A stretch of DNA of 64,000 bases from Methylophilaceae bacterium (GTDB lineage Bacteria; Pseudomonadota; Gammaproteobacteria; Burkholderiales; Methylophilaceae), in NCBI GenBank assembly GCA_013141125.1, contig JABFRO010000001.1, forward strand, positions 248,001-312,000, in the 5' to 3' direction. Within the stretch, counting starts at the first letter, position 1. Each line of letters starts with the position of its first letter. This document shows positions 1 to 64,000 of the stretch, in pieces. A program made the translations under genes and the position numbers. The notes beneath the pieces are model-generated. The model was not told where the DNA came from. It made no database searches and was given only the letters and a program-made list of their open reading frames with translations.

Positions 1-300
1 CTCCAGATCCAGGCCGTTATCGGCAGCCAATGCGGCGATGGCTTTAATGTCCTGTGTCCAGAATAGAAAAAACTCACGAGCTACAGATAAGCAAAATGGC
101 CAGGTGGCGCGTTCTTTGGACTCAAGCAGAGCTTCCAGTTTGTTGCGATAAAGCAAGTCACGCCCGAAAGTTTCGGCTATTACAGGCAATAAATCCTGTA
201 AAAATGCCTGCCGCAGTTCCAGACTGGCTTTGCTGGCACCCTTGCTTTGCAGGAAGTTAAGATAAGCGCTCAGCGCTTCTTGTTCACGATTGTGCGTCAT
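1..300 (-). CDS. Hypothetical protein, N-terminal part only
   Basis: An open frame on the minus strand begins with ATG at 298-300 (MTHNREQEALSAYL...) and runs off the left edge without a stop, giving 100 residues. It is rich in Leu, Ala and charged residues, is probably all-helical, and has no signal peptide or membrane segment. I do not recognise the family. It is divergent from acnB across a 173-bp gap, so the two may share a promoter region. The coding call rests on the uninterrupted frame and protein-like composition. Confidence 0.55.
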   Translation of the reverse strand, partial: MTHNREQEALSAYLNFLQSKGASKASLELRQAFLQDLLPVIAETFGRDLLYRNKLEALLESKERATWPFCLSVAREFFLFWTQDIKAIAALAADNGLDLE

Positions 301-436
301 TTTGAATGGTGTTGGTTAGCTTTATATGCGAGCGGGTATATGGGCTGATAGTTGCCATTTAGTTTACCTTAATTAAGTTTAACTGACTGCAATTCGCTGC
401 TTGCGCGCTATAGCTATTATTCAAATTGTAGCCATG

Positions 437-442
437 TATAAT
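437..442 (+). promoter_or_regulatory. Possible -10 element upstream of acnB
   Basis: A perfect TATAAT lies 31 bp before the acnB start codon. I see no good -35 hexamer at 16-18 bp spacing, so this is a weak promoter call. The gap 301-473 otherwise contains AT-rich sequence and no gene. Confidence 0.3.
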
Positions 443-473
443 TAAGGCATTGTCTAAACTGGGTGAATGAGTC

Positions 474-3036
474 ATGTTGAATGCATATCGTAATCATGTT
501 TCCGAGCGCGCCGCCCTGGGTTTGCCGCCACTGCCTTTAACGGCTGAACAAGTGGCCTCCTTAGTTGAGCTGTTGAAAGCCCCGCCTGCTGGCGAAGCCT
601 CTGTTTTAATGGATTTGCTGGAGAACCGTATTCCAGCGGGAGTAGATCAGGCCGCTTATGTAAAAGCGGCTTTTTTGGCGGATATTGCACATGGTACGGC
701 GGTGTCTGCGCTAATCACACCTACACGTGCAGTAGTGCTGCTGGGTACCATGCTGGGTGGCTACAACGTGCAGGTTCTAGTGGGTTTGCTGGATACTCCT
801 ATGGCCGAGCAGGTCGCTAAAACGCTCTCCAATACCATTTTGATGTTTGATGCGTTTCATGATGTGGCTGAAAAAATGCAGGCGGGTAATGGTCATGCCA
901 AAAAATTGATTGAATCCTGGGCGGCGGGCGAGTGGTTCACTAACCGCCCGGTATTGGCGGATGAAATTCGCGCTGTAGTGTTCAAGGTGCCGGGTGAAAC
1001 CAATACCGACGACTTGTCTCCTGCGCAGGAAGCGTGGTCGCGGCCGGATATTCCTTTGCATGCCAAAGCCATGCTGGTGAGCAAAATGCCTAATGGCTTG
1101 GCAGATATTGAAGCCTTGAAGCAAAAAGGGTTTACCTCTGGCCTATGTGGGCGATGTGGTTGGCACGGGCTCATCACGCAAATCTGCAATCAACTCCGTG
1201 CAATGGTTAATGGGCGATGATATTCCCAATATTCCCAACAAACGCACGGGCGGCATTGTCATTGGCGGCAAGATTGCGCCTATCTTTTTTAATACCGCTG
1301 AAGACTCCGGTGCGTTTCCGCTGCAATGTGATGTGTATCAAATGAATACGGGTGACGTGATTGTGATTCGTCCCTATGAAGGCAAAGTGCTGAATGCACA
1401 AGGCGAGGAAATCGCCCGTTTTGATATGACACCGCTCACATTGCCGGATGAAGTGCGTGCCGGTGGCCGCATTCCGCTGATTAGCGGGCGTGATTTAACT
1501 GCTAAAGCGCGACTGGCCTTGGATTTGCCGCCTACGGATTTGTTCATCAAACCGATTGCCCCCAAAGATACCGGTAAAGGCTATACGCTAGCGCAAAAAA
1601 TGGTGGGTAAGGCTTGCGGTGTCACTGGCATTCGCCCCGGTACCTACTGTGAACCAAAAATTACCACCGTAGGCTCGCAGGATACCACTGGTGCCATGAC
1701 GCGCGATGAGTTGAAGGAGCTGGCTTGTTTGGGCTTCTCCGCTGATTTGGTGATGCAGAGCTTCTGCCACACAGCGGCTTATCCCAAGCCGGTGGATATT
1801 AAATTGCAACACAGCCTGCCTGAATTTATGTCCAGCCGAGGCGGTGTAAGTTTGCGTCCGGGGGATGGCGTGATTCACTCCTGGCTCAATCGCATGATAC
1901 TGCCCGATACCGTAGGCACCGGTGGCGATTCGCACACGCGCTTCCCGATTGGCATTTCCTTCCCCGCCGGTTCCGGTTTGGTGGCATTTGCGGCGGCCAT
2001 GGGCGCGATGCCGCTGGATATGCCGGAATCGGTACTGGTGCGCTTCAAGGGCGAAATGCAGCCGGGTATTACCTTGCGTGATCTGGTGAATGCGATTCCT
2101 TATGCGGCGATTCAAAAAGGTGAGCTGACCGTAGGCAAGCAAGGCAAGAAAAACGTGTTCAACGGCCGTATTCTGGAAATCGAAGGTTTGCCGGATTTGA
2201 AAGTAGAGCAGGCATTTGAATTTGCCGATGCTTCTGCTGAACGTTCCGCCAACGGCTGTACCGTGCGCTTGAACAAAGAGCCGGTGATCGAGTTTTTGAC
2301 TTCCAATATCGTTTTGATGCAAAACATGATAGACAACGGCTATCAGGATGCGCGCACCCTGCAACGCCGCATTGCCTCCATGCAGGCTTGGCTGGCCAAG
2401 CCTGAACTGCTGCAACCGGATGCCGATGCGGAATACGCTTATGTGCTGGAAATTGATCTCAATGCAATCAAGGAGCCGCTGCTGGCTTGCCCGAATGACC
2501 CGGATGACATCAAGCCTTTGTCCGCTGTGGCTGGTGACAAGATAGACGAAGTGTTTATCGGTAGCTGTATGACTAATATCGGCCATTACCGCGCGGCAGC
2601 CAAGGTGCTGGAAGATGCCGGAATTATTCCAACCAGGCTCTGGATCGCACCGCCAACGCGCATGGATGAAGCCGAGCTGCGGGAAGAGGGGGCTTATGCG
2701 GTATTTGGCCGTGCCGGTGCGCGTACGGAAATCCCCGGCTGTAGTTTGTGCATGGGAAATCAGGCGCGGGTAGCGGATAAAGCCACGGTGTTTTCCACCA
2801 GTACGCGCAATTTTGATAACCGTATGGGTAAGGATGCCAATGTTTATTTGGGATCAGCGGAATTGGCAGCGGTGTGCGCGCGTTTGGGCTATTTGCCAAC
2901 AGCAGAGGAATATCTAGCCACGGTTGGAGATAAATTAAGCAAAAATTCTGCTGAAATTTATCGTTATCTGAATTTTGATCAAATGGCAGAATATGCGCCA
3001 AAAAAGGTGATTCCGATTACGGAAATTGCAGGCTAA
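474..3036 (+). CDS. acnB: Aconitate hydratase B, reading frame interrupted by one base
   Basis: Interconverts citrate and isocitrate in the TCA cycle; AcnB proteins also act on 2-methyl-cis-aconitate. The N-terminal part (474 to about 1134; [16 protein letters not shown]..., [11 protein letters not shown]) and the C-terminal part (from about 1135; [17 protein letters not shown] to the end) together match AcnB over its whole length, about 853 residues against 865 in E. coli. The 4Fe-4S cysteine motifs are present ([18 protein letters not shown]). The two halves are in different frames. Removing one base in the A5-G3-T3-A stretch at 1123-1134 restores an expected [13 protein letters not shown] junction. 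Everything else is intact, so this is either a very recent mutation or a sequence error. The second half could initiate at GTG 1147, but a separate C-terminal protein is unlikely to be functional. Confidence 0.9.
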
Positions 3037-3441
3037 ACGGCGGTTAGCATGGCTCGGATTTGTCATTTCAAACTTGGTGAGAAGTATTTGTAATTCATTA
3101 GCTTAGGTTTTTCACATTACTCGAAATGACAAAAAATCAGCACTCCTTAATGATGAGCAAACAACTCTTGTTTTGGCGTTTGGTTAATCGTAACTATCGG
3201 CGGGGTAAATCACCGCTCCGCTGATATGGATAGTGAGTAGGCGTGTCATGACTTTCAGGATGTGGTTGAGCATCATCATCCATCCACAATGCTGAAAATA
3301 GTTGAAAAAAGCACTGAATTTTGGCTGCCTTTCCAATCTAGTCTGCGTATTCAGTTAAACTCGGGGATTGGAGGATTCAAGCTTCCACGCTTAAAGATTG
3401 AAACAAAAAATTAAAATTAAAATTCAAAGGGGAATATCGTT
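3037..3441. other. Intergenic gap between acnB and the SulP gene
   Basis: 405 bp without a convincing gene. It holds a loose inverted repeat made of tttgtcatttc (about 3059-3069) and gaaatgacaaa (about 3124-3134), which could form the 3' hairpin of acnB. The last 80 bp are A-rich and lead to a clear ribosome binding site (aaagggg) before the SulP start at 3442. I see no RNA gene. Confidence 0.5.
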
Positions 3442-5016
3442 ATGTCGAAAATAGCTTCCAAGCCTGAGCAAGGATTTAAGGCCAATTTTAGCAATGATTT
3501 ATTAGCTTCGGTGGTCGTCTTCTTAGTGGCTTTGCCACTGTGTATGGGGGTTTCCATCGCTTCGGGTGTCTCGCCTATGGCAGGTTTGATTACCGGCATC
3601 ATTGGTGGACTGGTTGTTGGCTTTTTGGCAGGCTCACCGCTACAAGTAAGTGGCCCGGCTGCAGGTTTAACCGTACTGGTTTGGCAATTGGTGCAAAGCC
3701 AGGGTTTGGCGATGCTGGGTGTGATTGTATTATTGGCCGGTATTATGCAGTTGGTGGCTGGCTTGCTTAAATTGGGTCAATGGTTTCGCGCGGTGTCACC
3801 CGCAGTGATTCACGGTATGTTGGCGGGTATCGGTGTGCTTATTTTTGCTTCGCAGTTTCATGTCATGCTGGATAAGAAACCTATTGGTGACGGCATCCAA
3901 AACTTTACGGGTATTCCACATGCTTTGATGGAAACGCTTGCTGCGGGTGGCACTTCGCAGCAAGCGCTGTATATTGGCTTATTCACCATCGTTGTCATCG
4001 CGTTATGGACTAAATTCGCACCGAAAAAATTGAAAGTATTGCCTGCGCCTTTGATTGGTGTGGCTTTGGCGGTGCTGGTTTCTGCTGTCATGCAACTTAA
4101 GATCAAATATATTCCGGATTTGTTACCTAATCCTGACGACATCAATAATATTTGGTCAGTGATTCAATATCCTACTTTAGAAAATCTCAAACGTGCATTA
4201 GAACCGGCTATTTTGATGGCCGCTGCCTCTGTGGCTTTTATTGCCAGTGCAGAAACTCTGCTGTGTGCAAGTGCGGTAGACCAAATGCACCAAGGTCCAC
4301 GAACTAAATACGACAAAGAGCTTTCAGCACAGGGTGTGGGTAATGCACTTTGTGGTGTGTTGGGTGTACTGCCCATGACAGGCGTTATTGTGCGTTCCAG
4401 TGCCAACGTTGAAGCGGGTGGTAAAACACGTGCCTCTGCCATTCTGCATGGCGCATGGTTGCTAATTTTTGCTACAGTACTGACGTTTACCTTGAAATAC
4501 ATACCCGTGGCGGCATTGGCGGCAGTGCTGGTATTTACCGGTTATAAATTGGCTTACCCTAAAGCACTGCCAAGCCTACTCAAGTTCGGCAAAAGTGAAG
4601 TGGCGATATATTTCATTACCATCGTCACGATAGTCAGCACTAACCTGTTGGAAGGCGTACTCCTTGGCCTTGGTTTATCCTTGCTCAAACTGCTGTATGC
4701 GTTTTCACATCTCGACATCAAATGGGATGAAGACATCGTGAAAAATCGTACTACACTGCATTTGAAAGGTGCTGCTACCATTATCGGGCTACCCAAATTG
4801 GCCGCCGCTTTGGAAAAAGTGCGTCCAGGTGCAGAAGCACATATCCATTTCGATCATCTGGATTATATCGATCATGCCTGCCTGGATTTGCTCACTAACT
4901 GGGAAAAGCAACATGAAGCCACAGGTGGTAGTCTGGAAATTGAATGGGAAGATTTGTCACAAAAATTCCACCAACGTCGCACAGGAGCAAGAAAGGCATT
5001 TGCCGCAGTTCAATAA
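3442..5016 (+). CDS. SulP-family anion transporter (possible bicarbonate or sulfate permease)
   Basis: 524-residue inner-membrane protein with about a dozen hydrophobic segments. The SulP signature region lies early (ASGVSPMAGLITGIIGG, GSPLQVSGPAAGLTVLV), and a second conserved block lies around AETLLCASAVDQM and GALCGVLGVLPMTGVIVRSSANVEAGGKTR. After the last membrane segment, residues from about 425 form a short STAS-like cytoplasmic domain (IHFDHLDYIDHACLDLL). SulP proteins move inorganic anions. The closest bacterial type by feel is the BicA-like bicarbonate group, but substrate cannot be read from sequence. It stands alone and ends at a strong terminator. Confidence 0.85.
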   Translation: MSKIASKPEQGFKANFSNDLLASVVVFLVALPLCMGVSIASGVSPMAGLITGIIGGLVVGFLAGSPLQVSGPAAGLTVLVWQLVQSQGLAMLGVIVLLAGIMQLVAGLLKLGQWFRAVSPAVIHGMLAGIGVLIFASQFHVMLDKKPIGDGIQNFTGIPHALMETLAAGGTSQQALYIGLFTIVVIALWTKFAPKKLKVLPAPLIGVALAVLVSAVMQLKIKYIPDLLPNPDDINNIWSVIQYPTLENLKRALEPAILMAAASVAFIASAETLLCASAVDQMHQGPRTKYDKELSAQGVGNALCGVLGVLPMTGVIVRSSANVEAGGKTRASAILHGAWLLIFATVLTFTLKYIPVAALAAVLVFTGYKLAYPKALPSLLKFGKSEVAIYFITIVTIVSTNLLEGVLLGLGLSLLKLLYAFSHLDIKWDEDIVKNRTTLHLKGAATIIGLPKLAAALEKVRPGAEAHIHFDHLDYIDHACLDLLTNWEKQHEATGGSLEIEWEDLSQKFHQRRTGARKAFAAVQ

Positions 5017-5055
5017 TTTGAACGCTTTGAAATCAGATATTAAAATCTACTGATT

Positions 5056-5085
5056 AAAAAGCTGGCGATTCCTCGCCAGCTTTTT
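5056..5085 (+). terminator. Rho-independent terminator after the SulP gene
   Basis: Perfect stem aaaaagctggcga / tcgccagcttttt with a 4-nt loop, followed by a T-run. It lies 40 bp after the SulP stop codon. The symmetry means it could also serve transcription from the other strand. Confidence 0.9.
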
Positions 5086-5200
5086 ATTTATCTAAAATCC
5101 TAACGAGATCAAGCGCTACTTTACCGTCTTTTTTATAGTGCGCTATCAGTTCATTGGGGGCGTGTTTTTTCGAACTAAGATTAAGCGCAAGATCATCCAA
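5084..5200 (-). CDS. Possible small protein or gene remnant (38 aa)
   Basis: A short minus-strand frame, TTG at 5198-5200 to TAA at 5084-5086, encodes a lysine-rich peptide containing KHAPNELIAHYKKDGK and ending LVRILDK. The composition looks protein-like, but there is no ATG, the frame is short, and the stop lies in the terminator stem. It may be the tail of a lost gene. Low confidence. Confidence 0.15.
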   Translation of the reverse strand: MDDLALNLSSKKHAPNELIAHYKKDGKVALDLVRILDK

Positions 5201-5259
5201 TATTTAGCGCATTTTTAAAAAATCGACGGGTGCGTGTTTGAAAAGAGGAGGTTGTTTTA

Positions 5260-6099
5260 ATGGTGATACCTAAGCGTAGCGTATTTTTTATTTCGGATGG
5301 CACTGGCATTACAGCAGAAACACTGGGCTTGAGTCTGCTAGCGCATTTTGATGGGGTAGCGTTCCGGCAAGTGCGGCTGCCTTTCATTGATAGCCGCGAA
5401 AAAGCACAGGAAGCCTTAGCCCGTATTGATATGGCGGAAGCCGAAGATGGACAACGCGCCATCCTCATGCTGACGCTGGTGAGTACGGAAATCCGCGCCA
5501 TGTTTGAAGGTTGTGGTGCACTGACGCTGGATTTGTTCGGCACTTTCACCAGCCAGATCGCCGCTGAACTCAGCTTGCAACCTGCGGCTTTTATTGGCAT
5601 GTCGCGGCGCACTGCCAATAATGAGTATCGCGAGCGTATCGAGGCCATTAACTACACGCTGGCACATGATGACGGCATTACCGATAGCGGTTTGCAGGAT
5701 GCTGATGTGATTTTGGTGGGTGTATCGCGCAGTGGCAAAACGCCTACCAGCTTATACCTTGCCATGCATTTTGGCATACGCGTAGCCAATTACCCTATCA
5801 TTCCGGAAGATTTGGAGCGTATGGAATTACCGGGAAGATTAAGGGAATATCGCAACAAGTTGTTTGGCCTGAGCATAGAGCCTGAACGTTTGAGCCTGAT
5901 ACGCAACGAGCGTTTACCCAACAGCCAATATGCTGCGCTGGATAATTGCCGCAAGGAAATTCAGCTGGCACGTCAGCTGATGCGTAGCGAAGACATTCAT
6001 TGGCTGGATTCGACCAGTCGATCGGTAGAGGAAATTGCTGCTATGATTCTGCAACAAATGAACCTAAAAGCAGCGCTGATGCCCTATGGGAGTGCTTGA
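5260..6099 (+). CDS. ppsR: PEP synthase regulatory protein (bifunctional kinase/pyrophosphorylase)
   Basis: 279 residues, DUF299 family. PpsR inactivates PEP synthase by ADP-dependent phosphorylation of a threonine next to the catalytic histidine and reactivates it by phosphate-dependent dephosphorylation. The P-loop GVSRSGKT (about residues 153-160) is intact, as is the N-terminal VFFISDGTGITAETLG block typical of the family. A good ribosome binding site (aagaggagg) precedes the ATG at 5260. It lies 99 bp upstream of ppsA on the same strand, the common arrangement, so the pair is probably one transcription unit. Confidence 0.93.
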   Translation: MVIPKRSVFFISDGTGITAETLGLSLLAHFDGVAFRQVRLPFIDSREKAQEALARIDMAEAEDGQRAILMLTLVSTEIRAMFEGCGALTLDLFGTFTSQIAAELSLQPAAFIGMSRRTANNEYRERIEAINYTLAHDDGITDSGLQDADVILVGVSRSGKTPTSLYLAMHFGIRVANYPIIPEDLERMELPGRLREYRNKLFGLSIEPERLSLIRNERLPNSQYAALDNCRKEIQLARQLMRSEDIHWLDSTSRSVEEIAAMILQQMNLKAALMPYGSA

Positions 6100-6198
6100 A
6101 TGCTGATGAAAGCAGCTCAATGTTATTAAGAAATAGTATCTTTAATTATGGCAACTTTAGCCACGATGAATCATCTTTAAAGTTTAAAGGAATCCGCT

Positions 6199-8562
6199 AT
6201 GCAAGCTTATGTAATCCCGTTTGAAGAACTTGGCCTTCATGATATTGATCGTGTGGGCGGTAAAAATGCCTCGCTGGGGGAGATGATTAGCGCGCTGGAT
6301 GCCAGCGGGGTGCGCGTGCCAGGTGGCTTTGCAACTACGGCTGAAGCGTTTCGTGATTTTTTGTTTACCAATGCGCTGGATGCGCGCATCCAGGCCAAAC
6401 TGGAAACGCTGGATATAGCCGATGTGGATGCGTTGGCGCTGGCTGGTGCGGAAATTCGGGGCTGGATAGTGCAAGCACCGCTGCAACCCAGACTGATTGA
6501 TGAAATTCGCGAGCATTATGCCGAGCTGGCTGGAGATGGTGATGGCAGCTTTGCCGTGCGTTCTTCCGCCACCGCAGAAGATTTGCCGGATGCCTCGTTT
6601 GCCGGTCAGCAGGAAACTTTCCTCAATATTCATGGCATAGACAACATTTTGCACGCCATCAAGGAAGTATTTGCCTCGCTGTATAACGACAGGGCGATTT
6701 CCTACCGCGTACACAAAGGTTATAACGATATGCATGTGGCCTTGTCGGCTGGCGTGCAACGCATGGTGCGCTCGGATACCGGTGCGGCGGGGGTGATGTT
6801 TACGCTGGATACCGAATCCGGTTTCCGTGATGTGGTGTTTATTACCTCCTCCTATGGCCTGGGCGAAATGGTGGTGCAGGGCGCGGTGAATCCCGATGAA
6901 TTCTATGTGCATAAACCCAAGTTGGCAGAAGGCTATCCGGCGCTGATTCGCCGCAGTCTGGGTTCCAAGGAACAACGCATGGTGTTTGATGAGCAGCGCT
7001 CGGCAGGGCGCTCGGTGCGGGTGGAAGAAGTGGCTGAAACCGAGCGCAACAGCTTTTCGCTGAACGATGCCGAAGTGCTGGAACTGGCTCGCCATGCGCT
7101 CGCCATAGAGCAGCATTATGGCCGCGCCATGGATATTGAGTGGGGCAAGGATGGCGTGGATGGCAAGCTGTATATTCTGCAAGCGCGCCCGGAAACCGTA
7201 AAGTCGCAATCCGAAAAAACTGCAGCTGAAAAATTCAATCTGCGCGAAACCGGTGAAGTGCTAGTGGAAGGCCGCGCCATTGGACAAAAGATAGGCATAG
7301 GTCCGGTGCGCATTGTGGCCAGTGCGGCGCAGATGAATCAGGTGCAAGCCGGAGACGTGCTGGTGACGGATATGACCGATCCCAACTGGGAGCCGGTGAT
7401 GAAAAAGGCAGCGGCGATTGTCACCAATCGCGGGGGGCGCACTTGCCATGCCGCCATTATCGCGCGTGAATTGGGCATTCCGGCAGTGGTGGGTTGCGGT
7501 CATGCCACGGATATTTTGCAAGAAGGCGAGATCGTCACCGTCTCCTGCGCCGAAGGCGATACCGGCAATGTGTATCGCGGCCGTTTGGCATTCACGACCA
7601 GTGTGCCTGACAAAGGCGTGTTACCACCGATTCCAGTCAAACTGATGCTGAATGTGGGCAACCCTAGTCTGGCGTTTGAATTTGCGCAATTGCCTTCTGC
7701 TGGTGTGGGTTTGGCGCGGGTGGAATTCATCATCAATAATCTGATCGGCGTGCATCCCAAGGCCATATTGGGCTTTGCCACAGCTGCGCCCGCCTTGCGT
7801 GATGCCATCAGCCAGCGTGCGCATGGTTATGCTGATGCGCAGAGTTTTTATGTGGATAAATTGACCGAAGGCGTGGCTACGCTGGCGGCTGGTTTCTGGC
7901 CCAAGCCTGTCATTGTGCGGTTGTCGGATTTCAAATCCAATGAATATCGCAAACTCATTGGTGGCGATTTATACGAGCCGCTGGAAGAAAACCCCATGCT
8001 GGGTTTTCGCGGTGCGGCACGTTATATCGCGCCTAATTTCCGCGATTGCTTTGCGCTGGAATGCCTGGCCATGAAACGTGCGCGTGAAGTATTGGGCTAT
8101 ACCAATGTGGAACTGATGGTGCCGTTTGTGCGTACCGTGGACGAGGCACGGGAGGTGGTGGCCTTGCTGGCGGCACACGGTTTGCAACGCGGTGAAAACG
8201 GGCTGCGCCTCATCATGATGTGCGAGATCCCCTCCAACGCCTTGCTGGCCGAACAGTTTCTGCAATACTTTGACGGCTTTTCCATAGGCTCCAATGACTT
8301 GACCCAGCTCACTCTGGGACTGGACAGGGATTCCAGCCTGGTCGCCAACAGTTTTGATGAGCGCAATGAAGCCGTGAAAGTGTTGCTGGCGATGGCGATT
8401 AGCACTTGCAACCGCTTGGGAAAATACGTGGGTATTTGCGGGCAGGGGCCATCCGACCACCCCGATTTTGCCCTCTGGTTGATGGAACAGGGCATACAAA
8501 GTATGTCATTAAACCCTGATACGCTGCTGGAAACTTGGCATACGCTGGCCGCAGATAACTAA
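6199..8562 (+). CDS. ppsA: Phosphoenolpyruvate synthase
   Basis: 787 residues, full length for the family. Converts pyruvate and ATP to PEP, AMP and phosphate, feeding gluconeogenesis. The N-terminal ATP-binding domain starts [11 protein letters not shown] and contains [20 protein letters not shown]. The swivelling phosphohistidine domain carries GGRTCHAAI with the catalytic His near residue 417. The C-terminal PEP/pyruvate barrel ends with [17 protein letters not shown] and [11 protein letters not shown]. The target Thr of PpsR is the T of GGRTCH. Shine-Dalgarno aaagga lies 8 bp before the ATG. Confidence 0.96.
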
Positions 8563-8587
8563 GTAAGCCGTGATTTTCAACTTTGGC

Positions 8588-8630
8588 AGGTCGGGTTTTA
8601 ACCCGACATTGTCGGGCTGAAGCCCGACCT
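8588..8630. repeat. REP-like palindrome after ppsA
   Basis: Outer arms aggtcggg / cccgacct enclose two smaller hairpins (gtcgggttttaacccgac and gtcgggctgaagcccgac). It lies in the 103-bp gap between ppsA and the CDF gene. It resembles the intergenic REP-like palindromes seen elsewhere in this window but differs in sequence, and it could act as a transcription terminator or mRNA stabiliser. Confidence 0.7.
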
Positions 8631-8665
8631 ACCAAACTTACTAACCAAACCTACCGAGCACGCGC

Positions 8666-9847
8666 ATGAGTAAGCAAGACCTGACTGATATTCCCTTTGA
8701 TGATCCGCAGCGCCATCAATTGACCAGCCGTTCCACTTGGGTGAGTGTAGCAGTCAATATTGTGCTCACGCTGGTGCAAATTGCGGCTGGCTTTATTGCA
8801 CATTCGCAAAGCTTGATCGCCGATGGCATGCACTCTTTGTCGGATTTGGTGTGCGATTTTTTGGTGTTGATAGCGAGCTATCATAGTAAAGACCCCGCCG
8901 ATGAGCGGCATCCTTATGGTCACGGCCGGGTAGAAACTGCGGCATCGTTTGTGCTGGGCGCTGTTCTGGCGGCGACGGGCAGCGCGATTATGGTGGCGGC
9001 GGCGATGAAATTGCAGCATCTGCAGCACCTCACGCCGGTGGCTCCGCTAGCACTTTATGTGGCGCTGGCGGCACTGGTGGTAAAAGAAAGTTTGTTCCGC
9101 TACATGTTGAATGTAGGCGAACGTTTGCGCTCGCCCATGCTGATTGCCAATGCCTGGCATGCGCGCTCGGATGCGGCTTCATCGCTGGTGGTGGCGGTGG
9201 GTATAGGCGGCAATCTGCTGGGTTTTATCTTTGCCGACTCGGTGGCGGCGATTGTGGTGGGCTTCATGATTGTGCGCATGGGCGTGGTGTTTGCCTGGGA
9301 TGCCTTTCAAGAGCTGATTGATGCCGGATTATCGGTTGAGGAAGTTGATAGCATCCGCCAAACCCTGATTGATACCTCGGGCGTACAAAGTCTGCATGAA
9401 CTGCGCACTCGCCGTATGGCGCACCGTGCGCTGGTAGATGCGCATATTTTGGTTGATTCGCGCATCAGCGTTTCCGAAGGGCATAGCATTGCCGAAAATG
9501 CACGTTTGCGCGTAATAAAAAGCCATCCCATGGTGATTGATGTGCAAGTGCATGTTGATCCTGAAGATGACCTTGGTCAGGAAAGCTATGCGCCGCGTAT
9601 GCCGGGACGAGAAACTTTATTGATGCATTTGGCATTGGTGCTGGCAGGTTTGCCGGAACCTGAACGCGTGATTTTTCATTACATGGCAGGCAAGGTCGAA
9701 GCCGAGGTGTTTTTACCGCATAATTTTCTTGAAAACGGGATAGCCTTGGCGCAAGCAGAAGCCGAAGTAGCGAAACGCCTGAATAATCACCCCTATTTTA
9801 GTGCTGTCTCGCTTTACTGCCAGGTGGCTGCAAAATACTCGGAATAA
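8666..9847 (+). CDS. Cation diffusion facilitator family metal exporter
   Basis: 393-residue inner-membrane transporter, longer than the roughly 300 residues of FieF because of an extended C-terminus. The CDF core is clear: SLIADGMHSLSDL with a metal-site HSLSD in TM2, DERHPYGHGR in the loop, and AWHARSDAASS in TM5. The cytoplasmic domain (from about residue 215) carries a dimerising metal-binding fold with HELRTRRMAHRALVDAHILVDS. The last 90 residues add a second domain I do not recognise. Such proteins expel Zn, Fe, Co or Cd in exchange for protons; the metal cannot be told here. It lies 104 bp after ppsA with a palindrome between, so it is probably transcribed separately. Confidence 0.88.
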   Translation: MSKQDLTDIPFDDPQRHQLTSRSTWVSVAVNIVLTLVQIAAGFIAHSQSLIADGMHSLSDLVCDFLVLIASYHSKDPADERHPYGHGRVETAASFVLGAVLAATGSAIMVAAAMKLQHLQHLTPVAPLALYVALAALVVKESLFRYMLNVGERLRSPMLIANAWHARSDAASSLVVAVGIGGNLLGFIFADSVAAIVVGFMIVRMGVVFAWDAFQELIDAGLSVEEVDSIRQTLIDTSGVQSLHELRTRRMAHRALVDAHILVDSRISVSEGHSIAENARLRVIKSHPMVIDVQVHVDPEDDLGQESYAPRMPGRETLLMHLALVLAGLPEPERVIFHYMAGKVEAEVFLPHNFLENGIALAQAEAEVAKRLNNHPYFSAVSLYCQVAAKYSE

Positions 9848-10009
9848 ATCGTGAGACAATAGGCTTGTAGCCTGTATTTATTCCAAGTTGCATTCAAAAT
9901 GCTACGTTGTTGCTCCTGCTTTGGCAGGGATGGCGCATAACAAGCACTGCGCCAATATAAAAATTTCCAGCATAAAATACTGATAACCCAGACCCGACCC
10001 ACGTAAATT

Positions 10010-11353
10010 ATGACCAACGAATACGAAACCAGAGAGCTGGAAAATCTAGGCAAAGTCACCAGTTTGCTGCAAAAGCACAAGCTGGTGGAAAGCCTGGTAC
10101 ATAGGCAAACGATGCCGCGTCAGGATTTGGTGGAAAGTCTGGTGCACAAGCAAAATCTGGTCGAATTGCAACGCTTGCTGGGTCAGTTTGATACGCAGCG
10201 CATTGTGCGCATCATGGAAGTATTATCCGCCGATGACCGCGACATTATCTGGAAGCTGATTCCCGATGAGCGCAAAGAAGAAATTCTGCTGGAATTGTCG
10301 GATTCCATACGCGTAGAGCTGGTAGCCGAACCGCATTCGCGCAGCCAGAGCATGATGATACGGGTGTTTGATCTGCACGAAGGACGCTTGCGCCAGATTC
10401 CCATTTACAGCCGTGAAGATCTGGAAGAGGCGCAGCCTATCTGGGTGGATTTGGTGACCCCGGAAGATGAGCAACTGGCCTGGGCGAGAGAGATTTTTGG
10501 CGTGCATTTGCCCAATCCCAAAGAGCTGACTGATCTGGAAACCAGCGCGCGTTTTTATGTGGAAGATAACCGTGAAGTGCATTTGCATTCCGATTTTCTG
10601 CTGGACAGAGATGTGGAATCGCGCAATGTGCCGGTGGCATTCATTCTCAAGGAAGGAACCTTGTTTTCCGTGCGCACGGAAGAGTTGCCGGTGTTCCGAT
10701 TGCAACGTTTGCGCGCCAGAGCGCAGGCCGGCTATGTGTCTGAAGCCAAGGATGTGTTACTGGATTTGTATGCCGCCGATGTGGAATATTCCGCCAATGC
10801 ACTGGAAGATGTTTACGCCAGGCTGGAAAGCGTGGGCAAGCAGGTATTCAAGGCGCACATGACCAATGATGAAGCCGCCATCATTCTGACCGCGATTTCA
10901 GAAGAAGAAGATGTTAATGGCCGCATTCGGCGCAATGTGCTCGATACGCGCAATGCCTTGTCGTTTCTGATGCGCAACCGATTGTTATCCAATACCCAGC
11001 ATGAAGAAGTGCGTGAAATTTTGCGCGACATTGAATCGCTGGATGGCCACACCAACTTTCTGTTCAACAAGATTAATTTCCAGATGGATGCCACAGTCGG
11101 CTTTCTGAACGTTAACCAGAACAAGGACTTGAAACGCCTGACGATTATCAGCGTGGTGTTCATGCCCATCAATGTGCTGGCCGGTATAGGCGGCATGTCC
11201 GAGTTTTCCATGATGACGCATGACATTCCGTGGCCTATGGCTTATGGCAGTTTTATCGTTGCCATGATTATCATCGGCATCTTCACTTTCATGGGCTTGC
11301 GCGCTTTTGAAAGCCGTAAAATGAAAAATTCACGCAATGAACAAACGCGCTGA
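10010..11353 (+). CDS. CorA-type divalent cation transporter with MgtE-like N-terminal domain
   Basis: 447 residues. The N-terminal part (to about residue 105) looks like the superhelical MgtE_N domain (NLVELQRLLGQFDTQRIVRIMEVL, then DERKEEILLELSD) and begins with two near copies of LVESLVHxQ. The middle is the CorA funnel (DLETSARFYVEDNREVHLHSDF), followed by the long pore-lining helix and two C-terminal membrane segments (MPINVLAGIGGMSEF and the last hydrophobic stretch). In standard CorA the first segment ends in the selectivity motif GMN; here the corresponding position reads GMS. Fusion and altered motif both point to a CorA subfamily whose metal may not be magnesium. It stands alone. 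Confidence 0.85.
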   Translation: MTNEYETRELENLGKVTSLLQKHKLVESLVHRQTMPRQDLVESLVHKQNLVELQRLLGQFDTQRIVRIMEVLSADDRDIIWKLIPDERKEEILLELSDSIRVELVAEPHSRSQSMMIRVFDLHEGRLRQIPIYSREDLEEAQPIWVDLVTPEDEQLAWAREIFGVHLPNPKELTDLETSARFYVEDNREVHLHSDFLLDRDVESRNVPVAFILKEGTLFSVRTEELPVFRLQRLRARAQAGYVSEAKDVLLDLYAADVEYSANALEDVYARLESVGKQVFKAHMTNDEAAIILTAISEEEDVNGRIRRNVLDTRNALSFLMRNRLLSNTQHEEVREILRDIESLDGHTNFLFNKINFQMDATVGFLNVNQNKDLKRLTIISVVFMPINVLAGIGGMSEFSMMTHDIPWPMAYGSFIVAMIIIGIFTFMGLRAFESRKMKNSRNEQTR

Positions 11354-11497
11354 TTGGCGTTGAAAATGAGTGTGGCCGCGTAGGGCGGAAAAGTGTAACG
11401 CATTCCGCCGTATGTTAAGCCTTCAACGGTGGATAACGCTGCGCTCATCTACCGATGTTTGGCAGCTTTCGGGTTACGCTAATTTCGCGAGTACGGC

Positions 11498-14400
11498 CTA
11501 GATTCCTACTTCCACCAATTTCCCCAACATCAAAAAAAACACCGCTGTGCGTAGCGGCAAGCCTTCATCGGCAAACAGCGCCGCGTAGCGCTGCAGTTGC
11601 GGTCGGTGAAATTCGGCTTCGCGTTGCAGCTCGGCTTCGCTTAAGCTTTCTTCTAGCGCTGTCGATTTGAAATCAATAATCCAGCGTACTTTATTATTGT
11701 TTTCAATGTGTTCAATAAAAGTTCGGTCTATTACTTGTGTTGATAGATTGCCTGCCAAAGCCGTAGTTACGGCATATTCAGCAGCAGCCTGTTCCCGTGG
11801 CTGTAAAACCCAGCGTCCTTGCTCGCTGTTCAAGGTTGTGTGCAAGGCTTGTACAACTCTGGTGGCAGCTTGTTCGGCGGCTGGCTGTGCATGGCCTTGT
11901 TGCAAGAGCCAGTGGCACATGGCGGCTTGCAGATTTTGCAGGCGTTCGCTAGTCCAGCTATTTAAATCGCTTTGCGCGATCAGTTCCATATAGCGATGCG
12001 CCAATATGCCTGTATGTTTTTCCAGTTGCAGGTGGTCGTCAGGCAGCGTGTCATTTTCTTTTTGACTATTGCCTGCGAATATTGAAGCCGATGGCATATT
12101 GGCCAATCGCTCTGGCACGCCCACTTGCAGCAGGCGTAGCAATTGTGGAATAAAATTGCCGGTTACGGGCACAGCCGTATCCTGCGCTGGTTCCTGCTCG
12201 GCAAAAGCGGCTGCCGCCTGCATGAACGGTGCGCAGATATTGGGCCATAAATAGCCCAGATGACTATGCGCAGCGGGCGTTTTGACTTCAAATTTATCAT
12301 CAATTTTGGCGATGCCTACCAAATGCAGTTTGCGCTCTGTGCGTGTAGCGGCGACATACAGCACACGCAGGCTTTCGTTCTGCGCGCGTTCTTTTTCCAA
12401 GCCTTGCAGATAGTCATAGGGCGTGGGCAGATCATTGCTACGTTTGTTTTTAGGCATCAGCGGTGCGGCGACCAGCTCGGTCACGCTACCGGCAAACTCA
12501 TCCCGCATGGAGACTTCTTCCCACAGCAACAAGGGTTGATCCTGCTGGGTGTTATCACTGGCGAGGCCGGGCAGAATCACGGTGTCGAATTCCAGGCCTT
12601 TGGATTTATGGATAGTCATGAATTGCAAACGCTCGTCGGCCTCTGCATCGGGCGCGGCGTAGAGTTTGAGCACCTGTTCCTCCAGCGCGGGTAGAGAAAA
12701 GCCGCTGCCTGCTTCCAGTTGCGAGATCAGATCAAAAAATGCCTGCACATCGCGCACGTCACCGGCCTCCCACAAACAGGCGGGGCCATTTAGTTGTATC
12801 CACACACCTTCCACCCAGCGCCGCGTGCGCAAGCGGCCTTGATGCGCCAAGGCCTGTGCCAGCACTTCGCGCATATGTGCCAACCGCGTTTGGCCATCGG
12901 CACTCATGTTGGCAATGCGCGCTTCATCTTGCATTAATGACCAAATGGTGGCCTGATGGTTATCAGCGGCCAGCACATGCAAATCGGCCAATGTCAGCCC
13001 GCACCAGGGCGCACGCAGAATTGCCAGCCAATGCACACGGTCGGCGCGGTGATGCAGTGCATAAGTCAGCGCCAAAACATCTTGTATGCTTTGGCGACCG
13101 CTGAGCGCTTCGATTTCCACCGCCTGAAACTTGATGTGCGGCCGTTCGCGGCGAATTTCCGCCACCAGCGCATGCAAATGGCTACGCGCACGCACCAGCA
13201 CGGCAATGCTGCGCTGCGGGTCGGCATATTGTTCGGCTTCTATGATGTTGGCCACCTGTATGGCTTCCTGCATAGCCGCTTGGGCTTTGGACAAATCCGC
13301 TGCCACAATTACGGCATGGGTTTCCACGCCGCCATCGTCAGCCTCCGGTTTGCCCGCTACATTCGGCTTGCCCGCAACAAAGGCACGGTAGGCAATCGCC
13401 CCGCGCGATACGCTATCTTCCGCTGGAAACGCCTGATCGAAGGCCTGATTGATCCAATCCACCACTTGCGGGCAAGAGCGGTTATTACGGCATAATTTAA
13501 GTTTGGTCAGACGAATATGGTCGATGCCACTTTGTGCCACTTGCAAAAACAAACCAACTTCGGCCTTGCGAAAGCGGTAAATGGATTGCATGGGGTCGCC
13601 CACACAAAACAGCGTGCGGCCATCGTCCATTTGCCAGCCGCGCGTCAAACGGCGCAACAGTTCCACCTGCGTTGGGCTGGTATCCTGAAATTCATCCACC
13701 AGCAAATGGCGAATGCGGTAATCCAGTTTCATGGCCAGGTCCGTCGCGCCGCTTTCATCTTCCAGCGCCTGCAAAGCCCGCTCGGCCACGCCGATAAAAT
13801 CCACCTCGCCGACCTCTTGAAACACAGCCCATAAATGCGCCACCGCCAAATTGAGCAGGCGCGCAAATGTCGCCACCAACTGCCAGCTGGCATCGCCATG
13901 TTGCAAGCCGGGCAAGGTGCGGATGCGTGCCAGATTTTCTGCGCTTTCTTCCGAGGTATTCAGCGCTTCAATCAGGCGGGAAAGTTCAGCTTTCTTTTCT
14001 TTGCCTACTTTTTCTGCCGGAAAACCGTTTCTTTTGTTAATGCCTTTTTCTTTGCGGAAAGTGCCGCTATTGGTCAACAATAAATCCACCACGGCGCGCC
14101 ATAAAGCCAGCGCTTCCGGCATCACTGGCAGCGGCGTTTCCCAATCCAGCAACAAAGCCACCGGCTCCTCGCAAGCCAGATTGGAAGCGGCAAAGCGCGC
14201 CAGCGGCATCAGCTGGTTTTGCACGGCGGGCGTTAAAATGCGCGCGGCTTGTGCCAAATCCTGCGTCAGCAAATGGCGCAATGCGCTTTCCGCGCCATCC
14301 TGCGCATCCAGCTGCTGGGTATGATTGAGCCACTGGTCACGCAGGCGCAACATGCTGACCAATAGCTCGGTCAGCTTGGCGCTGTCGTTATCCAGATGGC

Positions 14401-14938
14401 GCAGGGTTTCCGCCACCACTTCGGCAAAGTCATCATCGCCTTCCAGCATTTCCAAAGTGCGCCGTGCCGCCTCCTGATAATGCAGCCCTGCATCCAGACA
14501 CATCATGGGCTGGCTGCCAAAGCGCGACAGCAATGGCATTTGCCGCGCCAGATTGCCGCACAGGGCATCAATGGTGGTAATGCGCAAACGCGCCGGATTT
14601 TCCAATAGTTGCCAGCCTAGTTGCGCGGAAATTTTTAGCGCGGTTTGCGCCAGGGCAAAAGTGATTTGCTTGTGCGGCTGCGGCGGTAGTGCGCCATCGC
14701 TGGCAAGTTTGAGGCTATCCAGAATGCGTAAACGCATTTCTGCTGCCGCCTTGTTGGTAAAGGTAATGGCGATAATTTCTTCCGGCGCGCTTACCGTTTG
14801 CAATAGCTTGAGATAACGCTGCGTCAGCAGCTCGGTCTTGCCCGCACCGGCAGGCGCTTCAACAATGAAAGATTCCAGTTCCAGTGCGCGGATGCGGCTG
14901 GCTTCATCTTCCTGGATGAGGGTTTGTTGGTGGTTCAT
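11498..14938 (-). CDS. addA: AddA-type UvrD helicase/exonuclease
   Basis: 1146 residues. Superfamily 1A helicase joined to a RecB-type nuclease, the AddA half of an AddAB double-strand break resection enzyme. Visible helicase motifs: Walker A APAGAGKTELLTQR, ITFTNKAAAEM, LLVDEFQDTS, GDPMQSIYRFRKA, TIHKSKGLEFDTVILPG and RVLYVAATRTERKL. The nuclease domain at the C-terminus shows GILAHRYMELI and RWIIDFKSTA (the D-x-K core). The frame starts at MNHQQTL. Its natural partner, the AddB-like gene, is not next door but at 26975-29692 on the same strand. No recD or recC is visible. Confidence 0.9.
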   Translation of the reverse strand: MNHQQTLIQEDEASRIRALELESFIVEAPAGAGKTELLTQRYLKLLQTVSAPEEIIAITFTNKAAAEMRLRILDSLKLASDGALPPQPHKQITFALAQTALKISAQLGWQLLENPARLRITTIDALCGNLARQMPLLSRFGSQPMMCLDAGLHYQEAARRTLEMLEGDDDFAEVVAETLRHLDNDSAKLTELLVSMLRLRDQWLNHTQQLDAQDGAESALRHLLTQDLAQAARILTPAVQNQLMPLARFAASNLACEEPVALLLDWETPLPVMPEALALWRAVVDLLLTNSGTFRKEKGINKRNGFPAEKVGKEKKAELSRLIEALNTSEESAENLARIRTLPGLQHGDASWQLVATFARLLNLAVAHLWAVFQEVGEVDFIGVAERALQALEDESGATDLAMKLDYRIRHLLVDEFQDTSPTQVELLRRLTRGWQMDDGRTLFCVGDPMQSIYRFRKAEVGLFLQVAQSGIDHIRLTKLKLCRNNRSCPQVVDWINQAFDQAFPAEDSVSRGAIAYRAFVAGKPNVAGKPEADDGGVETHAVIVAADLSKAQAAMQEAIQVANIIEAEQYADPQRSIAVLVRARSHLHALVAEIRRERPHIKFQAVEIEALSGRQSIQDVLALTYALHHRADRVHWLAILRAPWCGLTLADLHVLAADNHQATIWSLMQDEARIANMSADGQTRLAHMREVLAQALAHQGRLRTRRWVEGVWIQLNGPACLWEAGDVRDVQAFFDLISQLEAGSGFSLPALEEQVLKLYAAPDAEADERLQFMTIHKSKGLEFDTVILPGLASDNTQQDQPLLLWEEVSMRDEFAGSVTELVAAPLMPKNKRSNDLPTPYDYLQGLEKERAQNESLRVLYVAATRTERKLHLVGIAKIDDKFEVKTPAAHSHLGYLWPNICAPFMQAAAAFAEQEPAQDTAVPVTGNFIPQLLRLLQVGVPERLANMPSASIFAGNSQKENDTLPDDHLQLEKHTGILAHRYMELIAQSDLNSWTSERLQNLQAAMCHWLLQQGHAQPAAEQAATRVVQALHTTLNSEQGRWVLQPREQAAAEYAVTTALAGNLSTQVIDRTFIEHIENNNKVRWIIDFKSTALEESLSEAELQREAEFHRPQLQRYAALFADEGLPLRTAVFFLMLGKLVEVGI

Positions 14939-15019
14939 TATTTTTCTTTTAAGTCACTGATGTGTAATAGCGTATTTTTGTGTGCGCCGGAATACAAGCT
15001 ATATAGCTTGCCAATTGCT

Positions 15020-15973
15020 CTACAGCAATTTAATTCCTTTCAATTGAATCGCACAGGTATCCCGAATAATACGCACTAAATCCTGCGCATAGTTACTTGC
15101 CATGGTTTCCTCCCTGCCAGTGGCGTAAAGTTCGGACCAAAGCCCGTTTTTTGTGATGGGTTTGGCGATGACGTATTGGTGTTCCAGATAGCTTTGAATG
15201 CCCCAACCTGGCAGCGCGGCCAGTCCACGGCGGCTGGCTACCAGCTGCATAATGGCGATAGTCAGCTCTGCGGTGCGTCTTGCAAATACCACATTGGCAG
15301 GTTTTAGCACTTTGCGAATAATGTCGATGCGTTCTTCGGCAACGGGATAAGTAATGAGCGTGACATGAGAAAAATCACTGGCATTCAGATGGTTTTTAGC
15401 TTGCAATGGATGGTCGATAGGCAGCACCGCCATGATCTCAAATTTGAAAAGTGGCGCGTGCTTTAAACCGTTACTTTGCTCCTGGTTTGAAGTTTGATTT
15501 GAATTTTGGCTTGAACTTTTTTCTGGCAATCCGCCGATGACAAAATCTGCTTTGGATTCATGTAGCAAACGCCATGGATCACTATGAAACCCGGCTACCA
15601 AATCCAGTTCTACTTCAGGCCAGGCTTGTCTGAAGCTATTCATCACGGGGGTTAGCCAATCAAAGCAGGTGTGGCATTCCAGCACAATACGCAATTCGCC
15701 GGACTGATCGCTTTTTAAGCGAATCAAATCGCGCTCGGCCTTGTCCACCAATTCCAGCAGCATGTGCGCCAAGTCCAATAAGCGCTGCCCTGCCGGAGTA
15801 AAGCGTAAGCCGTGCGCGGTACGCTGAAACAAGGTGATTGCATAATGTTGTTCCAATGCGCGAATCTGGTGGGATAGCGCTGATTGCGTGAGAAACACAC
15901 GCTCGGCAGCCAGCCCCAGTTTGCCGGTTTCTGCAATCGCTTTAAGGGAGCGCAAATGACGCAGCTCTATCAT
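15020..15973 (-). CDS. metR: LysR-family activator of methionine biosynthesis
   Basis: 317 residues starting at MIELRHLRSL. That start is preferred over an ATG 13 codons upstream because a G6 run lies about 9 bp before it. The N-terminal winged helix (LAAERVFLTQSALSHQIRALEQH) and the effector-binding part match MetR, which activates metE with homocysteine as co-inducer. It is divergent from metE, the standard arrangement, with one perfect MetR box between them. A Ser/Asn/Gln-rich insertion near residues 165-180 (SSSQNSNQTSNQEQ) is unusual. Confidence 0.92.
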   Translation of the reverse strand: MIELRHLRSLKAIAETGKLGLAAERVFLTQSALSHQIRALEQHYAITLFQRTAHGLRFTPAGQRLLDLAHMLLELVDKAERDLIRLKSDQSGELRIVLECHTCFDWLTPVMNSFRQAWPEVELDLVAGFHSDPWRLLHESKADFVIGGLPEKSSSQNSNQTSNQEQSNGLKHAPLFKFEIMAVLPIDHPLQAKNHLNASDFSHVTLITYPVAEERIDIIRKVLKPANVVFARRTAELTIAIMQLVASRRGLAALPGWGIQSYLEHQYVIAKPITKNGLWSELYATGREETMASNYAQDLVRIIRDTCAIQLKGIKLL

Positions 15974-15989
15974 GAATAAACCCCCCATA

Positions 15990-16002
15990 TGAATTTTATT
16001 CA
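15990..16002. promoter_or_regulatory. MetR binding site
   Basis: The sequence TGAATTTTATTCA fits the known MetR consensus TGAA-N5-TTCA exactly. It lies between the divergent metR and metE start codons, 17 bp from the metR start and 78 bp from the metE start, where it could serve both activation of metE and autoregulation of metR. Confidence 0.8.
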
Positions 16003-16079
16003 AATTTATCACAAAAACTTTCGCTTTATTAATTTTATTGATCCGCTAAAAATGCAACCTTTCTTGTAAAGGGCACAAC

Positions 16080-18374
16080 ATGGCACACACACATATTTTG
16101 GGTTATCCGCGCATAGGTGCAAGGCGCGGTTTGAAGTTTGCACTGGAATCATTCTGGAAAGGTGAGTTAGCGGTTGAAGGCTTGCAAGCTATCGCACAGG
16201 CACTACGTAGCGAAAACTGGCAAAAACAACAACAGGCAGAATTAAGTTTTATCACGGCGGGGGATTTTTCTTTTTACGACCATGTGCTGGATCACAGCGT
16301 ATTGTTTGGCGCAACGCCGCAGCGTTTTGGTTGGCGGGACAAGGTGCGGGAGGAAAAGGATTATTTCGCTGATTATTTTTCACTGGCACGCGGCAATGCC
16401 CAGCAACCGGCAATGGAAATGACCAAATGGTTTGATACCAATTATCATTACATCGTACCCGAACTCAATAATGACACCCGGTTTTCCATCAATGCCCATG
16501 ACTATCTGACGCAGCTGGATGAAGCGCAGCGGCTGGGTAGCAAGGTAAAGCCGGTGTTGCTGGGCCCAGTCAGCCTGTTATATTTGAGCAAAACCAAAGA
16601 CAATTTTAATAAACTGGAATTGCTCAACAGTTTGGCCGAGCAATACGCACACTTGTTGCGTGAGCTGCATCAGCGAAAAATTGAATGGGTACAAATAGAC
16701 GAGCCTATTTTTGCGCTGGATCTGGACGAGGCCTGGTTAAAAGCGTTTGAGCGCGCTTATGCCTGGTTGCGCAGCAATCGCCCCAAACTGTTGCTCACCA
16801 CTTATTTTGCCAATGTCACGCGCTACCAGAGTGTGATTACCCATTTGCCAGTGGATGGCGTGCATATTGATGCCGTGCGCGCGCCCGAGCAGATTGGCCC
16901 CTGGGTTAATGCCATTCCCGGCCACTGGGTGCTTTCCATAGGCGTGATTGACGGGCGCAATGTGTGGCGCAATGATCTGGATAAAAGCCTGCAATTGCTG
17001 CATCCCTGGGTGGAAAGACTGGGCGAGCGTTTATGGCTGGCACCCAGTTGTTCGCTGCTGCATACGCCGGTGAATCTGGCGCAGGAGGCCTTGCTCGATG
17101 ACGAAATCAAATCCTGTCTGGCATTTGCCGATGAAAAATTGCACGAGCTGAATATTCTGGCCAAGGCCATCAATCTCGGCGTGGCCTCGGTGGCGGAAGA
17201 ATTAGCGGTTTCCCGCGCCGCGATTATGGCACGCGCCAATTCCAGCCGCGTACATTCGACAGCGGTGAAAGCGCGCATTGAGCATCTGGATCAATTTGAT
17301 GAAAACCGCGCGCATCCATTTGCAATTCGGCAGGCCCAACAGCAGCAACGCCTGAATCTGCCGCTGCTACCCACCACCACCATAGGCTCCTTCCCGCAAA
17401 CAGCGGAGATTCGCACCAGCCGCGCCCGATTCAAAAAAGGTGAAATCAGCGAGGCAGACTATGCCAACACCATGCAGCAGCATATCCGCTACGCCATTGA
17501 ACAGCAGGAAAATTTAGGGCTGGATGTGCTGGTACACGGTGAGGCCGAGCGCAATGACATGGTGGAATATTTCGGTGAACAATTGGCGGGCTACGCCTTC
17601 ACCGAATATGGCTGGGTGCAAAGCTACGGTTCGCGCTGCGTCAAACCACCCATCATTTTTGGCGATGTCTATAGACCTAAACCGATGACGGTAGACACGG
17701 CAAGCTACGCACAATCGCTCACCGCCAAACCGGTCAAAGGCATGCTCACCGGGCCTGTCACCATGCTGCAATGGTCGTTTGTGCGCGATGACCAGCCGCG
17801 AAAAACTACAGCAATGCAATTGGCGCTGGCCATCCGCGATGAAGTGGATGACTTGCAAAAAGCCGGTATCGCCATTATCCAGATCGACGAACCCGCCTTC
17901 CGCGAAGGCTTGCCATTGCAGCGTGCGCAATGGCAAAGCTATCTGGATTGGGCGGTACGCGCTTTCAAGCTTTCCGCCAGCGTGGCCAGCGACGATACCC
18001 AGATACACACGCATATGTGTTATTCGGAATTCAACGACATCTTGCCAGCGATTGCCGCCATGGATGCCGATGTCATCACCATAGAAACTTCGCGCTCGCA
18101 GATGGAATTGCTGGATGGCTTCGGCGAATTTGCCTATCCCAATCAAATCGGCCCCGGTGTTTATGACATACACTCACCGCGTGTGCCTTCCATTGCGGAA
18201 ATGGAAGCGCTAATGCAGCGTGCAACGGCTGTGATTCCCGTCGAAAGATTATGGATCAACCCGGATTGCGGCCTGAAAACCCGTGGCTGGCCGGAGACCG
18301 TGCAGGCGCTGCAACACATGGTGAATACGGCGAAAAACCTGCGGGAAGGGTTATTAGTGGCAATATCGAATTAA
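16080..18374 (+). CDS. metE: Cobalamin-independent methionine synthase
   Basis: 764 residues, full length. Transfers a methyl group from 5-methyltetrahydropteroyl-triglutamate to homocysteine without B12. The N-terminal barrel begins [17 protein letters not shown]; the C-terminal catalytic barrel begins [17 protein letters not shown]. The zinc ligands are visible in [10 protein letters not shown] (His, Cys), the following IETSRS (Glu) and NPDCGLKTR (Cys). Ribosome binding site aaaggg precedes the ATG. It is controlled through the MetR box. There is no room for a cobalamin riboswitch in the 106 bp upstream, in contrast to nrdA 6 kb away. Confidence 0.96.
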
Positions 18375-18393
18375 ATAGATCCAATTTTTTAAC

Positions 18394-18438
18394 TTGCATG
18401 ATGAAAGTAACAAGATTATAGTTACTTTCATCATGCAA
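18394..18438. promoter_or_regulatory. Perfect palindrome, probable HxlR operator
   Basis: An 18-bp perfect inverted repeat (TTGCATGATGAAAGTAAC ... its exact reverse complement) with a 9-bp spacer. The right arm contains the start codon (18433-18435) of the HxlR gene. Inner arms AGTAAC / GTTACT resemble the TACT...AGTA operators known for YodB-type HxlR regulators. It also lies 19 bp after the metE stop, but lacks a T-tail, so I read it as an operator. Confidence 0.7.
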
Positions 18439-18936
18439 CGAACCAGCTTCAAAAATATGGATTGCTCAGCCGCTAAAGCCTTGGAATGTGTGGGCGAGTG
18501 GTGGAGTATTTTAATTTTGCGTGATGCATTTCTTGGCCTTTCCAAGTTTGATGAATTTCAAAACAGCTTGGGAATTGCAAGCAACAGCCTGACGCGACGG
18601 CTCAAGCATTTAACAGAAAATGGCTTGCTGGAGCGACGTATTTACAGTGAGCGCCCCAAAAGATACGAATATATTCTGACCGAAAAAGGTCGTGATTTTT
18701 TCCCGGTGCTGGTGGCGTTAACCAGATGGGGCAATCAACATTTGGCACCTAATGGCGCTTATGTTCAATTGGCAGATCGCATTACCGGAAAACTGTTGGA
18801 ACCTATACTCATGGACAAACAAAGCTTGCTGGAAATCACCTATGCAAATGTCATCGTTCAGCCCGGGACGGGTGCAACCGAAGCTTTGAAAGCCAGGTTG
18901 GCTATGCGTAAAGTTGATGTTGATGAAGGGCACTGA
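18433..18936 (+). CDS. HxlR-family transcriptional regulator
   Basis: 167 residues from the ATG at 18433 (MQRTSFKNMDCSAAKALECVGEWWSILILRDAF). A TTG 13 codons upstream exists but lies in the palindrome arm. The winged-helix HxlR domain follows (SLTRRLKHLTENGLLERRIYSERPKRYEYILTEKGRDF). The N-terminal Cys at residue 11 sits where redox- or quinone-sensing HxlR proteins carry their sensor cysteine. The first codons overlap a perfect palindrome, suggesting autorepression. It is followed at 1 bp by the monooxygenase-like gene, so they form one operon. Confidence 0.87.
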   Translation: MQRTSFKNMDCSAAKALECVGEWWSILILRDAFLGLSKFDEFQNSLGIASNSLTRRLKHLTENGLLERRIYSERPKRYEYILTEKGRDFFPVLVALTRWGNQHLAPNGAYVQLADRITGKLLEPILMDKQSLLEITYANVIVQPGTGATEALKARLAMRKVDVDEGH

Positions 18937-18937
18937 T

Positions 18938-19219
18938 ATGCATCACGTTTTAATTATTCATGAAGTTGAATCCTACCCGGCCTGGAAGATCATTTTTGAC
19001 CAGGCCGCCGAGATGAGAAAACAAGCTGGTGAGATCAGCTATCAATTACTGCGCTATGACAGTGATGCAAACAATATTGTGCATTTTTCACAATGGTCAT
19101 CACTTGAAAATGCACGACGCTTTTTTGAATCAGCCGAGTTGATTGAAATTAGACAAAAAGCCGGGGTTAAAGCCCCCAACTTTATTTATCTGCATGAGAT
19201 AGAACAGCAAATACTTTAG
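18938..19219 (+). CDS. ABM-like small monooxygenase-fold protein
   Basis: 93 residues starting MHHVLIIHEVESYPAWKIIFD, with gaaggg as ribosome binding site. The ATG begins 1 bp after the HxlR stop. The size and the pattern (dimeric ferredoxin-like fold: HVLIIHEV, AEMRKQAGEISYQLLRY, VHFSQWSSLENARRFFES) fit the antibiotic-biosynthesis-monooxygenase/YgiN-like superfamily. Members act on quinones or are stress-related proteins of unknown role. Given an HxlR regulator and an AhpD-like neighbour, a part in quinone or electrophile stress is an inference. Confidence 0.65.
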   Translation: MHHVLIIHEVESYPAWKIIFDQAAEMRKQAGEISYQLLRYDSDANNIVHFSQWSSLENARRFFESAELIEIRQKAGVKAPNFIYLHEIEQQIL

Positions 19220-19259
19220 CCATAACTGATTATGCAAACCTTACCAAATTGATAATTTG

Positions 19260-19721
19260 ATGACACGTATTGATTACTTTCTGCATACGCCCGACCTCAT
19301 AAGCAAACTGCGGAACTTCACGCAAGAGCTGGAGCAGTTCACGCTGGATGCAAAGCTAAGAGCGTTGGTTGAAACACGTGTTTCACAAATAAACGGCTGC
19401 GCTTATTGTGTAAACCTGCATCTTAAGGAATCCAGAAAGCTGGGCGAATCACAGCAGCGCCTTGATAGCTTGCCGGTATGGAAAGAGTCACCTTTCTTTG
19501 ATGCCCGTGAAAAAGCGGCATTGGCCTGGGCGGAATCCTTAACCAATATTGCGGAAACCCATGCGGCAGATGCCGAATACCACGCACTAAAGCCGTATTT
19601 TTCTGATTTGGAAATTGTAGAATTAAGCCTATCCATCTCATTAGCCAATTTCTGGAACCGTATGGCGGGTGGTTTCCGCCGCATGCCGAAGATGGAAAGT
19701 ATAAAATCAATTGCTGGATAA
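19260..19721 (+). CDS. Carboxymuconolactone decarboxylase / AhpD-like protein
   Basis: 153 residues from ATG 19260. The CMD fold is shown by LRALVETRVSQINGCAYCVNLHLKESRKLG, where the C-x-x-C plus downstream His is the peroxidase-type active site of AhpD. The C-terminal part has EIVELSLSISLANFWNRM. These proteins reduce peroxides or partner with lipoyl/flavin systems. It follows the ABM-like gene after 40 bp and belongs to the same presumed HxlR-controlled unit. Confidence 0.85.
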   Translation: MTRIDYFLHTPDLISKLRNFTQELEQFTLDAKLRALVETRVSQINGCAYCVNLHLKESRKLGESQQRLDSLPVWKESPFFDAREKAALAWAESLTNIAETHAADAEYHALKPYFSDLEIVELSLSISLANFWNRMAGGFRRMPKMESIKSIAG

Positions 19722-19901
19722 AGAATGGGCAAATAAATGATTTGTAATCATTTCGTTACATTCACGCCTATATCCACACCACCTACAACCATCTGCGACA
19801 TAGAAGAAATACGTTTCTCTGCGGACTAATCTTGCTTGCCATAATTTGGCTAAGGCTAGCCGCCCAGATCATTACTGCATAAGCAATCCCGAAACAGGAA
19901 C

Positions 19902-20450
19902 ATGCCAATGAGCCGTACACAACACATTATCCTGATGGCCGAGTACAACGCATGGATGAATGTCAAGCTATATGAAGCGGCGATGCGTTTATCTGACGAA
20001 GAAATTAACGCCAATAGAAATGCATTCTTTGGTTCAGTTTTAGGCACACTCAATCACTTGGCTGTGGGTGACATCCTTTGGTTAAAGCGTTTTGCAACCC
20101 ATCCCGCCAACTATTCGGCACTTGAGTTTGTAAGAAATTTCCCTATGCCTGTCGGCCTTGACCAAGTTTTATACCCGGATATTCAAAGCCTTGCAACGCA
20201 TAGAAAGCGGCTGGATCAGGTGATTCAGGAATGGGCCTGCGCAATGAAGGAGGAAGATTTGGATTTCGTTCTTGCGTATACCAACATGAAAGGCCTGGAC
20301 GCACAGAAAAATTACTTTAGTCTGGTGATGCATTTCTTCAACCATCAAACCCATCATCGCGGTCAGGCCACAACCCTGCTTTCACAGGCCAATGTAGAGA
20401 TTGGCATCACGGACTTGGTCGCCATTATCCCCAATGAATCTGCAATTTAA
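19902..20450 (+). CDS. DinB-family metal-dependent protein
   Basis: 182 residues, four-helix-bundle DinB/YfiT type. It starts with the typical MAEYNAWMNVKLYE helix. The three-histidine metal site is visible as LNHLAVGD and HFFNHQTHHRGQ. Members include thiol transferases (bacillithiol, mycothiol) and uncharacterised proteins, so the substrate is unknown. A 180-bp gap separates it from the AhpD-like gene. Its 3' end overlaps the GNAT gene by 17 bp, so the two are co-translated. Confidence 0.82.
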   Translation: MPMSRTQHIILMAEYNAWMNVKLYEAAMRLSDEEINANRNAFFGSVLGTLNHLAVGDILWLKRFATHPANYSALEFVRNFPMPVGLDQVLYPDIQSLATHRKRLDQVIQEWACAMKEEDLDFVLAYTNMKGLDAQKNYFSLVMHFFNHQTHHRGQATTLLSQANVEIGITDLVAIIPNESAI

Positions 20451-20955
20451 ACAGGCCACAATCAACGACATTCAGGCCATTGCCGAGTTAGTCAATCGTG
20501 CCTATCGACCAACGGGGGATATAAAGGGCTGGACGCATGAAACCAACCTGATTTCAGGCGAGAGAACCAACCCTGAACAAATAGCCGGTCTATTTCGGAC
20601 AAACTCCTGCATCTTGTTGGCTTGGGATCACGAAAAAATGATCGCTTGTGTTCATGTGGAAATCGCTGATGCATGTGCCCATATCGGCATGCTGGCAACC
20701 AGCACAGAATCTCAGGGCTTGGGTTACGGCAAACAAATGCTTGCTTATGTAGAGGCCTTTGCCAGTCAGCATTTTTCCATAGAGAAGTTCACAATGGCGG
20801 TCATCCTTGAGAGAAAAGAACTGCTGGCTTTTTATCTGCGACGAGGTTATATCGCAACAGAAATTACTCATGAATATCCGCTCTCAGCAGGAGTTGGATT
20901 CCCCAAAGTAACAGGTTTACAAGTGGGGGTGCTGGAGAAAATTGCTAATGTTTAG
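20434..20955 (+). CDS. GNAT-family N-acetyltransferase
   Basis: 173 residues from ATG 20434 (MNLQFKQATINDIQAIAELVNRAYRP). The acetyl-CoA loop appears as IGMLATSTESQGLGYGKQML, then the C-terminal FYLRRGYIATE strand. The acceptor is unknown. The start overlaps the dinB-like gene by 17 bp in another frame. A longer frame from 20401 exists but lies inside the upstream gene. Confidence 0.85.
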   Translation: MNLQFKQATINDIQAIAELVNRAYRPTGDIKGWTHETNLISGERTNPEQIAGLFRTNSCILLAWDHEKMIACVHVEIADACAHIGMLATSTESQGLGYGKQMLAYVEAFASQHFSIEKFTMAVILERKELLAFYLRRGYIATEITHEYPLSAGVGFPKVTGLQVGVLEKIANV

Positions 20956-21048
20956 CCATTAAAAAGGTGAAACCATGTGGCATGAATCCAAATTTCATGA
21001 CGGATTTATAGAAGTACCATTAATGGATAGATTAGCCCTGCTTCGGCT

Positions 21049-21531
21049 TTACACATACGGCGTGCCATCTTTATGAGTGAATTTCCATTTACCCTCCGCG
21101 AGAGAGGCATTGAGATCATCGTCTGGATAGCTACCTTCGTCTCCCGCTGTTCTATCGCCAACTTCGAGGTACACGACCTCTTCCGCAGTTTCGTTTATCA
21201 ATCGGTGACTGTTGCCGGTGCCAGCCTTGAAACCTGCACACATCCCTGGAGAAAGCTGAGTCTGCCCTTCGTTAGTGTGTAACGTAGGCTGCCCTTGAAG
21301 AATGTAGACAAACTCATCCTGTTTGGTATGGCCGTGACGAAGTGCCGAAACTGCATTTGGAGCCAAGCGCGTAAGGTTTACACCAAAATTCGTGAGACCA
21401 AACTGCTCACCCAATTGGCGCTTTTCTCTGCCAAGCATGCGTGTTGCAAATGGTTCAGGATAGACGGATGGCTTGCTTCGTGCCGGTACATCGGCAGCGA
21501 CAACGGCAACTGGAATTGGTTTGTCTGACAT
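21049..21531 (-). CDS. Cupin-domain protein
   Basis: 160 residues with a single double-stranded beta-helix cupin (VSALRHGHTKQDEFVYILQGQPTL; CAGFKAGTGNSHRLINETAEEVVYLEVGDR). The metal ligands H-x-H, E and the later H are present, so it probably binds a metal. The end (DGTPYV) is a common C-terminus in this family. It is monocistronic and convergent with the GNAT gene. A tiny plus-strand frame at 20974-21075 (MWHESKFHDGF...) overlaps its 3' end and is not called. Confidence 0.85.
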   Translation of the reverse strand: MSDKPIPVAVVAADVPARSKPSVYPEPFATRMLGREKRQLGEQFGLTNFGVNLTRLAPNAVSALRHGHTKQDEFVYILQGQPTLHTNEGQTQLSPGMCAGFKAGTGNSHRLINETAEEVVYLEVGDRTAGDEGSYPDDDLNASLAEGKWKFTHKDGTPYV

Positions 21532-21722
21532 AAGGCCTTGTGACTCGAGCTGGTAAGGGGCTAACGAGGCTGTAGAAAATTCCTATTCTAAACGACCTAT
21601 TCAGAGGAAGATATTTTTTAATATTTCCATTTTCATGCATTTCATGCCACGCCAGTACTTGGATTTATCACAATCTGCACAAGCCAATAAAATCAAACCT
21701 ATAGACATTTAAAATAAAAAAA

Positions 21723-21738
21723 TATCTATATATTGTGT
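21723..21738. promoter_or_regulatory. NrdR box upstream of nrdA
   Basis: TATCTATATATTGTGT agrees with the NrdR box consensus (acaCwAtATaTwGtgt) at 13 of 16 positions, including the whole core and right half. A weaker candidate at 21692-21707, exactly 31 bp upstream, keeps only CTATAG and a few other bases. The strong box lies just upstream of a candidate -35, where NrdR binding would repress nrdAB. Confidence 0.6.
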
Positions 21739-21745
21739 TTTATGC

Positions 21746-21774
21746 GAGACAAAACCGTCAACTTGCATTATATT
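21746..21774 (+). promoter_or_regulatory. Candidate sigma-70 promoter of nrdAB
   Basis: GAGACA (4 of 6 to TTGACA) and TATATT (5 of 6 to TATAAT) at 17-bp spacing. A start site near 21781 would place the riboswitch at the very 5' end of the transcript. Confidence 0.45.
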
Positions 21775-21783
21775 AAGCGCACT

Positions 21784-21985
21784 ACGGTTCCCGACCTTTC
21801 ATTCCAAGGGTCGGGATAATAGGGAATCCGGTGCGGGCTGTTGCCTATCAACACAACAGCTTAAAGCCGGAGCTGCCCCCGCAACTGTAATCGGAAAGTG
21901 GTTTGCCAAACTCGTCACTGCAGGTGAAAACCTGTGGGAAGACCGGTAAGCCGTGATGACCCGAGAGCCAGGAGACCTGCCGCAG
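21784..21985 (+). ncRNA. Cobalamin (B12) riboswitch
   Basis: All conserved blocks are present and in order: AATAGGGAATCCGGTGCGG, AGCTGCCCCCGCAACTGTAA, TGGGAAGACCGG, GCCGTGATGACCCGAGAG and the B12 box AGCCAGGAGACCTGCC (21966-21981). It is in the leader of nrdA, about 235 bp before the start codon. B12 riboswitches lower expression of their gene when adenosylcobalamin is present. Control of a class Ia (B12-independent) reductase this way is known from Streptomyces coelicolor nrdABS, where a B12-dependent class II enzyme takes over. No class II gene is in this window. Confidence 0.95.
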
Positions 21986-22041
21986 ACAATCTTTGCAAGA
22001 AGATTAATTTTAACGTTTGAGGCGGGGTGTCCTCGGCAGAT

Positions 22042-22141
22042 GGAAAGTGTCGCTTATATTCTGAGAACGTGTTTTAAAAGTGTAGCGAGCACCGCAATTC
22101 GGACGCGCAGTAACTTTAAAAATACGTTCTGAGCACTTTCC
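22042..22141 (+). promoter_or_regulatory. Long imperfect hairpin between riboswitch and nrdA
   Basis: Outer arms ggaaagtg (22042-22049) / cactttcc (22134-22141), then ctgagaacgt (22061-22070) pairing with acgttctgag (22123-22132) at 9 of 10, then A/T-rich continuation. It begins 60 bp after the B12 box. It lacks a terminal U-run, so it is not a plain terminator. It might be part of the expression platform or a separate element. Confidence 0.5.
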
Positions 22142-22219
22142 GCCATGCTGGTCTTTAAGGTGGTGCATTTTATTGCCGCCTTGAGATATTCCTGCCCTAG
22201 CTGAAAGGGAGTTCCAACC

Positions 22220-25018
22220 ATGAATGATATGGCATTCAACGCAGGTCAGGCTTTACCCGCAGACCGCATTTCACTGCAAGTCATACGCCGCAACGGCGCG
22301 GTTGTTGTATTTGATTCCGAAAAAATTTCCATCGCCATGAGCAAGGCGTTTTTGGCGGTAGAACACGGCCAAACCGCATTATCCAGCCGTATGCGCGAGC
22401 AAGTGACGGCACTGACCAAGCAGGTTATTGATGCGCTGTTAAGGCGCTTGCCCGCTGGCGGCACGGTGCATATCGAGGATATTCAGGATCAGGTTGAACT
22501 GGCGCTGATGCGTTCCAGTGAACACGATGTGGCGCGGGCTTATGTGCTGTATCGGGAAAAACGCGCGGCGGAACGCGCCAGCCAACCGCACCATCATCCA
22601 ACCTTGCACGTCAATATCAACGGCCAGAACCAGCCGCTGGATACGGCGAAACTGATTGCCATCGTCGCCGAAGCCTGTGTCAATCTGGGCGATGTCGTGA
22701 ATCCGCAAACCATTGTCGAACAGGCGGTGCGCGATTGCTACGACGGTATTCCTTTCCATGAAGTACGTCGCGCGCTGATACTCGCTGCACGCAGTTTGAT
22801 TGAGCGTGAACCGGCTTACAACTACGTTACCGCGCGGCTATTGCTGGATACGATACGCACCGAAGTGCTGGGCGAGAGCGTCAATCACACCGCCATGCAT
22901 ACGCGCTATGCCGAGTATTTTCCGCAGTATATCAAGCTGGGGGTGGAAGCCGGTTTGCTGGATCAGCGCTTGACGCAGTTCGATTTGCAAAAACTGGCGG
23001 CGGCACTGGTCGCCGAACGTGATTTGCAGTTCGGTTATCTGGGTTTGCAAACCTTGTATGACCGCTATTTTTTGCACATTGAGGAGCGCCGTATCGAGCT
23101 GCCGCAGATTTTTTTCATGCGCGTGGCGATGGGGCTGGCGCTTAATGAGATAGAGCGCGAAGCGCGTGCCATCGAATTCTACAAGGTGCTTTCCAGCTTT
23201 GATTTCATGAGCTCCACGCCTACGCTGTTCAATAGCGGCACCACGCACTCGCAAATGTCGTCCTGTTATCTGACCACGGTGAGCGATGATCTGGAGGGCA
23301 TTTATCAAACCATCAAGGAAAATGCGCTGTTGCAGAAATATGCCGGCGGTCTGGGTAATGACTGGACACCGGTGCGTGCGCTGGGTTCGCGCATCAAAGG
23401 CACCAATGGCAAAAGTCAGGGCGTGATTCCTTTCCTCAAGGTCGTGAACGATACCGCTGTTGCCGTGAATCAGGGCGGCAAGCGCAAAGGTGCGGTGTGC
23501 GCCTATCTGGAAACCTGGCATCTGGATGTTGAAGAGTTTCTGGATTTGCGCAAGAACACCGGCGATGACCGCCGCCGCACGCATGACATGAACACCGCGC
23601 ACTGGATTCCCGATCTCTTTATGCAGCGCGTCAGCGAAAATGGCGAGTGGACACTGTTTTCGCCTGCCGATGTGCCGGATTTGCATGACAAGTTCGGCAA
23701 AGCTTTTGCCAGCGCTTATGTTGAATACGAACGTCAGGCGGAGCATGGTGAAATCCAACTGTTCAAGCGCGTTTCGGCACTGCAAATGTGGCGCAAGATG
23801 CTGTCCATGCTGTTTGAAACCGGCCACCCCTGGATTGCTTTCAAAGACCCATGCAATATCCGCTCGCCGCAGCAGCATGTGGGCGTGGTGCACAGCTCCA
23901 ATTTGTGCACCGAGATCACGCTGAATACCTCAGCCACGGAAATCGCCGTGTGCAATCTGGGTTCGGTCAATCTGATGGCACATTTGAAGCAGGAAAACGG
24001 AGTTTCAGTGCTGGATCAGGACAAGCTCCAGGCTACCATCAACACTGCTATGCGTATGTTGGACAACGTCATCGACATCAATTTTTATGCCGTAGGCCAT
24101 GCGCGCAATGCTAATTATCGCCATCGTCCGGTTGGGCTGGGCATTATGGGTTTTCAGGATGCACTGCATGCCTTGCGTATTCCCTATGCCTCGCCGGAGG
24201 CCGTGGAATTTGCCGACCGCAGCATGGAAGTGATTTGCTATCACGCTTATCTGGCCTCCACCCATCTGGCGCAAGAGCGCGGTGCTTACTCCAGCTTCAA
24301 GGGCAGCCTGTGGGATCAGGGCATTCTGCCGCTGGATACATTGAATTTGCTAAGCGAAGCGCGTGGTGGACATGTGGAAGTAGACCGCAGCAGTCAGCTG
24401 GATTGGGATGCCTTGCGTCAGCGCATTCAGGCGATCGGTATGCGCAATTCCAATTGCGTGGCGATTGCACCGACTGCGACCATCTCCAATATCATCGGCG
24501 TGGCTGCCAGCATAGAGCCGGAGTACCAGAACCTGTATGTCAAATCCAACCTGTCTGGTGAATTTACCGTAGTCAACGAAGCGCTGGTGAATGAACTGAA
24601 AGCGCTGGATTTATGGGATGAAGTGATGATTGCCGACATCAAATACTATGACGGCTCGGTGAAAGCCATAGACCGTATCCCGGATGAAATCAAGGCCTTG
24701 TATGCCACCGCGTTTGAAATTGACCCAAGTTGGCTGGTAGAAGCGGCCGCGCGCCGCCAAAAATGGATAGATCAGGCGCAATCGCTTAATCTTTACTTTG
24801 CCGAGCCTTCCGGCAAAAAGCTGCATGAAACCTATAGGCTGGCCTGGCAGCGCGGCCTCAAAACCACGTATTACCTGCGTTCGCTGGGCGCGACTGCCGC
24901 CGAGAAATCGACCGGTAGCGGTGGCGAGCTGAATGCAGTTTCATCCCTAATGCCCGCAGCTGATACCCCGCCCAGACAATGCGCCATTGACGACCCCGGT
25001 TGTGAATCCTGCCAATAA
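22220..25018 (+). CDS. nrdA: Class Ia ribonucleoside-diphosphate reductase, alpha subunit
   Basis: 932 residues, longer than E. coli NrdA (about 761) because of an extended N-terminus with two ATP-cone-like regions (about residues 18-110 and 128-215). Catalytic features: SSCYLTT (redox Cys near residue 347), NLCTEI (thiyl-radical Cys near 563), [15 protein letters not shown], and the C-terminal shuttle pair GCESCQ. Reduces NDPs to dNDPs together with NrdB. Ribosome binding site aaaggga lies just upstream of the ATG. It is controlled by the upstream NrdR-like box and B12 riboswitch. nrdB follows after 31 bp. Confidence 0.95.
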
Positions 25019-25049
25019 TTGGTCTGCCAAATTTAAAGGAAGAAAAAAC

Positions 25050-26141
25050 ATGCTGTCATTTGAAGATGAATTATTGCCGGAAAACGCCATCCCAAGTTCT
25101 GTAACACCTGCCATCCCGCCATTGAGTCGGGTCAACGCCAGCGATAAACGCGTGATTAACGGACTAACCGATGTCAATCAACTGGTACCGTTCAAATACC
25201 ACTGGGCCTGGGACAAGTATTTGGCCGGTTGCGCCAACCACTGGATGCCGCAGGAAGTGGCCATGAGCCGCGATATTGCGCAGTGGAAAGACAGCACTGC
25301 GCTGACTGAAGATGAGCGATTGATCGTCAAACGTAATCTGGGGTTTTTTACCACGGCGGATTCACTGGCGGCTAACAATATCGTGCTCGGCACTTATAGA
25401 CACATTACCGCGCCGGAATGTCGTCAATACCTGCTGCGCCAAGGCTTTGAAGAGGCGATTCACACCCATGCCTATCAATACATTGTCGAGAGTTTGGGAC
25501 TGGATGAAGGCGAAGTTTTCAATGCCTATCAGGAAGTGGCCAGTATCAAGGATAAAGATGACTTTCTGATTCCGTTTATTAATACCTTGACCGATCCCCA
25601 GTTCAAGACCGGCACTCTGGAAAGCGACCAGCAATTATTACGCTCGCTCATTGTTTTTGCCTGCATCATGGAAGGCCTGTTTTTCTACGTCGGTTTTGTG
25701 CAGATACTGGCGCTGGGGCGGCAAAACAAGATGCAGGGCGCTGCCGAACAGTATCAATACATCCTGCGCGATGAATCGCAACACTGCAATTTCGGCGTGG
25801 ATCTCATCAACACCATCAAGCTGGAAAATCCACAGCTGTGGACGGAAAGTTTCCGCGAGGAAATCAAAAACCTGATGCAGCAAGGTGTGGAACTGGAATA
25901 CCGCTACGCCGAAGCTACCATGCCGCGCGGCGTACTGGGGTTGAACGCCGCCATGTTCAAGGAATATCTGCGCTTTATCGCCAACCGTCGCTGCCAGCAA
26001 ATTGGTCTGGATGTTTTGTATCCGGGCGCAAAAAATCCTTTCCCGTGGATGAGTGAAATGATGGATTTGAAAAAAGAAAAAAACTTTTTTGAAACGCGGG
26101 TAACGGAATATCAAACAGGGGGTAGCTTAAGCTGGGAATAA
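25050..26141 (+). CDS. nrdB: Class Ia ribonucleoside-diphosphate reductase, beta subunit
   Basis: 363 residues from ATG 25050, chosen because aaaggaag precedes it; a frame opening at 24987 overlaps nrdA and lacks a good site. Provides the diiron-tyrosyl radical. Ligand motifs: [17 protein letters not shown] (Glu, His and the radical-site Tyr region), [10 protein letters not shown] (Glu) and [13 protein letters not shown] (Glu, His). The C-terminal GGSLSWE tail resembles the NrdA-docking tail. Co-transcribed with nrdA. Confidence 0.94.
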
Positions 26142-26164
26142 ATTTCAAGTTTTGATTATCGTAA

Positions 26165-26929
26165 TCATGGTGCCATGTAATCAAAGGTTTTTCGCATCCA
26201 GCCGCGTTCGTCTTCAGGCATGTGGAAGGAGCCGGTCGCGCGGCAACTTTTCATGCGCTTGCCTTCCCGGATACGCCAAAATTCAAAGCCATCACGCACA
26301 TCACCCCACACATTTATCGGGTTTAAGGTTGAAAACAAGGTGCCGACGACTTTGTCTACAGAGGCAAAAAGACGCTCTCCGGTTTGTGCATCGGATATTT
26401 CCATTTCGCCTGCCAGCTCGCCGAGAAATGGCCATTTTCCTGCGCTCACGCCCCACACCGTAGAGATTTCCCATAAATAGGGCGCAACCGACAAGCCCAG
26501 CGCCATCACCATATTGGCTTTGTCTGCTTCAATAATCGCGCTTTTAACGCGTAATACATCCGGCCCGGGTTGATCCACGATTTCAAACTGGCCTTCCCGC
26601 ATCGCGCTGCTAATCGTTTCACGGCCTAAAGCCAACAACATGGATTGATCCTCGGCCTTAAGGCTGGCCAACGTGGTATAGCCCGGTATTTCCTGAAAAA
26701 CCACAGGTTCAATAATGGCTTTGCTGTATTTTCGGCAGTCGGCTTGTGGATTCACGTAAACAGACAAAGCCTCATTGCTTTTGCCTTCTACCATTTTTGA
26801 GTAATCCCCCAAAAAACCTGAGGGCTCGACGTGGCGGTATTGTTTGGTGCCGCAACCGACTAGAGGTAGCGTCAACATTAAACTGCCTAGTGTTAAAAAC
26901 CGCATGCTGCGGCACTTGATTAAATTCAT
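26165..26929 (-). CDS. DUF3313-type lipoprotein
   Basis: 254 residues with a lipoprotein signal: basic start, hydrophobic stretch and lipobox LVGC (Cys near residue 26). The body fits the DUF3313 family of uncharacterised lipoproteins (YSKMVEG, VYVNPQADCRKYSKAIIEPV, LRVKSAIIEADKANM). Function unknown; probably anchored to the outer membrane. Convergent with nrdB, 23 bp apart. A start at Met 9 is also possible. Confidence 0.75.
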   Translation of the reverse strand: MNLIKCRSMRFLTLGSLMLTLPLVGCGTKQYRHVEPSGFLGDYSKMVEGKSNEALSVYVNPQADCRKYSKAIIEPVVFQEIPGYTTLASLKAEDQSMLLALGRETISSAMREGQFEIVDQPGPDVLRVKSAIIEADKANMVMALGLSVAPYLWEISTVWGVSAGKWPFLGELAGEMEISDAQTGERLFASVDKVVGTLFSTLNPINVWGDVRDGFEFWRIREGKRMKSCRATGSFHMPEDERGWMRKTFDYMAP

Positions 26930-26974
26930 TTGAATATCCGTAATAAATTGATGGTTTGGTGGTTGGAACGTTGC

Positions 26975-29692
26975 CTACGAATTAGCTGAATTTTCCATCT
27001 GCAATAACCGTTCCGGCAGACGTAACAAAGGCAGCACTTCGCAGTATTTGAGATCAGCTTCATCCGCAAAACGGTTGGCGGCTACGCCTGCCTTGATTTC
27101 CTGAGCGATGGCATTGATGCTTTTTCTCCAGTGTTCCAGCACGGCTGGCCAATCAGGGAAAGCCTCTTCGGTAAAGATTTTGCGAGAGCCGTTGATGTCA
27201 TAAACTTTGGGCAATAAATCCGCGTTGTTGGCGATACCGGAAAATGCGTGGTCTTCGCTTTTTACGCGGGCAAAACAGACAGCGGCGACCTTGTGATCGG
27301 TGAGTGCCAATGCTGCATAAATAGGCAGTTGCGGCTCGATAATGCGCGCTTCTGCCCAGTTTTTAAAATCCGGTCTGGCACCGGTTTTATAATCAATAAT
27401 CACCAGACTGTCGTCATCCAGCGCATCAATGCGGTCGATAAACAAGCGTACTTGTATACCTTCAATGGTCAGATTGATTTGGAATTCGCAGGCTTCAACG
27501 CTAAATGGGGCAGGGCGCGTGAGTTCCAGTTGTAGCCAGGCATCTACCAGATACACCAAGCGTTGTTGTTCCAACAGCATGAAATTGGCGGGCAGGGCTT
27601 GTACACGCTCGGCGTTAAATTCAGTGAGTGCATGGACGGCGGCGATTTCCAGCGCGACCAGCCTTTGTTCGGTATCCATGGCTTGTAAATAGGCCGAATC
27701 ATGGCCTTGCCAAAATTTTTGCAACACCATATGCACCAGATTGCCGCGCGTAGAGGGATCCAGCCCATCTACCGGTGTTTCCAACTTGCGCGCGCCCAGC
27801 CGGTATTGGTAATACGCCCAGGCCGGACAAATGGCCTGCGCTTTCAATAGCCCCGTGCCGCCGGGTATATGCTCACCGACGGTAACGAGTGGTGCCATAT
27901 GGTCATCCAGCATTTGCGGTTGAAAGCCTTGCTCGGGCAGGCATTGTTCTGCCAGCGTGAGTGCCATGGCAGGTTCATTTGTAAGCGCTGGGTAATTGGC
28001 AATTAGCGGGCTGATGCGCAACATGCGGTCGGCCTCTTTTTCTGCCCAGGAGAAGATGAGCAGCGGCGCACTTTGTATTAATCTTTGATGAATCGCCTGC
28101 GCAAATTCGGTTTGTACCTGGCAATCGGCGTTGGGTGTGCCTGCATTGCGTTGCACATTTGCTGGCAGCAGCGGGTTGGGGCGCGGCTGCGGTGGCCAAA
28201 TGTGATCGTTCATACCCATCACCCAAACGGCATCCAGTGCTTGGCCGGGGGCTTCGAGCAAGCCGAGGATTTGCAAGGGTGGATCGCCCAAAGTGCGTGC
28301 CTGAAAGATTTGCTCGCGGCAGCTTTGCGTCAAGTGTTTGACTATATTCGCCAATGACATTTGGCCGAGTAGGGCATCCAAGCGAGACAAACTATCCAGT
28401 GCTTCATAGAAAGCCTGTTGTGCCTGAAATTCATGGCTGGATAGACTGCGTTCGCCCGGCCAGCCCAGAGCATCCAGCAATTGCCGTAGCATGGCTACCC
28501 AGTCCGAAGGCAGGGCTGCTTTGGCTTGTGCATCCAGCAAAGAGATGGCGGCGTGTAAGTTGGCCGCCAGTTTAGGTACCGTCGCCAGATGTTCGGCAAA
28601 ACTGGTAATGCGGTTCAAGCTGATGGTTTGCGGCAATTTGCGGCGTAATTGCGCATCAAATTGCGCACGTGCATCGGCTTCTGTCATATCTGCCGACCAG
28701 TAGCGATTGAGCAATAAATGGCCAAAATCTTCCTGCGTCACTCGCCGCCGCCTGCCACAAAGCTGTAACAAGGCCATCGCCATAGCAACCAGAGGCTGCG
28801 CTGACAGCGCTTGCCCCAGTGAAAAATCATAGCAACGTGGCAATTCTGCTTGGCTGGCTTGTATGGCGGCGGGGTGCAACGCATCATCCAGCAGATTTTC
28901 CAGCCGCTCATGCAAAGCTGCCAGTTCCGGCACCACAATCGCCAAACGCGCTTCAGGATTAGTTTGCAATTGTTCTGCTGCCCAAGCCACGGCGGCACGG
29001 CATTCCGCTTCTTGATCGGGCAATTTGATCTGCATCGGCTCAGCGCGTTGAATGGCCGCTATCTGCCAGCGTTCAACTCGTATGCCCTGCGCCGATAACA
29101 CATCGAATAAACGCTGTTGTTGCAGGTCGATGCGGTCAAATCCGGCGTAGTGTATTTTCGGGTATTTTACTGTTAACCGTCCCACGCCTTTTGCCAGAGC
29201 CGCAATCTGGCTATCGGTATAACGCACCGTTTCCAGCCAGTTTTCTTTATTGCAAATATTCTGAAACGCCTCGCGCCAGTGCAAAAATTGGCGGGTTTCT
29301 GCGCTAAGTTGATCGGAAGCAAGCAGCGTGGAAGCTTGAATGCCCCAACCCTGCATCAAGGCGTGTGCCTCGGCCGCCGCGCTCGCCATGCCGCCGGTAT
29401 CAAACAAATCCTTCAGCACCTCTTGCGCCAGACTGGCCTCTATCGTGCGCTCCCATAATAATCGCTCTTCCGTCGCATCGAGCACACGTTGCGGCAACTG
29501 ATCGGTCGCAATTTCACCGCATAGCAGCGCATCCTGTATCACGGTATCCAGCCACTGCTTCAAAGTCAGCGCGTTTAATGGCTGCCAGCGCTCAACACCT
29601 GCGGCAATTTGGCTGCGGGCATGCGCTAGTTGCAGGCTGCGTGCCAGGCGTGAGGTGGAACAAAGGATAAGTGGGGGAGTTTCTTCTATCAT
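26975..29692 (-). CDS. addB: AddB-like helicase-fold / PD-(D/E)XK nuclease
   Basis: 905 residues starting MIEETPPLILCSTSRLARSLQ; a frame reaching upstream to 29800 overlaps the divergent ettA start and is less likely. Matches the family annotated as probable DNA repair protein, the AddB partner of AddA. The N-terminal half is an inactivated helicase fold. The C-terminal nuclease shows STRGNLVHMVLQKFW, DSLVIIDYKTG and EPQLPIYAAL. AddB nucleases usually carry four Fe-S cysteines around this domain. Here one lies at ICPAWAYYQYRLG (near residue 621) and one at KYCEVLPLLRL (residue 884), while two expected positions appear to be Leu. addA lies 12 kb downstream on the same strand. Confidence 0.85.
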   Translation of the reverse strand: MIEETPPLILCSTSRLARSLQLAHARSQIAAGVERWQPLNALTLKQWLDTVIQDALLCGEIATDQLPQRVLDATEERLLWERTIEASLAQEVLKDLFDTGGMASAAAEAHALMQGWGIQASTLLASDQLSAETRQFLHWREAFQNICNKENWLETVRYTDSQIAALAKGVGRLTVKYPKIHYAGFDRIDLQQQRLFDVLSAQGIRVERWQIAAIQRAEPMQIKLPDQEAECRAAVAWAAEQLQTNPEARLAIVVPELAALHERLENLLDDALHPAAIQASQAELPRCYDFSLGQALSAQPLVAMAMALLQLCGRRRRVTQEDFGHLLLNRYWSADMTEADARAQFDAQLRRKLPQTISLNRITSFAEHLATVPKLAANLHAAISLLDAQAKAALPSDWVAMLRQLLDALGWPGERSLSSHEFQAQQAFYEALDSLSRLDALLGQMSLANIVKHLTQSCREQIFQARTLGDPPLQILGLLEAPGQALDAVWVMGMNDHIWPPQPRPNPLLPANVQRNAGTPNADCQVQTEFAQAIHQRLIQSAPLLIFSWAEKEADRMLRISPLIANYPALTNEPAMALTLAEQCLPEQGFQPQMLDDHMAPLVTVGEHIPGGTGLLKAQAICPAWAYYQYRLGARKLETPVDGLDPSTRGNLVHMVLQKFWQGHDSAYLQAMDTEQRLVALEIAAVHALTEFNAERVQALPANFMLLEQQRLVYLVDAWLQLELTRPAPFSVEACEFQINLTIEGIQVRLFIDRIDALDDDSLVIIDYKTGARPDFKNWAEARIIEPQLPIYAALALTDHKVAAVCFARVKSEDHAFSGIANNADLLPKVYDINGSRKIFTEEAFPDWPAVLEHWRKSINAIAQEIKAGVAANRFADEADLKYCEVLPLLRLPERLLQMENSANS

Positions 29693-29798
29693 GTTGGGAT
29701 TATAACGGTTACCCACGCAATCCGGCTCGCCAACAGATACCAAAACCTCGCCCTTTGCAGTAAGCTTGTGCTTTTCATCCACACAGAAAACCCGCATC

Positions 29799-31463
<1,665 letters not shown>

Positions 31464-31530
31464 CCACGAACTGGGTCGTCCGCTTTGGGTTTGTGGTAGA
31501 GCGGACTGCAACTATTTCGATTTTGTTATC

Positions 31531-31549
31531 TATATCACTAGGTGATATA
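31531..31549. promoter_or_regulatory. Palindromic operator of the toxin-antitoxin operon
   Basis: Perfect inverted repeat TATATCAC-tag-GTGATATA, 30 bp before the toxin start. Antitoxins with an HTH domain typically bind such a site to autoregulate. Confidence 0.6.
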
Positions 31550-31578
31550 AAAAATTATTTTTGGAAGAAAAAAGTGTA

Positions 31579-31950
31579 GTGTCTGTATTCACAACCAAGC
31601 TGTTTCAGGATTGGCAGCACGAATATTCCCGACAAGTCTCTTTGTGCTGCTGTTGAAGAAATGTCCAGAGGATTAATAGATGCGAATCTGGGCAGTGGCT
31701 TGGTAAAGAACGTATTGCTCGTCCTGGTGCTGGCAAAAACTCAGGTTCTAGAACATTGCTGGCGACCAATAAAAATGACAAATGGTTTTTTGTTTACGGT
31801 TTTGCAAAGAATGAGCGGGATAATATTGAAAATCGGGAAGTTCTAGCCTTGAAACGATTGGCAGTGGTTTTGTTGGGTATGGATGTGAACGCGATTAACA
31901 GGCTAATTGCCGATCAAGAATTGAAGGAGATTTGCACAAATGAAAAGTAA
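31579..31950 (+). pseudogene. RelE/HigB-like toxin gene with two frame breaks
   Basis: Reading from GTG 31579 gives SVFTTKLFQDWQHEYS, then the frame must shift at the CCC at 31628-31630 (one base too many) to DKSLCAAVEEMSRGLIDANLG. It must shift back at about 31706-31711 (one base too few) to RIARPGAGKNSGSRTLLATNKNDKWFFVYGF and on to the stop at 31950. The composite of about 123 residues is a complete RelE/ParE-superfamily toxin of the HigB type that cuts or blocks translating mRNA. The two breaks compensate, so only about 27 residues would be garbled, plus an early stop in frame 1. It overlaps the antitoxin gene by 11 bp. Confidence 0.75.
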
Positions 31951-32245
31951 AATCCTTGATGCGGTGTATCAAACCGCTAGTGGCTTTCATAAATCCAGTG
32001 CAATCACTGAAGTGACGATGCGCGAATTTGACAAACTATGCCTGCAACCCGTACATATCATGCAACCAGAGCAAATTAAGAGCTTGCGCGAAAAAGCCAA
32101 AATCAGTCAGGCTGTATTTGCGGCTTATCTCAATACCAGCGTATCAACTGTGCAGAAGTGGGAAATAGGCGAGAAAAAACCCAGTGGCATAGCGCTCAAG
32201 CTTCTAAATATAGTAGAACGCAATGGATTAGATGTTTTGGTTTGA
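31940..32245 (+). CDS. HigA-like antitoxin (HTH/XRE type)
   Basis: 101 residues, intact, with a C-terminal Xre-type helix-turn-helix (IKSLREKAKISQAVFAAYLNTSVSTVQKWEIGEKKPSGIALKLLNIV). It neutralises the toxin encoded just upstream and would repress the operon by binding the palindrome at 31531-31549. A ribosome binding site (aaggag) lies inside the toxin gene. An intact antitoxin beside a broken toxin frame is the usual direction of decay. Confidence 0.85.
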   Translation: MKSKILDAVYQTASGFHKSSAITEVTMREFDKLCLQPVHIMQPEQIKSLREKAKISQAVFAAYLNTSVSTVQKWEIGEKKPSGIALKLLNIVERNGLDVLV

Positions 32246-32563
32246 TTTTGTGAAACTGCTACTTTAATTGTGTCCCGTCCCCTATTCCGATTCCGCGTGA
32301 TTGTGAAGTACCCCGGGCATCGTTGAAATCAGCCCCTCGATCGTATTATTCCATTGAGACGCTTACCCTGCCGTGTGGTGCTCTAAAAAATGAATGGATT
32401 AAATCGAGACTGACCCTAATTATTAATCGAGACTGACCCTAATTATTTAATTATTACCCTAATTGTTTTAACTGGGCGCGCAATTTTGATATGTCGGAAA
32501 TTCGCAAATATTACGCAGAACAAGCTGGGAATGAAGAATAAATCTTTTTAAATTTTAGGATTA
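32246..32563. other. Non-coding stretch with repeat motifs and a possible gene tail
   Basis: Contains gtcccgtcccctattccg (32270-32287) and two direct copies of aatcgagactgaccctaatta around 32400-32440, the same motif types found at other broken gene ends in this window. From about 32475 a plus-strand frame reads NWARNFDMSEIRKYYAEQ and ends at a stop at 32539-32541; it lacks a plausible start and may be the tail of a lost gene. Confidence 0.45.
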
Positions 32564-33034
32564 ATGATGGAAACCAAACCACCTCTCCCGCCTTTCACGC
32601 TAGAAACCGCCACGCAAAAAGTACGCATGGCAGAAGATGCCTGGAACTCGCGCGATCCGGATCGCGTTGTTCTGGTGTATACCGAAGACACCGTGTGGCG
32701 CAATCGCGCGGAGTTTCCGGTCGGACGCGAACAGGTCAAACAATTTCTGCAACGCAAATGGGCGAAAGAGCTGGAATATCGCCTGATCAAGGAATTGTGG
32801 GCGTTTACCGGCAACCGCATCGCCGTGCGTTTTACCTACGAATGGCACGATGATTCCGGGCAATGGTTCCGATCCTACGGCAACGAAAACTGGGAATTCA
32901 ATGAACAGGGATACATGCAACGCCGCTTCGCCAGCATCAATGACCTGCCGATCAAGGAAACCGAACGCAAATTCTTCTGGCCGCTGGGTCGCCGCCCCGA
33001 CGACCACCCTGGCCTAAGCAATTTAGGGCTATAA
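32564..33034 (+). CDS. DUF1348 / SnoaL-like (NTF2-fold) protein
   Basis: 156 residues, near the family norm. The DUF1348 pattern is clear: [68 protein letters not shown] and [33 protein letters not shown]2-fold single-domain proteins include hydrolases and isomerases; no activity is established for this group. A second ATG three bases downstream (32567) could be the true start. Flanked on both sides by repeat sequence. Confidence 0.88.
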
Positions 33035-33039
33035 CTTTA

Positions 33040-33131
33040 GCGCGGTAGGTTGGGCTAAATGCAATGAAGCCCAACAATAAACAATTCCTTGAATGTTGGG
33101 CTTCGCTACCGCTCTGCCCAACCTACCGCGC
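33040..33131. repeat. REP-like palindrome, copy 1
   Basis: Outer 16-bp perfect arms gcgcggtaggttgggc / gcccaacctaccgcgc. Inner arms gaagcccaaca / tgttgggcttc. A second copy, inverted, lies at 51426-51516. This is the pattern of paired REP sequences mobilised by RAYT transposases, and an intact RAYT lies at 61063. Confidence 0.85.
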
Positions 33132-33203
33132 TACCCTTACGGAATCAAATATGCCTACTAACACAGAATCAGTTTAATCAGTTGGGTTACCTAGTCATTT
33201 GGT

Positions 33204-33857
33204 TTATGCATCAATTGTTTTAAACGGTTCCAGAGTAGGTAAACTGTCTTTGTAGTCGATTTGCAATTGTTTAACTAGGCTGACTAAGCTGTAATCTCCA
33301 CTCATTCTAGCGAGTACCATTGCCACCATAATATTCAATGCATTTGAACCCTGTACTATTTGAATAAGCAGTGCTTCAGGGTAGCCGTTTAGAAATCGTT
33401 CAATTGGAAGAAAGCCATTATGAACATAACTATTCATTCCACTCCAAGTCGCTTCTTTGAATGAACTAAGCATCTCACCAGGACCTTTCACTTGGCCTTT
33501 AGAAATCTGCTCAATCATCTCAGTAATGGTTGGAAAATCTGGTGGGAGTTTTGTAATGTCTGTTGGTGCGGCATACTTAGCCAAAAAACTATCTTTAGCA
33601 GCTAAGTGGGTCCACATAGCTCTTGCTACAGCTTCGTATTGCAGCCTTAACAATGAAACGGCTGTTGTATAGTTATTAGCTGTCATTAACAGCATGATGC
33701 TATTTGAGTGTTCTAATGAAATTCCAGATAGGCTTTTGGTTAGAACACTTCTAATTGATCTGTCGTGGTCAACTAAATAAACTTCATGCATGATAATTGC
33801 ATGCAATTCATTTGAGCGGTTAAGAGTTGTTGCTAAATTAGATTTCGTAGATTCCAT
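33204..33857 (-). CDS. Uncharacterised all-helical protein (DUF6988-like)
   Basis: 217 residues, helical, soluble, no signal. The pattern NRSNELHAIIM, LEHSNSIMLLMTANNYTTAVSLLRLQYEAVARAMW and GMNSYVHNGFLP recalls a family of uncharacterised proteins I know as DUF6988. That assignment is from memory of the pattern only. It lies among repeats and truncated genes with lower GC than its surroundings, consistent with acquired DNA. Function unknown. Confidence 0.6.
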   Translation of the reverse strand: MESTKSNLATTLNRSNELHAIIMHEVYLVDHDRSIRSVLTKSLSGISLEHSNSIMLLMTANNYTTAVSLLRLQYEAVARAMWTHLAAKDSFLAKYAAPTDITKLPPDFPTITEMIEQISKGQVKGPGEMLSSFKEATWSGMNSYVHNGFLPIERFLNGYPEALLIQIVQGSNALNIMVAMVLARMSGDYSLVSLVKQLQIDYKDSLPTLEPFKTIDA

Positions 33858-33942
33858 TAAACAAATGCCAATTTAGAGTTTTAGTAGGACTTACACATAG
33901 CACCAACTGATAGGTTTAATTTTTTACGAAAAGGATGAAAGG

Positions 33943-34275
33943 TTAAAGCATTCCACCGCAACTAGGGCACTTCTTTGCATTAGCTTTCACTTGTTCACCG
34001 CAATGGAAACAAAAGTCGAGTTCACTACTCTCATCTTGTGATGTTGAAGTTGGTGCAGCGATAGCATTAGTATCTTCGTCTTTATCTTGTCTAATGAGTC
34101 CTTCTGAACTGTCATAACCCAGTACATAAGAAGCAAATACCGACTGAACCTCAAAAATATTTAGCTGGCTATTGAACTCTTTCTGAATAGGGGTTTGAGT
34201 ACCTGAAACCCATATTTTCAGTTCGGCATCTAGGTCAAATGTATCGGAATAGGGGACGGGACCAAGGCTGTTCAC
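33943..34275 (-). pseudogene. C-terminal remnant of a zinc-ribbon protein
   Basis: The frame gives 110 residues and ends in two C-x-x-C knuckles (CFHCGEQVKANAKKCPSCGGML). Its first residues, up to about SDTFD, are encoded by repeat DNA carrying ccgtcccctattcc. The real protein therefore starts inside sequence that has been replaced, and the 5' end of the original gene is missing. A REP-like element follows directly upstream. Confidence 0.6.
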
Positions 34276-34368
34276 TTAGCAATAATTCGTTCGCCCTAAG
34301 CTGTCGAAGAGTTTTAGATGAGTATTGAGTGGTTCGACAAGCTCACCACGAACGGTTAAGTGAACAGC
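34267..34368. repeat. REP-like inverted repeat upstream of the zinc-ribbon remnant
   Basis: Outer 12-bp arms gctgttcactta / taagtgaacagc. The interior has ggttcgacaagctcaccacgaac (split here around 34331-34353), a type of REP core seen in many proteobacterial genomes. Flanked on both sides by gggac motifs (about 34247 and 34373). Confidence 0.65.
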
Positions 34369-34501
34369 ATTGGGGACGTAACACGATTAAACATTCCACT
34401 AAGCTGAAATGATTCGATGCGGGATTAATGATCTTGCCTTGTTGCTTGGCGAGTTCTATTTCATGGAATGGTTGTGTCATTTGGGGTCCTGCGAAATCTT
34501 T

Positions 34502-35476
34502 TCATCTTGTGGCATCGCGGAAGCAGGCTTTGAAAGCGTCCATCTTTGAATTGTCGCTGTTGATGAGCGGTTTGCATTTCTCAAAAGCGGCCTTGCGCAT
34601 GACGGATTTCTCGGCATTGGCGGATTCGCGTGCGGCGCTTTCGGCTTCAATCCTGGCGGTGCTTTCCAGCTGTATCCTATCGACCTTGTCCCAGCCTGCT
34701 TGTGCTGCAGCGGGTCTGCTTGAACCGCCTCCAGCATAGGTGGGGGTCGGCGGTTGGCCGTCGGTGCGAAAGCTGGTAAACATGGTGATGCAAGCCTTAC
34801 CAATCGGGATGATGTCTCCTTTGTAATCTGCACACTGCCCGCGCTCAAAGCTCACCAACTGGCTAGTGGAAATATCAAATACGCCTGAACCTATGCCGTC
34901 GTTCATGTTGGTGCCGCAGAGCATACGTGCGGTATAGGGGATGCTGAGAATTGGCTTGATACAGCCAGCACCCTGGCTTTGCATAGTAACCGCGCTTAAC
35001 GCTCCAGTACCTGTAGTGGATGCCGCGTAGGCGTTCAATTTGTGTTTCGCAATTAAATCTGCACAGGTGAGCCCCGGCAAAACACCGGTCAAATTCACTT
35101 CAATCTTGTTGTGATATTTATCGACTGGCTGCGACATTACGGTAAAACCGGTGGTGCCATCAACGCGTAGGTAAGGTGTGCCAAACTCAGGTGCGACTGT
35201 AATCAATTTTCCAGTATCTGCATTGGCCAGGCAAAACGCGGGTTGATTACTGCGTTGCAGCTTGCTGTACATCATGGCGTAACCCAACACTTTTACGCTG
35301 CCTGTGGATTGGATGCCATTGTCTATGCCATCCGACACACCTTTTTTGACGGCACCGACCAACTTGCCCAGAAAACCTTCTTCTTGCGGGGCGGTAGCTT
35401 CTTCGGTATCCGCAGCCGGGGCAGACAGTGCAGTTAATAGCGTGATGAGGAGTAGAGTAGTTTTGCCGGAATGCAT
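34502..35476 (-). CDS. Exported protein of unknown function
   Basis: 324 residues with a Sec signal peptide (MHSGKTTLLLITLLTALSAPAAD, cleavage after about residue 21). An amphipathic stretch (GFLGKLVGAVKKGVSDGIDNG) follows, then a Cys-containing body with six or more cysteines, suggesting disulfides in the periplasm. The C-terminus is Ala/Glu-rich and probably coiled coil (RIEAESAARESANAEKSV). I do not recognise the family. It is probably monocistronic. Confidence 0.7.
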   Translation of the reverse strand: MHSGKTTLLLITLLTALSAPAADTEEATAPQEEGFLGKLVGAVKKGVSDGIDNGIQSTGSVKVLGYAMMYSKLQRSNQPAFCLANADTGKLITVAPEFGTPYLRVDGTTGFTVMSQPVDKYHNKIEVNLTGVLPGLTCADLIAKHKLNAYAASTTGTGALSAVTMQSQGAGCIKPILSIPYTARMLCGTNMNDGIGSGVFDISTSQLVSFERGQCADYKGDIIPIGKACITMFTSFRTDGQPPTPTYAGGGSSRPAAAQAGWDKVDRIQLESTARIEAESAARESANAEKSVMRKAAFEKCKPLINSDNSKMDAFKACFRDATR

Positions 35477-35857
35477 TTTGATCCCCCTGCGTTGTGGGTA
35501 GCGCTAGCTTGCACCGAAATCAATTAACCCCTTGAATGAATTCGGTGTTATTGATTGCTCATAATAAAATGCCGGTTTATTTTTTGCAACCAATTAACAT
35601 TAGGCAACCAAGCCAGGTAGAAACTGATGTATCCGTCAAGCTAAAAAGGGCGATTGCTAGTCAACTCTCGCGTTACCAGCAATTGCGTGGGTACAAAATC
35701 GGTACCACCGTATACAAACTTATCCATTGGCATGGCAGTTTAACAAACAAATCCTATTGAGTTATTAGTACGCTAGCGCACAGACAAACCTGGTGAAATG
35801 GAGGAATATATTATTTGGAGTCGTCATTGGATGATTGTTAAATGGAGAACCTTACAA
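35477..35857. other. Gap without a confident gene
   Basis: 381 bp between divergent genes. A 74-codon plus-strand frame at 35536-35760 has no ribosome binding site and no recognisable features; I do not call it. Otherwise AT-rich, probably holding the promoters of both neighbours. Confidence 0.4.
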
Positions 35858-36214
35858 ATGAAAACGCGAACCCGATTACTTTTACTGGCTACAACGATGG
35901 CAGGTATAGTGCTGTTTAACACTGGCTGCAATAAGCCGCAACAGTCGGCAGACAGCTTGCCGTCCAACCCTGCTAGCGGGGCTCATAATGTTCCAACGCA
36001 TATTAATGACAGTGACGTGACATCACGGGTCAAATCCGCTCTACTTCAGGACGATAGCTTGAAAAATTCTGCTATAACTGTTGTAACACTCAAGGGGGAT
36101 GTTCGTCTCACTGGAGCAGTCGAAAACCAGAGTCAGATTGACTATGTGGATAAATTAGTCCGCAGTATTGAAGGTGTTCACACTATTCATGATGAGCTGA
36201 GCATTAAAAAATAG
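35858..36214 (+). CDS. BON-domain lipoprotein
   Basis: 118 residues from ATG 35858 (MKTRTRLLLLATT), chosen for the ggagaa site upstream and the lipoprotein signal with lipobox FNTGC. One BON domain follows (DVTSRVKSALLQDDSLKNSAITVVTLKGDVRLTGAVENQSQIDYVDKLVRSIEGVHTIHDEL). BON proteins of the OsmY type sit in the periplasm or outer membrane and are linked to envelope or osmotic stress. Confidence 0.85.
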   Translation: MKTRTRLLLLATTMAGIVLFNTGCNKPQQSADSLPSNPASGAHNVPTHINDSDVTSRVKSALLQDDSLKNSAITVVTLKGDVRLTGAVENQSQIDYVDKLVRSIEGVHTIHDELSIKK

Positions 36215-36342
36215 GGTAGTTTGGAATAATTGTGTCACAACCACTGCGCTGCGCGAATTGACTTGATTTGCCACAATAAATTGTGATGCCTTGTAAGGCT
36301 AACGTAAGCTTGGCTTGCTAAAGTGCATATTCGTGTTGCAGT

Positions 36343-36723
36343 GTGATTGAACCAGCTGCCGCTAGCGTTTCTGCAACCTGTAAAGATGGAACTACCTATA
36401 CTGGCACAACAAAAAGTGGCGCATGTTCTGGCCACAAAGGCGTGCAATCATGGGATGCCGCTGCAGCTTCCATAACCGCTGCACAGGCTAAAGCTGCTGC
36501 TGCACCTGTTAAAGCCGCTGCTACGCCTGCCAAGGCTGGCGCTGCCAGCACCTCTGTCGCAGCTGGCGGTGGCACAGGTAAGGTTTGGGTGAACAGTGCC
36601 TCTAATGTTTACCATTGTTTTGGTTCCAAGTTTTATGGCAAAACCAAAGCGGGCGCTTATATGACGGAGGCAGAGGCGAAAGCAAAAGGTGGTCATGCAG
36701 ACCACGGTAAAGCTTGTAGCTAA
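36343..36723 (+). pseudogene. DUF3761-like protein lacking its signal peptide
   Basis: The body (ATCKDGTTYTGTTKSGACSGHKGVQSW, Ala/Lys-rich linker, then VWVNSASNVYHCFGSKFYGKTKAGAYMTEAEAKAKGGHADHGKAC) is a typical small exported protein with a DUF3761-like end. Just before it stands AAASVSA, which looks like the end of a signal peptide, but the hydrophobic core is missing: the frame reaches a stop at 36319-36321 and only a GTG (36343) can start it. Either the 5' end was lost or a base is wrong upstream. Terminator at 36739 follows. Confidence 0.6.
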
Positions 36724-36738
36724 TAATTACGACGAAAG

Positions 36739-36769
36739 AAAAAGCCCCAGCTTTAGCTGGGGCTTTTTT
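36739..36769 (+). terminator. Rho-independent terminator
   Basis: Stem agccccagc / gctggggct, loop ttta, flanked by A5 and T7 runs. It lies 16 bp after the DUF3761-like frame. Confidence 0.92.
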
Positions 36770-36987
36770 ATGAGCATAATTTAACTTTGACGAATCTTGG
36801 CTTTGCCGTTGAGCCGAGGGTGTAATAAATTTCGAGCAAGACTCAACCAAACTTTTCGCTATCCGAATTTACCAATATCCCAATAGCTTTCTAAAGCTCG
36901 GTTATATCGACCAGAGCTATGCCGAATTTCAAGAAAAACCGCGATGTGGTATAAGCTCAAGTACTCAATTTAATTACGAAATAATCA

Positions 36988-37704
36988 ATGAACAATATCT
37001 ATCTCACCATGCTGATACCGGCCGTGGTATCCGTTCTTGGTGGCTTGCTGGCGGTTTTCTGGAACCCATCACACCATATGCGCAGCCTGATTCAGCATTT
37101 TGCGGCAGGTGTGGTGCTTGCGGCCTTGGCGGTGGAGGTATTGCCGGAATTAGGGCGTGAACATGCGCCGGGATGGGTGTTGATTGGTTCTTTTGCTTTC
37201 GGCGGTCTGGTGATGTACGCCATGAAGCTTTGGTCTATTCGCATGGAATTGGCCGCTAAAACTTTGAGCAAGAGTGAGCAGTGGAATTACGGTTTGATAT
37301 TGGCCACATTTATGGATGTTTCTGTGGATGGTTTTATCATAGGTGCGGGCTTTGCCGCTGGTGCTAATACGGGTTTGGTGTTGGCATTGGGCTTATCGGT
37401 AGAGCTGCTCTTTCTGGGGCTATCTTTAGTTTCCGAAACGGTTAAAGGCTGGCGCGTGGCTGTGATAACTTCACTTTTGGCTTTTGTGGTTTTGGCAGGT
37501 ACTTTTATGGGGTACTTCTTACTCAAAGGCGCTTCCGTGAGCAGTATTAGCGCGATTTTGGCGTTTGGTGTGGCCGCCTTGTTGTATCTGGTAACGGATG
37601 AGTTGCTGATTGAAGCGCATGAGGTTGAAGAAAAGCCTTCTTCAACTTTATGGCTGTTTTCGGGGTTTTTAGTGTTTTGGAGTATTCAGTTATTTAGCGC
37701 ATAG
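36988..37704 (+). CDS. ZIP-family metal transporter
   Basis: 238 residues with about eight membrane segments. ZIP hallmarks: HFAAGVVLAALAVEVLPELG, the TM4-like ATFMDVSVDGFIIGAGFAAG and TM5-like GLSVELLFLGLSL, then VTDELLIEAHEVEE. In the core helices the usual HN...H metal residues are replaced by D-x-x-D-G and S-x-E. This subgroup occurs in bacteria and its substrate is not established. Monocistronic, convergent with the YigZ gene. Confidence 0.8.
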   Translation: MNNIYLTMLIPAVVSVLGGLLAVFWNPSHHMRSLIQHFAAGVVLAALAVEVLPELGREHAPGWVLIGSFAFGGLVMYAMKLWSIRMELAAKTLSKSEQWNYGLILATFMDVSVDGFIIGAGFAAGANTGLVLALGLSVELLFLGLSLVSETVKGWRVAVITSLLAFVVLAGTFMGYFLLKGASVSSISAILAFGVAALLYLVTDELLIEAHEVEEKPSSTLWLFSGFLVFWSIQLFSA

Positions 37705-37726
37705 GTGCTTGAATAGCGGCGAGTCA

Positions 37727-38293
37727 TCACACGTCACTAAAACGTTTTTGAAAATTGGCGGCTTCGTGACTAGGTAGCGTGGCAATCAAGCTCACGCGTT
37801 CGGCAAATTGTTTATCTACAATCTTGCCGTTCACTTTCTCCAGGGCATGGGTAAAACTATCCAGTTTTGCGTAATCCAGCACCAGACTGATCTCGCTCAT
37901 TTCCACAAATGGAAGCAATTGCGCAGCGTCTATCGCCATTTTGGCGGTGCCACCATAGGCGCGCGCCAAACCGCCGGTGCCCAGATTGATGCCGCCGTAA
38001 TAGCGGATAACTCCCACACAGACATTGACCAGTTTTTGCCCTTCCAGCGGCTGCAAAATTGGCCTGCCCGCCGTGCCGGAAGGCTCGCCGGCATCATGCA
38101 TACGTTGCGTGATACCTTTTGCATTTTTGATTTGATAGGCAAAAGCCAGATGATGGGCATGAGGATGTGCCGTCGCCAGCTTGGTTAAAAAAAGCGCCAC
38201 TTCACGCTCGTTTGCGCAATATTCAGCCCTGGCGACAAAGCGCGATTTGTTGATGGTTTGCTCGGCCTGCCCGGCTTTGGCAATGGATTGCAT
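37727..38293 (-). CDS. YigZ/IMPACT (UPF0029) family protein
   Basis: 188 residues. The UPF0029 core is clear: SRFVARAEYC, AHHLAFAYQI, DAGEPSGTAGRPILQPLEGQ and VGVIRYYGGINLGTGGLARAYGG. The second domain is an EF-G-like fold (ISLVLDYAKLDSFTHALEK). The eukaryotic homologue IMPACT modulates Gcn2; bacterial YigZ is of unknown role, possibly binding ribosome or RNA. Confidence 0.88.
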   Translation of the reverse strand: MQSIAKAGQAEQTINKSRFVARAEYCANEREVALFLTKLATAHPHAHHLAFAYQIKNAKGITQRMHDAGEPSGTAGRPILQPLEGQKLVNVCVGVIRYYGGINLGTGGLARAYGGTAKMAIDAAQLLPFVEMSEISLVLDYAKLDSFTHALEKVNGKIVDKQFAERVSLIATLPSHEAANFQKRFSDV

Positions 38294-38369
38294 TGATGTG
38301 ATGCCTTAAAGTGACTTGTTATCAGGCCGCATTATCTCATTTTCATAAAAAGTCAGCTATCTTGCTGAA

Positions 38370-39236
38370 TTAAATGTATTTTCGTTGGGGAATTGGCTTG
38401 CCGTTCTCGTGCAAGGCAATATCTGCGCGTGCAATCCATTCAGACATATTTTCGCCAAGGCGAGATTCCACCAGCCCTATTGACATATTGGCTGCAAAGA
38501 CATGCTGGTCAGGCGCAGTGAATTTATAATCACGGATATTTTGTAGAATCTGGCCGGTAATTGCCACTGCGCTTTGATGAGTTGTGGCAGGCATTAAAAT
38601 AAGCCAAACATCTGCGTGGTGACGAAATAACTGATCATAAGGACGCAATTCCTGTTGAATGATTTTAGCTAGCCGTATTAAAACTTGATCGCCAGTCGCA
38701 TAGCCCCAGCAGTGATTGATTTGTCTAAAATCATTTTGATTGAGCATTACCAATGTGCTAGGCAGCGCCTGGTGTTTAATGCGTTGAAGCTGAAGATGCA
38801 TGCTGGGTTGTAGTGCTGGGCGTATCCAGGCTCCCGTCAGTTCGTCGCGTAAAAATCTTTTGTGCCAGAGCTGCTGGATAATTACATTGGACTGTTGCAA
38901 AAAGTGGGCTGTCTCAAGCTTGCATTTGCCCAGCTTTTGAAACAAGCTCGCTTGCGATGATGTAAGCATCGTTTGCATCACTTGCTGCCAAAGCGTTTCA
39001 AGTTGGGCTTGTTGCAAATCAAAGCTGTTTTGCAAGATTGTCGGCAAGACTAAGCTTTTCGGCAGAAGATCTTCAAAACTCGGCAGTTCTACTATGGTTT
39101 GTGACAAACTTTCATTGTCCAGATGCAGCTTGTAATTGAGCATCCATTGATGGCGTGCCAGTAACCAGCAATGGATTGCAAATAGAAATTGCATTGCCTG
39201 ACTGACAACATCGTTTCGTTCTTGAGTAATTAACAT
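38370..39236 (-). CDS. Degenerate GGDEF-domain protein
   Basis: 288 residues. Residues from about 130 follow the GGDEF fold: RDELTGAWIRPAL, MLNQNDFRQINHCWGYATGDQVLIRLAKII, then RHHADVWLILMP and SIGLVESR...WIARADIALHENGK. The catalytic GGDEF reads HADVW: the glutamate and both glycines are gone, so it should not make c-di-GMP. It could act as a GTP- or c-di-GMP-linked regulator. The N-terminal 125 residues are helical and Gln/Leu-rich, with no domain I recognise. Monocistronic. Confidence 0.75.
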   Translation of the reverse strand: MLITQERNDVVSQAMQFLFAIHCWLLARHQWMLNYKLHLDNESLSQTIVELPSFEDLLPKSLVLPTILQNSFDLQQAQLETLWQQVMQTMLTSSQASLFQKLGKCKLETAHFLQQSNVIIQQLWHKRFLRDELTGAWIRPALQPSMHLQLQRIKHQALPSTLVMLNQNDFRQINHCWGYATGDQVLIRLAKIIQQELRPYDQLFRHHADVWLILMPATTHQSAVAITGQILQNIRDYKFTAPDQHVFAANMSIGLVESRLGENMSEWIARADIALHENGKPIPQRKYI

Positions 39237-39418
39237 GATGTCATACCAATACGTTACTTGTTAAGTTACTCTAAAACGAGTTTGTGTTGATATCAATTCA
39301 ATTAACGATTGTTAACTTATTTTGTTAATAATCATGTTGTTAACAATTATTTACCGTGAAAACGGGTAAGTTGCCTGAATCTGAATCTCCTTTAAAAGTT
39401 GGGTGTTAAATCTTCTCA

Positions 39419-40756
39419 TCAAGCGCCGGGTGGACCACCCCATAAGTCATGACCATCGGCATCGACAATTTTCACCTCAACAAAATCGCCGGGATTCAAA
39501 CCTTCCGCATCTTCCAGATAGACCACACCGTCAATTTCCGGGGCATCGGCTTGAGTGCGGCCTATGGCTTCAAAATTGCCGTCTTCATCTTCTACAATTT
39601 CATCCACCAACACCGTTTGTATCGTGCCAATTTTGCTGAGCAGTTTGGCGGCGCTGATACGTTCCTGCACTTCCATAAACCTTGCCAAACGCTCTTGTTT
39701 CAGTGATTCCGGCACCTGATTAGGCAGTGCATTTGCGGCTGCGCCATCCACGGCGGAATAGGCGAAACAGCCCACTCTATCCAGCTGCGCTTCTTCCAAA
39801 AAATCCAGCAGTTGCAGAAAGTCAGCTTCTGTTTCACCCGGAAAGCCGGTGATGAAGGTGCTGCGTATGGTGATGTCGGGGCAGATTTCGCGCCAGGCGT
39901 TGATGCGTGCCAGATTGTTTTCACTGCTGGCCGGGCGTTTCATGGCTTTTAAAATGCGCGGGCTGGCGTGCTGAAACGGCACATCCAGATAAGGCAGAAT
40001 CAAGCCATCGGCCATTAGCGGAATCACTTCATCCACATGCGGGTAGGGGTAAACGTAATGCAAACGTACCCAAACACCAAGCTCGCTCAAGCTTTTGCAA
40101 AGCTCGGTCATGCGCGTTTTGACAGGGCGACCATTCCAGAAGCCGGGGCGATATTTCACGTCTACGCCATAGGCTGACGTATCCTGTGAAATAACCAAAA
40201 TCTCGGAAACCCCGGCATTGACCAGATTTTCCGCCTCATTCAGCACTTCGCCTATCGGACGGCTGACCAAGTCGCCACGCATACTGGGAATGATGCAAAA
40301 GCTGCATCTATGATTACAGCCTTCAGAAATTTTGAGATAAGCATAGTGACTGGGCGTTAAACGTATGCCTTGTGGCGGTACCAGGTCGGTGTAGGGATCA
40401 TGCGGTTTGGGCAGATGTGCATGTACGGCGGTCATCACTTCTTCCAATGCGTGCGGACCGGTCACTGCCAGTACGCTGGGGTGAGCCGCTTGCACCACGC
40501 CACTTTTGGCTCCCAGACAGCCGGTGACGATGACTTTGCCGTTTTTGGCGATGGCCTCGCCAATGGCTTCCAGCGATTCTTCCACCGCGCTATCTATAAA
40601 TCCGCAAGTGTTGACAACAACCAAATCCGCTTCGCCATAACTGCCTGAAATTTCATAGCCTTCGGCGCGTAATTGAGTGAGAATGCGCTCTGCGTCTGAA
40701 CCTGCCTTGGGGCAGCCCAGGGAAACAAAGCCTACTTTGGGAATGGATGTACTCAT
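39419..40756 (-). CDS. rimO: Ribosomal protein S12 methylthiotransferase
   Basis: 445 residues, full length. Radical-SAM methylthiotransferase that modifies Asp89 of ribosomal protein S12. N-terminal UPF0004 domain with [23 protein letters not shown] and VTGCLGA (three cysteines for the auxiliary cluster). The radical SAM site is CNHRCSFC with [10 protein letters not shown] downstream. C-terminal TRAM domain begins around QTVLVDEI. It is divergent from a small membrane-protein gene only 18 bp from its start codon. Confidence 0.95.
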
Positions 40757-40774
40757 GAGTGTGATCTTTTAAAA

Positions 40775-41020
40775 ATGTATATTATTGCCATTGCCTGGAT
40801 TTATGTAACGCTACTAATGGCGTTGACTGAAGCGAATATTACAGCGGCCGTGCTTACTTTTGTATTTTACGGTTTGTTGCCTTGCGCGCTGTTAATCTGG
40901 ATTATTGGTACACCCCAACGACGGCGTAATCAGGCCAGAAAATCAAGTGCGAACAATTCAAGCCAAGTCGCCGAGCAGCCACTTGGTGACCCAGATAGAA
41001 CTGATGCCAAGCCCGATTAA
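40775..41020 (+). CDS. Small membrane protein of unknown function
   Basis: 81 residues: two hydrophobic helices (MYIIAIAWIYVTLLMALT and AAVLTFVFYGLLPCALLIWIIG), then a basic, hydrophilic tail (TPQRRRNQARKSS). This kind of protein is common beside rimO in related genomes as far as I recall. Its 3' end overlaps the convergent ZIP gene by 63 bp. Confidence 0.6.
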   Translation: MYIIAIAWIYVTLLMALTEANITAAVLTFVFYGLLPCALLIWIIGTPQRRRNQARKSSANNSSQVAEQPLGDPDRTDAKPD

Positions 41021-41770
41021 CAGCACTTGCTGCACGGTGGCTTTAAGCCCGGTTTTTTTATGCAAACCCGGAATCAAATCCGCCACTGCGACATAAATCA
41101 TGCTGGCAGCGGCAATGCCAAGAATGAAGGGAATCCAGTCTTGCAAGGATTGCAGCGCGAAATAGGCGAGCAGGGCACCGACTACCGTCGCCAGACTGGA
41201 AAATAAATTAAACAAGAGTGCCTGTTTTTTGGTGTAGCCGGAATGCAGCAAAATCAAAAAATCGCCCACTTCCTGCGGAATTTCATGGGCGATAATGGCC
41301 AAGGCGGTTACTGCACCAAGTTTGATGTCTGCCATAAAAGCGGCGGCGATAAGAATGCCATCCACAAAATTATGGAAAGTATCACCCACCATAATCATCA
41401 GGCCACTACGCCCATGATCGTTATGGTTGTTGTGCTTGTCATGTTCGTGCTCATGTGGCGTGTGCGCCTCGCATTCATCTACATGGCAGTGCCGCCATAA
41501 CACCAGTTTTTCCAGCACAAAAAACAGCATGATGCCAAACAGCACGGTAGCCGCCATGTTGGATATGTTTTTGGTCAGGGTAAAGGCTTCAGGCAATATT
41601 TCCAAAAAGGCAGCGCCCAGCAATGCGCCAATGGCATAGCTAATGAGTATAGGTACCCAGGCGGTGCGGGCGTTTAGTGCAACCAGTGCAGCGCACAATA
41701 CACTTAGTACACCGCCAAGCAAGCTTGCTATTAAAATCCAGCCGAGATTGGATATTTCAGAGAAGACCAT
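40958..41770 (-). CDS. ZIP-family zinc transporter (ZupT/GufA-like)
   Basis: 270 residues, eight membrane segments. The His-rich cytoplasmic loop (HTPHEHEHDKHNNHNDHG) and the core metal helices DTFHNFVDGILIAAAF and IIAHEIPQEVGDFLIL are textbook ZIP: the HN-x-x-DG and HEIPxExGD motifs are intact. It imports Zn2+ or a similar divalent cation. Overlaps the small membrane-protein gene at the 3' end. Confidence 0.92.
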   Translation of the reverse strand: MVFSEISNLGWILIASLLGGVLSVLCAALVALNARTAWVPILISYAIGALLGAAFLEILPEAFTLTKNISNMAATVLFGIMLFFVLEKLVLWRHCHVDECEAHTPHEHEHDKHNNHNDHGRSGLMIMVGDTFHNFVDGILIAAAFMADIKLGAVTALAIIAHEIPQEVGDFLILLHSGYTKKQALLFNLFSSLATVVGALLAYFALQSLQDWIPFILGIAAASMIYVAVADLIPGLHKKTGLKATVQQVLLIGLGISSIWVTKWLLGDLA

Positions 41771-41988
41771 TAAACAACTTTAGCAAATCATAAAGGGGCG
41801 GCCATTATAAACGAGGCATCCATATCAGCGCGTGCTTTTCAATAGCCGGGATCGCCCCGGCCGGATTCAATAAGCAACGGCAATAGCTCGGATAGGTTAA
41901 AATCAGCGCTTAGAAGCTGGCTTGATGTAATCAAATCGCCCATAGGCAAAATCACCTGCAGCAAACATTAAGGATTCGCACTTAGCTC

Positions 41989-42864
41989 ATGCTAAAACTT
42001 CAGCCTATCAACTGTATTGAGATGGTATCTCAAAAGGAATTTATCTCAACTTACAAAAAACAGGAAATTCCGGTCGTTATCAGGCAGCTCACTCAATCCT
42101 GGGGAGCGCGTCGAAAATGGAATCTGGATTATTTTTGTGAAATTGCCGGTGATAATATGGTGTCGTTATATGGCGGTGGTGAACGTGCCAAAGGTAGAAG
42201 GCATCAACATGCGTCCTTACTTAAAATGCGTTTCAGTGATTATATTGAGTCATTGAAACAGGGTGAAAATAAGCTAAGAATGTTTTTTTATAATATTCTT
42301 GATGAGGCACCGAAATTAATTGAAGATTTTTTCTATCCTGAAATCGGCCTAAACTTTTTCAAAAAATTACCGGTCATGTTTTTTGGTGGCAAAGGTGCCA
42401 AAGTACAAATGCATTTTGATATTGATTTAGCCGATATTCTGCTTTGTCATTTCGGCGGTAAAAAACGCGTCTATTTATTTGCGCCAGAACAAAAAAAATA
42501 TTTATACCATGTGCCGTTTTCATTCAGTGCCTTGTTCGATGTTGATATTGAACAACCAGATTATGAAAGATTTCCCGCATTACAACATCTCCAAGGTTTT
42601 GTGACCGAGCTGAACCATGGTGATGTGTTGTATATTCCACCCGGCTTTTGGCATTATATTGTTTACGAAGAAATTGGTTTTTCTCTGTCTTTACGCGCAT
42701 TTCCCAGGCAACCGCAAGCTTTGATGAGAATGCTTTTTAACATTATAGTCATTCGCAATGTTGAGGGTGTGATGCGCAAACTGGTGGGTCAACGTTGGAA
42801 TGATAGAAATGAGTTGAATGCCATTAGAAATACTCACCGGGATTTGGGACTTGGCAAAGTGTAA
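41989..42864 (+). CDS. JmjC/cupin_8-type 2-oxoglutarate oxygenase
   Basis: 291 residues with the cupin-like JmjC fold. The iron triad is H-x-D in VQMHFDIDLADILLCHFGGKKRVYLFAP and the distal His in HGDVLYIPPGFWHYIVY. Related proteins hydroxylate amino-acid side chains in proteins (for example ribosomal oxygenases); the substrate here is unknown. No signal peptide. Codon use is A/T-richer than neighbours. Confidence 0.8.
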   Translation: MLKLQPINCIEMVSQKEFISTYKKQEIPVVIRQLTQSWGARRKWNLDYFCEIAGDNMVSLYGGGERAKGRRHQHASLLKMRFSDYIESLKQGENKLRMFFYNILDEAPKLIEDFFYPEIGLNFFKKLPVMFFGGKGAKVQMHFDIDLADILLCHFGGKKRVYLFAPEQKKYLYHVPFSFSALFDVDIEQPDYERFPALQHLQGFVTELNHGDVLYIPPGFWHYIVYEEIGFSLSLRAFPRQPQALMRMLFNIIVIRNVEGVMRKLVGQRWNDRNELNAIRNTHRDLGLGKV

Positions 42865-43171
42865 AATAGGCAAACCATAGAGCGCGCTTAAAAAAACAGA
42901 AATCAGCCGTTTTTAATGCGGGTTATCTATTTGAATGTAAAGTTAATTTTTAAATGAATCGCTTTCTGCATTAGTTAGGCCAACGGGTTTCATATCCAGA
43001 CAGATCGTCTGAAAATTAATGCTTATTATCTGTCTCACTCTACAAAAATGGCGATTGCTTGCCTATTGGCAGTGCCCCCCTGCGATAGGCATCATCTTGG
43101 GCGCAACTATGCGCCAAGCAAATTCGCTATAATGCACAACTTTGTAAAATTCATTTAAATGTCAGCCTGTT
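42865..43171. other. Intergenic gap before the H4MPT block
   Basis: 307 bp without a gene. A perfect TATAAT lies at 43128-43133, 38 bp before the mptG start, with no clear -35 hexamer. A short palindrome gggcgcaactatgcgcc sits at about 43099-43115 just upstream of it, a possible operator. Otherwise nothing recognised. Confidence 0.4.
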
Positions 43172-44173
43172 ATGCCAAATAGTGATGGTAGTGTAAAAAG
43201 TGGGGTGAGCATCACGGCGACAGCACGTTTGCATATGGGTTTTTTTGATCTGAATGGTGGATTGGGGCGACGTTTTGGTAGTATTGGCGTGTCACTAGAC
43301 CAGCCGTCTACCGAGCTTTGCGCCTGGCCGACGCAAGGCTTTACGGCGGATGGCATAGGCGCTGAACGTGCCATTAAAACCGCAGAAAAATTGGCTGAAG
43401 CTCTACGTTTGCAGGGGTTGAACTTACCAGGTGGCTTGCATATGCGTTTGAAGCAAAGCATTCCCGAACATGCCGGTTTGGGCTCTGGCACACAAATGGC
43501 ACTGGCCGTTGGCTTGGCGATGAACCGGCTTTACGATCTGCAATTAAGTCTTAATGATGTGGCTAAATTCACATCTCGCGGAGCGCGTTCAGGGATAGGT
43601 TTGGGTACTTTTTCCGGCGGTGGCGTGATTGTTGATGGTGGACGCGGTGCTAACACCCTGGTCCCACCGGTAATTGCACGTGCTGATTTTCCTGAAGATT
43701 GGCGCGTTGTGCTTATTTTTGACAAAACCGATGCTGGAATCCACGGCCAGCAAGAGATCGAAGCTTTCCGTAACTTGCCCGAATTTTCAGCCGAGGCCTC
43801 GGCAATACTCTGTCGTCACGTATTAATGCAGGCATTGCCTGCGCTGGCAGAACAAGATTTGATTACCTTTGGCGCAGCTATTTGTGAATTGCAAGAGCGC
43901 ACTGGTGATCACTTTGCCCCAGCACAGGGTGGGCGTTATGCCAGCCCGCAAGTCGCCGAGGTGCTGCTGTGGCTGAAAAACCAGGGCGCGGTCTGCTTCG
44001 GTCAAAGCTCATGGGGGCCGACCGGATTCGCAATTTTTGCTAATCAGCAAGAGGCTGAAACCTTTTTGCAAGCGTTACAAATACAATTCGAGCAACAAAC
44101 AGCATTGAAATTTTTGCTCTGTAGAGGGCGCAATGAGGGAGGCGTCGTGCGCGATATTGAAGCATTTGCGTAA
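43172..44173 (+). CDS. mptG: Beta-ribofuranosylaminobenzene 5'-phosphate synthase
   Basis: 333 residues, GHMP-kinase-related fold. First committed enzyme of methanopterin synthesis: condenses 4-hydroxybenzoate or p-aminobenzoate with PRPP. Signature blocks: ATARLHMGFFDLNGGLGRRFGSIGVSL at the start, IPEHAGLGSGTQMALAVGLAM (phosphate-binding loop) and RGARSGIGLGTFSGGGVIVDGGR; C-terminal SSWGPTGFAI. It leads the block mptG-mtdB-ATP-grasp-mch. Confidence 0.93.
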   Translation: MPNSDGSVKSGVSITATARLHMGFFDLNGGLGRRFGSIGVSLDQPSTELCAWPTQGFTADGIGAERAIKTAEKLAEALRLQGLNLPGGLHMRLKQSIPEHAGLGSGTQMALAVGLAMNRLYDLQLSLNDVAKFTSRGARSGIGLGTFSGGGVIVDGGRGANTLVPPVIARADFPEDWRVVLIFDKTDAGIHGQQEIEAFRNLPEFSAEASAILCRHVLMQALPALAEQDLITFGAAICELQERTGDHFAPAQGGRYASPQVAEVLLWLKNQGAVCFGQSSWGPTGFAIFANQQEAETFLQALQIQFEQQTALKFLLCRGRNEGGVVRDIEAFA

Positions 44174-44211
44174 GACGGTTTTAAAGTTTAATTAAACATG
44201 GAGACTAAATC

Positions 44212-45126
44212 ATGGAAAAAGTATCAATTTTGCATTTAATTACCGCAGCTAAAAACGCTAGTCCATTTGATGTCAATATGGCGTTTGATGCCGGTTTTGA
44301 CAAGATTATGCCGTATACCCACGTGACCCTGGAAGAGGTAAGAGGCTTGGTGCAGGATGCCATTTTCTCTCGCAGCCCCAGCGGTATTAAACGTGAAAGC
44401 GTGTTTATTGGCGGGCGCGATATTGATGTCGCCATGGATATGCTGGAAGCGGCCAGATTGGGCATGGTGCCACCGTTTGAAGTGTCGGTATTTGCCGATC
44501 CTTCCGGTGCGTTTACCACTGCGGCGGGTTTGATGGCGAAAGTGGAACAGCATCTGATTAAAAACTTTGGCGGCGATTTGAGCGGCCGCAAAGTCAGTGT
44601 ATTTGGTGCCACCGGTCCGGTGGGCGGCTGTGCAGCGGTAATCGCCGCCAAATATGGTGCAACAGTTGAGCTGGTGGCCCATCGTGCGCTGTCTGATGTG
44701 CAAGTCCGTGCCGAGGCTTATAACCAACGTTATGGCACCAATATCAGCTATGTTGAAGGCAGTAACGATGCCCAGAAAAAGATAATCCTGCATAGCACCG
44801 ACATTGCCATATGTGCTGCTGCTGCTGGCATACAGGTCATTTCTCTGGAACAAATGGCAGGCTCACCTACGCTGAAAATCGTCGCCGATGTAAACGCAGT
44901 ACCACCTACCGGTGCTGAAGGTGTGGATGTATTTGCAGATGGTGTGGCGATTGCTGGCACCGGGGCTTTTGGCGTGGGTGCATTGGCCATTGGTAATGTC
45001 AAATACGCCACCCAGCAACAATTGCTAGTGCAAATGCTGGAAGCAACAGATAAAAAAGTGTATCTGGACTTTTTGTCAGCATTTGAAGTGGCCAGAGAAA
45101 TAGTTAAAAATAAAAAAAGTAAGTAA
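44212..45126 (+). CDS. mtdB: NAD(P)-dependent methylene-H4MPT dehydrogenase
   Basis: 304 residues. Oxidises methylene-H4MPT to methenyl-H4MPT in formaldehyde oxidation. The N-terminus MEKVSILHLITAAKNASPFDVNMAFDAGFDKI is highly characteristic. The Rossmann loop is VFGATGPVGGCAAVIAAKYGA, and ADVNAVPPTGAEGVD follows. A strong ribosome binding site (ggaga) precedes the ATG. It is 38 bp after mptG, in the same operon. Confidence 0.95.
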   Translation: MEKVSILHLITAAKNASPFDVNMAFDAGFDKIMPYTHVTLEEVRGLVQDAIFSRSPSGIKRESVFIGGRDIDVAMDMLEAARLGMVPPFEVSVFADPSGAFTTAAGLMAKVEQHLIKNFGGDLSGRKVSVFGATGPVGGCAAVIAAKYGATVELVAHRALSDVQVRAEAYNQRYGTNISYVEGSNDAQKKIILHSTDIAICAAAAGIQVISLEQMAGSPTLKIVADVNAVPPTGAEGVDVFADGVAIAGTGAFGVGALAIGNVKYATQQQLLVQMLEATDKKVYLDFLSAFEVAREIVKNKKSK

Positions 45127-45174
45127 TTGACATTAACTTACCAGCTTAATTATTTGTATTAAATAGGTTTAGTT

Positions 45175-46323
45175 ATTAAAAAAATAGTCATTGCTGCTGT
45201 CTGCGCACGGCCTTTTGTTTGCGCAGCGGCAGCCGCTGGCTATCAAGTCTTGGCGCTGGATGTATTTGCCGATGGCGACACACAGCGCGCCGCGAGTCAT
45301 AGCTACCGCGTCAAGTTTGAACATGGCCGTTTTGATGCGGTGGATTTTGAGCGGGTAATCAAGCAGATAGGCAGCTTTAATAATAGCCAGCAAGCGATTG
45401 ATTTTGTATACGGAAGCGGTTTTGAAGCCGCGCCGGAACTTTTGCAAATAGCCGCAAACTATTTCCGGCTGCTAGGCAATCAGGCTGAAACCTTGCGGCA
45501 AATGAAAGCACCGGACGCATTTTTTGCCTGGCTGCAAAAATTGCACATACCACACCCGGAAGTCAGTTTTTTGCCATTGGAAAATGCCACAGGCTGGCTG
45601 CAAAAGGCGGCTGGCGGTTCTGGCGGTACACATATTGACAGAGCCAGGCCAGGCTTTGCGCCTAGCGCAGAGGCTTATTTTCAGCGTGAAGTAGCCGGGC
45701 TGCCAATCTCCTTTTTATTCGCGGCCGATGGCAGGCAAATTCAGGTGATAGGGTTTAACCGGCAATGGTTGGCTCCTGCAGCGGCTATGCCTTATCGCTA
45801 CGGCGGCGCAGTGAGCCATTGGCCGTTGCCGAAAAGCATACAGCAGCAATTAATCTGTGCAGCACAAAAGCTGACAGAGGCAGTAGGCTTGCGCGGCTTG
45901 AATAGTTTGGATGCCATGCTGCAAGAGGAGCAATTATGGGTGTTGGAAGTTAATCCGCGTTTGAGTGCAAGCTTTGATTTATATGCAATGAACTTAGAGC
46001 AAACCAACTTGGATCAAACCAATAGCGGCAGTTTGTTTGATGTGCATTTAAATGCTTGCCATGGCGAGTTAAGCCACTGGCAGCCAGTAAAACAGGCCAA
46101 GGCACATCACATTGTGTATGCGCCGTGGAGGTTGCAAGCACCAGAAACAACGTTTTGGCCAGAATGGGTGGCCGATTTACCTTTGCCCAATAGCCTGATA
46201 CCAGCCGACCATCCGGTTTGCACGGTATTGGCTGTGGCAGATGATGCAGAAGCCGCGCGCGATTTGGTTTTATCGCGCGCTGACGCTTTGATTTCAATGA
46301 TTAAAACACAACAGAGGAAATGA
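45175..46323 (+). CDS. ATP-grasp protein of the H4MPT cluster, no standard start codon
   Basis: About 382 residues. ATP-grasp features: SGGTHIDRARP, then WVLEVNPRLSASFDLY with the metal-binding E-x-N-P-R. ATP-grasp proteins of this kind recur in H4MPT gene clusters of methylotrophs and are thought to act in cofactor synthesis. Its exact step is unknown to me. The N-terminal strand-turn-helix (IKKIVIAAVCARPFVCAAAAAGYQVLALDVFAD) is plainly protein, yet the frame is closed by TAA at 45160-45162. No ATG, GTG or TTG lies between it and TTG 45250, which would cut off that strand. An ATT at 45175 after agg is the best start. A base error is the alternative. It ends 3 bp before mch. Confidence 0.8.
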   Translation: MKKIVIAAVCARPFVCAAAAAGYQVLALDVFADGDTQRAASHSYRVKFEHGRFDAVDFERVIKQIGSFNNSQQAIDFVYGSGFEAAPELLQIAANYFRLLGNQAETLRQMKAPDAFFAWLQKLHIPHPEVSFLPLENATGWLQKAAGGSGGTHIDRARPGFAPSAEAYFQREVAGLPISFLFAADGRQIQVIGFNRQWLAPAAAMPYRYGGAVSHWPLPKSIQQQLICAAQKLTEAVGLRGLNSLDAMLQEEQLWVLEVNPRLSASFDLYAMNLEQTNLDQTNSGSLFDVHLNACHGELSHWQPVKQAKAHHIVYAPWRLQAPETTFWPEWVADLPLPNSLIPADHPVCTVLAVADDAEAARDLVLSRADALISMIKTQQRK

Positions 46324-46326
46324 AAT

Positions 46327-47316
46327 ATGAGTGAAACAACAGCACAATTGGATACCAGTTATTGGCCTAGCGTAAATAGTTTGACCAACCCCTTGGTGCA
46401 ATACCTGGTAGACAATGCCAAAAGCTTGCGTATCGGTGTGGAAAAGCACGCCAGTGGCGCGACCATTATTGATGCCGGTATCAAGTTCCCCGGCGGTCTG
46501 GAGGCAGGGCACCTGATTGCGGAAATTTGCATGGGCGGATTAGGCCATGTCAGCCTGCAAACTTCGACTACCTTTGCCCATTGGCCCTGGTTGTTGTCTG
46601 TGCATTCCAATAATCCGATTTTGTCTTGCCTGGGCAGTCAATATGCGGGTTGGAGTCTGGCGCATGAAAAATTCTTCTCACTGGGTTCCGGCCCCGGCCG
46701 TGCTTTGGCCGGGCGTGAAGAGCTGTACAAGGAATTGGGCTACAAAGATAGCAGCAATGCCGCCGCTCTGGTGTTGGAAAGTGACAAGGCACCGCCACAG
46801 GAAGTGATAGAAAAAGTAGCGCGTGATACCGGCGTAGCTGCTGAAAACCTGACCTTTATCCTCACGCCAACGCGCAGCCTGGCTGGCACTGTGCAGATCG
46901 TATCGCGCGTGCTGGAAGTGGCCATGCACAAGATACACACCCTGCATTTTCCGCTGGATCATGTGGTGGATGGTATGGCCAGCGCGCCAGTGCCACCACC
47001 GGCACCAGACTTTTTGCAAGGCATGGGGCGCACCAACGACGCTATTTTGTTTGGTGGCCATGCACATATTTTTGTTAAAGGTTCTGACGAAGCCGCCGCC
47101 AAGCTGGCGCTAGAGTTGCCAAGCAGCTCATCACGCGATTATGGCCGTCCATTTGCTGAAGTATTCAAAAGTGTGAACATGGATTTCTACAAAATAGATC
47201 CCATGCTGTTCAGTCCGGCCGCTGTGACCATTACCGCGTTGGAATCCGGCAACAGCTTTGTCGGTGGCAAACTGGATGCTGCACTGCTGGATCAATCTTT
47301 CGGTTACAAAGCTTAA
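46327..47316 (+). CDS. mch: Methenyltetrahydromethanopterin cyclohydrolase
   Basis: 329 residues, family length. Hydrolyses methenyl-H4MPT to N5-formyl-H4MPT in the C1 oxidation route. Characteristic stretches: LRIGVEKHASGATIIDAGIKFPGGLEAGHLIAEICMGGLG, SLGSGPGRALA and GMGRTNDAILFGGHAHIFV. Ribosome binding site gagga lies in the end of the preceding gene, so translation is probably coupled. The stop codon lies in the arm of a 33-bp perfect inverted repeat. Confidence 0.96.
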   Translation: MSETTAQLDTSYWPSVNSLTNPLVQYLVDNAKSLRIGVEKHASGATIIDAGIKFPGGLEAGHLIAEICMGGLGHVSLQTSTTFAHWPWLLSVHSNNPILSCLGSQYAGWSLAHEKFFSLGSGPGRALAGREELYKELGYKDSSNAAALVLESDKAPPQEVIEKVARDTGVAAENLTFILTPTRSLAGTVQIVSRVLEVAMHKIHTLHFPLDHVVDGMASAPVPPPAPDFLQGMGRTNDAILFGGHAHIFVKGSDEAAAKLALELPSSSSRDYGRPFAEVFKSVNMDFYKIDPMLFSPAAVTITALESGNSFVGGKLDAALLDQSFGYKA

Positions 47317-47419
47317 TGCGTAGGGTGGGCAACGTCCTTTTGCCCACGCGAATGCTTAATTTCGTAGCGAATGCTATTCAAACCTGGTGGGCAAAAGGAC
47401 GTTGCCCACCCTACGCATT
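47315..47419. repeat. 33-bp perfect inverted repeat at the 3' end of mch
   Basis: Arms 47315-47347 and 47387-47419 are exact reverse complements (begin aatgcgtagggtgggcaacg, continue ccttttgcccac) around a 39-nt loop. The left arm overlaps the mch stop codon. No U-run follows. The sequence type (gtagggtgggca) resembles widely scattered REP-like palindromes, and it may end or stabilise the H4MPT transcript. Confidence 0.85.
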
Positions 47420-47543
47420 CTGCAAAACTTTCTAATTTGTAACCTCATCCTGAATCCATCGTTTTTCCAGGATAAATCTGTTTTCTCCCCAAACTCCCGT
47501 AAAATAGCGCGCTATTTTTAGCCATTTATAAAGTCAATCACCC

Positions 47544-49451
47544 ATGCCACACGTCACCCTAGATAACGCCTCCATGGCTTTCGGCCACCACCCTTTATTG
47601 GATCACGCTTCTTTTCAGCTCGACGCAGGAGAGCGCGTTGGTCTGATCGGCCGTAATGGCGCGGGCAAATCCAGTATGCTCAAAGTCATCGCCGGTGAGG
47701 CCAAGCTGGATGACGGCATACTGTGGCGCTCGCCCTCGGTGCGCATTGTTTACGTGCCGCAGGAGCCTGTGCTCAACCCGGAACATACGGTATTTGAAGC
47801 CGTGTCCGAAGGCTTGGGGCCGCTTCAGCATTTATTGGTGGATTATCACGCCGTCACCCATGCCATGGGCGAGCCGGATGCAGACATTGAAGCCTTGATG
47901 GAACGCATGCAGCACTTGCAGCACGAGCTGGATAGCAATGACGGCTGGCAATCGCAATCCAGGGTGGAAACCGTGCTCAGTCGTTTAAGTCTGGATGCCG
48001 ATAGCGTCGTTTCTACCTTGTCCGGCGGCTGGCGCAAACGGGTGGCGTTAGCGCGGGCGCTGGTAGCCGATCCTGAAGTTTTACTGCTGGATGAGCCAAC
48101 CAACCATCTGGATCTGGAAGCGATTGAATGGCTGGAAGAATTGCTGATGGGCTTTAAAGGCAGCGTGCTATTCATCACCCATGACAGACGTTTTCTGGAT
48201 CATCTGGCCACGCGCATTGTAGAGCTGGATAGAGGGCAACTCACCGACTTTGTAGGCAGCTATTCCAATTACCTGATTAAAAAGGAAGAGCTGCTGGCGG
48301 TTGAAGCCACGCATGCGGCCAATTTCGACAAGGTACTGGCGCAGGAAGAAGCCTGGATACGCCAGGGCATCAAGGCGCGGCGCACGCGTAATGAAGGCCG
48401 GGTGCGGCGTTTGGAGCAATTGCGTCTGGAGCGCGCGGCGCGGCGTGAACGTCAGGGCAATGTCAAAATCAGTCTGGATAGCGGTGAACGCTCCGGCAAA
48501 CTGGTGGCCGAGCTGGAAAATGTCAGCAAAGCCTATGGCGGCAGAACACTTATCAATGATTTCAGCACGCGCATTTTACGCGGTGATCGCATAGGCTTGC
48601 TGGGGCCAAACGGCATAGGCAAAACCACCTTGCTCAAGCTGATTTTGGGCGAACTGGAACCGGATAGCGGCACGGTGCAGCGCGGCACCAATATGAATAT
48701 CGCCTATTTTGACCAGATGCGCGAACAACTGGACGAAGAAGCCACGCTGGCCGACACCATTAGCCCGGGTTCCGATTTTGTCGAAATCGCCGGTGAGCGC
48801 AAGCATGTCATCAGCTATCTGGAAGATTTTTTATTCCCGCCGCAACGTTCGCGCTCACCGGTTAAATCGCTGTCCGGTGGTGAACGTAATCGCTTGTTAT
48901 TAGCCCGTTTATTCGCACGCCCCGCCAATGTGCTGGTGCTGGATGAGCCGACCAATGATCTGGATATTGATACGCTGGAACTGCTGGAATCTCTGTTGCA
49001 AGAATTCCCCGGCACCTTGTTTTTAGTCAGCCATGACCGCGCCTTTCTGGAAAACACCGTCACCCAGGTGATTGCCTTTGAAGGGCAGGGCGTACTCACC
49101 GAATTTGGCGGCGGCTACGACGATTGGCGACGTTTCACCGAACAACGTGCCGCAGAAAAACTAAGCGCTGAAAAAGCGGCCGTCAGCAAAACCACTAGCA
49201 ATAAAACCACGGCAAGTAAAGCCAACACCAACAAACTCAGCTATAAAGAGACGCAGGAGCTGGAAAGCCTGCCTGCTAAAATTGAAGCGCTGGAAACCGA
49301 ACAAAACAACCTCAACACCAGCCTCGCCGACCCCAGCCTTTATCAAAGCAATCCGCAACAGGTGAAAACCCTGCAAGCGCGGCTACTGGAGTTGGACGTG
49401 GAATTGAATGTAGTGCTGGCGAGGTGGGAGCTGCTGGAAAGTCGGCGCTAG
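47544..49451 (+). CDS. uup: ABC-F protein Uup
   Basis: 635 residues. Two ATPase domains: Walker A GRNGAGKSS and GPNGIGKTT; signatures LSGGWRKR and LSGGERNR; Walker B LLLDEPTNHLD and LVLDEPTNDLD. The C-terminal coiled-coil domain (KLSYKETQELESLPAKIEALE and onward) is specific to Uup, which affects ribosome function and precise transposon excision. It is soluble. A divergent copy of its last 38 codons lies 2.3 kb downstream. Confidence 0.93.
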   Translation: MPHVTLDNASMAFGHHPLLDHASFQLDAGERVGLIGRNGAGKSSMLKVIAGEAKLDDGILWRSPSVRIVYVPQEPVLNPEHTVFEAVSEGLGPLQHLLVDYHAVTHAMGEPDADIEALMERMQHLQHELDSNDGWQSQSRVETVLSRLSLDADSVVSTLSGGWRKRVALARALVADPEVLLLDEPTNHLDLEAIEWLEELLMGFKGSVLFITHDRRFLDHLATRIVELDRGQLTDFVGSYSNYLIKKEELLAVEATHAANFDKVLAQEEAWIRQGIKARRTRNEGRVRRLEQLRLERAARRERQGNVKISLDSGERSGKLVAELENVSKAYGGRTLINDFSTRILRGDRIGLLGPNGIGKTTLLKLILGELEPDSGTVQRGTNMNIAYFDQMREQLDEEATLADTISPGSDFVEIAGERKHVISYLEDFLFPPQRSRSPVKSLSGGERNRLLLARLFARPANVLVLDEPTNDLDIDTLELLESLLQEFPGTLFLVSHDRAFLENTVTQVIAFEGQGVLTEFGGGYDDWRRFTEQRAAEKLSAEKAAVSKTTSNKTTASKANTNKLSYKETQELESLPAKIEALETEQNNLNTSLADPSLYQSNPQQVKTLQARLLELDVELNVVLARWELLESRR

Positions 49452-49551
49452 ATTGATAGCTATAATTCATACACTTCCACCGCGCTCAAACTATAATGCC
49501 TGAACCGAATTTTATCGTGGACCAGTGCATGTAATTCAGGTACGGATAGCA

Positions 49552-49676
49552 ATGTCGTATTTTCTTGTGTAAGATGACTTAAAAATAAATCAAATGCTAA
49601 TTAAAACATTAGATTGTTATAATATAAATTATGTTCTACGACATGGCCTGAGAATTATAGGTCAAAAGATGTCGTA
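49552..49676. promoter_or_regulatory. Three copies of ATGTCGTA upstream of a membrane-protein gene
   Basis: The octamer occurs at 49552-49559 and 49669-49676 in direct orientation and at 49637-49644 inverted (TACGACAT). The intervening 70 bp are very AT-rich and contain TTGTTATAATATAA. Spacing suggests a regulator site; I know of no matching regulator. Confidence 0.35.
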
Positions 49677-49701
49677 TATATTACGTTAGGAATAAAAAAT
49701 T

Positions 49702-50166
49702 ATGCGCACATTTTCACTCGGCTTTTCCCTTTTTTGGAGACTCCTCGCCTTCGTCTTCATACTCGGGCTATGCCTACAACTTGTGCTTGTGTTTTTGTCT
49801 GCTCTGAACATAGAAGTTATCCCAGATCAACTAGCAACCTCAGCTCTCTATATCAAAATGAAATCGTCGCTGGCTTATGTAGTTATTGCAATCATCCTCG
49901 CTCTGGTTCGAGCCGCTTTCAAAATTAATCTGATTTATGCACTCTGGGGTAAGCGGCTTTCGCTTTCATCCTTGCAATGGCAGACCGCTCTCATTATGCA
50001 AGTGGCTCTTCTCTTTGTATTGGCACTTGCAAACGTACTAGTAGCGACGTTATTTTCAACAACATTTTGGGTAAATTACAAGTTATTAGGAGGATTCAGT
50101 CTTTTAAGCGGACATCTAATTGTCGCATACATGCTTCTACGGTCAGCGCGTCAAAGTGTTGCCTAA
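49702..50166 (+). CDS. Membrane protein of unknown function
   Basis: 154 residues with about four hydrophobic segments (FWRLLAFVFILGLCLQLVLVFLSAL; YVVIAIILALVRAAF; LIMQVALLFVLALANVLVATLF; LGGFSLLSGHLIVAYMLL). Ribosome binding site tagga precedes the ATG. No family recognised. Followed after 43 bp by a second, truncated membrane-protein frame. Confidence 0.6.
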   Translation: MRTFSLGFSLFWRLLAFVFILGLCLQLVLVFLSALNIEVIPDQLATSALYIKMKSSLAYVVIAIILALVRAAFKINLIYALWGKRLSLSSLQWQTALIMQVALLFVLALANVLVATLFSTTFWVNYKLLGGFSLLSGHLIVAYMLLRSARQSVA

Positions 50167-50209
50167 GCCTTCACTACAAATTACCAGCTTAATCTAGGAA
50201 GTATAAGCA

Positions 50210-50461
50210 ATGATATATCTTTGGATATTTTTAGGTTGTTACGCACTTGCATTCGTAATTATCACCATGAAAATGGCTGCTCAAACAGCACGCATGAAAT
50301 CCCGCCTAAGAGATTTTGGCGCTTCTGAAAAAAAGTTCGACACTATCTACCGACATGAAATTAGCTTGCTACATGAAATACTGATTCGTATATGGTCGCC
50401 ATTCATATTTAGTGTTATTCCAGCAGTATTTGAGAACAATAGGGGACAGCAACTGTCTTGA
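50210..50461 (+). pseudogene. Small membrane protein, C-terminus replaced by repeat DNA
   Basis: 83 codons. One N-terminal membrane helix (MIYLWIFLGCYALAFVIITMKMA), then a charged stretch (RMKSRLRDFGASEKKFDTIYRHEISLLHEI). The last eight codons or so (ENNRGQQLS) are encoded by aataggggacagcaactg, a motif that recurs at other junctions in this window. The original 3' end is therefore lost. Confidence 0.5.
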
Positions 50462-50571
50462 AATAAATTGTTTTTGACCGGTTTTCAAGCAGCCTCCACC
50501 TCCCGCCAAGGCGTATTGTTTTTCACCATGGCATTCAAAATCACCAGCAATTTACGCATACAAGCCACCAG
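50447..50571. repeat. 125-bp direct repeat, copy A (IS110 3' end)
   Basis: Begins cagcaactgtcttgaaataa and ends tacgcatacaagccaccag. Copy B at 50612-50736 differs at 2 positions. The second half corresponds, on the minus strand, to the last codons of an IS110-family transposase. The copies are separated by 40 bp containing aggggacagaccacggtt. Confidence 0.85.
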
Positions 50572-50611
50572 GGAAACAATAGGGGACAGACCACGGTTTA
50601 ATGATAGGGGT

Positions 50612-51285
<674 letters not shown>

Positions 51286-51295
51286 GACACCAACA

Positions 51296-51429
51296 ATAGC
51301 AACAATAGGGGACAGACCACTGTTTAATGATATATTTTGGTTTTAATCTTCCTTCGGATTTTGGAGTTTTAATTACCGCGCCGCCCCCTCATTATTTTGT
51401 CCAATGTGCCACAACATCTGATCCTGCGT
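51296..51429 (+). pseudogene. RAYT leader and first codons, fused to a REP palindrome
   Basis: aataggggacagaccac, the leader with cttccttcggattttggagtttt, and then about 20 codons closely matching the start of the intact RAYT at 61063 (ccgcgccgcccc ... ccaatgtgccacaacatctgatcc). At the point where the intact gene continues gcggtaacaatcg, this copy goes straight into the REP palindrome 51426-51516. Confidence 0.85.
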
Positions 51430-51516
51430 GGTAGGTTGGGCAGAGCGATAGCGAAGCCCAACATTTATGGCATCGTTATTGTTGGGCTTCATTACATTCA
51501 GCCCAACCTACCGTGC
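51426..51516. repeat. REP-like palindrome, copy 2
   Basis: Outer arms gcgtggtaggttgggc / gcccaacctaccgtgc (2 mismatches) and inner arms gaagcccaaca / tgttgggcttc. In reverse orientation it is nearly the same sequence as 33040-33131. Attached to the RAYT leader remnant. Confidence 0.85.
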
Positions 51517-51534
51517 CAATAGGGTCATACTCGA

Positions 51535-51665
51535 TTAAATTGCATGGGGCAAGGACTGTCTGTTCAACGGCTGCTTATTTCTGACGATTTTCGCTGAATC
51601 CGCCGCTTCACCGCCATGCCATAACACGGCTTCCAGCAGCACGTCCATCGTGCAGAAATCCGGTG
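51535..51665 (-). pseudogene. Tail of a di-heme (DUF1111) oxidoreductase gene, frameshifted
   Basis: On the minus strand RTGFLHDGRA is followed, one or two bases out of frame, by LLEAVLWHGGEAADSAKIV. This is the pattern at the C-terminal end of di-heme thiol-oxidoreductase-like cytochromes (HDGRA...EAILWHGGEA). Only this scrap remains. Confidence 0.4.
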
Positions 51666-51709
51666 CGGGTTCAATTTTTCACTCTGCACGTCTAATGGTG
51701 TTTTGCTTC

Positions 51710-51829
51710 TACCGCCCTGAACTTTATCAAAGTAACCCGCAGCAATTAAAAACGTTGCAAGCGCAGCTTCTATCCTTGGAAACCGAACCGAATGACACTT
51801 TGGCAAGATAAGAGTTACTGGGAAGTTTA
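51710..51829 (+). pseudogene. Divergent copy of the uup 3' end
   Basis: Reads RPELYQSNPQQLKTLQAQLL, then SLETEPNDTLAR, an in-frame stop, ELLGSL. It parallels the Uup C-terminus (DPSLYQSNPQQVKTLQARLLELD...VVLARWELLESRR). Many differences are synonymous, so it descends from an older or foreign uup copy rather than a recent duplication. Confidence 0.6.
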
Positions 51830-51947
51830 AGTTAATTTAACACTTTAAAATATAAAATTATTTTATTGAATATTAAATAAATATGTTTTTTTAATGAAGT
51901 TAAAAAATGTGCAAAAAAGCTTTTTGCACATTTGCCAAGTGTCAGGA

Positions 51948-52388
51948 TTAGTTAAATGATGAACGGAACACAATCATCGCCGCCTTACCAAATCCATAAC
52001 TTGTAGTAAGAATGCTGGCGAGTAGATAGGTCTGGAAAACTTGTGGCAGCCAATCTGTTGTAGATACTGGAGAATCCAATACTGGAAATATCGCCATCAA
52101 CAGGAATAAGCTGGAATTGGTAAAGGCACCTAATACCATCGCCCAGCGAACATGCCATGGCAATGGCACCTTGGCAGCATAAATGCCTAAAATTAGCGCG
52201 CTCATCATCAGAAAATCAATATGCGCTTGTAGTAAACGGGTAAACTTTCCTGAGAATATGGTTTTTAATGGAGCCACACCAAAATTCAACCCCACCATGC
52301 ACCAGGCCAAAAGTAAGGCCATCAGCAGCCACAGTGTTGCGCCACGAATCAATACTACGTTTCCGGCATGTTTTTCATTTTGTTGCAC
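51948..52388 (-). CDS. Four-helix membrane protein, possibly StyC-like
   Basis: 146 residues with four hydrophobic segments (LWLLMALLLAWCMVGLNFG; IDFLMMSALILGIYAA; WAMVLGAFTNSSLFLLMAIFPVL; TYLLASILTTSYGFGKAAMIV). The stretch RLLQAHIDFLMMSALILGI followed by GAFTNSSLFLLM is faintly like styrene-oxide isomerase (StyC)-type proteins, including a His in the same place; this is a guess. It lies divergent from an AraC-type regulator that may control it. Confidence 0.5.
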   Translation of the reverse strand: MQQNEKHAGNVVLIRGATLWLLMALLLAWCMVGLNFGVAPLKTIFSGKFTRLLQAHIDFLMMSALILGIYAAKVPLPWHVRWAMVLGAFTNSSLFLLMAIFPVLDSPVSTTDWLPQVFQTYLLASILTTSYGFGKAAMIVFRSSFN

Positions 52389-52576
52389 AATAAATCTCCT
52401 TAAAATATTAGTCTTGTATAGAGCAGATTCAGTATAAAGTGGTTTAAGATTAACGGCTTGTCCAGGACGGGGTCAAGACTAGACTGAAACAGTGGTTTTA
52501 TAATTAACAGGTCAGGAAACCAGCCCTGATAGTGGCGGCCGTTAGTAGAAAACAGCTTTTGAAAGGAGGTTTCCCC

Positions 52577-53569
52577 ATGGACAAACCCACTCAAATTTTG
52601 CCAGGCGAACGGAGTTTTCCTGAGCGTGGCTTTAGGCTTTCTACAGAGGATATTCCTCTACGTGAAAGGCGTGATTGGTTGCAAGAGATAATCCGTCAAG
52701 AGTACACCAAAGTTGAGATCACGCCTTCGGCAGATGGCGAGCTATTGAATGAGATGACATTTTATAGCTGGGAGAAGCTCAGACTGTCCATCATTCGCTC
52801 ACACGCTATTACGCTTGAGCGATTGCGTGGCGAGCCTTACTTGCTGAGTCAGGATAATTATTTTGCGGTAATCCCGTTATCTGGTGATTATGTACTTGAG
52901 CAAAACGGACGTGAGGTTTTTCTACAACCCGGCGATATGGCCATTTATGATGCCACTCAGACGCATCGTCTCCAGTGTTCGCGCAATTTCTCAAAACTAA
53001 TCATTAGCATTCCCCGTGCCATGATGCGCGACAGGATGGCTGGAATCGAGCACTGCACAGCATTACGCATTCCCGGCAATGCGGGTATTGGACTGGTGAC
53101 TTCCAGCTTTATTCGTTCAGCTGCCAATCAGGCGGATACATTTAGTGAAAACCAGATTTCTGCGCTGTCACTACATGCACTGGATTTGCTGACTTTAGCG
53201 CTGGCATCAGTGCAGCCGCAGACTTTCAATTTATCTCGGAGCCGTTTAATTTCGCTTAATCTGGTCAAGGATTTCGTCGAACGTCATCTGTCCGACTCAA
53301 CCCTGGATACCAGCATGATCGCTGCTGGTGTAGATTTATCGCCGCGCTACATAAATGATTTGTTTAGTGATGAGGATAATTCGTTGATGCGTTTTGTCTG
53401 GCAACGTCGATTGGAAAACTGCCGGAAAGATATGTTAAATTCCGTCTACCAATCCTTACAAATCTCCGAGATTGCTTACCGCTGGGGATTCAATGATATG
53501 TCACATTTTAGCCGCGCGTTTAGGCAGAGATTCGCTTGCTCACCAAGTGCGTTGCGAGCAGGCTCTTAG
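52577..53569 (+). CDS. AraC-family transcriptional regulator (FeaR-like)
   Basis: 330 residues from ATG 52577, with a perfect aaaggaggt site. The N-terminal half is an AraC-binding-like sensory domain (RLSTEDIPLRERRDWLQEII, YFAVIPLSGDYVLEQNGREVFLQPGDMAIYDATQTHRL). The C-terminal 100 residues carry two helix-turn-helix motifs, ending ISEIAYRWGFNDMSHFSRAFRQRFACSPSALR. The N-terminal type is found in regulators of aromatic amine and aldehyde catabolism. A 274-bp internal part is duplicated upstream at 51012-51285. Its stop overlaps the convergent TetR gene by 4 bp. Confidence 0.9.
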   Translation: MDKPTQILPGERSFPERGFRLSTEDIPLRERRDWLQEIIRQEYTKVEITPSADGELLNEMTFYSWEKLRLSIIRSHAITLERLRGEPYLLSQDNYFAVIPLSGDYVLEQNGREVFLQPGDMAIYDATQTHRLQCSRNFSKLIISIPRAMMRDRMAGIEHCTALRIPGNAGIGLVTSSFIRSAANQADTFSENQISALSLHALDLLTLALASVQPQTFNLSRSRLISLNLVKDFVERHLSDSTLDTSMIAAGVDLSPRYINDLFSDEDNSLMRFVWQRRLENCRKDMLNSVYQSLQISEIAYRWGFNDMSHFSRAFRQRFACSPSALRAGS

Positions 53570-54186
53570 TGGGTGCGTCGTAGCTGCATATGAAAGTGGA
53601 TGAGTTGGATAGCTTGCTGACGGAACTGCTGACCTTGAATGTCTTTTACCCACATATGCAGCAAACCTACAAAAAACAAATTGGTATCCTGAGCGAGCTG
53701 GGCAGGTTCTAGGGCTTCATGCAGTTGTCCTTTGATTCTGGCGCGCTCATAGGCCAGCTGAATTTTTTGTAGTATACCGGAGCAGTTGACCAGAATTTGT
53801 TGCAGAACTGTCTCAAACTCTTCGACGTATTCGCATTTAATCATCATGATTTCATAAATTTGCCGCGTTTCCAGGCTTTCTTCCAGGCTTTGTATGGTGC
53901 CAAGCAGAAAATTTTCAATGCAGGTGAGTGGATCTTCTGAGCCTGCCACGAGAAGTGCACCATCCATGCGGTCTATCAGTGGCAGTAAAACTTGTTCGCG
54001 CATGGCATGGAATAACTCGGTTTTGTTTTTGAAATGCCAATACACCGCGCCGCGCGTGACCCCCGCCTGTGCGGCGATATGTTCCATGGTGCTACGGCTT
54101 ACACCGCGTTTCAAAAAAACTTCACGTGCGGCATGGATAATATTTTGTCGGGTGAGTTCGGCGTTTTCTTTGGTTTTACGAACCAT
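53566..54186 (-). CDS. TetR-family repressor of the RND efflux operon (AcrR/TtgR-like)
   Basis: 206 residues. N-terminal helix-turn-helix TRQNIIHAAREVFLKRGVSRSTMEHIAAQAGVTRGAVYWHFKNKTELFHAM is of the AcrR type, and the C-terminal ligand-binding domain follows the same pattern. Divergent from the efflux operon, with two 24-bp AcrR-like operators in the gap, so local repression is likely. Confidence 0.92.
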   Translation of the reverse strand: MVRKTKENAELTRQNIIHAAREVFLKRGVSRSTMEHIAAQAGVTRGAVYWHFKNKTELFHAMREQVLLPLIDRMDGALLVAGSEDPLTCIENFLLGTIQSLEESLETRQIYEIMMIKCEYVEEFETVLQQILVNCSGILQKIQLAYERARIKGQLHEALEPAQLAQDTNLFFVGLLHMWVKDIQGQQFRQQAIQLIHFHMQLRRTH

Positions 54187-54215
54187 ACTTAAAAAATTTC
54201 CCTAAAATTGGTGTT

Positions 54216-54239
54216 TACATACGCTGTTGTTTGTATATA
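54216..54239. promoter_or_regulatory. AcrR-like operator 1
   Basis: 24-bp site with arms TACATAC and GTATATA around a 10-bp centre. It matches the outer parts of the known AcrR operator (TACATAC...GTATGTA). Nearer to the TetR gene start (30 bp). Confidence 0.6.
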
Positions 54240-54253
54240 ATTTGCCTGTACTT

Positions 54254-54277
54254 TACATACAAGCAGAAATGTATGCA
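54254..54277. promoter_or_regulatory. AcrR-like operator 2
   Basis: 24-bp site TACATACA...AAATGTATGCA, agreeing with the E. coli AcrR operator at both ends with near identity. It lies 44 bp before the membrane-fusion protein start and would repress the efflux operon. Confidence 0.75.
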
Positions 54278-54320
54278 AGAGGTTTCGCCGTAATGTGTAA
54301 TACAAAACATGGAGTTAGCA

Positions 54321-55520
54321 ATGATAACTAAAAAAACAAATCAATTCAAAAAACAAAAGATGAGTCGTGCAACTTTTATTCTGTGCATGGCGGGTCTTAT
54401 CTTGGCGGCCTGCAACAAAGGTGATGGCAAGGATGCGGCTCATGCGCCGGGTGCCGGAGCCATGCCAGCCATGCCGGTAAGTGTGGTGGAGATACAGGCC
54501 GCCAGCGTGCCTATCAGTGCCGAGGCGGTGGCACAAACCGAAGGCGCAAAAGAAGTTGAAATTCGTCCGCGTGTGGGTGGCATTCTGCTTAAGCGTTTGT
54601 ATGAAGAAGGTGCGGCGGTTAAAGCCGGGCAGGCCTTGTTTTTGATTGATCCGGTACCTTATCAAATTGCCTTGGCGCAAGCTCAGGCACTATACGCGCA
54701 GCAAAAAGCGCGTATCGAGCAGACCGAGCGTGAGGCCAAGCGTCTGCAAGGTTTGTTGGCGACACAATCCATCAGCCAGCGTGAATATGATAACGCGGCA
54801 TCCGATGCAGCCGTAGCCAAAGCCAGTTTTCAACAAGCTGAAGCCTCCATACGCGAAGCTGAACTTAATCTTTCCTACACTACGGTTAAAGCGCCTGTTG
54901 GCGGCGTATCCGGGCGTTTTCAGTTTTCTGAAGGGGCGCTGGTGGCAGCCAATACCAGTCTGCTGACAACTGTGGTACAGCTATCGCCGATTTGGGTGCG
55001 TTTCAGTTTCTCGGATAATGAATTGGCGAAACTAGGTGGTCGCCCGACGGCGAATAATGTGAGGGAAATTAGCTTGCTGTTGCCGGACGGCACCGTGTAT
55101 AGCGAGAAGGGTAAATTGAATTTTTCCGCGAGCCAGGTCGATCCGACCTTAGGCACGCTGCAATTGCGCGCTAGCTTTGAAAACAACGACAAACGCCTGT
55201 TGCCCGGGCAATTTGTGCGTGCTCGTATCACCACCGGGGTACATGAAGGTGTATTTGTATTGCCGCAAACAGCGGTGCAAACTTCCGATCAAGGCAAGTT
55301 TGTGTATGTGGTGAACGAGAAGAAGGAGGCCAGCATACGCCCGATAGTGGCGGGGGATTGGGTGGGCAAGGACTGGGTGATTCTGGAAGGGCTAAAAGCC
55401 GGTGATAAGGTGATTGTCGATAATCTGATTAAATTGCGCCCCGGTGCCATGGTTACACCACATGCCTTGGATTCGGCTCATTCAAAAGCCCCAGTTAATT
55501 CTCAAGCCTCAGCGCAATAG
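54321..55520 (+). CDS. RND efflux periplasmic adaptor (MexA/AcrA type)
   Basis: 399 residues from ATG 54321; ggag lies 8 bp before it, favouring it over the ATG at 54309. Lipoprotein signal with lipobox LILAAC. Typical domain order: EIRPRVGGILLKRLYEEGAAVKAGQALFLIDP (lipoyl half), coiled-coil hairpin (residues about 105-165), NLSYTTVKAPVGGVSGRF and the beta-barrel with LPGQFVRARI. It bridges the pump and the outer-membrane channel. First gene of a three-gene operon. Confidence 0.94.
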   Translation: MITKKTNQFKKQKMSRATFILCMAGLILAACNKGDGKDAAHAPGAGAMPAMPVSVVEIQAASVPISAEAVAQTEGAKEVEIRPRVGGILLKRLYEEGAAVKAGQALFLIDPVPYQIALAQAQALYAQQKARIEQTEREAKRLQGLLATQSISQREYDNAASDAAVAKASFQQAEASIREAELNLSYTTVKAPVGGVSGRFQFSEGALVAANTSLLTTVVQLSPIWVRFSFSDNELAKLGGRPTANNVREISLLLPDGTVYSEKGKLNFSASQVDPTLGTLQLRASFENNDKRLLPGQFVRARITTGVHEGVFVLPQTAVQTSDQGKFVYVVNEKKEASIRPIVAGDWVGKDWVILEGLKAGDKVIVDNLIKLRPGAMVTPHALDSAHSKAPVNSQASAQ

Positions 55521-55529
55521 AGAAAAATC

Positions 55530-58500
55530 ATGACCAGATTCTTTATTACACGGCCGATTTTTGCCTCGGTTCTGTCTATCATTATTGTGCTGGCAGGTTT
55601 GGCTGCTGTGCTCAAGTTGCCGATTGCACAATATCCGCAGATAGCACCGCCTACGGTGATGATTACGGCGACTTATCCGGGTGCCAGCGCTGAAACACTG
55701 TCGAAAACCGTGGCGGCACCCATTGAAGAGCAGCTGAGCGGAGTGGAAGGCTTGCTGTATTTTAATTCCAGCGCCGATTCCAGCGGCACTTTGACCATTA
55801 CCGCGACGTTTGAAGTGGGGACGGAAATCAATCAGGCGACTTTCAACGTCAGCAATCGCGTTAATATCGCTTTGCCGCGTTTGCCGGATGAAGTGCGGCG
55901 TACCGGTCTGGTGGTGCAAAAGCGCTCCAACGATATATTGCTTGTGGTAATGCTCACGTCTAAAGACAAAAAGCTGGATCCGCTTTTTTTGAGTAATTAC
56001 GCCACGCTTAATGTGCTGGATGAACTCAAACGCATCAAGGGCGTGGGTGATGCCACGATTTTTGGCGCGCAGGATTACGCCATGCGTATCTGGCTGCGCC
56101 CGGATAGGATGGCGCAACTGGGAGTGACGACCAGCGATATTGTGACGGCGATCCAGGCGCAAAACATGCAATATGCTGCCGGTAAAATTGGGCAGGATCC
56201 GGCACCGGATGACCAGCAGTTGGTTTACACCGTCACAGCCAAAGGGCGTTTGATTGATCCGGCAGAATTCGGCAACATTATTTTGCGTGCGGATGGCGCA
56301 CGCGGTGTGTTGCATCTGCAAGATGTGGCGCGTATCGAGCTGGGTTCACAAAGCTATAACGTGCGCACCGCGCTGGATGGGCAGCCTGGTGTGGGCATTC
56401 CCATTTTCCTGCAGTCCGGTGCCAATGCGCTGGATACCGCCAACGCCATTAAAGCCAGAATGAATGAATTAAAAGCACGTTTCCCGGCTGGAATGGATTG
56501 GGAAGTGCCGTATGACACCAGTGATTTTGTTAAAGCCTCTATGCTTGAGGTGGCTAAAACCCTGGGCGAAGCCATGCTGTTGGTGGTCTTGGTGGTATTT
56601 GTATTCCTGCAAAGTTGGCGTGCCACTTTAATTCCGGTGATTGCCGTGCCTATTTCGCTGATAGGCACATTTGCCGGATTATGGCTGTTTGGTTTTTCTA
56701 TTAATACGCTGACCCTGTTTGCCATGGTGCTATCCATCGGTATCGTGGTGGATGATGCAATCGTGGTGCTCGAAAACGTCGAGCGTCTGATGACCGAAGA
56801 GAAACTTTCCCCGATGAATGCGGCCATCAAATCCATGCAACAAGTGTCGGGAGCGATTGTCGCCATTGTGCTGGTGTTGTGCGCGGTATTTGTACCGGTG
56901 GCTTTTCTTGGTGGCATTGCCGGTGAGCTTTATCGGCAGTTTGCGGTGACTGTTGCTGTCGCGGTGGTGATTTCAGGTGTGGTGGCATTAACGTTAACAC
57001 CAGCCCTTTGCGCGATTTTACTAAAATCGGTGCATGGTGAATCCACATTTTTTCGCCCCTTCAACCGTGGCTTTGAAGGCTTAACGCGCTTTTATTTACG
57101 CATGGTTAACCGTACTTTGCACCACGCCATTATTGGCACGGTGGTGTTTGTCGGCATTTTCGCTATTGTGGCTTATCTCATTAACAGCATACCCGGCGGC
57201 TTTGTGCCGCCAGAAGATCAGGGCTATGTGATTACGGCCGTCATCATGCCGGATGGTGCCACCTTGAGCCGCACGACAAAAACCACAGAAGCGGTGCGTG
57301 CTGCCATTGCACAAGACCCAGCGGTAGCCCATGAATTCGCCGTTAATGGTTTTGATTTGATCGGCGGTGGCAATAAAACCAGTGCGGCCACCATGTTTGT
57401 GCGTTTGAAAGATTGGTCAGAACGTACTGCTACAGCAGATGACATTGTTAAAAAGTTGTTTGGCATCGGTATGATGCAGCCCGATGGTTTGGCGATTGCG
57501 TTTAATCCGCCTGCCATTCGCGGGCTAGGTAATTCCGGCGGGTTTGAGGTTTATGTGCAAAGCCGTAGTGATTCTGATCCACAACGTTTGGCTCAGGTGG
57601 TGACCTCGCTAACCGAGGCTTTATCCAAAGAGCCCAAACTCGCCGGTATTCAAACTTTCTTCCGCCCCACGGTGCCGCAATTGTTTGTTGAGGTGGATGA
57701 AGCCAAAGCCATCTCACAAGGGGTGCGCGTGGCCGATATTTACGCCACTTTGCAAAGCACCATGGGCTCGTTATATGTGAATGATTTCAATAAATCCGGC
57801 CGCACTTATCGCGTGCAATTGCAGGCGGAGTCGGAGTTTCGCCGCCAGCCGGATGATTTGGGCAAGGTCTATGTGCGTTCGCAAGCGGGTGCGATGGTAC
57901 CTTTGTCTGCCCTGAGCAAGATCAGCAATATTGTGGGGGCGGAACAATTGGAGCGCTACAACGGTTTGTTATCGGCCAAAGTAATGGGCGGTGGAGCGCC
58001 GGGTGTGAGTTCCGGTGATGCGATCGCGCTGGTGGAAAAAATCGCCGCGCAAAACCTGCCGGATGGTTATCAGATTGCCTGGACAGGACAAGCCTATCAG
58101 GAAAAACGCACCGGTTCAGCGGCCGTGTTTGCCTTTACCTTCGCTATCGTCATGGTGTTTTTGATTCTGGCCGCACAGTTTGAAACCTGGGCCTTGCCGC
58201 TGGCGGTGATTATGGCAGTGCCGTTTGCATTGGCAGGCGCTTTGCTGGCGGTATATATGCGTGCCATGCCGAATGACATTTACTTCCAGATCGGGCTGAT
58301 TACGCTGATTGGTCTGGCGGCCAAGAATGCCATTCTGATTGTGGAATTTGCCAGCCAGAAGATGGAGCAGGGCATGCCAACGGCGCAAGCCGCACTGGAA
58401 GCCGCACGTTTGCGCTTCCGTCCTATCGTGATGACTTCAATGGCGTTTGTGTTGGGCATAGTGCCGCTGGTGATTGCCACCGGTGCCGGTTCTGCCGCGC

Positions 58501-58670
58501 GCCGCTCAATGGGCACCGGCGTATTTGGCGGCATGTTGCTGGCAACCTTTGTGGCGACGGTGTTTATCCCGCTGTTTTTCACCTGGCTTTCCGGTAAACA
58601 GCTACACCGTCATCATGAAACGGATAGCGCCAACCTGCAACAAGCCGAAGTGCAAAAGGAAGCTAAATAA
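55530..58670 (+). CDS. RND multidrug efflux pump (AcrB/MexB type, HAE1)
   Basis: 1046 residues, 12 membrane helices. Starts MTRFFITRPIFASVLSIIIVLAGL. The proton relay aspartates are in SIGIVVDDAIVVLENVERL; the second repeat has IGLAAKNAILIVEFA. Large periplasmic loops carry the substrate pockets. Exports drugs, solvents or detergents by proton antiport. Starts 9 bp after the adaptor gene and overlaps the channel gene by 1 bp. Confidence 0.96.
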   Translation: MTRFFITRPIFASVLSIIIVLAGLAAVLKLPIAQYPQIAPPTVMITATYPGASAETLSKTVAAPIEEQLSGVEGLLYFNSSADSSGTLTITATFEVGTEINQATFNVSNRVNIALPRLPDEVRRTGLVVQKRSNDILLVVMLTSKDKKLDPLFLSNYATLNVLDELKRIKGVGDATIFGAQDYAMRIWLRPDRMAQLGVTTSDIVTAIQAQNMQYAAGKIGQDPAPDDQQLVYTVTAKGRLIDPAEFGNIILRADGARGVLHLQDVARIELGSQSYNVRTALDGQPGVGIPIFLQSGANALDTANAIKARMNELKARFPAGMDWEVPYDTSDFVKASMLEVAKTLGEAMLLVVLVVFVFLQSWRATLIPVIAVPISLIGTFAGLWLFGFSINTLTLFAMVLSIGIVVDDAIVVLENVERLMTEEKLSPMNAAIKSMQQVSGAIVAIVLVLCAVFVPVAFLGGIAGELYRQFAVTVAVAVVISGVVALTLTPALCAILLKSVHGESTFFRPFNRGFEGLTRFYLRMVNRTLHHAIIGTVVFVGIFAIVAYLINSIPGGFVPPEDQGYVITAVIMPDGATLSRTTKTTEAVRAAIAQDPAVAHEFAVNGFDLIGGGNKTSAATMFVRLKDWSERTATADDIVKKLFGIGMMQPDGLAIAFNPPAIRGLGNSGGFEVYVQSRSDSDPQRLAQVVTSLTEALSKEPKLAGIQTFFRPTVPQLFVEVDEAKAISQGVRVADIYATLQSTMGSLYVNDFNKSGRTYRVQLQAESEFRRQPDDLGKVYVRSQAGAMVPLSALSKISNIVGAEQLERYNGLLSAKVMGGGAPGVSSGDAIALVEKIAAQNLPDGYQIAWTGQAYQEKRTGSAAVFAFTFAIVMVFLILAAQFETWALPLAVIMAVPFALAGALLAVYMRAMPNDIYFQIGLITLIGLAAKNAILIVEFASQKMEQGMPTAQAALEAARLRFRPIVMTSMAFVLGIVPLVIATGAGSAARRSMGTGVFGGMLLATFVATVFIPLFFTWLSGKQLHRHHETDSANLQQAEVQKEAK

Positions 58671-60094
58671 TGAAGCATACAAAATTAAATCACTGGGTCA
58701 TGCTCACCGTAATCAGCTCGGTGCTGGCGGCGTGTGCAGCGGTTGGCCCGGATTACAAACGCCCGCAAAATCTGGCTCCTGCGCAATTCAGCGAGGCCGC
58801 TAATGCGACCGAAATCCAGGATAAGCTGGCGGTTTCCAGCACCTGGTGGACGCTGTATCAGGATGCTGAACTCAACGCCTTGATGGACAAGGCTTTGCAA
58901 AACAATACCGATATTCGGCTGGCCGTGGCGCGCGTGGAAGAGCTGGAGGCTTATTCAAAGGAAATCGGTTCCGGTATATTCCCGACCATCAATCTGGATT
59001 CCAGTGGCAGCCGCTTACGCGCCAGTAGCATAGGGCGTATGCCGTTTCCACCCGGTGCCAACTCCTTGCAGAAGGATTTTATTTTGCAGCTTGGCACCTC
59101 GTTTGAGCTGGATTTCTGGGGTAAAGCCAGACGCGCCAGAGAATCCGCCCGCGCCCAGGCGCTCTCTACACGCTATGCCAAAGATACGGTGGCTTTGACC
59201 CTCACCGGCATGGTCGCCAGCAGCTATTTGCAGATTCGCAGTCTGGATGCGCAAATTGCGCTATCGCGCGATAGCCTGCGCAGCCGCGATGAAAGCTTGA
59301 GCCTCACCCAACGGCGCTTGCAGGGCGGCATCGCCTCGGCGCTGGATGTGGATCAAGCCGAAGTTTCCCGCGCCAATTTGCAGGCACAGATTGCAGAGTT
59401 AATACGACTACGCGCTCTGGGTGAGCATCAATTGGCCATACTCACCGGCGAGCTGGATTTAAAGCTGGCAGCAGGTGACATCAAAACCTTGCCCATGCCG
59501 CCACAACCGCCAGCAGGCTTGCCTTCCAGCCTGCTGGAAGCACGGCCGGATATTCGCCAGGCCGAGCAGAATATGGTGGCCGCCAATGCCAAGATAGGCG
59601 TGGCCAAAGCCGCCTTGTTCCCAACTATTTCGCTAACGGCTAATTACGGTGGTGAAAGCGGTGATCTTAGCAATATTCTCAAATCCGCCGCGCGCATCTG
59701 GACGGGTGGTTTGAGTCTGAACCTGCCTATTTTTGATGCAGGCCGCATTAATTCGCGCATACAACAAGCCAGTGCCCAACAAAAACAAGCGCTGATTTCT
59801 TATGAAGCCGCCATTCAATCCGCATTCAGGGAAGTGAATGATGCACTGGTCAACCTGCGCCAAAATTCCGAGCGCGAAGTGGCGCTGAATACCAGCCAGC
59901 AATCCGCCAAAAAAGCCTATGAAATCTCGATCAACCGCTATAAATCCGGCTATTCCGCCTATCTGGAAGTGTTGGATGCCGAGCGCGTTTATAACGACAG
60001 CGCACTGGCCTACGTGCAAAACCGCCAGGCCAGACTCATCGCTAGTGTGGATTTATTCAAAGCGCTAGGCGGGGGATGGGAAGCGCAACCGTAA
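58670..60094 (+). CDS. Outer-membrane efflux channel (OprM/NodT type)
   Basis: 474 residues. Lipobox LAAC after MKHTKLNHWVMLTVISSV; then VGPDYKRPQ, the standard opening of this family. The two OEP repeats follow (SYLQIRSLDAQIALSRDSLRSRDESLSLTQRRLQGG; LPSSLLEARPDIRQAEQNMVAANAKIGVAKAALFPTISL). ATG overlaps the pump stop codon (TAATG), so translation is coupled. The last 17 codons reappear as a separate copy at 61836-61908. Confidence 0.95.
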   Translation: MKHTKLNHWVMLTVISSVLAACAAVGPDYKRPQNLAPAQFSEAANATEIQDKLAVSSTWWTLYQDAELNALMDKALQNNTDIRLAVARVEELEAYSKEIGSGIFPTINLDSSGSRLRASSIGRMPFPPGANSLQKDFILQLGTSFELDFWGKARRARESARAQALSTRYAKDTVALTLTGMVASSYLQIRSLDAQIALSRDSLRSRDESLSLTQRRLQGGIASALDVDQAEVSRANLQAQIAELIRLRALGEHQLAILTGELDLKLAAGDIKTLPMPPQPPAGLPSSLLEARPDIRQAEQNMVAANAKIGVAKAALFPTISLTANYGGESGDLSNILKSAARIWTGGLSLNLPIFDAGRINSRIQQASAQQKQALISYEAAIQSAFREVNDALVNLRQNSEREVALNTSQQSAKKAYEISINRYKSGYSAYLEVLDAERVYNDSALAYVQNRQARLIASVDLFKALGGGWEAQP

Positions 60095-60301
60095 CAAGGC
60101 GCAGATTTATTCGTCATCCTCGCGCAAGCGGGGATCCAGACTATTGATTAAATTAGATTTCAGTCTTCGCGGAATGACAAAATTGAATAAATTATAAATA
60201 ATTCGAGTCTGACCCTTGAGGATGTCAGCAATAAGAAAGATGAATTAATTGAAAAAGCAGCGACACTTAAAAAGGAATATGATGAGAGTCAGCGAAGGAA
60301 A

Positions 60302-60733
60302 ATGGAGGACTGGGTATATAAGAAGGAAGCAGAGCTAAAAGAACTGGAGGAAACACTCAAAAAACGCGAAGATATAATAAGACAAAATGAGCTTAAATTA
60401 AAGCAGAAATTCTTTGTCAGGTTTATTGGTGTGGCTGCGGGGTTATCAGTAATTGGATTCTTTGCACTTGCTGCATTTACGGCAACAACAGAAACCGGAA
60501 AGCATTCATTGACAACTCAGGCTGAAAATACTGAAGCAATATTGCCGCCAACAAATTCATCAGAGCCTTACACACCTAGGGAGTCGGCGGTATATAGCAC
60601 ATACGGCGATATAGATGAGACAAACCCTAAGTTCGATGTTGGTAATTATTGTTTAGAGAAGGAAAAAAAAGGTGGCATTACTTTCGAAGAATGTTTGGCC
60701 GTTGCCGCTTCAAAAATTATGTCCAGACAATAA
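60302..60733 (+). pseudogene. Coiled-coil membrane protein, 5' end missing
   Basis: From ATG 60302: coiled coil (KEAELKELEETLKKREDIIRQNELKLKQK), one membrane helix (FIGVAAGLSVIGFFALAAFTA), and a C-terminal domain with two cysteines. The same frame stays open upstream and codes more coiled coil (LEDVSNKKDELIEKAATLKKE) until it meets tcgagtctgaccc at about 60208. The original start is thus lost to repeat DNA. A shorter protein from 60302 may still be made. No family recognised. Confidence 0.55.
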
Positions 60734-60883
60734 TATGCTAAGAAGTCATTCATTATTGACGCTCCGACGCCCCACAATTCGAACGTTAGACAAAGGTGAA
60801 ATCTATGACTTCAACGATGATTAATAAAGTCAGCGAGTTCCATAATCGCTTGGCTATAGCAGTTTTTCAATTTCGCACCTTAT

Positions 60884-61062
60884 AGGGGACAGACCACCAT
60901 TTAATGATATACTTCGGTTTAATCTTCCTTCGGATTTTGGAGTTTTAAATTGCCACGCCGCCCCCGCATTATTTTGCCCAATGTGCCACGAACAATAGGG
61001 GACAGACCACGGTTTAATGATATACTTCGGTTTAATCTTCCTTCGGATTCTGGAGTTTTAAA
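60884..61062 (+). repeat. Tandem RAYT leader (113-bp unit)
   Basis: The unit beginning aggggacagaccac, with atatacttcggtttaatcttccttcgga and the first codons of the RAYT gene up to ccaatgtgccac, occurs at 60884-60996 and again from 60997, where it runs on into the intact gene. The stretch 60734-60883 holds nothing I recognise. Confidence 0.85.
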
Positions 61063-61764
61063 TTGCCACGCCGCCCTCGCATAATTTTGCCCAATGTGCC
61101 ACAACATCTGATCCAGCGCGGTAACAATCGACAAGCCTGTTTCTATGCGGATGAGGATTATCTTTCGTATCTGGAATGGCTGAAGGAATATTCGGAAAAG
61201 TCTGGCTGCAAAATCCACGCTTATGTGCTCATGACCAATCATGTGCATTTGCTGGTTTCCAGCGATAACGTTGAGGCTATTGGTGCCATGATGAAGGCAT
61301 TGGGGCAGCGTTATGTGCAGTATATCAATCGTAGTTATGGGCGTAGCGGCACGTTGTGGGAAGGGCGTTATCGGTCTTGTCCCACCCAGGCCGAAAATTA
61401 TTTACTCGCTTGCCAGCGTTATATTGAGCTTAATCCCGTGCGCGCGAATATTGTCTCCCATCCTGCTGATTACCGTTGGTCGAGCTACCGTGCCAATGCC
61501 CAAGGGGAAGCGAGTGCTGTCATCCAGCCGCATGTATTATACGGTGCGTTGGGTGGGGATGCGGTAAGCCGGCAGGCGGCTTATCGTGAGTTATTCAGGT
61601 ATGCGCTGGATATTGGGCTGATTGATGAAATACGCCGTGCGACCAATAGCAATTATGCACTGGGCAATGCGGCGTTTGCTTTGCAGGTATCTGAAGCCTT
61701 GGGGAGGCGGGTGACACCGGGGAAATCGGGCAGACCCAGAAAGAGTGTACCTGAGCTGATTTAA
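61063..61764 (+). CDS. rayT: REP-associated tyrosine transposase (RAYT, Y1_Tnp)
   Basis: 233 residues from TTG 61063 with a ggag site. Y1-type HUH nuclease: the metal-binding HVHLLV (MTNHVHLLVSSDNVEAIGAMMKALGQRYVQYINRSYGRSGTLWEGRYRS) and the catalytic Tyr in the helix CQRYIELNPVRANIV. The family cuts single-stranded REP hairpins and spreads them. Typical neighbours (REP palindromes at 33040 and 51426) are present. The downstream flank accgtggtctgtcccc is the inverse of the leader motif ggggacagaccacggt, so the gene sits in a 16-bp inverted frame. Confidence 0.93.
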   Translation: MPRRPRIILPNVPQHLIQRGNNRQACFYADEDYLSYLEWLKEYSEKSGCKIHAYVLMTNHVHLLVSSDNVEAIGAMMKALGQRYVQYINRSYGRSGTLWEGRYRSCPTQAENYLLACQRYIELNPVRANIVSHPADYRWSSYRANAQGEASAVIQPHVLYGALGGDAVSRQAAYRELFRYALDIGLIDEIRRATNSNYALGNAAFALQVSEALGRRVTPGKSGRPRKSVPELI

Positions 61765-61835
61765 AGCCCTGCTTAAACCGTGGTCTGTCCCCAATTATGG
61801 TCCCCAATTATGATTCTGCAATTCTGCAATTCTGC

Positions 61836-61908
61836 ATCGCCAGTGTGGATTTATTCAAAGCGCTAGGCGGGGGATGGGAAGCGCAGCCTTGAGGAAGCGC
61901 TGATTTAA
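61836..61908 (+). pseudogene. Second copy of the efflux-channel 3' end
   Basis: Codes for IASVDLFKALGGGWEAQP and a stop, matching the last codons of the OprM-type gene at 60038-60094. The similarity extends about 15 bp beyond the stop. The stop differs (TGA instead of TAA) and a few third positions differ. Between the two tails lie the truncated coiled-coil gene and the RAYT. Confidence 0.8.
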
Positions 61909-62000
61909 TGTCATTTTGAGTAAAGCGAGAAATCTATCTGACCCCAATTTACTTTATAGATGCGACAATGTTTGCCTATCACTCATAGCGGAATCCAGCC

Positions 62001-62951
62001 TTGCTGTTACAGCCCGAGCACCATCAGCAGCCATTCCCCTTTTTCTTTGTGCAAACAGCATTCTCTGAAGCACAGTGCGCTGCGCTTCTGCAGCTGTTTT
62101 TGCAAAACCATGCTTGGCAACATCAGGACGGCGTGTTTTATCGTTGTTCGCTTTGCGACGTTACTGCGGCTATTCCCGCAACGTTTCAGGCCGAAATACT
62201 CAATAGAATGCGCGAGATTACTGGATTGCCACTTGTTGATCGGATGCTGGTCACGGTGCAACGCATGTTGCCCGGACATGCCATTGGCATACACAGTGAC
62301 CGGCCGCTGTTAGGCTATGAAATTGCGCGGTTGGTGGTGCAACTTAATAAGCAATGGCAACCCGAACATGGCGGTGTTCTGCAATTATTCTCATCGCCAC
62401 AGGGTGAAGCTGTGGTCAGTGTTAATCCTGAATACAACCAGGCGGTTGGCTTTCTGCTGCATGCGGATTCTTATCATGCCGTAACCGAAGTTAGCCAGCA
62501 ACGCCAATCCGTGGTCTTCAATTTCTGGCACATGGCAAACACGCCTGAACTGGCGGCGCACGTTGAGGCTTTGTTTGCCAACCTTCATTTCTCGGAATTT
62601 CCGGCAGCACTTAATCCTATTGCCTCGGCGGCAGAATCGAGTTTGTCTGAAGAGCTGACCTATCGTGCAGGCACCGCCGCGATTGCACTGCATCGTTGGG
62701 GCTATGACGCGGCAACTATTGTGACCGGTTATCAGCACAGCGCGGGGCTTTCCAGCTGCAATACCAGCGATGCGGAAACCTATGCCGCCGTGCTATTGGC
62801 CGACTGGGTGGCCAATTTGTATCGGGATAGCTTTGACCTGATACGCTGGAATCACTTGCAAAACGCACTTGCCGGCATGGCAATGTTTCCGCGCCTGATG
62901 CCCACGTGGCAGCTTTGTCTGCCGGAATGGAAATCATTGCTTCGGTCGTGA
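62001..62951 (+). CDS. 2-oxoglutarate/Fe(II) oxygenase-like protein
   Basis: 316 residues; the frame opens after a stop at 61986 and TTG 62001 with gga 8 bp upstream is the only early start. Prolyl-hydroxylase-like double-stranded beta-helix: IGIHSDRPLLGYEIARLVVQLN (H-x-D), GGVLQLFSS, FLLHADSYHAVTEV (distal His) and RQSVVFNFWH (Arg for 2OG). The C-terminal 110 residues are helical and unrecognised. Substrate unknown. Confidence 0.75.
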   Translation: MLLQPEHHQQPFPFFFVQTAFSEAQCAALLQLFLQNHAWQHQDGVFYRCSLCDVTAAIPATFQAEILNRMREITGLPLVDRMLVTVQRMLPGHAIGIHSDRPLLGYEIARLVVQLNKQWQPEHGGVLQLFSSPQGEAVVSVNPEYNQAVGFLLHADSYHAVTEVSQQRQSVVFNFWHMANTPELAAHVEALFANLHFSEFPAALNPIASAAESSLSEELTYRAGTAAIALHRWGYDAATIVTGYQHSAGLSSCNTSDAETYAAVLLADWVANLYRDSFDLIRWNHLQNALAGMAMFPRLMPTWQLCLPEWKSLLRS

Positions 62952-63055
62952 TGGTTGGTTTTCATACCATCATCACGGACTACCCAGCTTTCCCCTGTAG
63001 GCAAACTTTAATTATTATGCTTTGTTGCCGGTTGGAGATGTTTTTGCACATAGTT

Positions 63056-63072
63056 ATTGACTGTTCATTCAA
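63056..63072. promoter_or_regulatory. Operator-like motif before the TetR gene
   Basis: ATTGACTGTTCATTCAA, 41 bp before the TetR start. It shares 14 of 17 bases with 63711-63727 upstream of the EthD-like gene. Confidence 0.55.
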
Positions 63073-63113
63073 TATTAAATAAACTGGCCTGACTTTAACG
63101 AGGTAAACTGAAA

Positions 63114-63695
63114 TTGGCCAGACCCAGAGAGTTCGATCATGCTTATGTGCTGGATAAAGCCGTAGAAGTATTTTGGTCTAAAGGCTATGAAGCCACATCG
63201 GTACAAGATCTGGTGGATGCAACCGGCTTGCACCGGGGTAGCTTGTATGGCGCTTTTGGTAGCAAGCAGCAATTGTTTATTCATGTGCTGGATAGATATG
63301 CGGATGTAGTGGTAAAAAAGTTGCTGGATATTTTGCAAGCCAATGCATCTGCCAAAACTGCTATCCGCCAATTTTTTGCAGCTGTGGTTGAGCATGTTAT
63401 TAACGGTGGTTCGTTGCGTGGTTGTCTGGTGACCAATTCAGCAGTTGAGCGCGCTTTGTGTGATAGTGATACTGCCGCCAAGGTGGGCATTAGCCTGGAT
63501 CGTATTGAAGCCGGGTTTTACCAGGCCTTGTTGCAGGCGCAAGCGGCAGAGGAGTTGAGCGCAGGCAAAAATTTGCGTGCAGTGGCGCGTTATTTGACCA
63601 GCAGTTTGCAGGGTTTGCTGGTCATAGGTAAAGTCAAAAGCGAGCGGCAGGCGCTGGAAGATGTAGTGGCAGTTACATTATTGGTATTGGATTGA
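63114..63695 (+). CDS. TetR-family transcriptional regulator
   Basis: 193 residues from TTG 63114 (normally MARPREFD). Helix-turn-helix: LDKAVEVFWSKGYEATSVQDLVDATGLHRGSLYGAFGSKQQLFIHVLDRY, of the type found in regulators of small detoxification operons. The ligand domain includes GGSLRGCLVTNSAVE. A cysteine there is conserved in similar proteins that sense electrophiles. Followed by the EthD-like gene. Confidence 0.9.
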   Translation: MARPREFDHAYVLDKAVEVFWSKGYEATSVQDLVDATGLHRGSLYGAFGSKQQLFIHVLDRYADVVVKKLLDILQANASAKTAIRQFFAAVVEHVINGGSLRGCLVTNSAVERALCDSDTAAKVGISLDRIEAGFYQALLQAQAAEELSAGKNLRAVARYLTSSLQGLLVIGKVKSERQALEDVVAVTLLVLD

Positions 63696-63710
63696 TTTTT
63701 TTGCTTAATT

Positions 63711-63727
63711 ATTGAATGTTTGTTCAA
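63711..63727. promoter_or_regulatory. Operator-like motif before the EthD-like gene
   Basis: ATTGAATGTTTGTTCAA, an imperfect palindrome (TTGAA/TTCAA arms), 96 bp before the ATG at 63823. See 63056-63072 for the partner site. Confidence 0.6.
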
Positions 63728-63822
63728 ATTACAAGGAGAAACTTATCGAGATAAATCATGATTTCTGAAAAGTAGGGCATGGCAAAGCAACAACCATTTT
63801 TATTTACACAACGAGGTTAATT

Positions 63823-64000
63823 ATGTCTGAAGTCAAATTTATTGTGATCTACCCAACGCCAACTGATATTCCAGCATTTGAAAAAGTCTATCATGAAGAG
63901 CATGTGCCTTTGGCCGTGGAAAAATTGGTCGGCAAAACCCGTTTAGAAGCCACCAAAGTGCTGGCATCGCCACAAGGTGAGCCGCCGTATTATAGAATTG
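63823..64000 (+). CDS. EthD-domain protein, N-terminal part
   Basis: 59 codons visible before the window ends (MSEVKFIVIYPTPTDIPAFEKVYHEEHVPLAVEKLVG). The pattern IVIYPxPxDxxxFExxYxxxHxPL is the EthD dimeric-barrel family, which acts in ether or small-molecule degradation or has unknown roles. Ribosome binding site gagg lies 8-10 bp upstream. It is probably controlled by the TetR gene just before it. Confidence 0.8.
   Translation, partial: MSEVKFIVIYPTPTDIPAFEKVYHEEHVPLAVEKLVGKTRLEATKVLASPQGEPPYYRI

Follow-up and report, generated by a model that had tools for sequence, protein, structure and literature searches.

The TIRtrons and their TIRYT class of transposases, with the motif GGGGWSAS, were described by Di Nocera et al. 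2013 (PMC3733652), and they appear as subclass 2.1 of Quentin et al. 2018 (PMC6006769), which cites them as RAYT group 1 of Bertels et al. 2017. The window, the whole 64,000-nucleotide stretch of Methylophilaceae DNA analysed here, holds one complete element of this kind:

60990..61017, + strand, left terminal repeat (T1) of the complete RAYT element, with GGGG at 60998
61063..61764, + strand, RAYT / TIRYT gene encoding an HUH-Y1 transposase (Pfam Y1_Tnp) of 233 amino acids with a TTG start
61773..61800, - strand, right terminal repeat (T1, inverted), with GGGGACAG inverted at 61785-61792

The gene is flanked by GGGGACAG at 60998 (+) and 61792 (-), which fits the GGGGWSAS inverted terminal repeats of a TIRtron, and the protein matches PF01797 (Y1_Tnp) with an E value of 1e-15, as expected of a Y1 (IS200-like) HUH enzyme. 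In an alignment of 74 protein sequences (7 of 80 relatives were left out), the HVH at 60-62 (H60 and H62) and several tyrosines, including Y113 and Y120, are invariant in 74/74; the choice of the catalytic tyrosine among the invariant ones is our assumption. The C-terminal 92 residues, where a helix-turn-helix or DnaA_C-like domain would mark subclass 2.1, have no Pfam match up to an E value of 10, although many of their positions are conserved. The protein scores 65.1 bits against the NCBIfam model for REP-associated tyrosine transposases (NF047646, cut-off 80) and 24.7 bits against that for IS200/IS605 (NF033573, cut-off 55). We conclude that a single element runs between the ends at 60997 and 61784, that the RAYT gene of the window, like most of its relatives, has T1 as its terminal inverted repeat, and that the element is a RAYT-type TIRtron (HUH, single catalytic tyrosine) of the TIRYT class, a family already known.

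Seventy-six relatives had at least 100 nt on both sides of the gene and were usable for the flank count (4 of 80 loci were dropped for lack of it). The left motif is found in 69 of them, the inverted right motif in 54 and both in 50, and the left motif starts 53-78 nt ahead of the coding sequence in 66 of the 69. Motif density falls from 155 in the 46 kb within 300 nt of the gene to 74 in the 571 kb farther away. Five of the 41 genomes searched encode a RAYT of at least 65% identity, and all five carry the exact motif 13-mer in 1 to 16 copies; among the remaining 36 it occurs in 3, as a single copy each. The genome to which the window belongs has 19 motif matches at up to 2 mismatches, so copies of the repeat do exist elsewhere, and in Pseudomonas genomes dimers of the repeat are present; clusters, mini elements and small hairpin elements occur as well. 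The E. coli collection gave no DNA match to the Pseudomonas element, plasmids gave 9 records with relatives, all below 60% identity (E 1e-30), and phages gave 1 partial match (35%).

The initial annotation had seen one common motif at the broken ends of several genes. We reject this, as T1, T2 and T3 differ: there are at least two families, T1 and T2, and probably a third, T3 (GGGGACGGGAC), for which the case beyond chance is weak. AGGGGACAG stands at 50441, 50581, 51307 (previously given as 51296), 60884 and 60997, and TCGAGTCTGACCC at 60203-60215. Motif copies thus do lie at or near the positions first listed, but 34251 carries AGGGGACGG rather than AGGGGACAG, and 50606 carries AGGGGTCAG rather than gggac. 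Copies absent from that list are found at 32283 (-) and in a doublet at 32404/32427. Outside T1, the window contains:

32272..32286, - strand, T3-like motif, inverse
32404..32440, - strand, T2 doublet with a 23-nt tandem unit
34248..34262, + strand, T3-like motif (GGGGACGGGAC) at the truncated zinc-ribbon gene
60203..60216, - strand, T2 motif, its outer side toward the 5'-truncated coiled-coil frame
61938..61945, - strand, GGGGTCAG variant beyond the duplicated 3' end of the outer-membrane-factor gene

In T2 and T3 we probably see the ends of sister families of the T1 element. Since T1 is the terminal repeat of the RAYT element, the proposal of a common transposition signal was right in kind, but the signal consists of two or three motifs, not one. 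The motif had also been placed exactly where coding sequence is cut. We examined 16 motif places for open frames with 600 nt of outer flank, and long frames do run into the motif at 34252 (102 codons, with a bPH_1 match that begins at profile position 83 of 122), 50442 (78 codons), 51308 (141 codons, the AraC copy) and 60215 (171 codons). At the nine other T1, T2, T3 or variant places the longest frame is 8 to 50 codons. Speaking against the bare short word, GGGTCAG at 56715 and GGGGAC at 55817 sit within the uninterrupted frame 55530-58670, and GGGGAC at 34372 has just 31 codons of frame. Insertion into or beside genes can account for much of the breakage, and IS110 fragments are involved at 50441 and 50606.

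The remaining T1 copies of the window belong to the same family as the RAYT element and are left ends, either solo or truncated:

50575..50606, + strand, truncated left-end copy of 32 nt
51301..51433, + strand, truncated left-end copy, 134 aligned positions, 90%
60878..60990, + strand, truncated left-end copy placed head to tail with the complete element (unit of 113 nt, 90-95% alike)

Longer truncated copies show an excess of left-end anchoring. Among partial copies of at least 40 nt near 69 relatives and in the window, 10 are anchored at the left end, 1 at the right, 8 are internal and 3 nearly full; this count leaves out 11 of the 80 relatives, in which no left end was identified, and a left-anchored copy at L087 that runs into a contig end (which lowers 11 to 10). 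Of five left-anchored copies in a separate comparison, two (G044, 193 and 135 nt) hit contig ends and are not counted as truncated. At a threshold of at least 30 nt there are 4 right-anchored partial copies. As 28 of 29 partial copies of all kinds share the same orientation, this is no special feature of the left-anchored ones; together with the copies that hit contig ends, it makes the model set out below slightly less likely.

Directly outside the repeat, exact tandem duplications, or stutters, with a run of at least 10 nt occur at 35 of 117 ends, compared with 1 of 117 on the gene side and a mean of 0.05 in shuffled sets, ends being counted singly and shared ancestry ignored; the other 82 ends have none of this length. 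For runs of at least 8 nt the figures are 40 ends outside, 8 on the gene side and 1.65 in shuffles, and for at least 12 nt they are 28 of 127 ends and 28 of 5000 control windows. Two stutters are in the window:

51291..51308, + strand, 9-nt stutter on the outer side of the left-end copy at 51301
61787..61835, - strand, stutter outside the right end, a 13-nt unit duplicated and then 8-nt units

The outer starts of the stutters are nearly fixed and their inner stops variable. The outer junction lies within 4-14 nt of GGGG in 37 of 40 cases, mostly at 7-9 nt, but it is not base-exact, with a spread of 5 to 15 in the main cluster and three of the 40 further out; the conserved part of the ends fades around the same position, and the T2 stutter has its junction at the same distance as T1. 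No microhomology is present at 18 of 37 junctions. Variable as they are, the inner ends are not random: they fall preferentially at the first to third G or behind GGGGACA. As far as our literature search reaches, stuttering at TIRtron ends is new.

We joined the flanks of Pseudomonas elements into nine pairs and looked for these in 398 genomes, of which 186 gave some match. Scoring covered two candidates per genome, and three of the nine pairs were inspected; the matches were flooded by repeated sequences, which we take to be integron attC-like. There was no contiguous two-sided empty site among the matches listed from the 398 genomes. The three inspected sites sit at rearrangement junctions, and two of them show a one-sided border: one flank is common to an element-free genome and homology ends 7-8 nt outside GGGG. 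At the second L230 site the right flank is common to G121 (with the element) and G369 (without it) and the left flanks differ; the left flank of L237 is common to G289, which continues without the element and lacks the L237 right flank; and the two flanks of L229 lie about 600 nt apart in G290.

On the sequence evidence we lean towards a reading in which T1 is a TIRtron end and both stutters and truncated copies arise by nicking, extension of the flank 3'-OH and rejoining. We infer that the enzyme would nick the strand reading AACAATAGGGGACAGACC about 7-9 nt outside GGGG, the tyrosine holding the 5' end of the element and the flank being left with a 3'-OH. A polymerase would sometimes extend this 3'-OH into the element, and the extended strand would then be rejoined to the held 5' end. 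The product would be a tandem copy with a fixed outer start and an inner stop, either a short stutter or a truncated left end of 30 to over 200 nt, and an IS or gene fragment inserted behind the end would be copied along. The broken look of genes at the motif would have two causes: elements inserted there, and copied fragments stop where the next left end begins. It is established chemistry that the 3'-OH left by an HUH enzyme serves as a primer or as the attacking group (PMC8266576). Against this reading count the 82 ends without a stutter of at least 10 nt, the inexact outer junction and the non-random inner ends. Partial copies far from a full one (about 9.7 kb in the window) require a second step, the 47-nt internal IS110 piece that adjoins T2 at L302 lacks a terminal repeat at its head, and the mixed arrays at 50435-51300, in which IS110-headed units lie beside leader-headed ones, are incompatible with simple local nicking, extension and rejoining:

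50435..50571, + strand, outer half of T1 fused to a truncated IS110 3' end
50604..51011, - strand, second IS110 3' fragment, headed by GGGGTCAG, with 99% copies on C3 and C2 of the genome
51006..51285, + strand, AraC gene fragment, 98.6% like 53162-53442, with the next left end after it

The IS110 fragments match Transposase_20 (PF02371, E 1.3e-18) and score 102.9 bits against NF033542 (cut-off 140). It is a serious possibility, to which we give somewhat less than even weight, that an IS110 group uses the terminal repeat as a bridge-RNA target, giving the junctions 50441 and 50606, as IS621-like elements use REP. IS110 targeting of REP is already published (PMC1525189), and IS110 ends are joined to TGTCCCC or TGACCCC at 4 places in the window's own genome and to TGTCCCC also in G491 and G739. 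However, every fused copy is a truncated fragment, a search of that genome found no intact copy, and the IS110 relatives at L309 (342-codon frame), L311 (near complete, with a frame break) and L317 (at a contig start) end in GTTGCTGGCCC without the terminal repeat. The IS110 relatives on plasmids are too distant to reveal ends.

Without any transposase, the stutters could come from ordinary slippage during replication, or from template switching, where the ends form hairpins. Tandem duplications near palindromes are a general phenomenon, the ends are inverted repeats, small hairpin elements exist, and the inner stutter ends cluster in the G run. We nevertheless regard this as unlikely: the outer junction keeps an almost constant distance of 7-9 nt from GGGG, microhomology is missing at about half of the junctions, the gene side is almost free of stutters, and the 113-nt unit and the left-anchored copies over 200 nt also argue against it. 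Less likely still, in our view, is that whole or mini elements re-inserted, nested, into their own ends and were shortened afterwards by deletion. IS200/IS605 enzymes insert beside a fixed flank sequence, and mini elements and clusters do occur, but units of 7-20 nt hold the outermost nucleotides only, with no inner end, and deletion would have to halt at the next left end every time. Chance decay, with short G-rich words at gene ends by accident, is very improbable, because shuffled sequence contains no extended T1 and hardly any extended T2, even if the heptamer by itself is near expectation and an intact frame contains some copies of the short words. With up to 3 mismatches, AATAGGGGACAGACCACGG (T1) has five copies in the window and zero in 100 shuffles, and with up to 1 mismatch AGGGTCAGNCTCGA (T2) has four against 0.03 expected; we therefore reject chance for T1 and T2, as the initial annotation did. 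Taken alone, the heptamer AGGGGAC shows only mild enrichment (7 copies against 2.9 expected, with 7 reached in 2 of 100 shuffles), so the signal resides in the longer motifs.

Returning to nicking, extension and rejoining, a bolder version, which we consider less likely than not, is that the TIRYT-class Y1 HUH enzyme is an end-primed copier, which would open the outer repeat end, let the host polymerase copy inward to a variable extent and seal the product. If so, ends would grow by stutter, neighbouring gene and IS fragments would be copied from a fixed start, and bacteria would possess a one-ended capture of gene fragments. The stutter, a signature that can be counted in any genome, would predict nick site and strand from sequence alone, and might explain why genes are fused or broken, and fragments chimeric, at GGGGACAG or CTGACCC junctions. 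Among the papers that our searches listed, judged by titles and the beginnings of abstracts, none described a cleavage site for the TIRYT class.

The described TIRtrons resemble our element in having a RAYT-like gene between inverted terminal repeats with GGGGWSAS at a similar distance, and their repeats also occur singly, as dimers and in groups; the available text of PMC3733652 and PMC6006769 makes no mention of stutters at the outer ends or of truncated copies anchored on the left, with 'duplicat' (former) and 'tandem' (latter) occurring 0 times. IS621-like IS110 elements insert in REP, much as an IS110 end is here fused to repeats of a Y1 family, but the fused copies here are truncated fragments. 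REPtrons (TnpA_REP of E. coli and others) likewise have an HUH-Y1 enzyme, which cleaves and joins single strands (PMC8266576). In contrast to REPtrons, the ends here are inverted repeats around the gene, and informal inspection of them showed no REP hairpin tagged with GT[AG]G. IS91 and Helitrons, which belong to a different HUH class, transpose one-endedly by rolling circle with a fixed start end, a variable stop and capture of neighbouring DNA. In these three respects they resemble the copies described here, whose units, unlike theirs, are mostly tiny and in tandem.

Words of the gggac/gactgaccc type do stand at cut genes, as the initial annotation proposed, although its positions required correction and a long open frame abuts a motif at only four places (102 codons at 34252, 78 at 50442, 141 at 51308 and 171 at 60215; 16 places checked, 600 nt of outer flank each). 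At the nine remaining places with T1 (AATAGGGGACAGACCACGG), T2 (AGGGTCAGWCTCGA), T3 (GGGGACGGGAC) or a variant, the longest frame is 8-50 codons, and two copies of the short word lie inside an uninterrupted frame (55530-58670). The AGGGGAC heptamer is mildly enriched in the window (7 found against 2.9 expected; 7 reached by 2 of 100 shuffles). With up to three mismatches allowed, T1 occurs five times in the window and never in shuffles; T2 is present in three exact copies plus a fourth with a single mismatch (0.03 expected), and T3 is found at 34251 (+), at 32283 (-) and once in a stretch of another contig. The further proposal, a common joining or transposition signal, is supported for T1, the terminal repeat of a RAYT element, but the second and third motifs differ.

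The gene at 61063-61764 encodes a Y1 HUH transposase (PF01797, 1e-15) that scores 65 bits against the RAYT model, whose cut-off is 80. All 74 aligned sequences (7 of 80 relatives were omitted) keep HVH and several tyrosines, including Y113 and Y120. Scanning one genome per species yielded at least 490 confirmed relatives; by title, many of the best 80 retained are betaproteobacteria, and the rest include Pseudomonas and sulfate reducers. We conclude that T1 is the terminal repeat of the element, with its left end at 60998 and right end at 61792, based on the following observations: among the 76 of these 80 with at least 100 nt on either side of the gene, the motif lies 5' in 69, its inverse 3' in 54 and both in 50, the left motif starting 53-78 nt upstream of the coding sequence in 66 of 69; motif density is far higher near the genes (155 in the 46,254 nt up to 300 nt away, against 74 in 571,293 nt farther out); and, among 41 genomes, the exact 13-mer occurs in all five that encode a RAYT at 65% identity or more (16, 11, 11, 2 and 1 copies) and, as one copy each, in 3 of the 36 others. 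The same genome carries a diverged second RAYT copy (contig C4, about 872.9 kb; locus L301, 897-1153; 58% over 66 residues; open frame of 135 aa). About 59 nt upstream of the start of this copy stands GGGGTCAG, and roughly 750 nt farther upstream the same sequence recurs inverted (L301 145, about 872.1 kb).

The broken look of the genes can be explained in three ways: insertion of elements into or beside genes (50442, 34252), fragments ending at the next left end (the AraC copy at 51285 and a 113-nt copy), and IS110 fragments. The zinc-ribbon remnant covers the bPH_1 profile only at 83-122 of 122, and the AraC copy (51006-51285) has 98.6% similarity to a segment of the gene at 52532-53569. Beyond the RAYT element, at 61835-61914, lies a duplicate (88%) of the 3' end of the outer-membrane-factor gene (60037-60117), flanked by the right end of the element and a variant of GGGGTCAG. 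A perfect inverted repeat of 33 nt, its arms 39 nt apart (47315-47419), at the end of the frame 46327-47316, is probably another repeat family.

Partial copies of the element in the window include:

60878-60990, 113-nt partial copy, immediately 5' of the complete element
51301, 134-nt partial copy

Partial copies 40 nt or longer, counted in the window and near the 69 relatives whose left end was identified, comprise 11 left-anchored (beginning at the left end; 10 without that at L087, which is cut by a contig end), one right-anchored, eight internal and three nearly full; at 30 nt or more there are 13 left-anchored (12 without L087) and four right-anchored. Eleven of the 13 lie upstream of the full copy. 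The orientation of the full copy is common to 28 of 29 partial copies of every kind, and is therefore no special mark of the left-anchored ones. One Pseudomonas genome (G044) has five matches beginning at the left end (35-218 nt), two of which (193 and 135 nt) reach contig ends, and several Pseudomonas genomes hold hairpin mini-elements, mostly of 57-60 nt. A palindromic repeat containing GTAG, GTAGGTTGGGC...GCCCAACCTAC (window 33037-33131 and 51426-51519; L297 846-884; L295 2139-2235), lies immediately 3' of truncated left-end copies at three places (51433, L297 and L295), which looks as though one family had inserted into, or terminated, the other. The right tail of many relatives (e.g. L055, L056, L078) often reads CGGTTTTC, complementary to the inner GAAAACCG, so that a hairpin with TGGTCTGTCCC at its centre could form at the right end; the left tails are AT-rich.

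The flanks of the relatives carry short head-to-tail duplications just outside the ends, which we call stutters. With kinship among relatives ignored, 35 of 117 ends with 100 nt of flank have an exact tandem run of 10 nt or more on their outer side, against 1 of 117 on the gene side and a mean of 0.05 in 20 sets of dinucleotide shuffles; at 8 nt or more the figures are 40, 8 and 1.65. With a threshold of 12 nt, 28/127 ends have a run compared to 28/5000 random windows from the same loci. In 37 of 40 stutters the junction, the outer start of the duplication, is 4-14 nt outside GGGG, most commonly at 7-9, where conservation of the ends also drops off. The inner ends (n=37) vary between -7 and +20 but are not spread evenly, being clustered at +1 to +3 and at +7, and an extra matching base at the junction is absent in 18 of 37. 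In the genome of the window itself, 33 motif sites were examined, in the window beyond 30 kb and in nine further stretches; 13 have a duplication, with the junction 5-11 nt outside in 12 of 13, T1 and T2 alike.

Comparison with genomes lacking the element, made between species at three Pseudomonas sites, gave one-sided borders at two. The right flank of the second L230 site is common to G369, with homology beginning right after TATTGTT; the left flank of L237 is found in G289, where the sequence continues unbroken, and homology ends immediately in front of AATAATAGGGG or a single base sooner. Measured from the four G or C, each border is 7-8 nt to the outside, at the stutter junction. None of the three sites is a clean insertion. 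As the opposite flank never follows, all three are junctions of rearranged sequence, in agreement with the idea of broken ends at the motif. The repeat ends of L230 and L235 (Pseudomonas G041 and G085) adjoin sequences that resemble integron attC sites.

HUH enzymes generate a 5'-phosphotyrosine and a free 3'-OH, which can prime synthesis or attack the phosphotyrosine (PMC8266576). From the observed anatomy and statistics of the ends, we infer a nick, a polymerase step and a rejoining: the GGGGACAG strand would be nicked 7-9 nt outside GGGG, the 3'-OH of the flank would be extended into the element, and rejoining would then yield [start..x][start...]. Such a course would give a fixed outer start and a variable inner stop, make microhomology unnecessary and produce the mirror image at the inverted right end. 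Against it, many ends have no stutter, the junction is inexact, the inner ends are clustered, and mixed arrays would require a step in trans.

IS110 3'-end fragments occur at four places in the same genome, all truncated and each headed by GGGGACAG or GGGGTCAG; a fifth, internal piece (47 nt, L302) adjoins a T2 motif and has neither head. A 99% copy on contig C3 has the same IS110-AraC fusion as the window and terminates at a T2 motif. A search of 399 genomes from the order, with up to two candidates scored in each, gave a match in 8. G491 and G739 have short truncated IS110 ends joined to TGTCCCC, whereas L309 (with a frame of 342 codons), L311 (almost complete, but with a broken frame) and L317 (at the start of a contig) end in GTTGCTGGCCC and have no terminal repeat there. 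This IS110 group may therefore use the terminal repeat as a target; alternatively, its end may itself look like the repeat and be handled as one.

A literature search with the motif letters returned nothing related by title, and a search of open-licence literature (RAYT, TIRYT, tandem duplication, gene capture) found no paper on stuttered ends by title or opening of the abstract. In Di Nocera et al. 2013 (PMC3733652), RAYT-like genes with terminal inverted repeats are named TIRYT and their elements TIRtrons, whose repeats have GGGGWSAS in common. The study of Quentin et al. 2018 (PMC6006769) places 20 of 26 of those TIRYT examples in subclass 2.1, for which it describes a C-terminal helix-turn-helix and reports that REP-like sequences were not found; the helix-turn-helix was not confirmed in the RAYT protein of the window. 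Like a TIRtron, the window element has a RAYT-like gene between inverted terminal repeats with GGGGWSAS. The element class is thus known; the stutter at the ends and the anchoring of partial copies at the left end are, within the literature searched, a new variation, with a testable mechanism.
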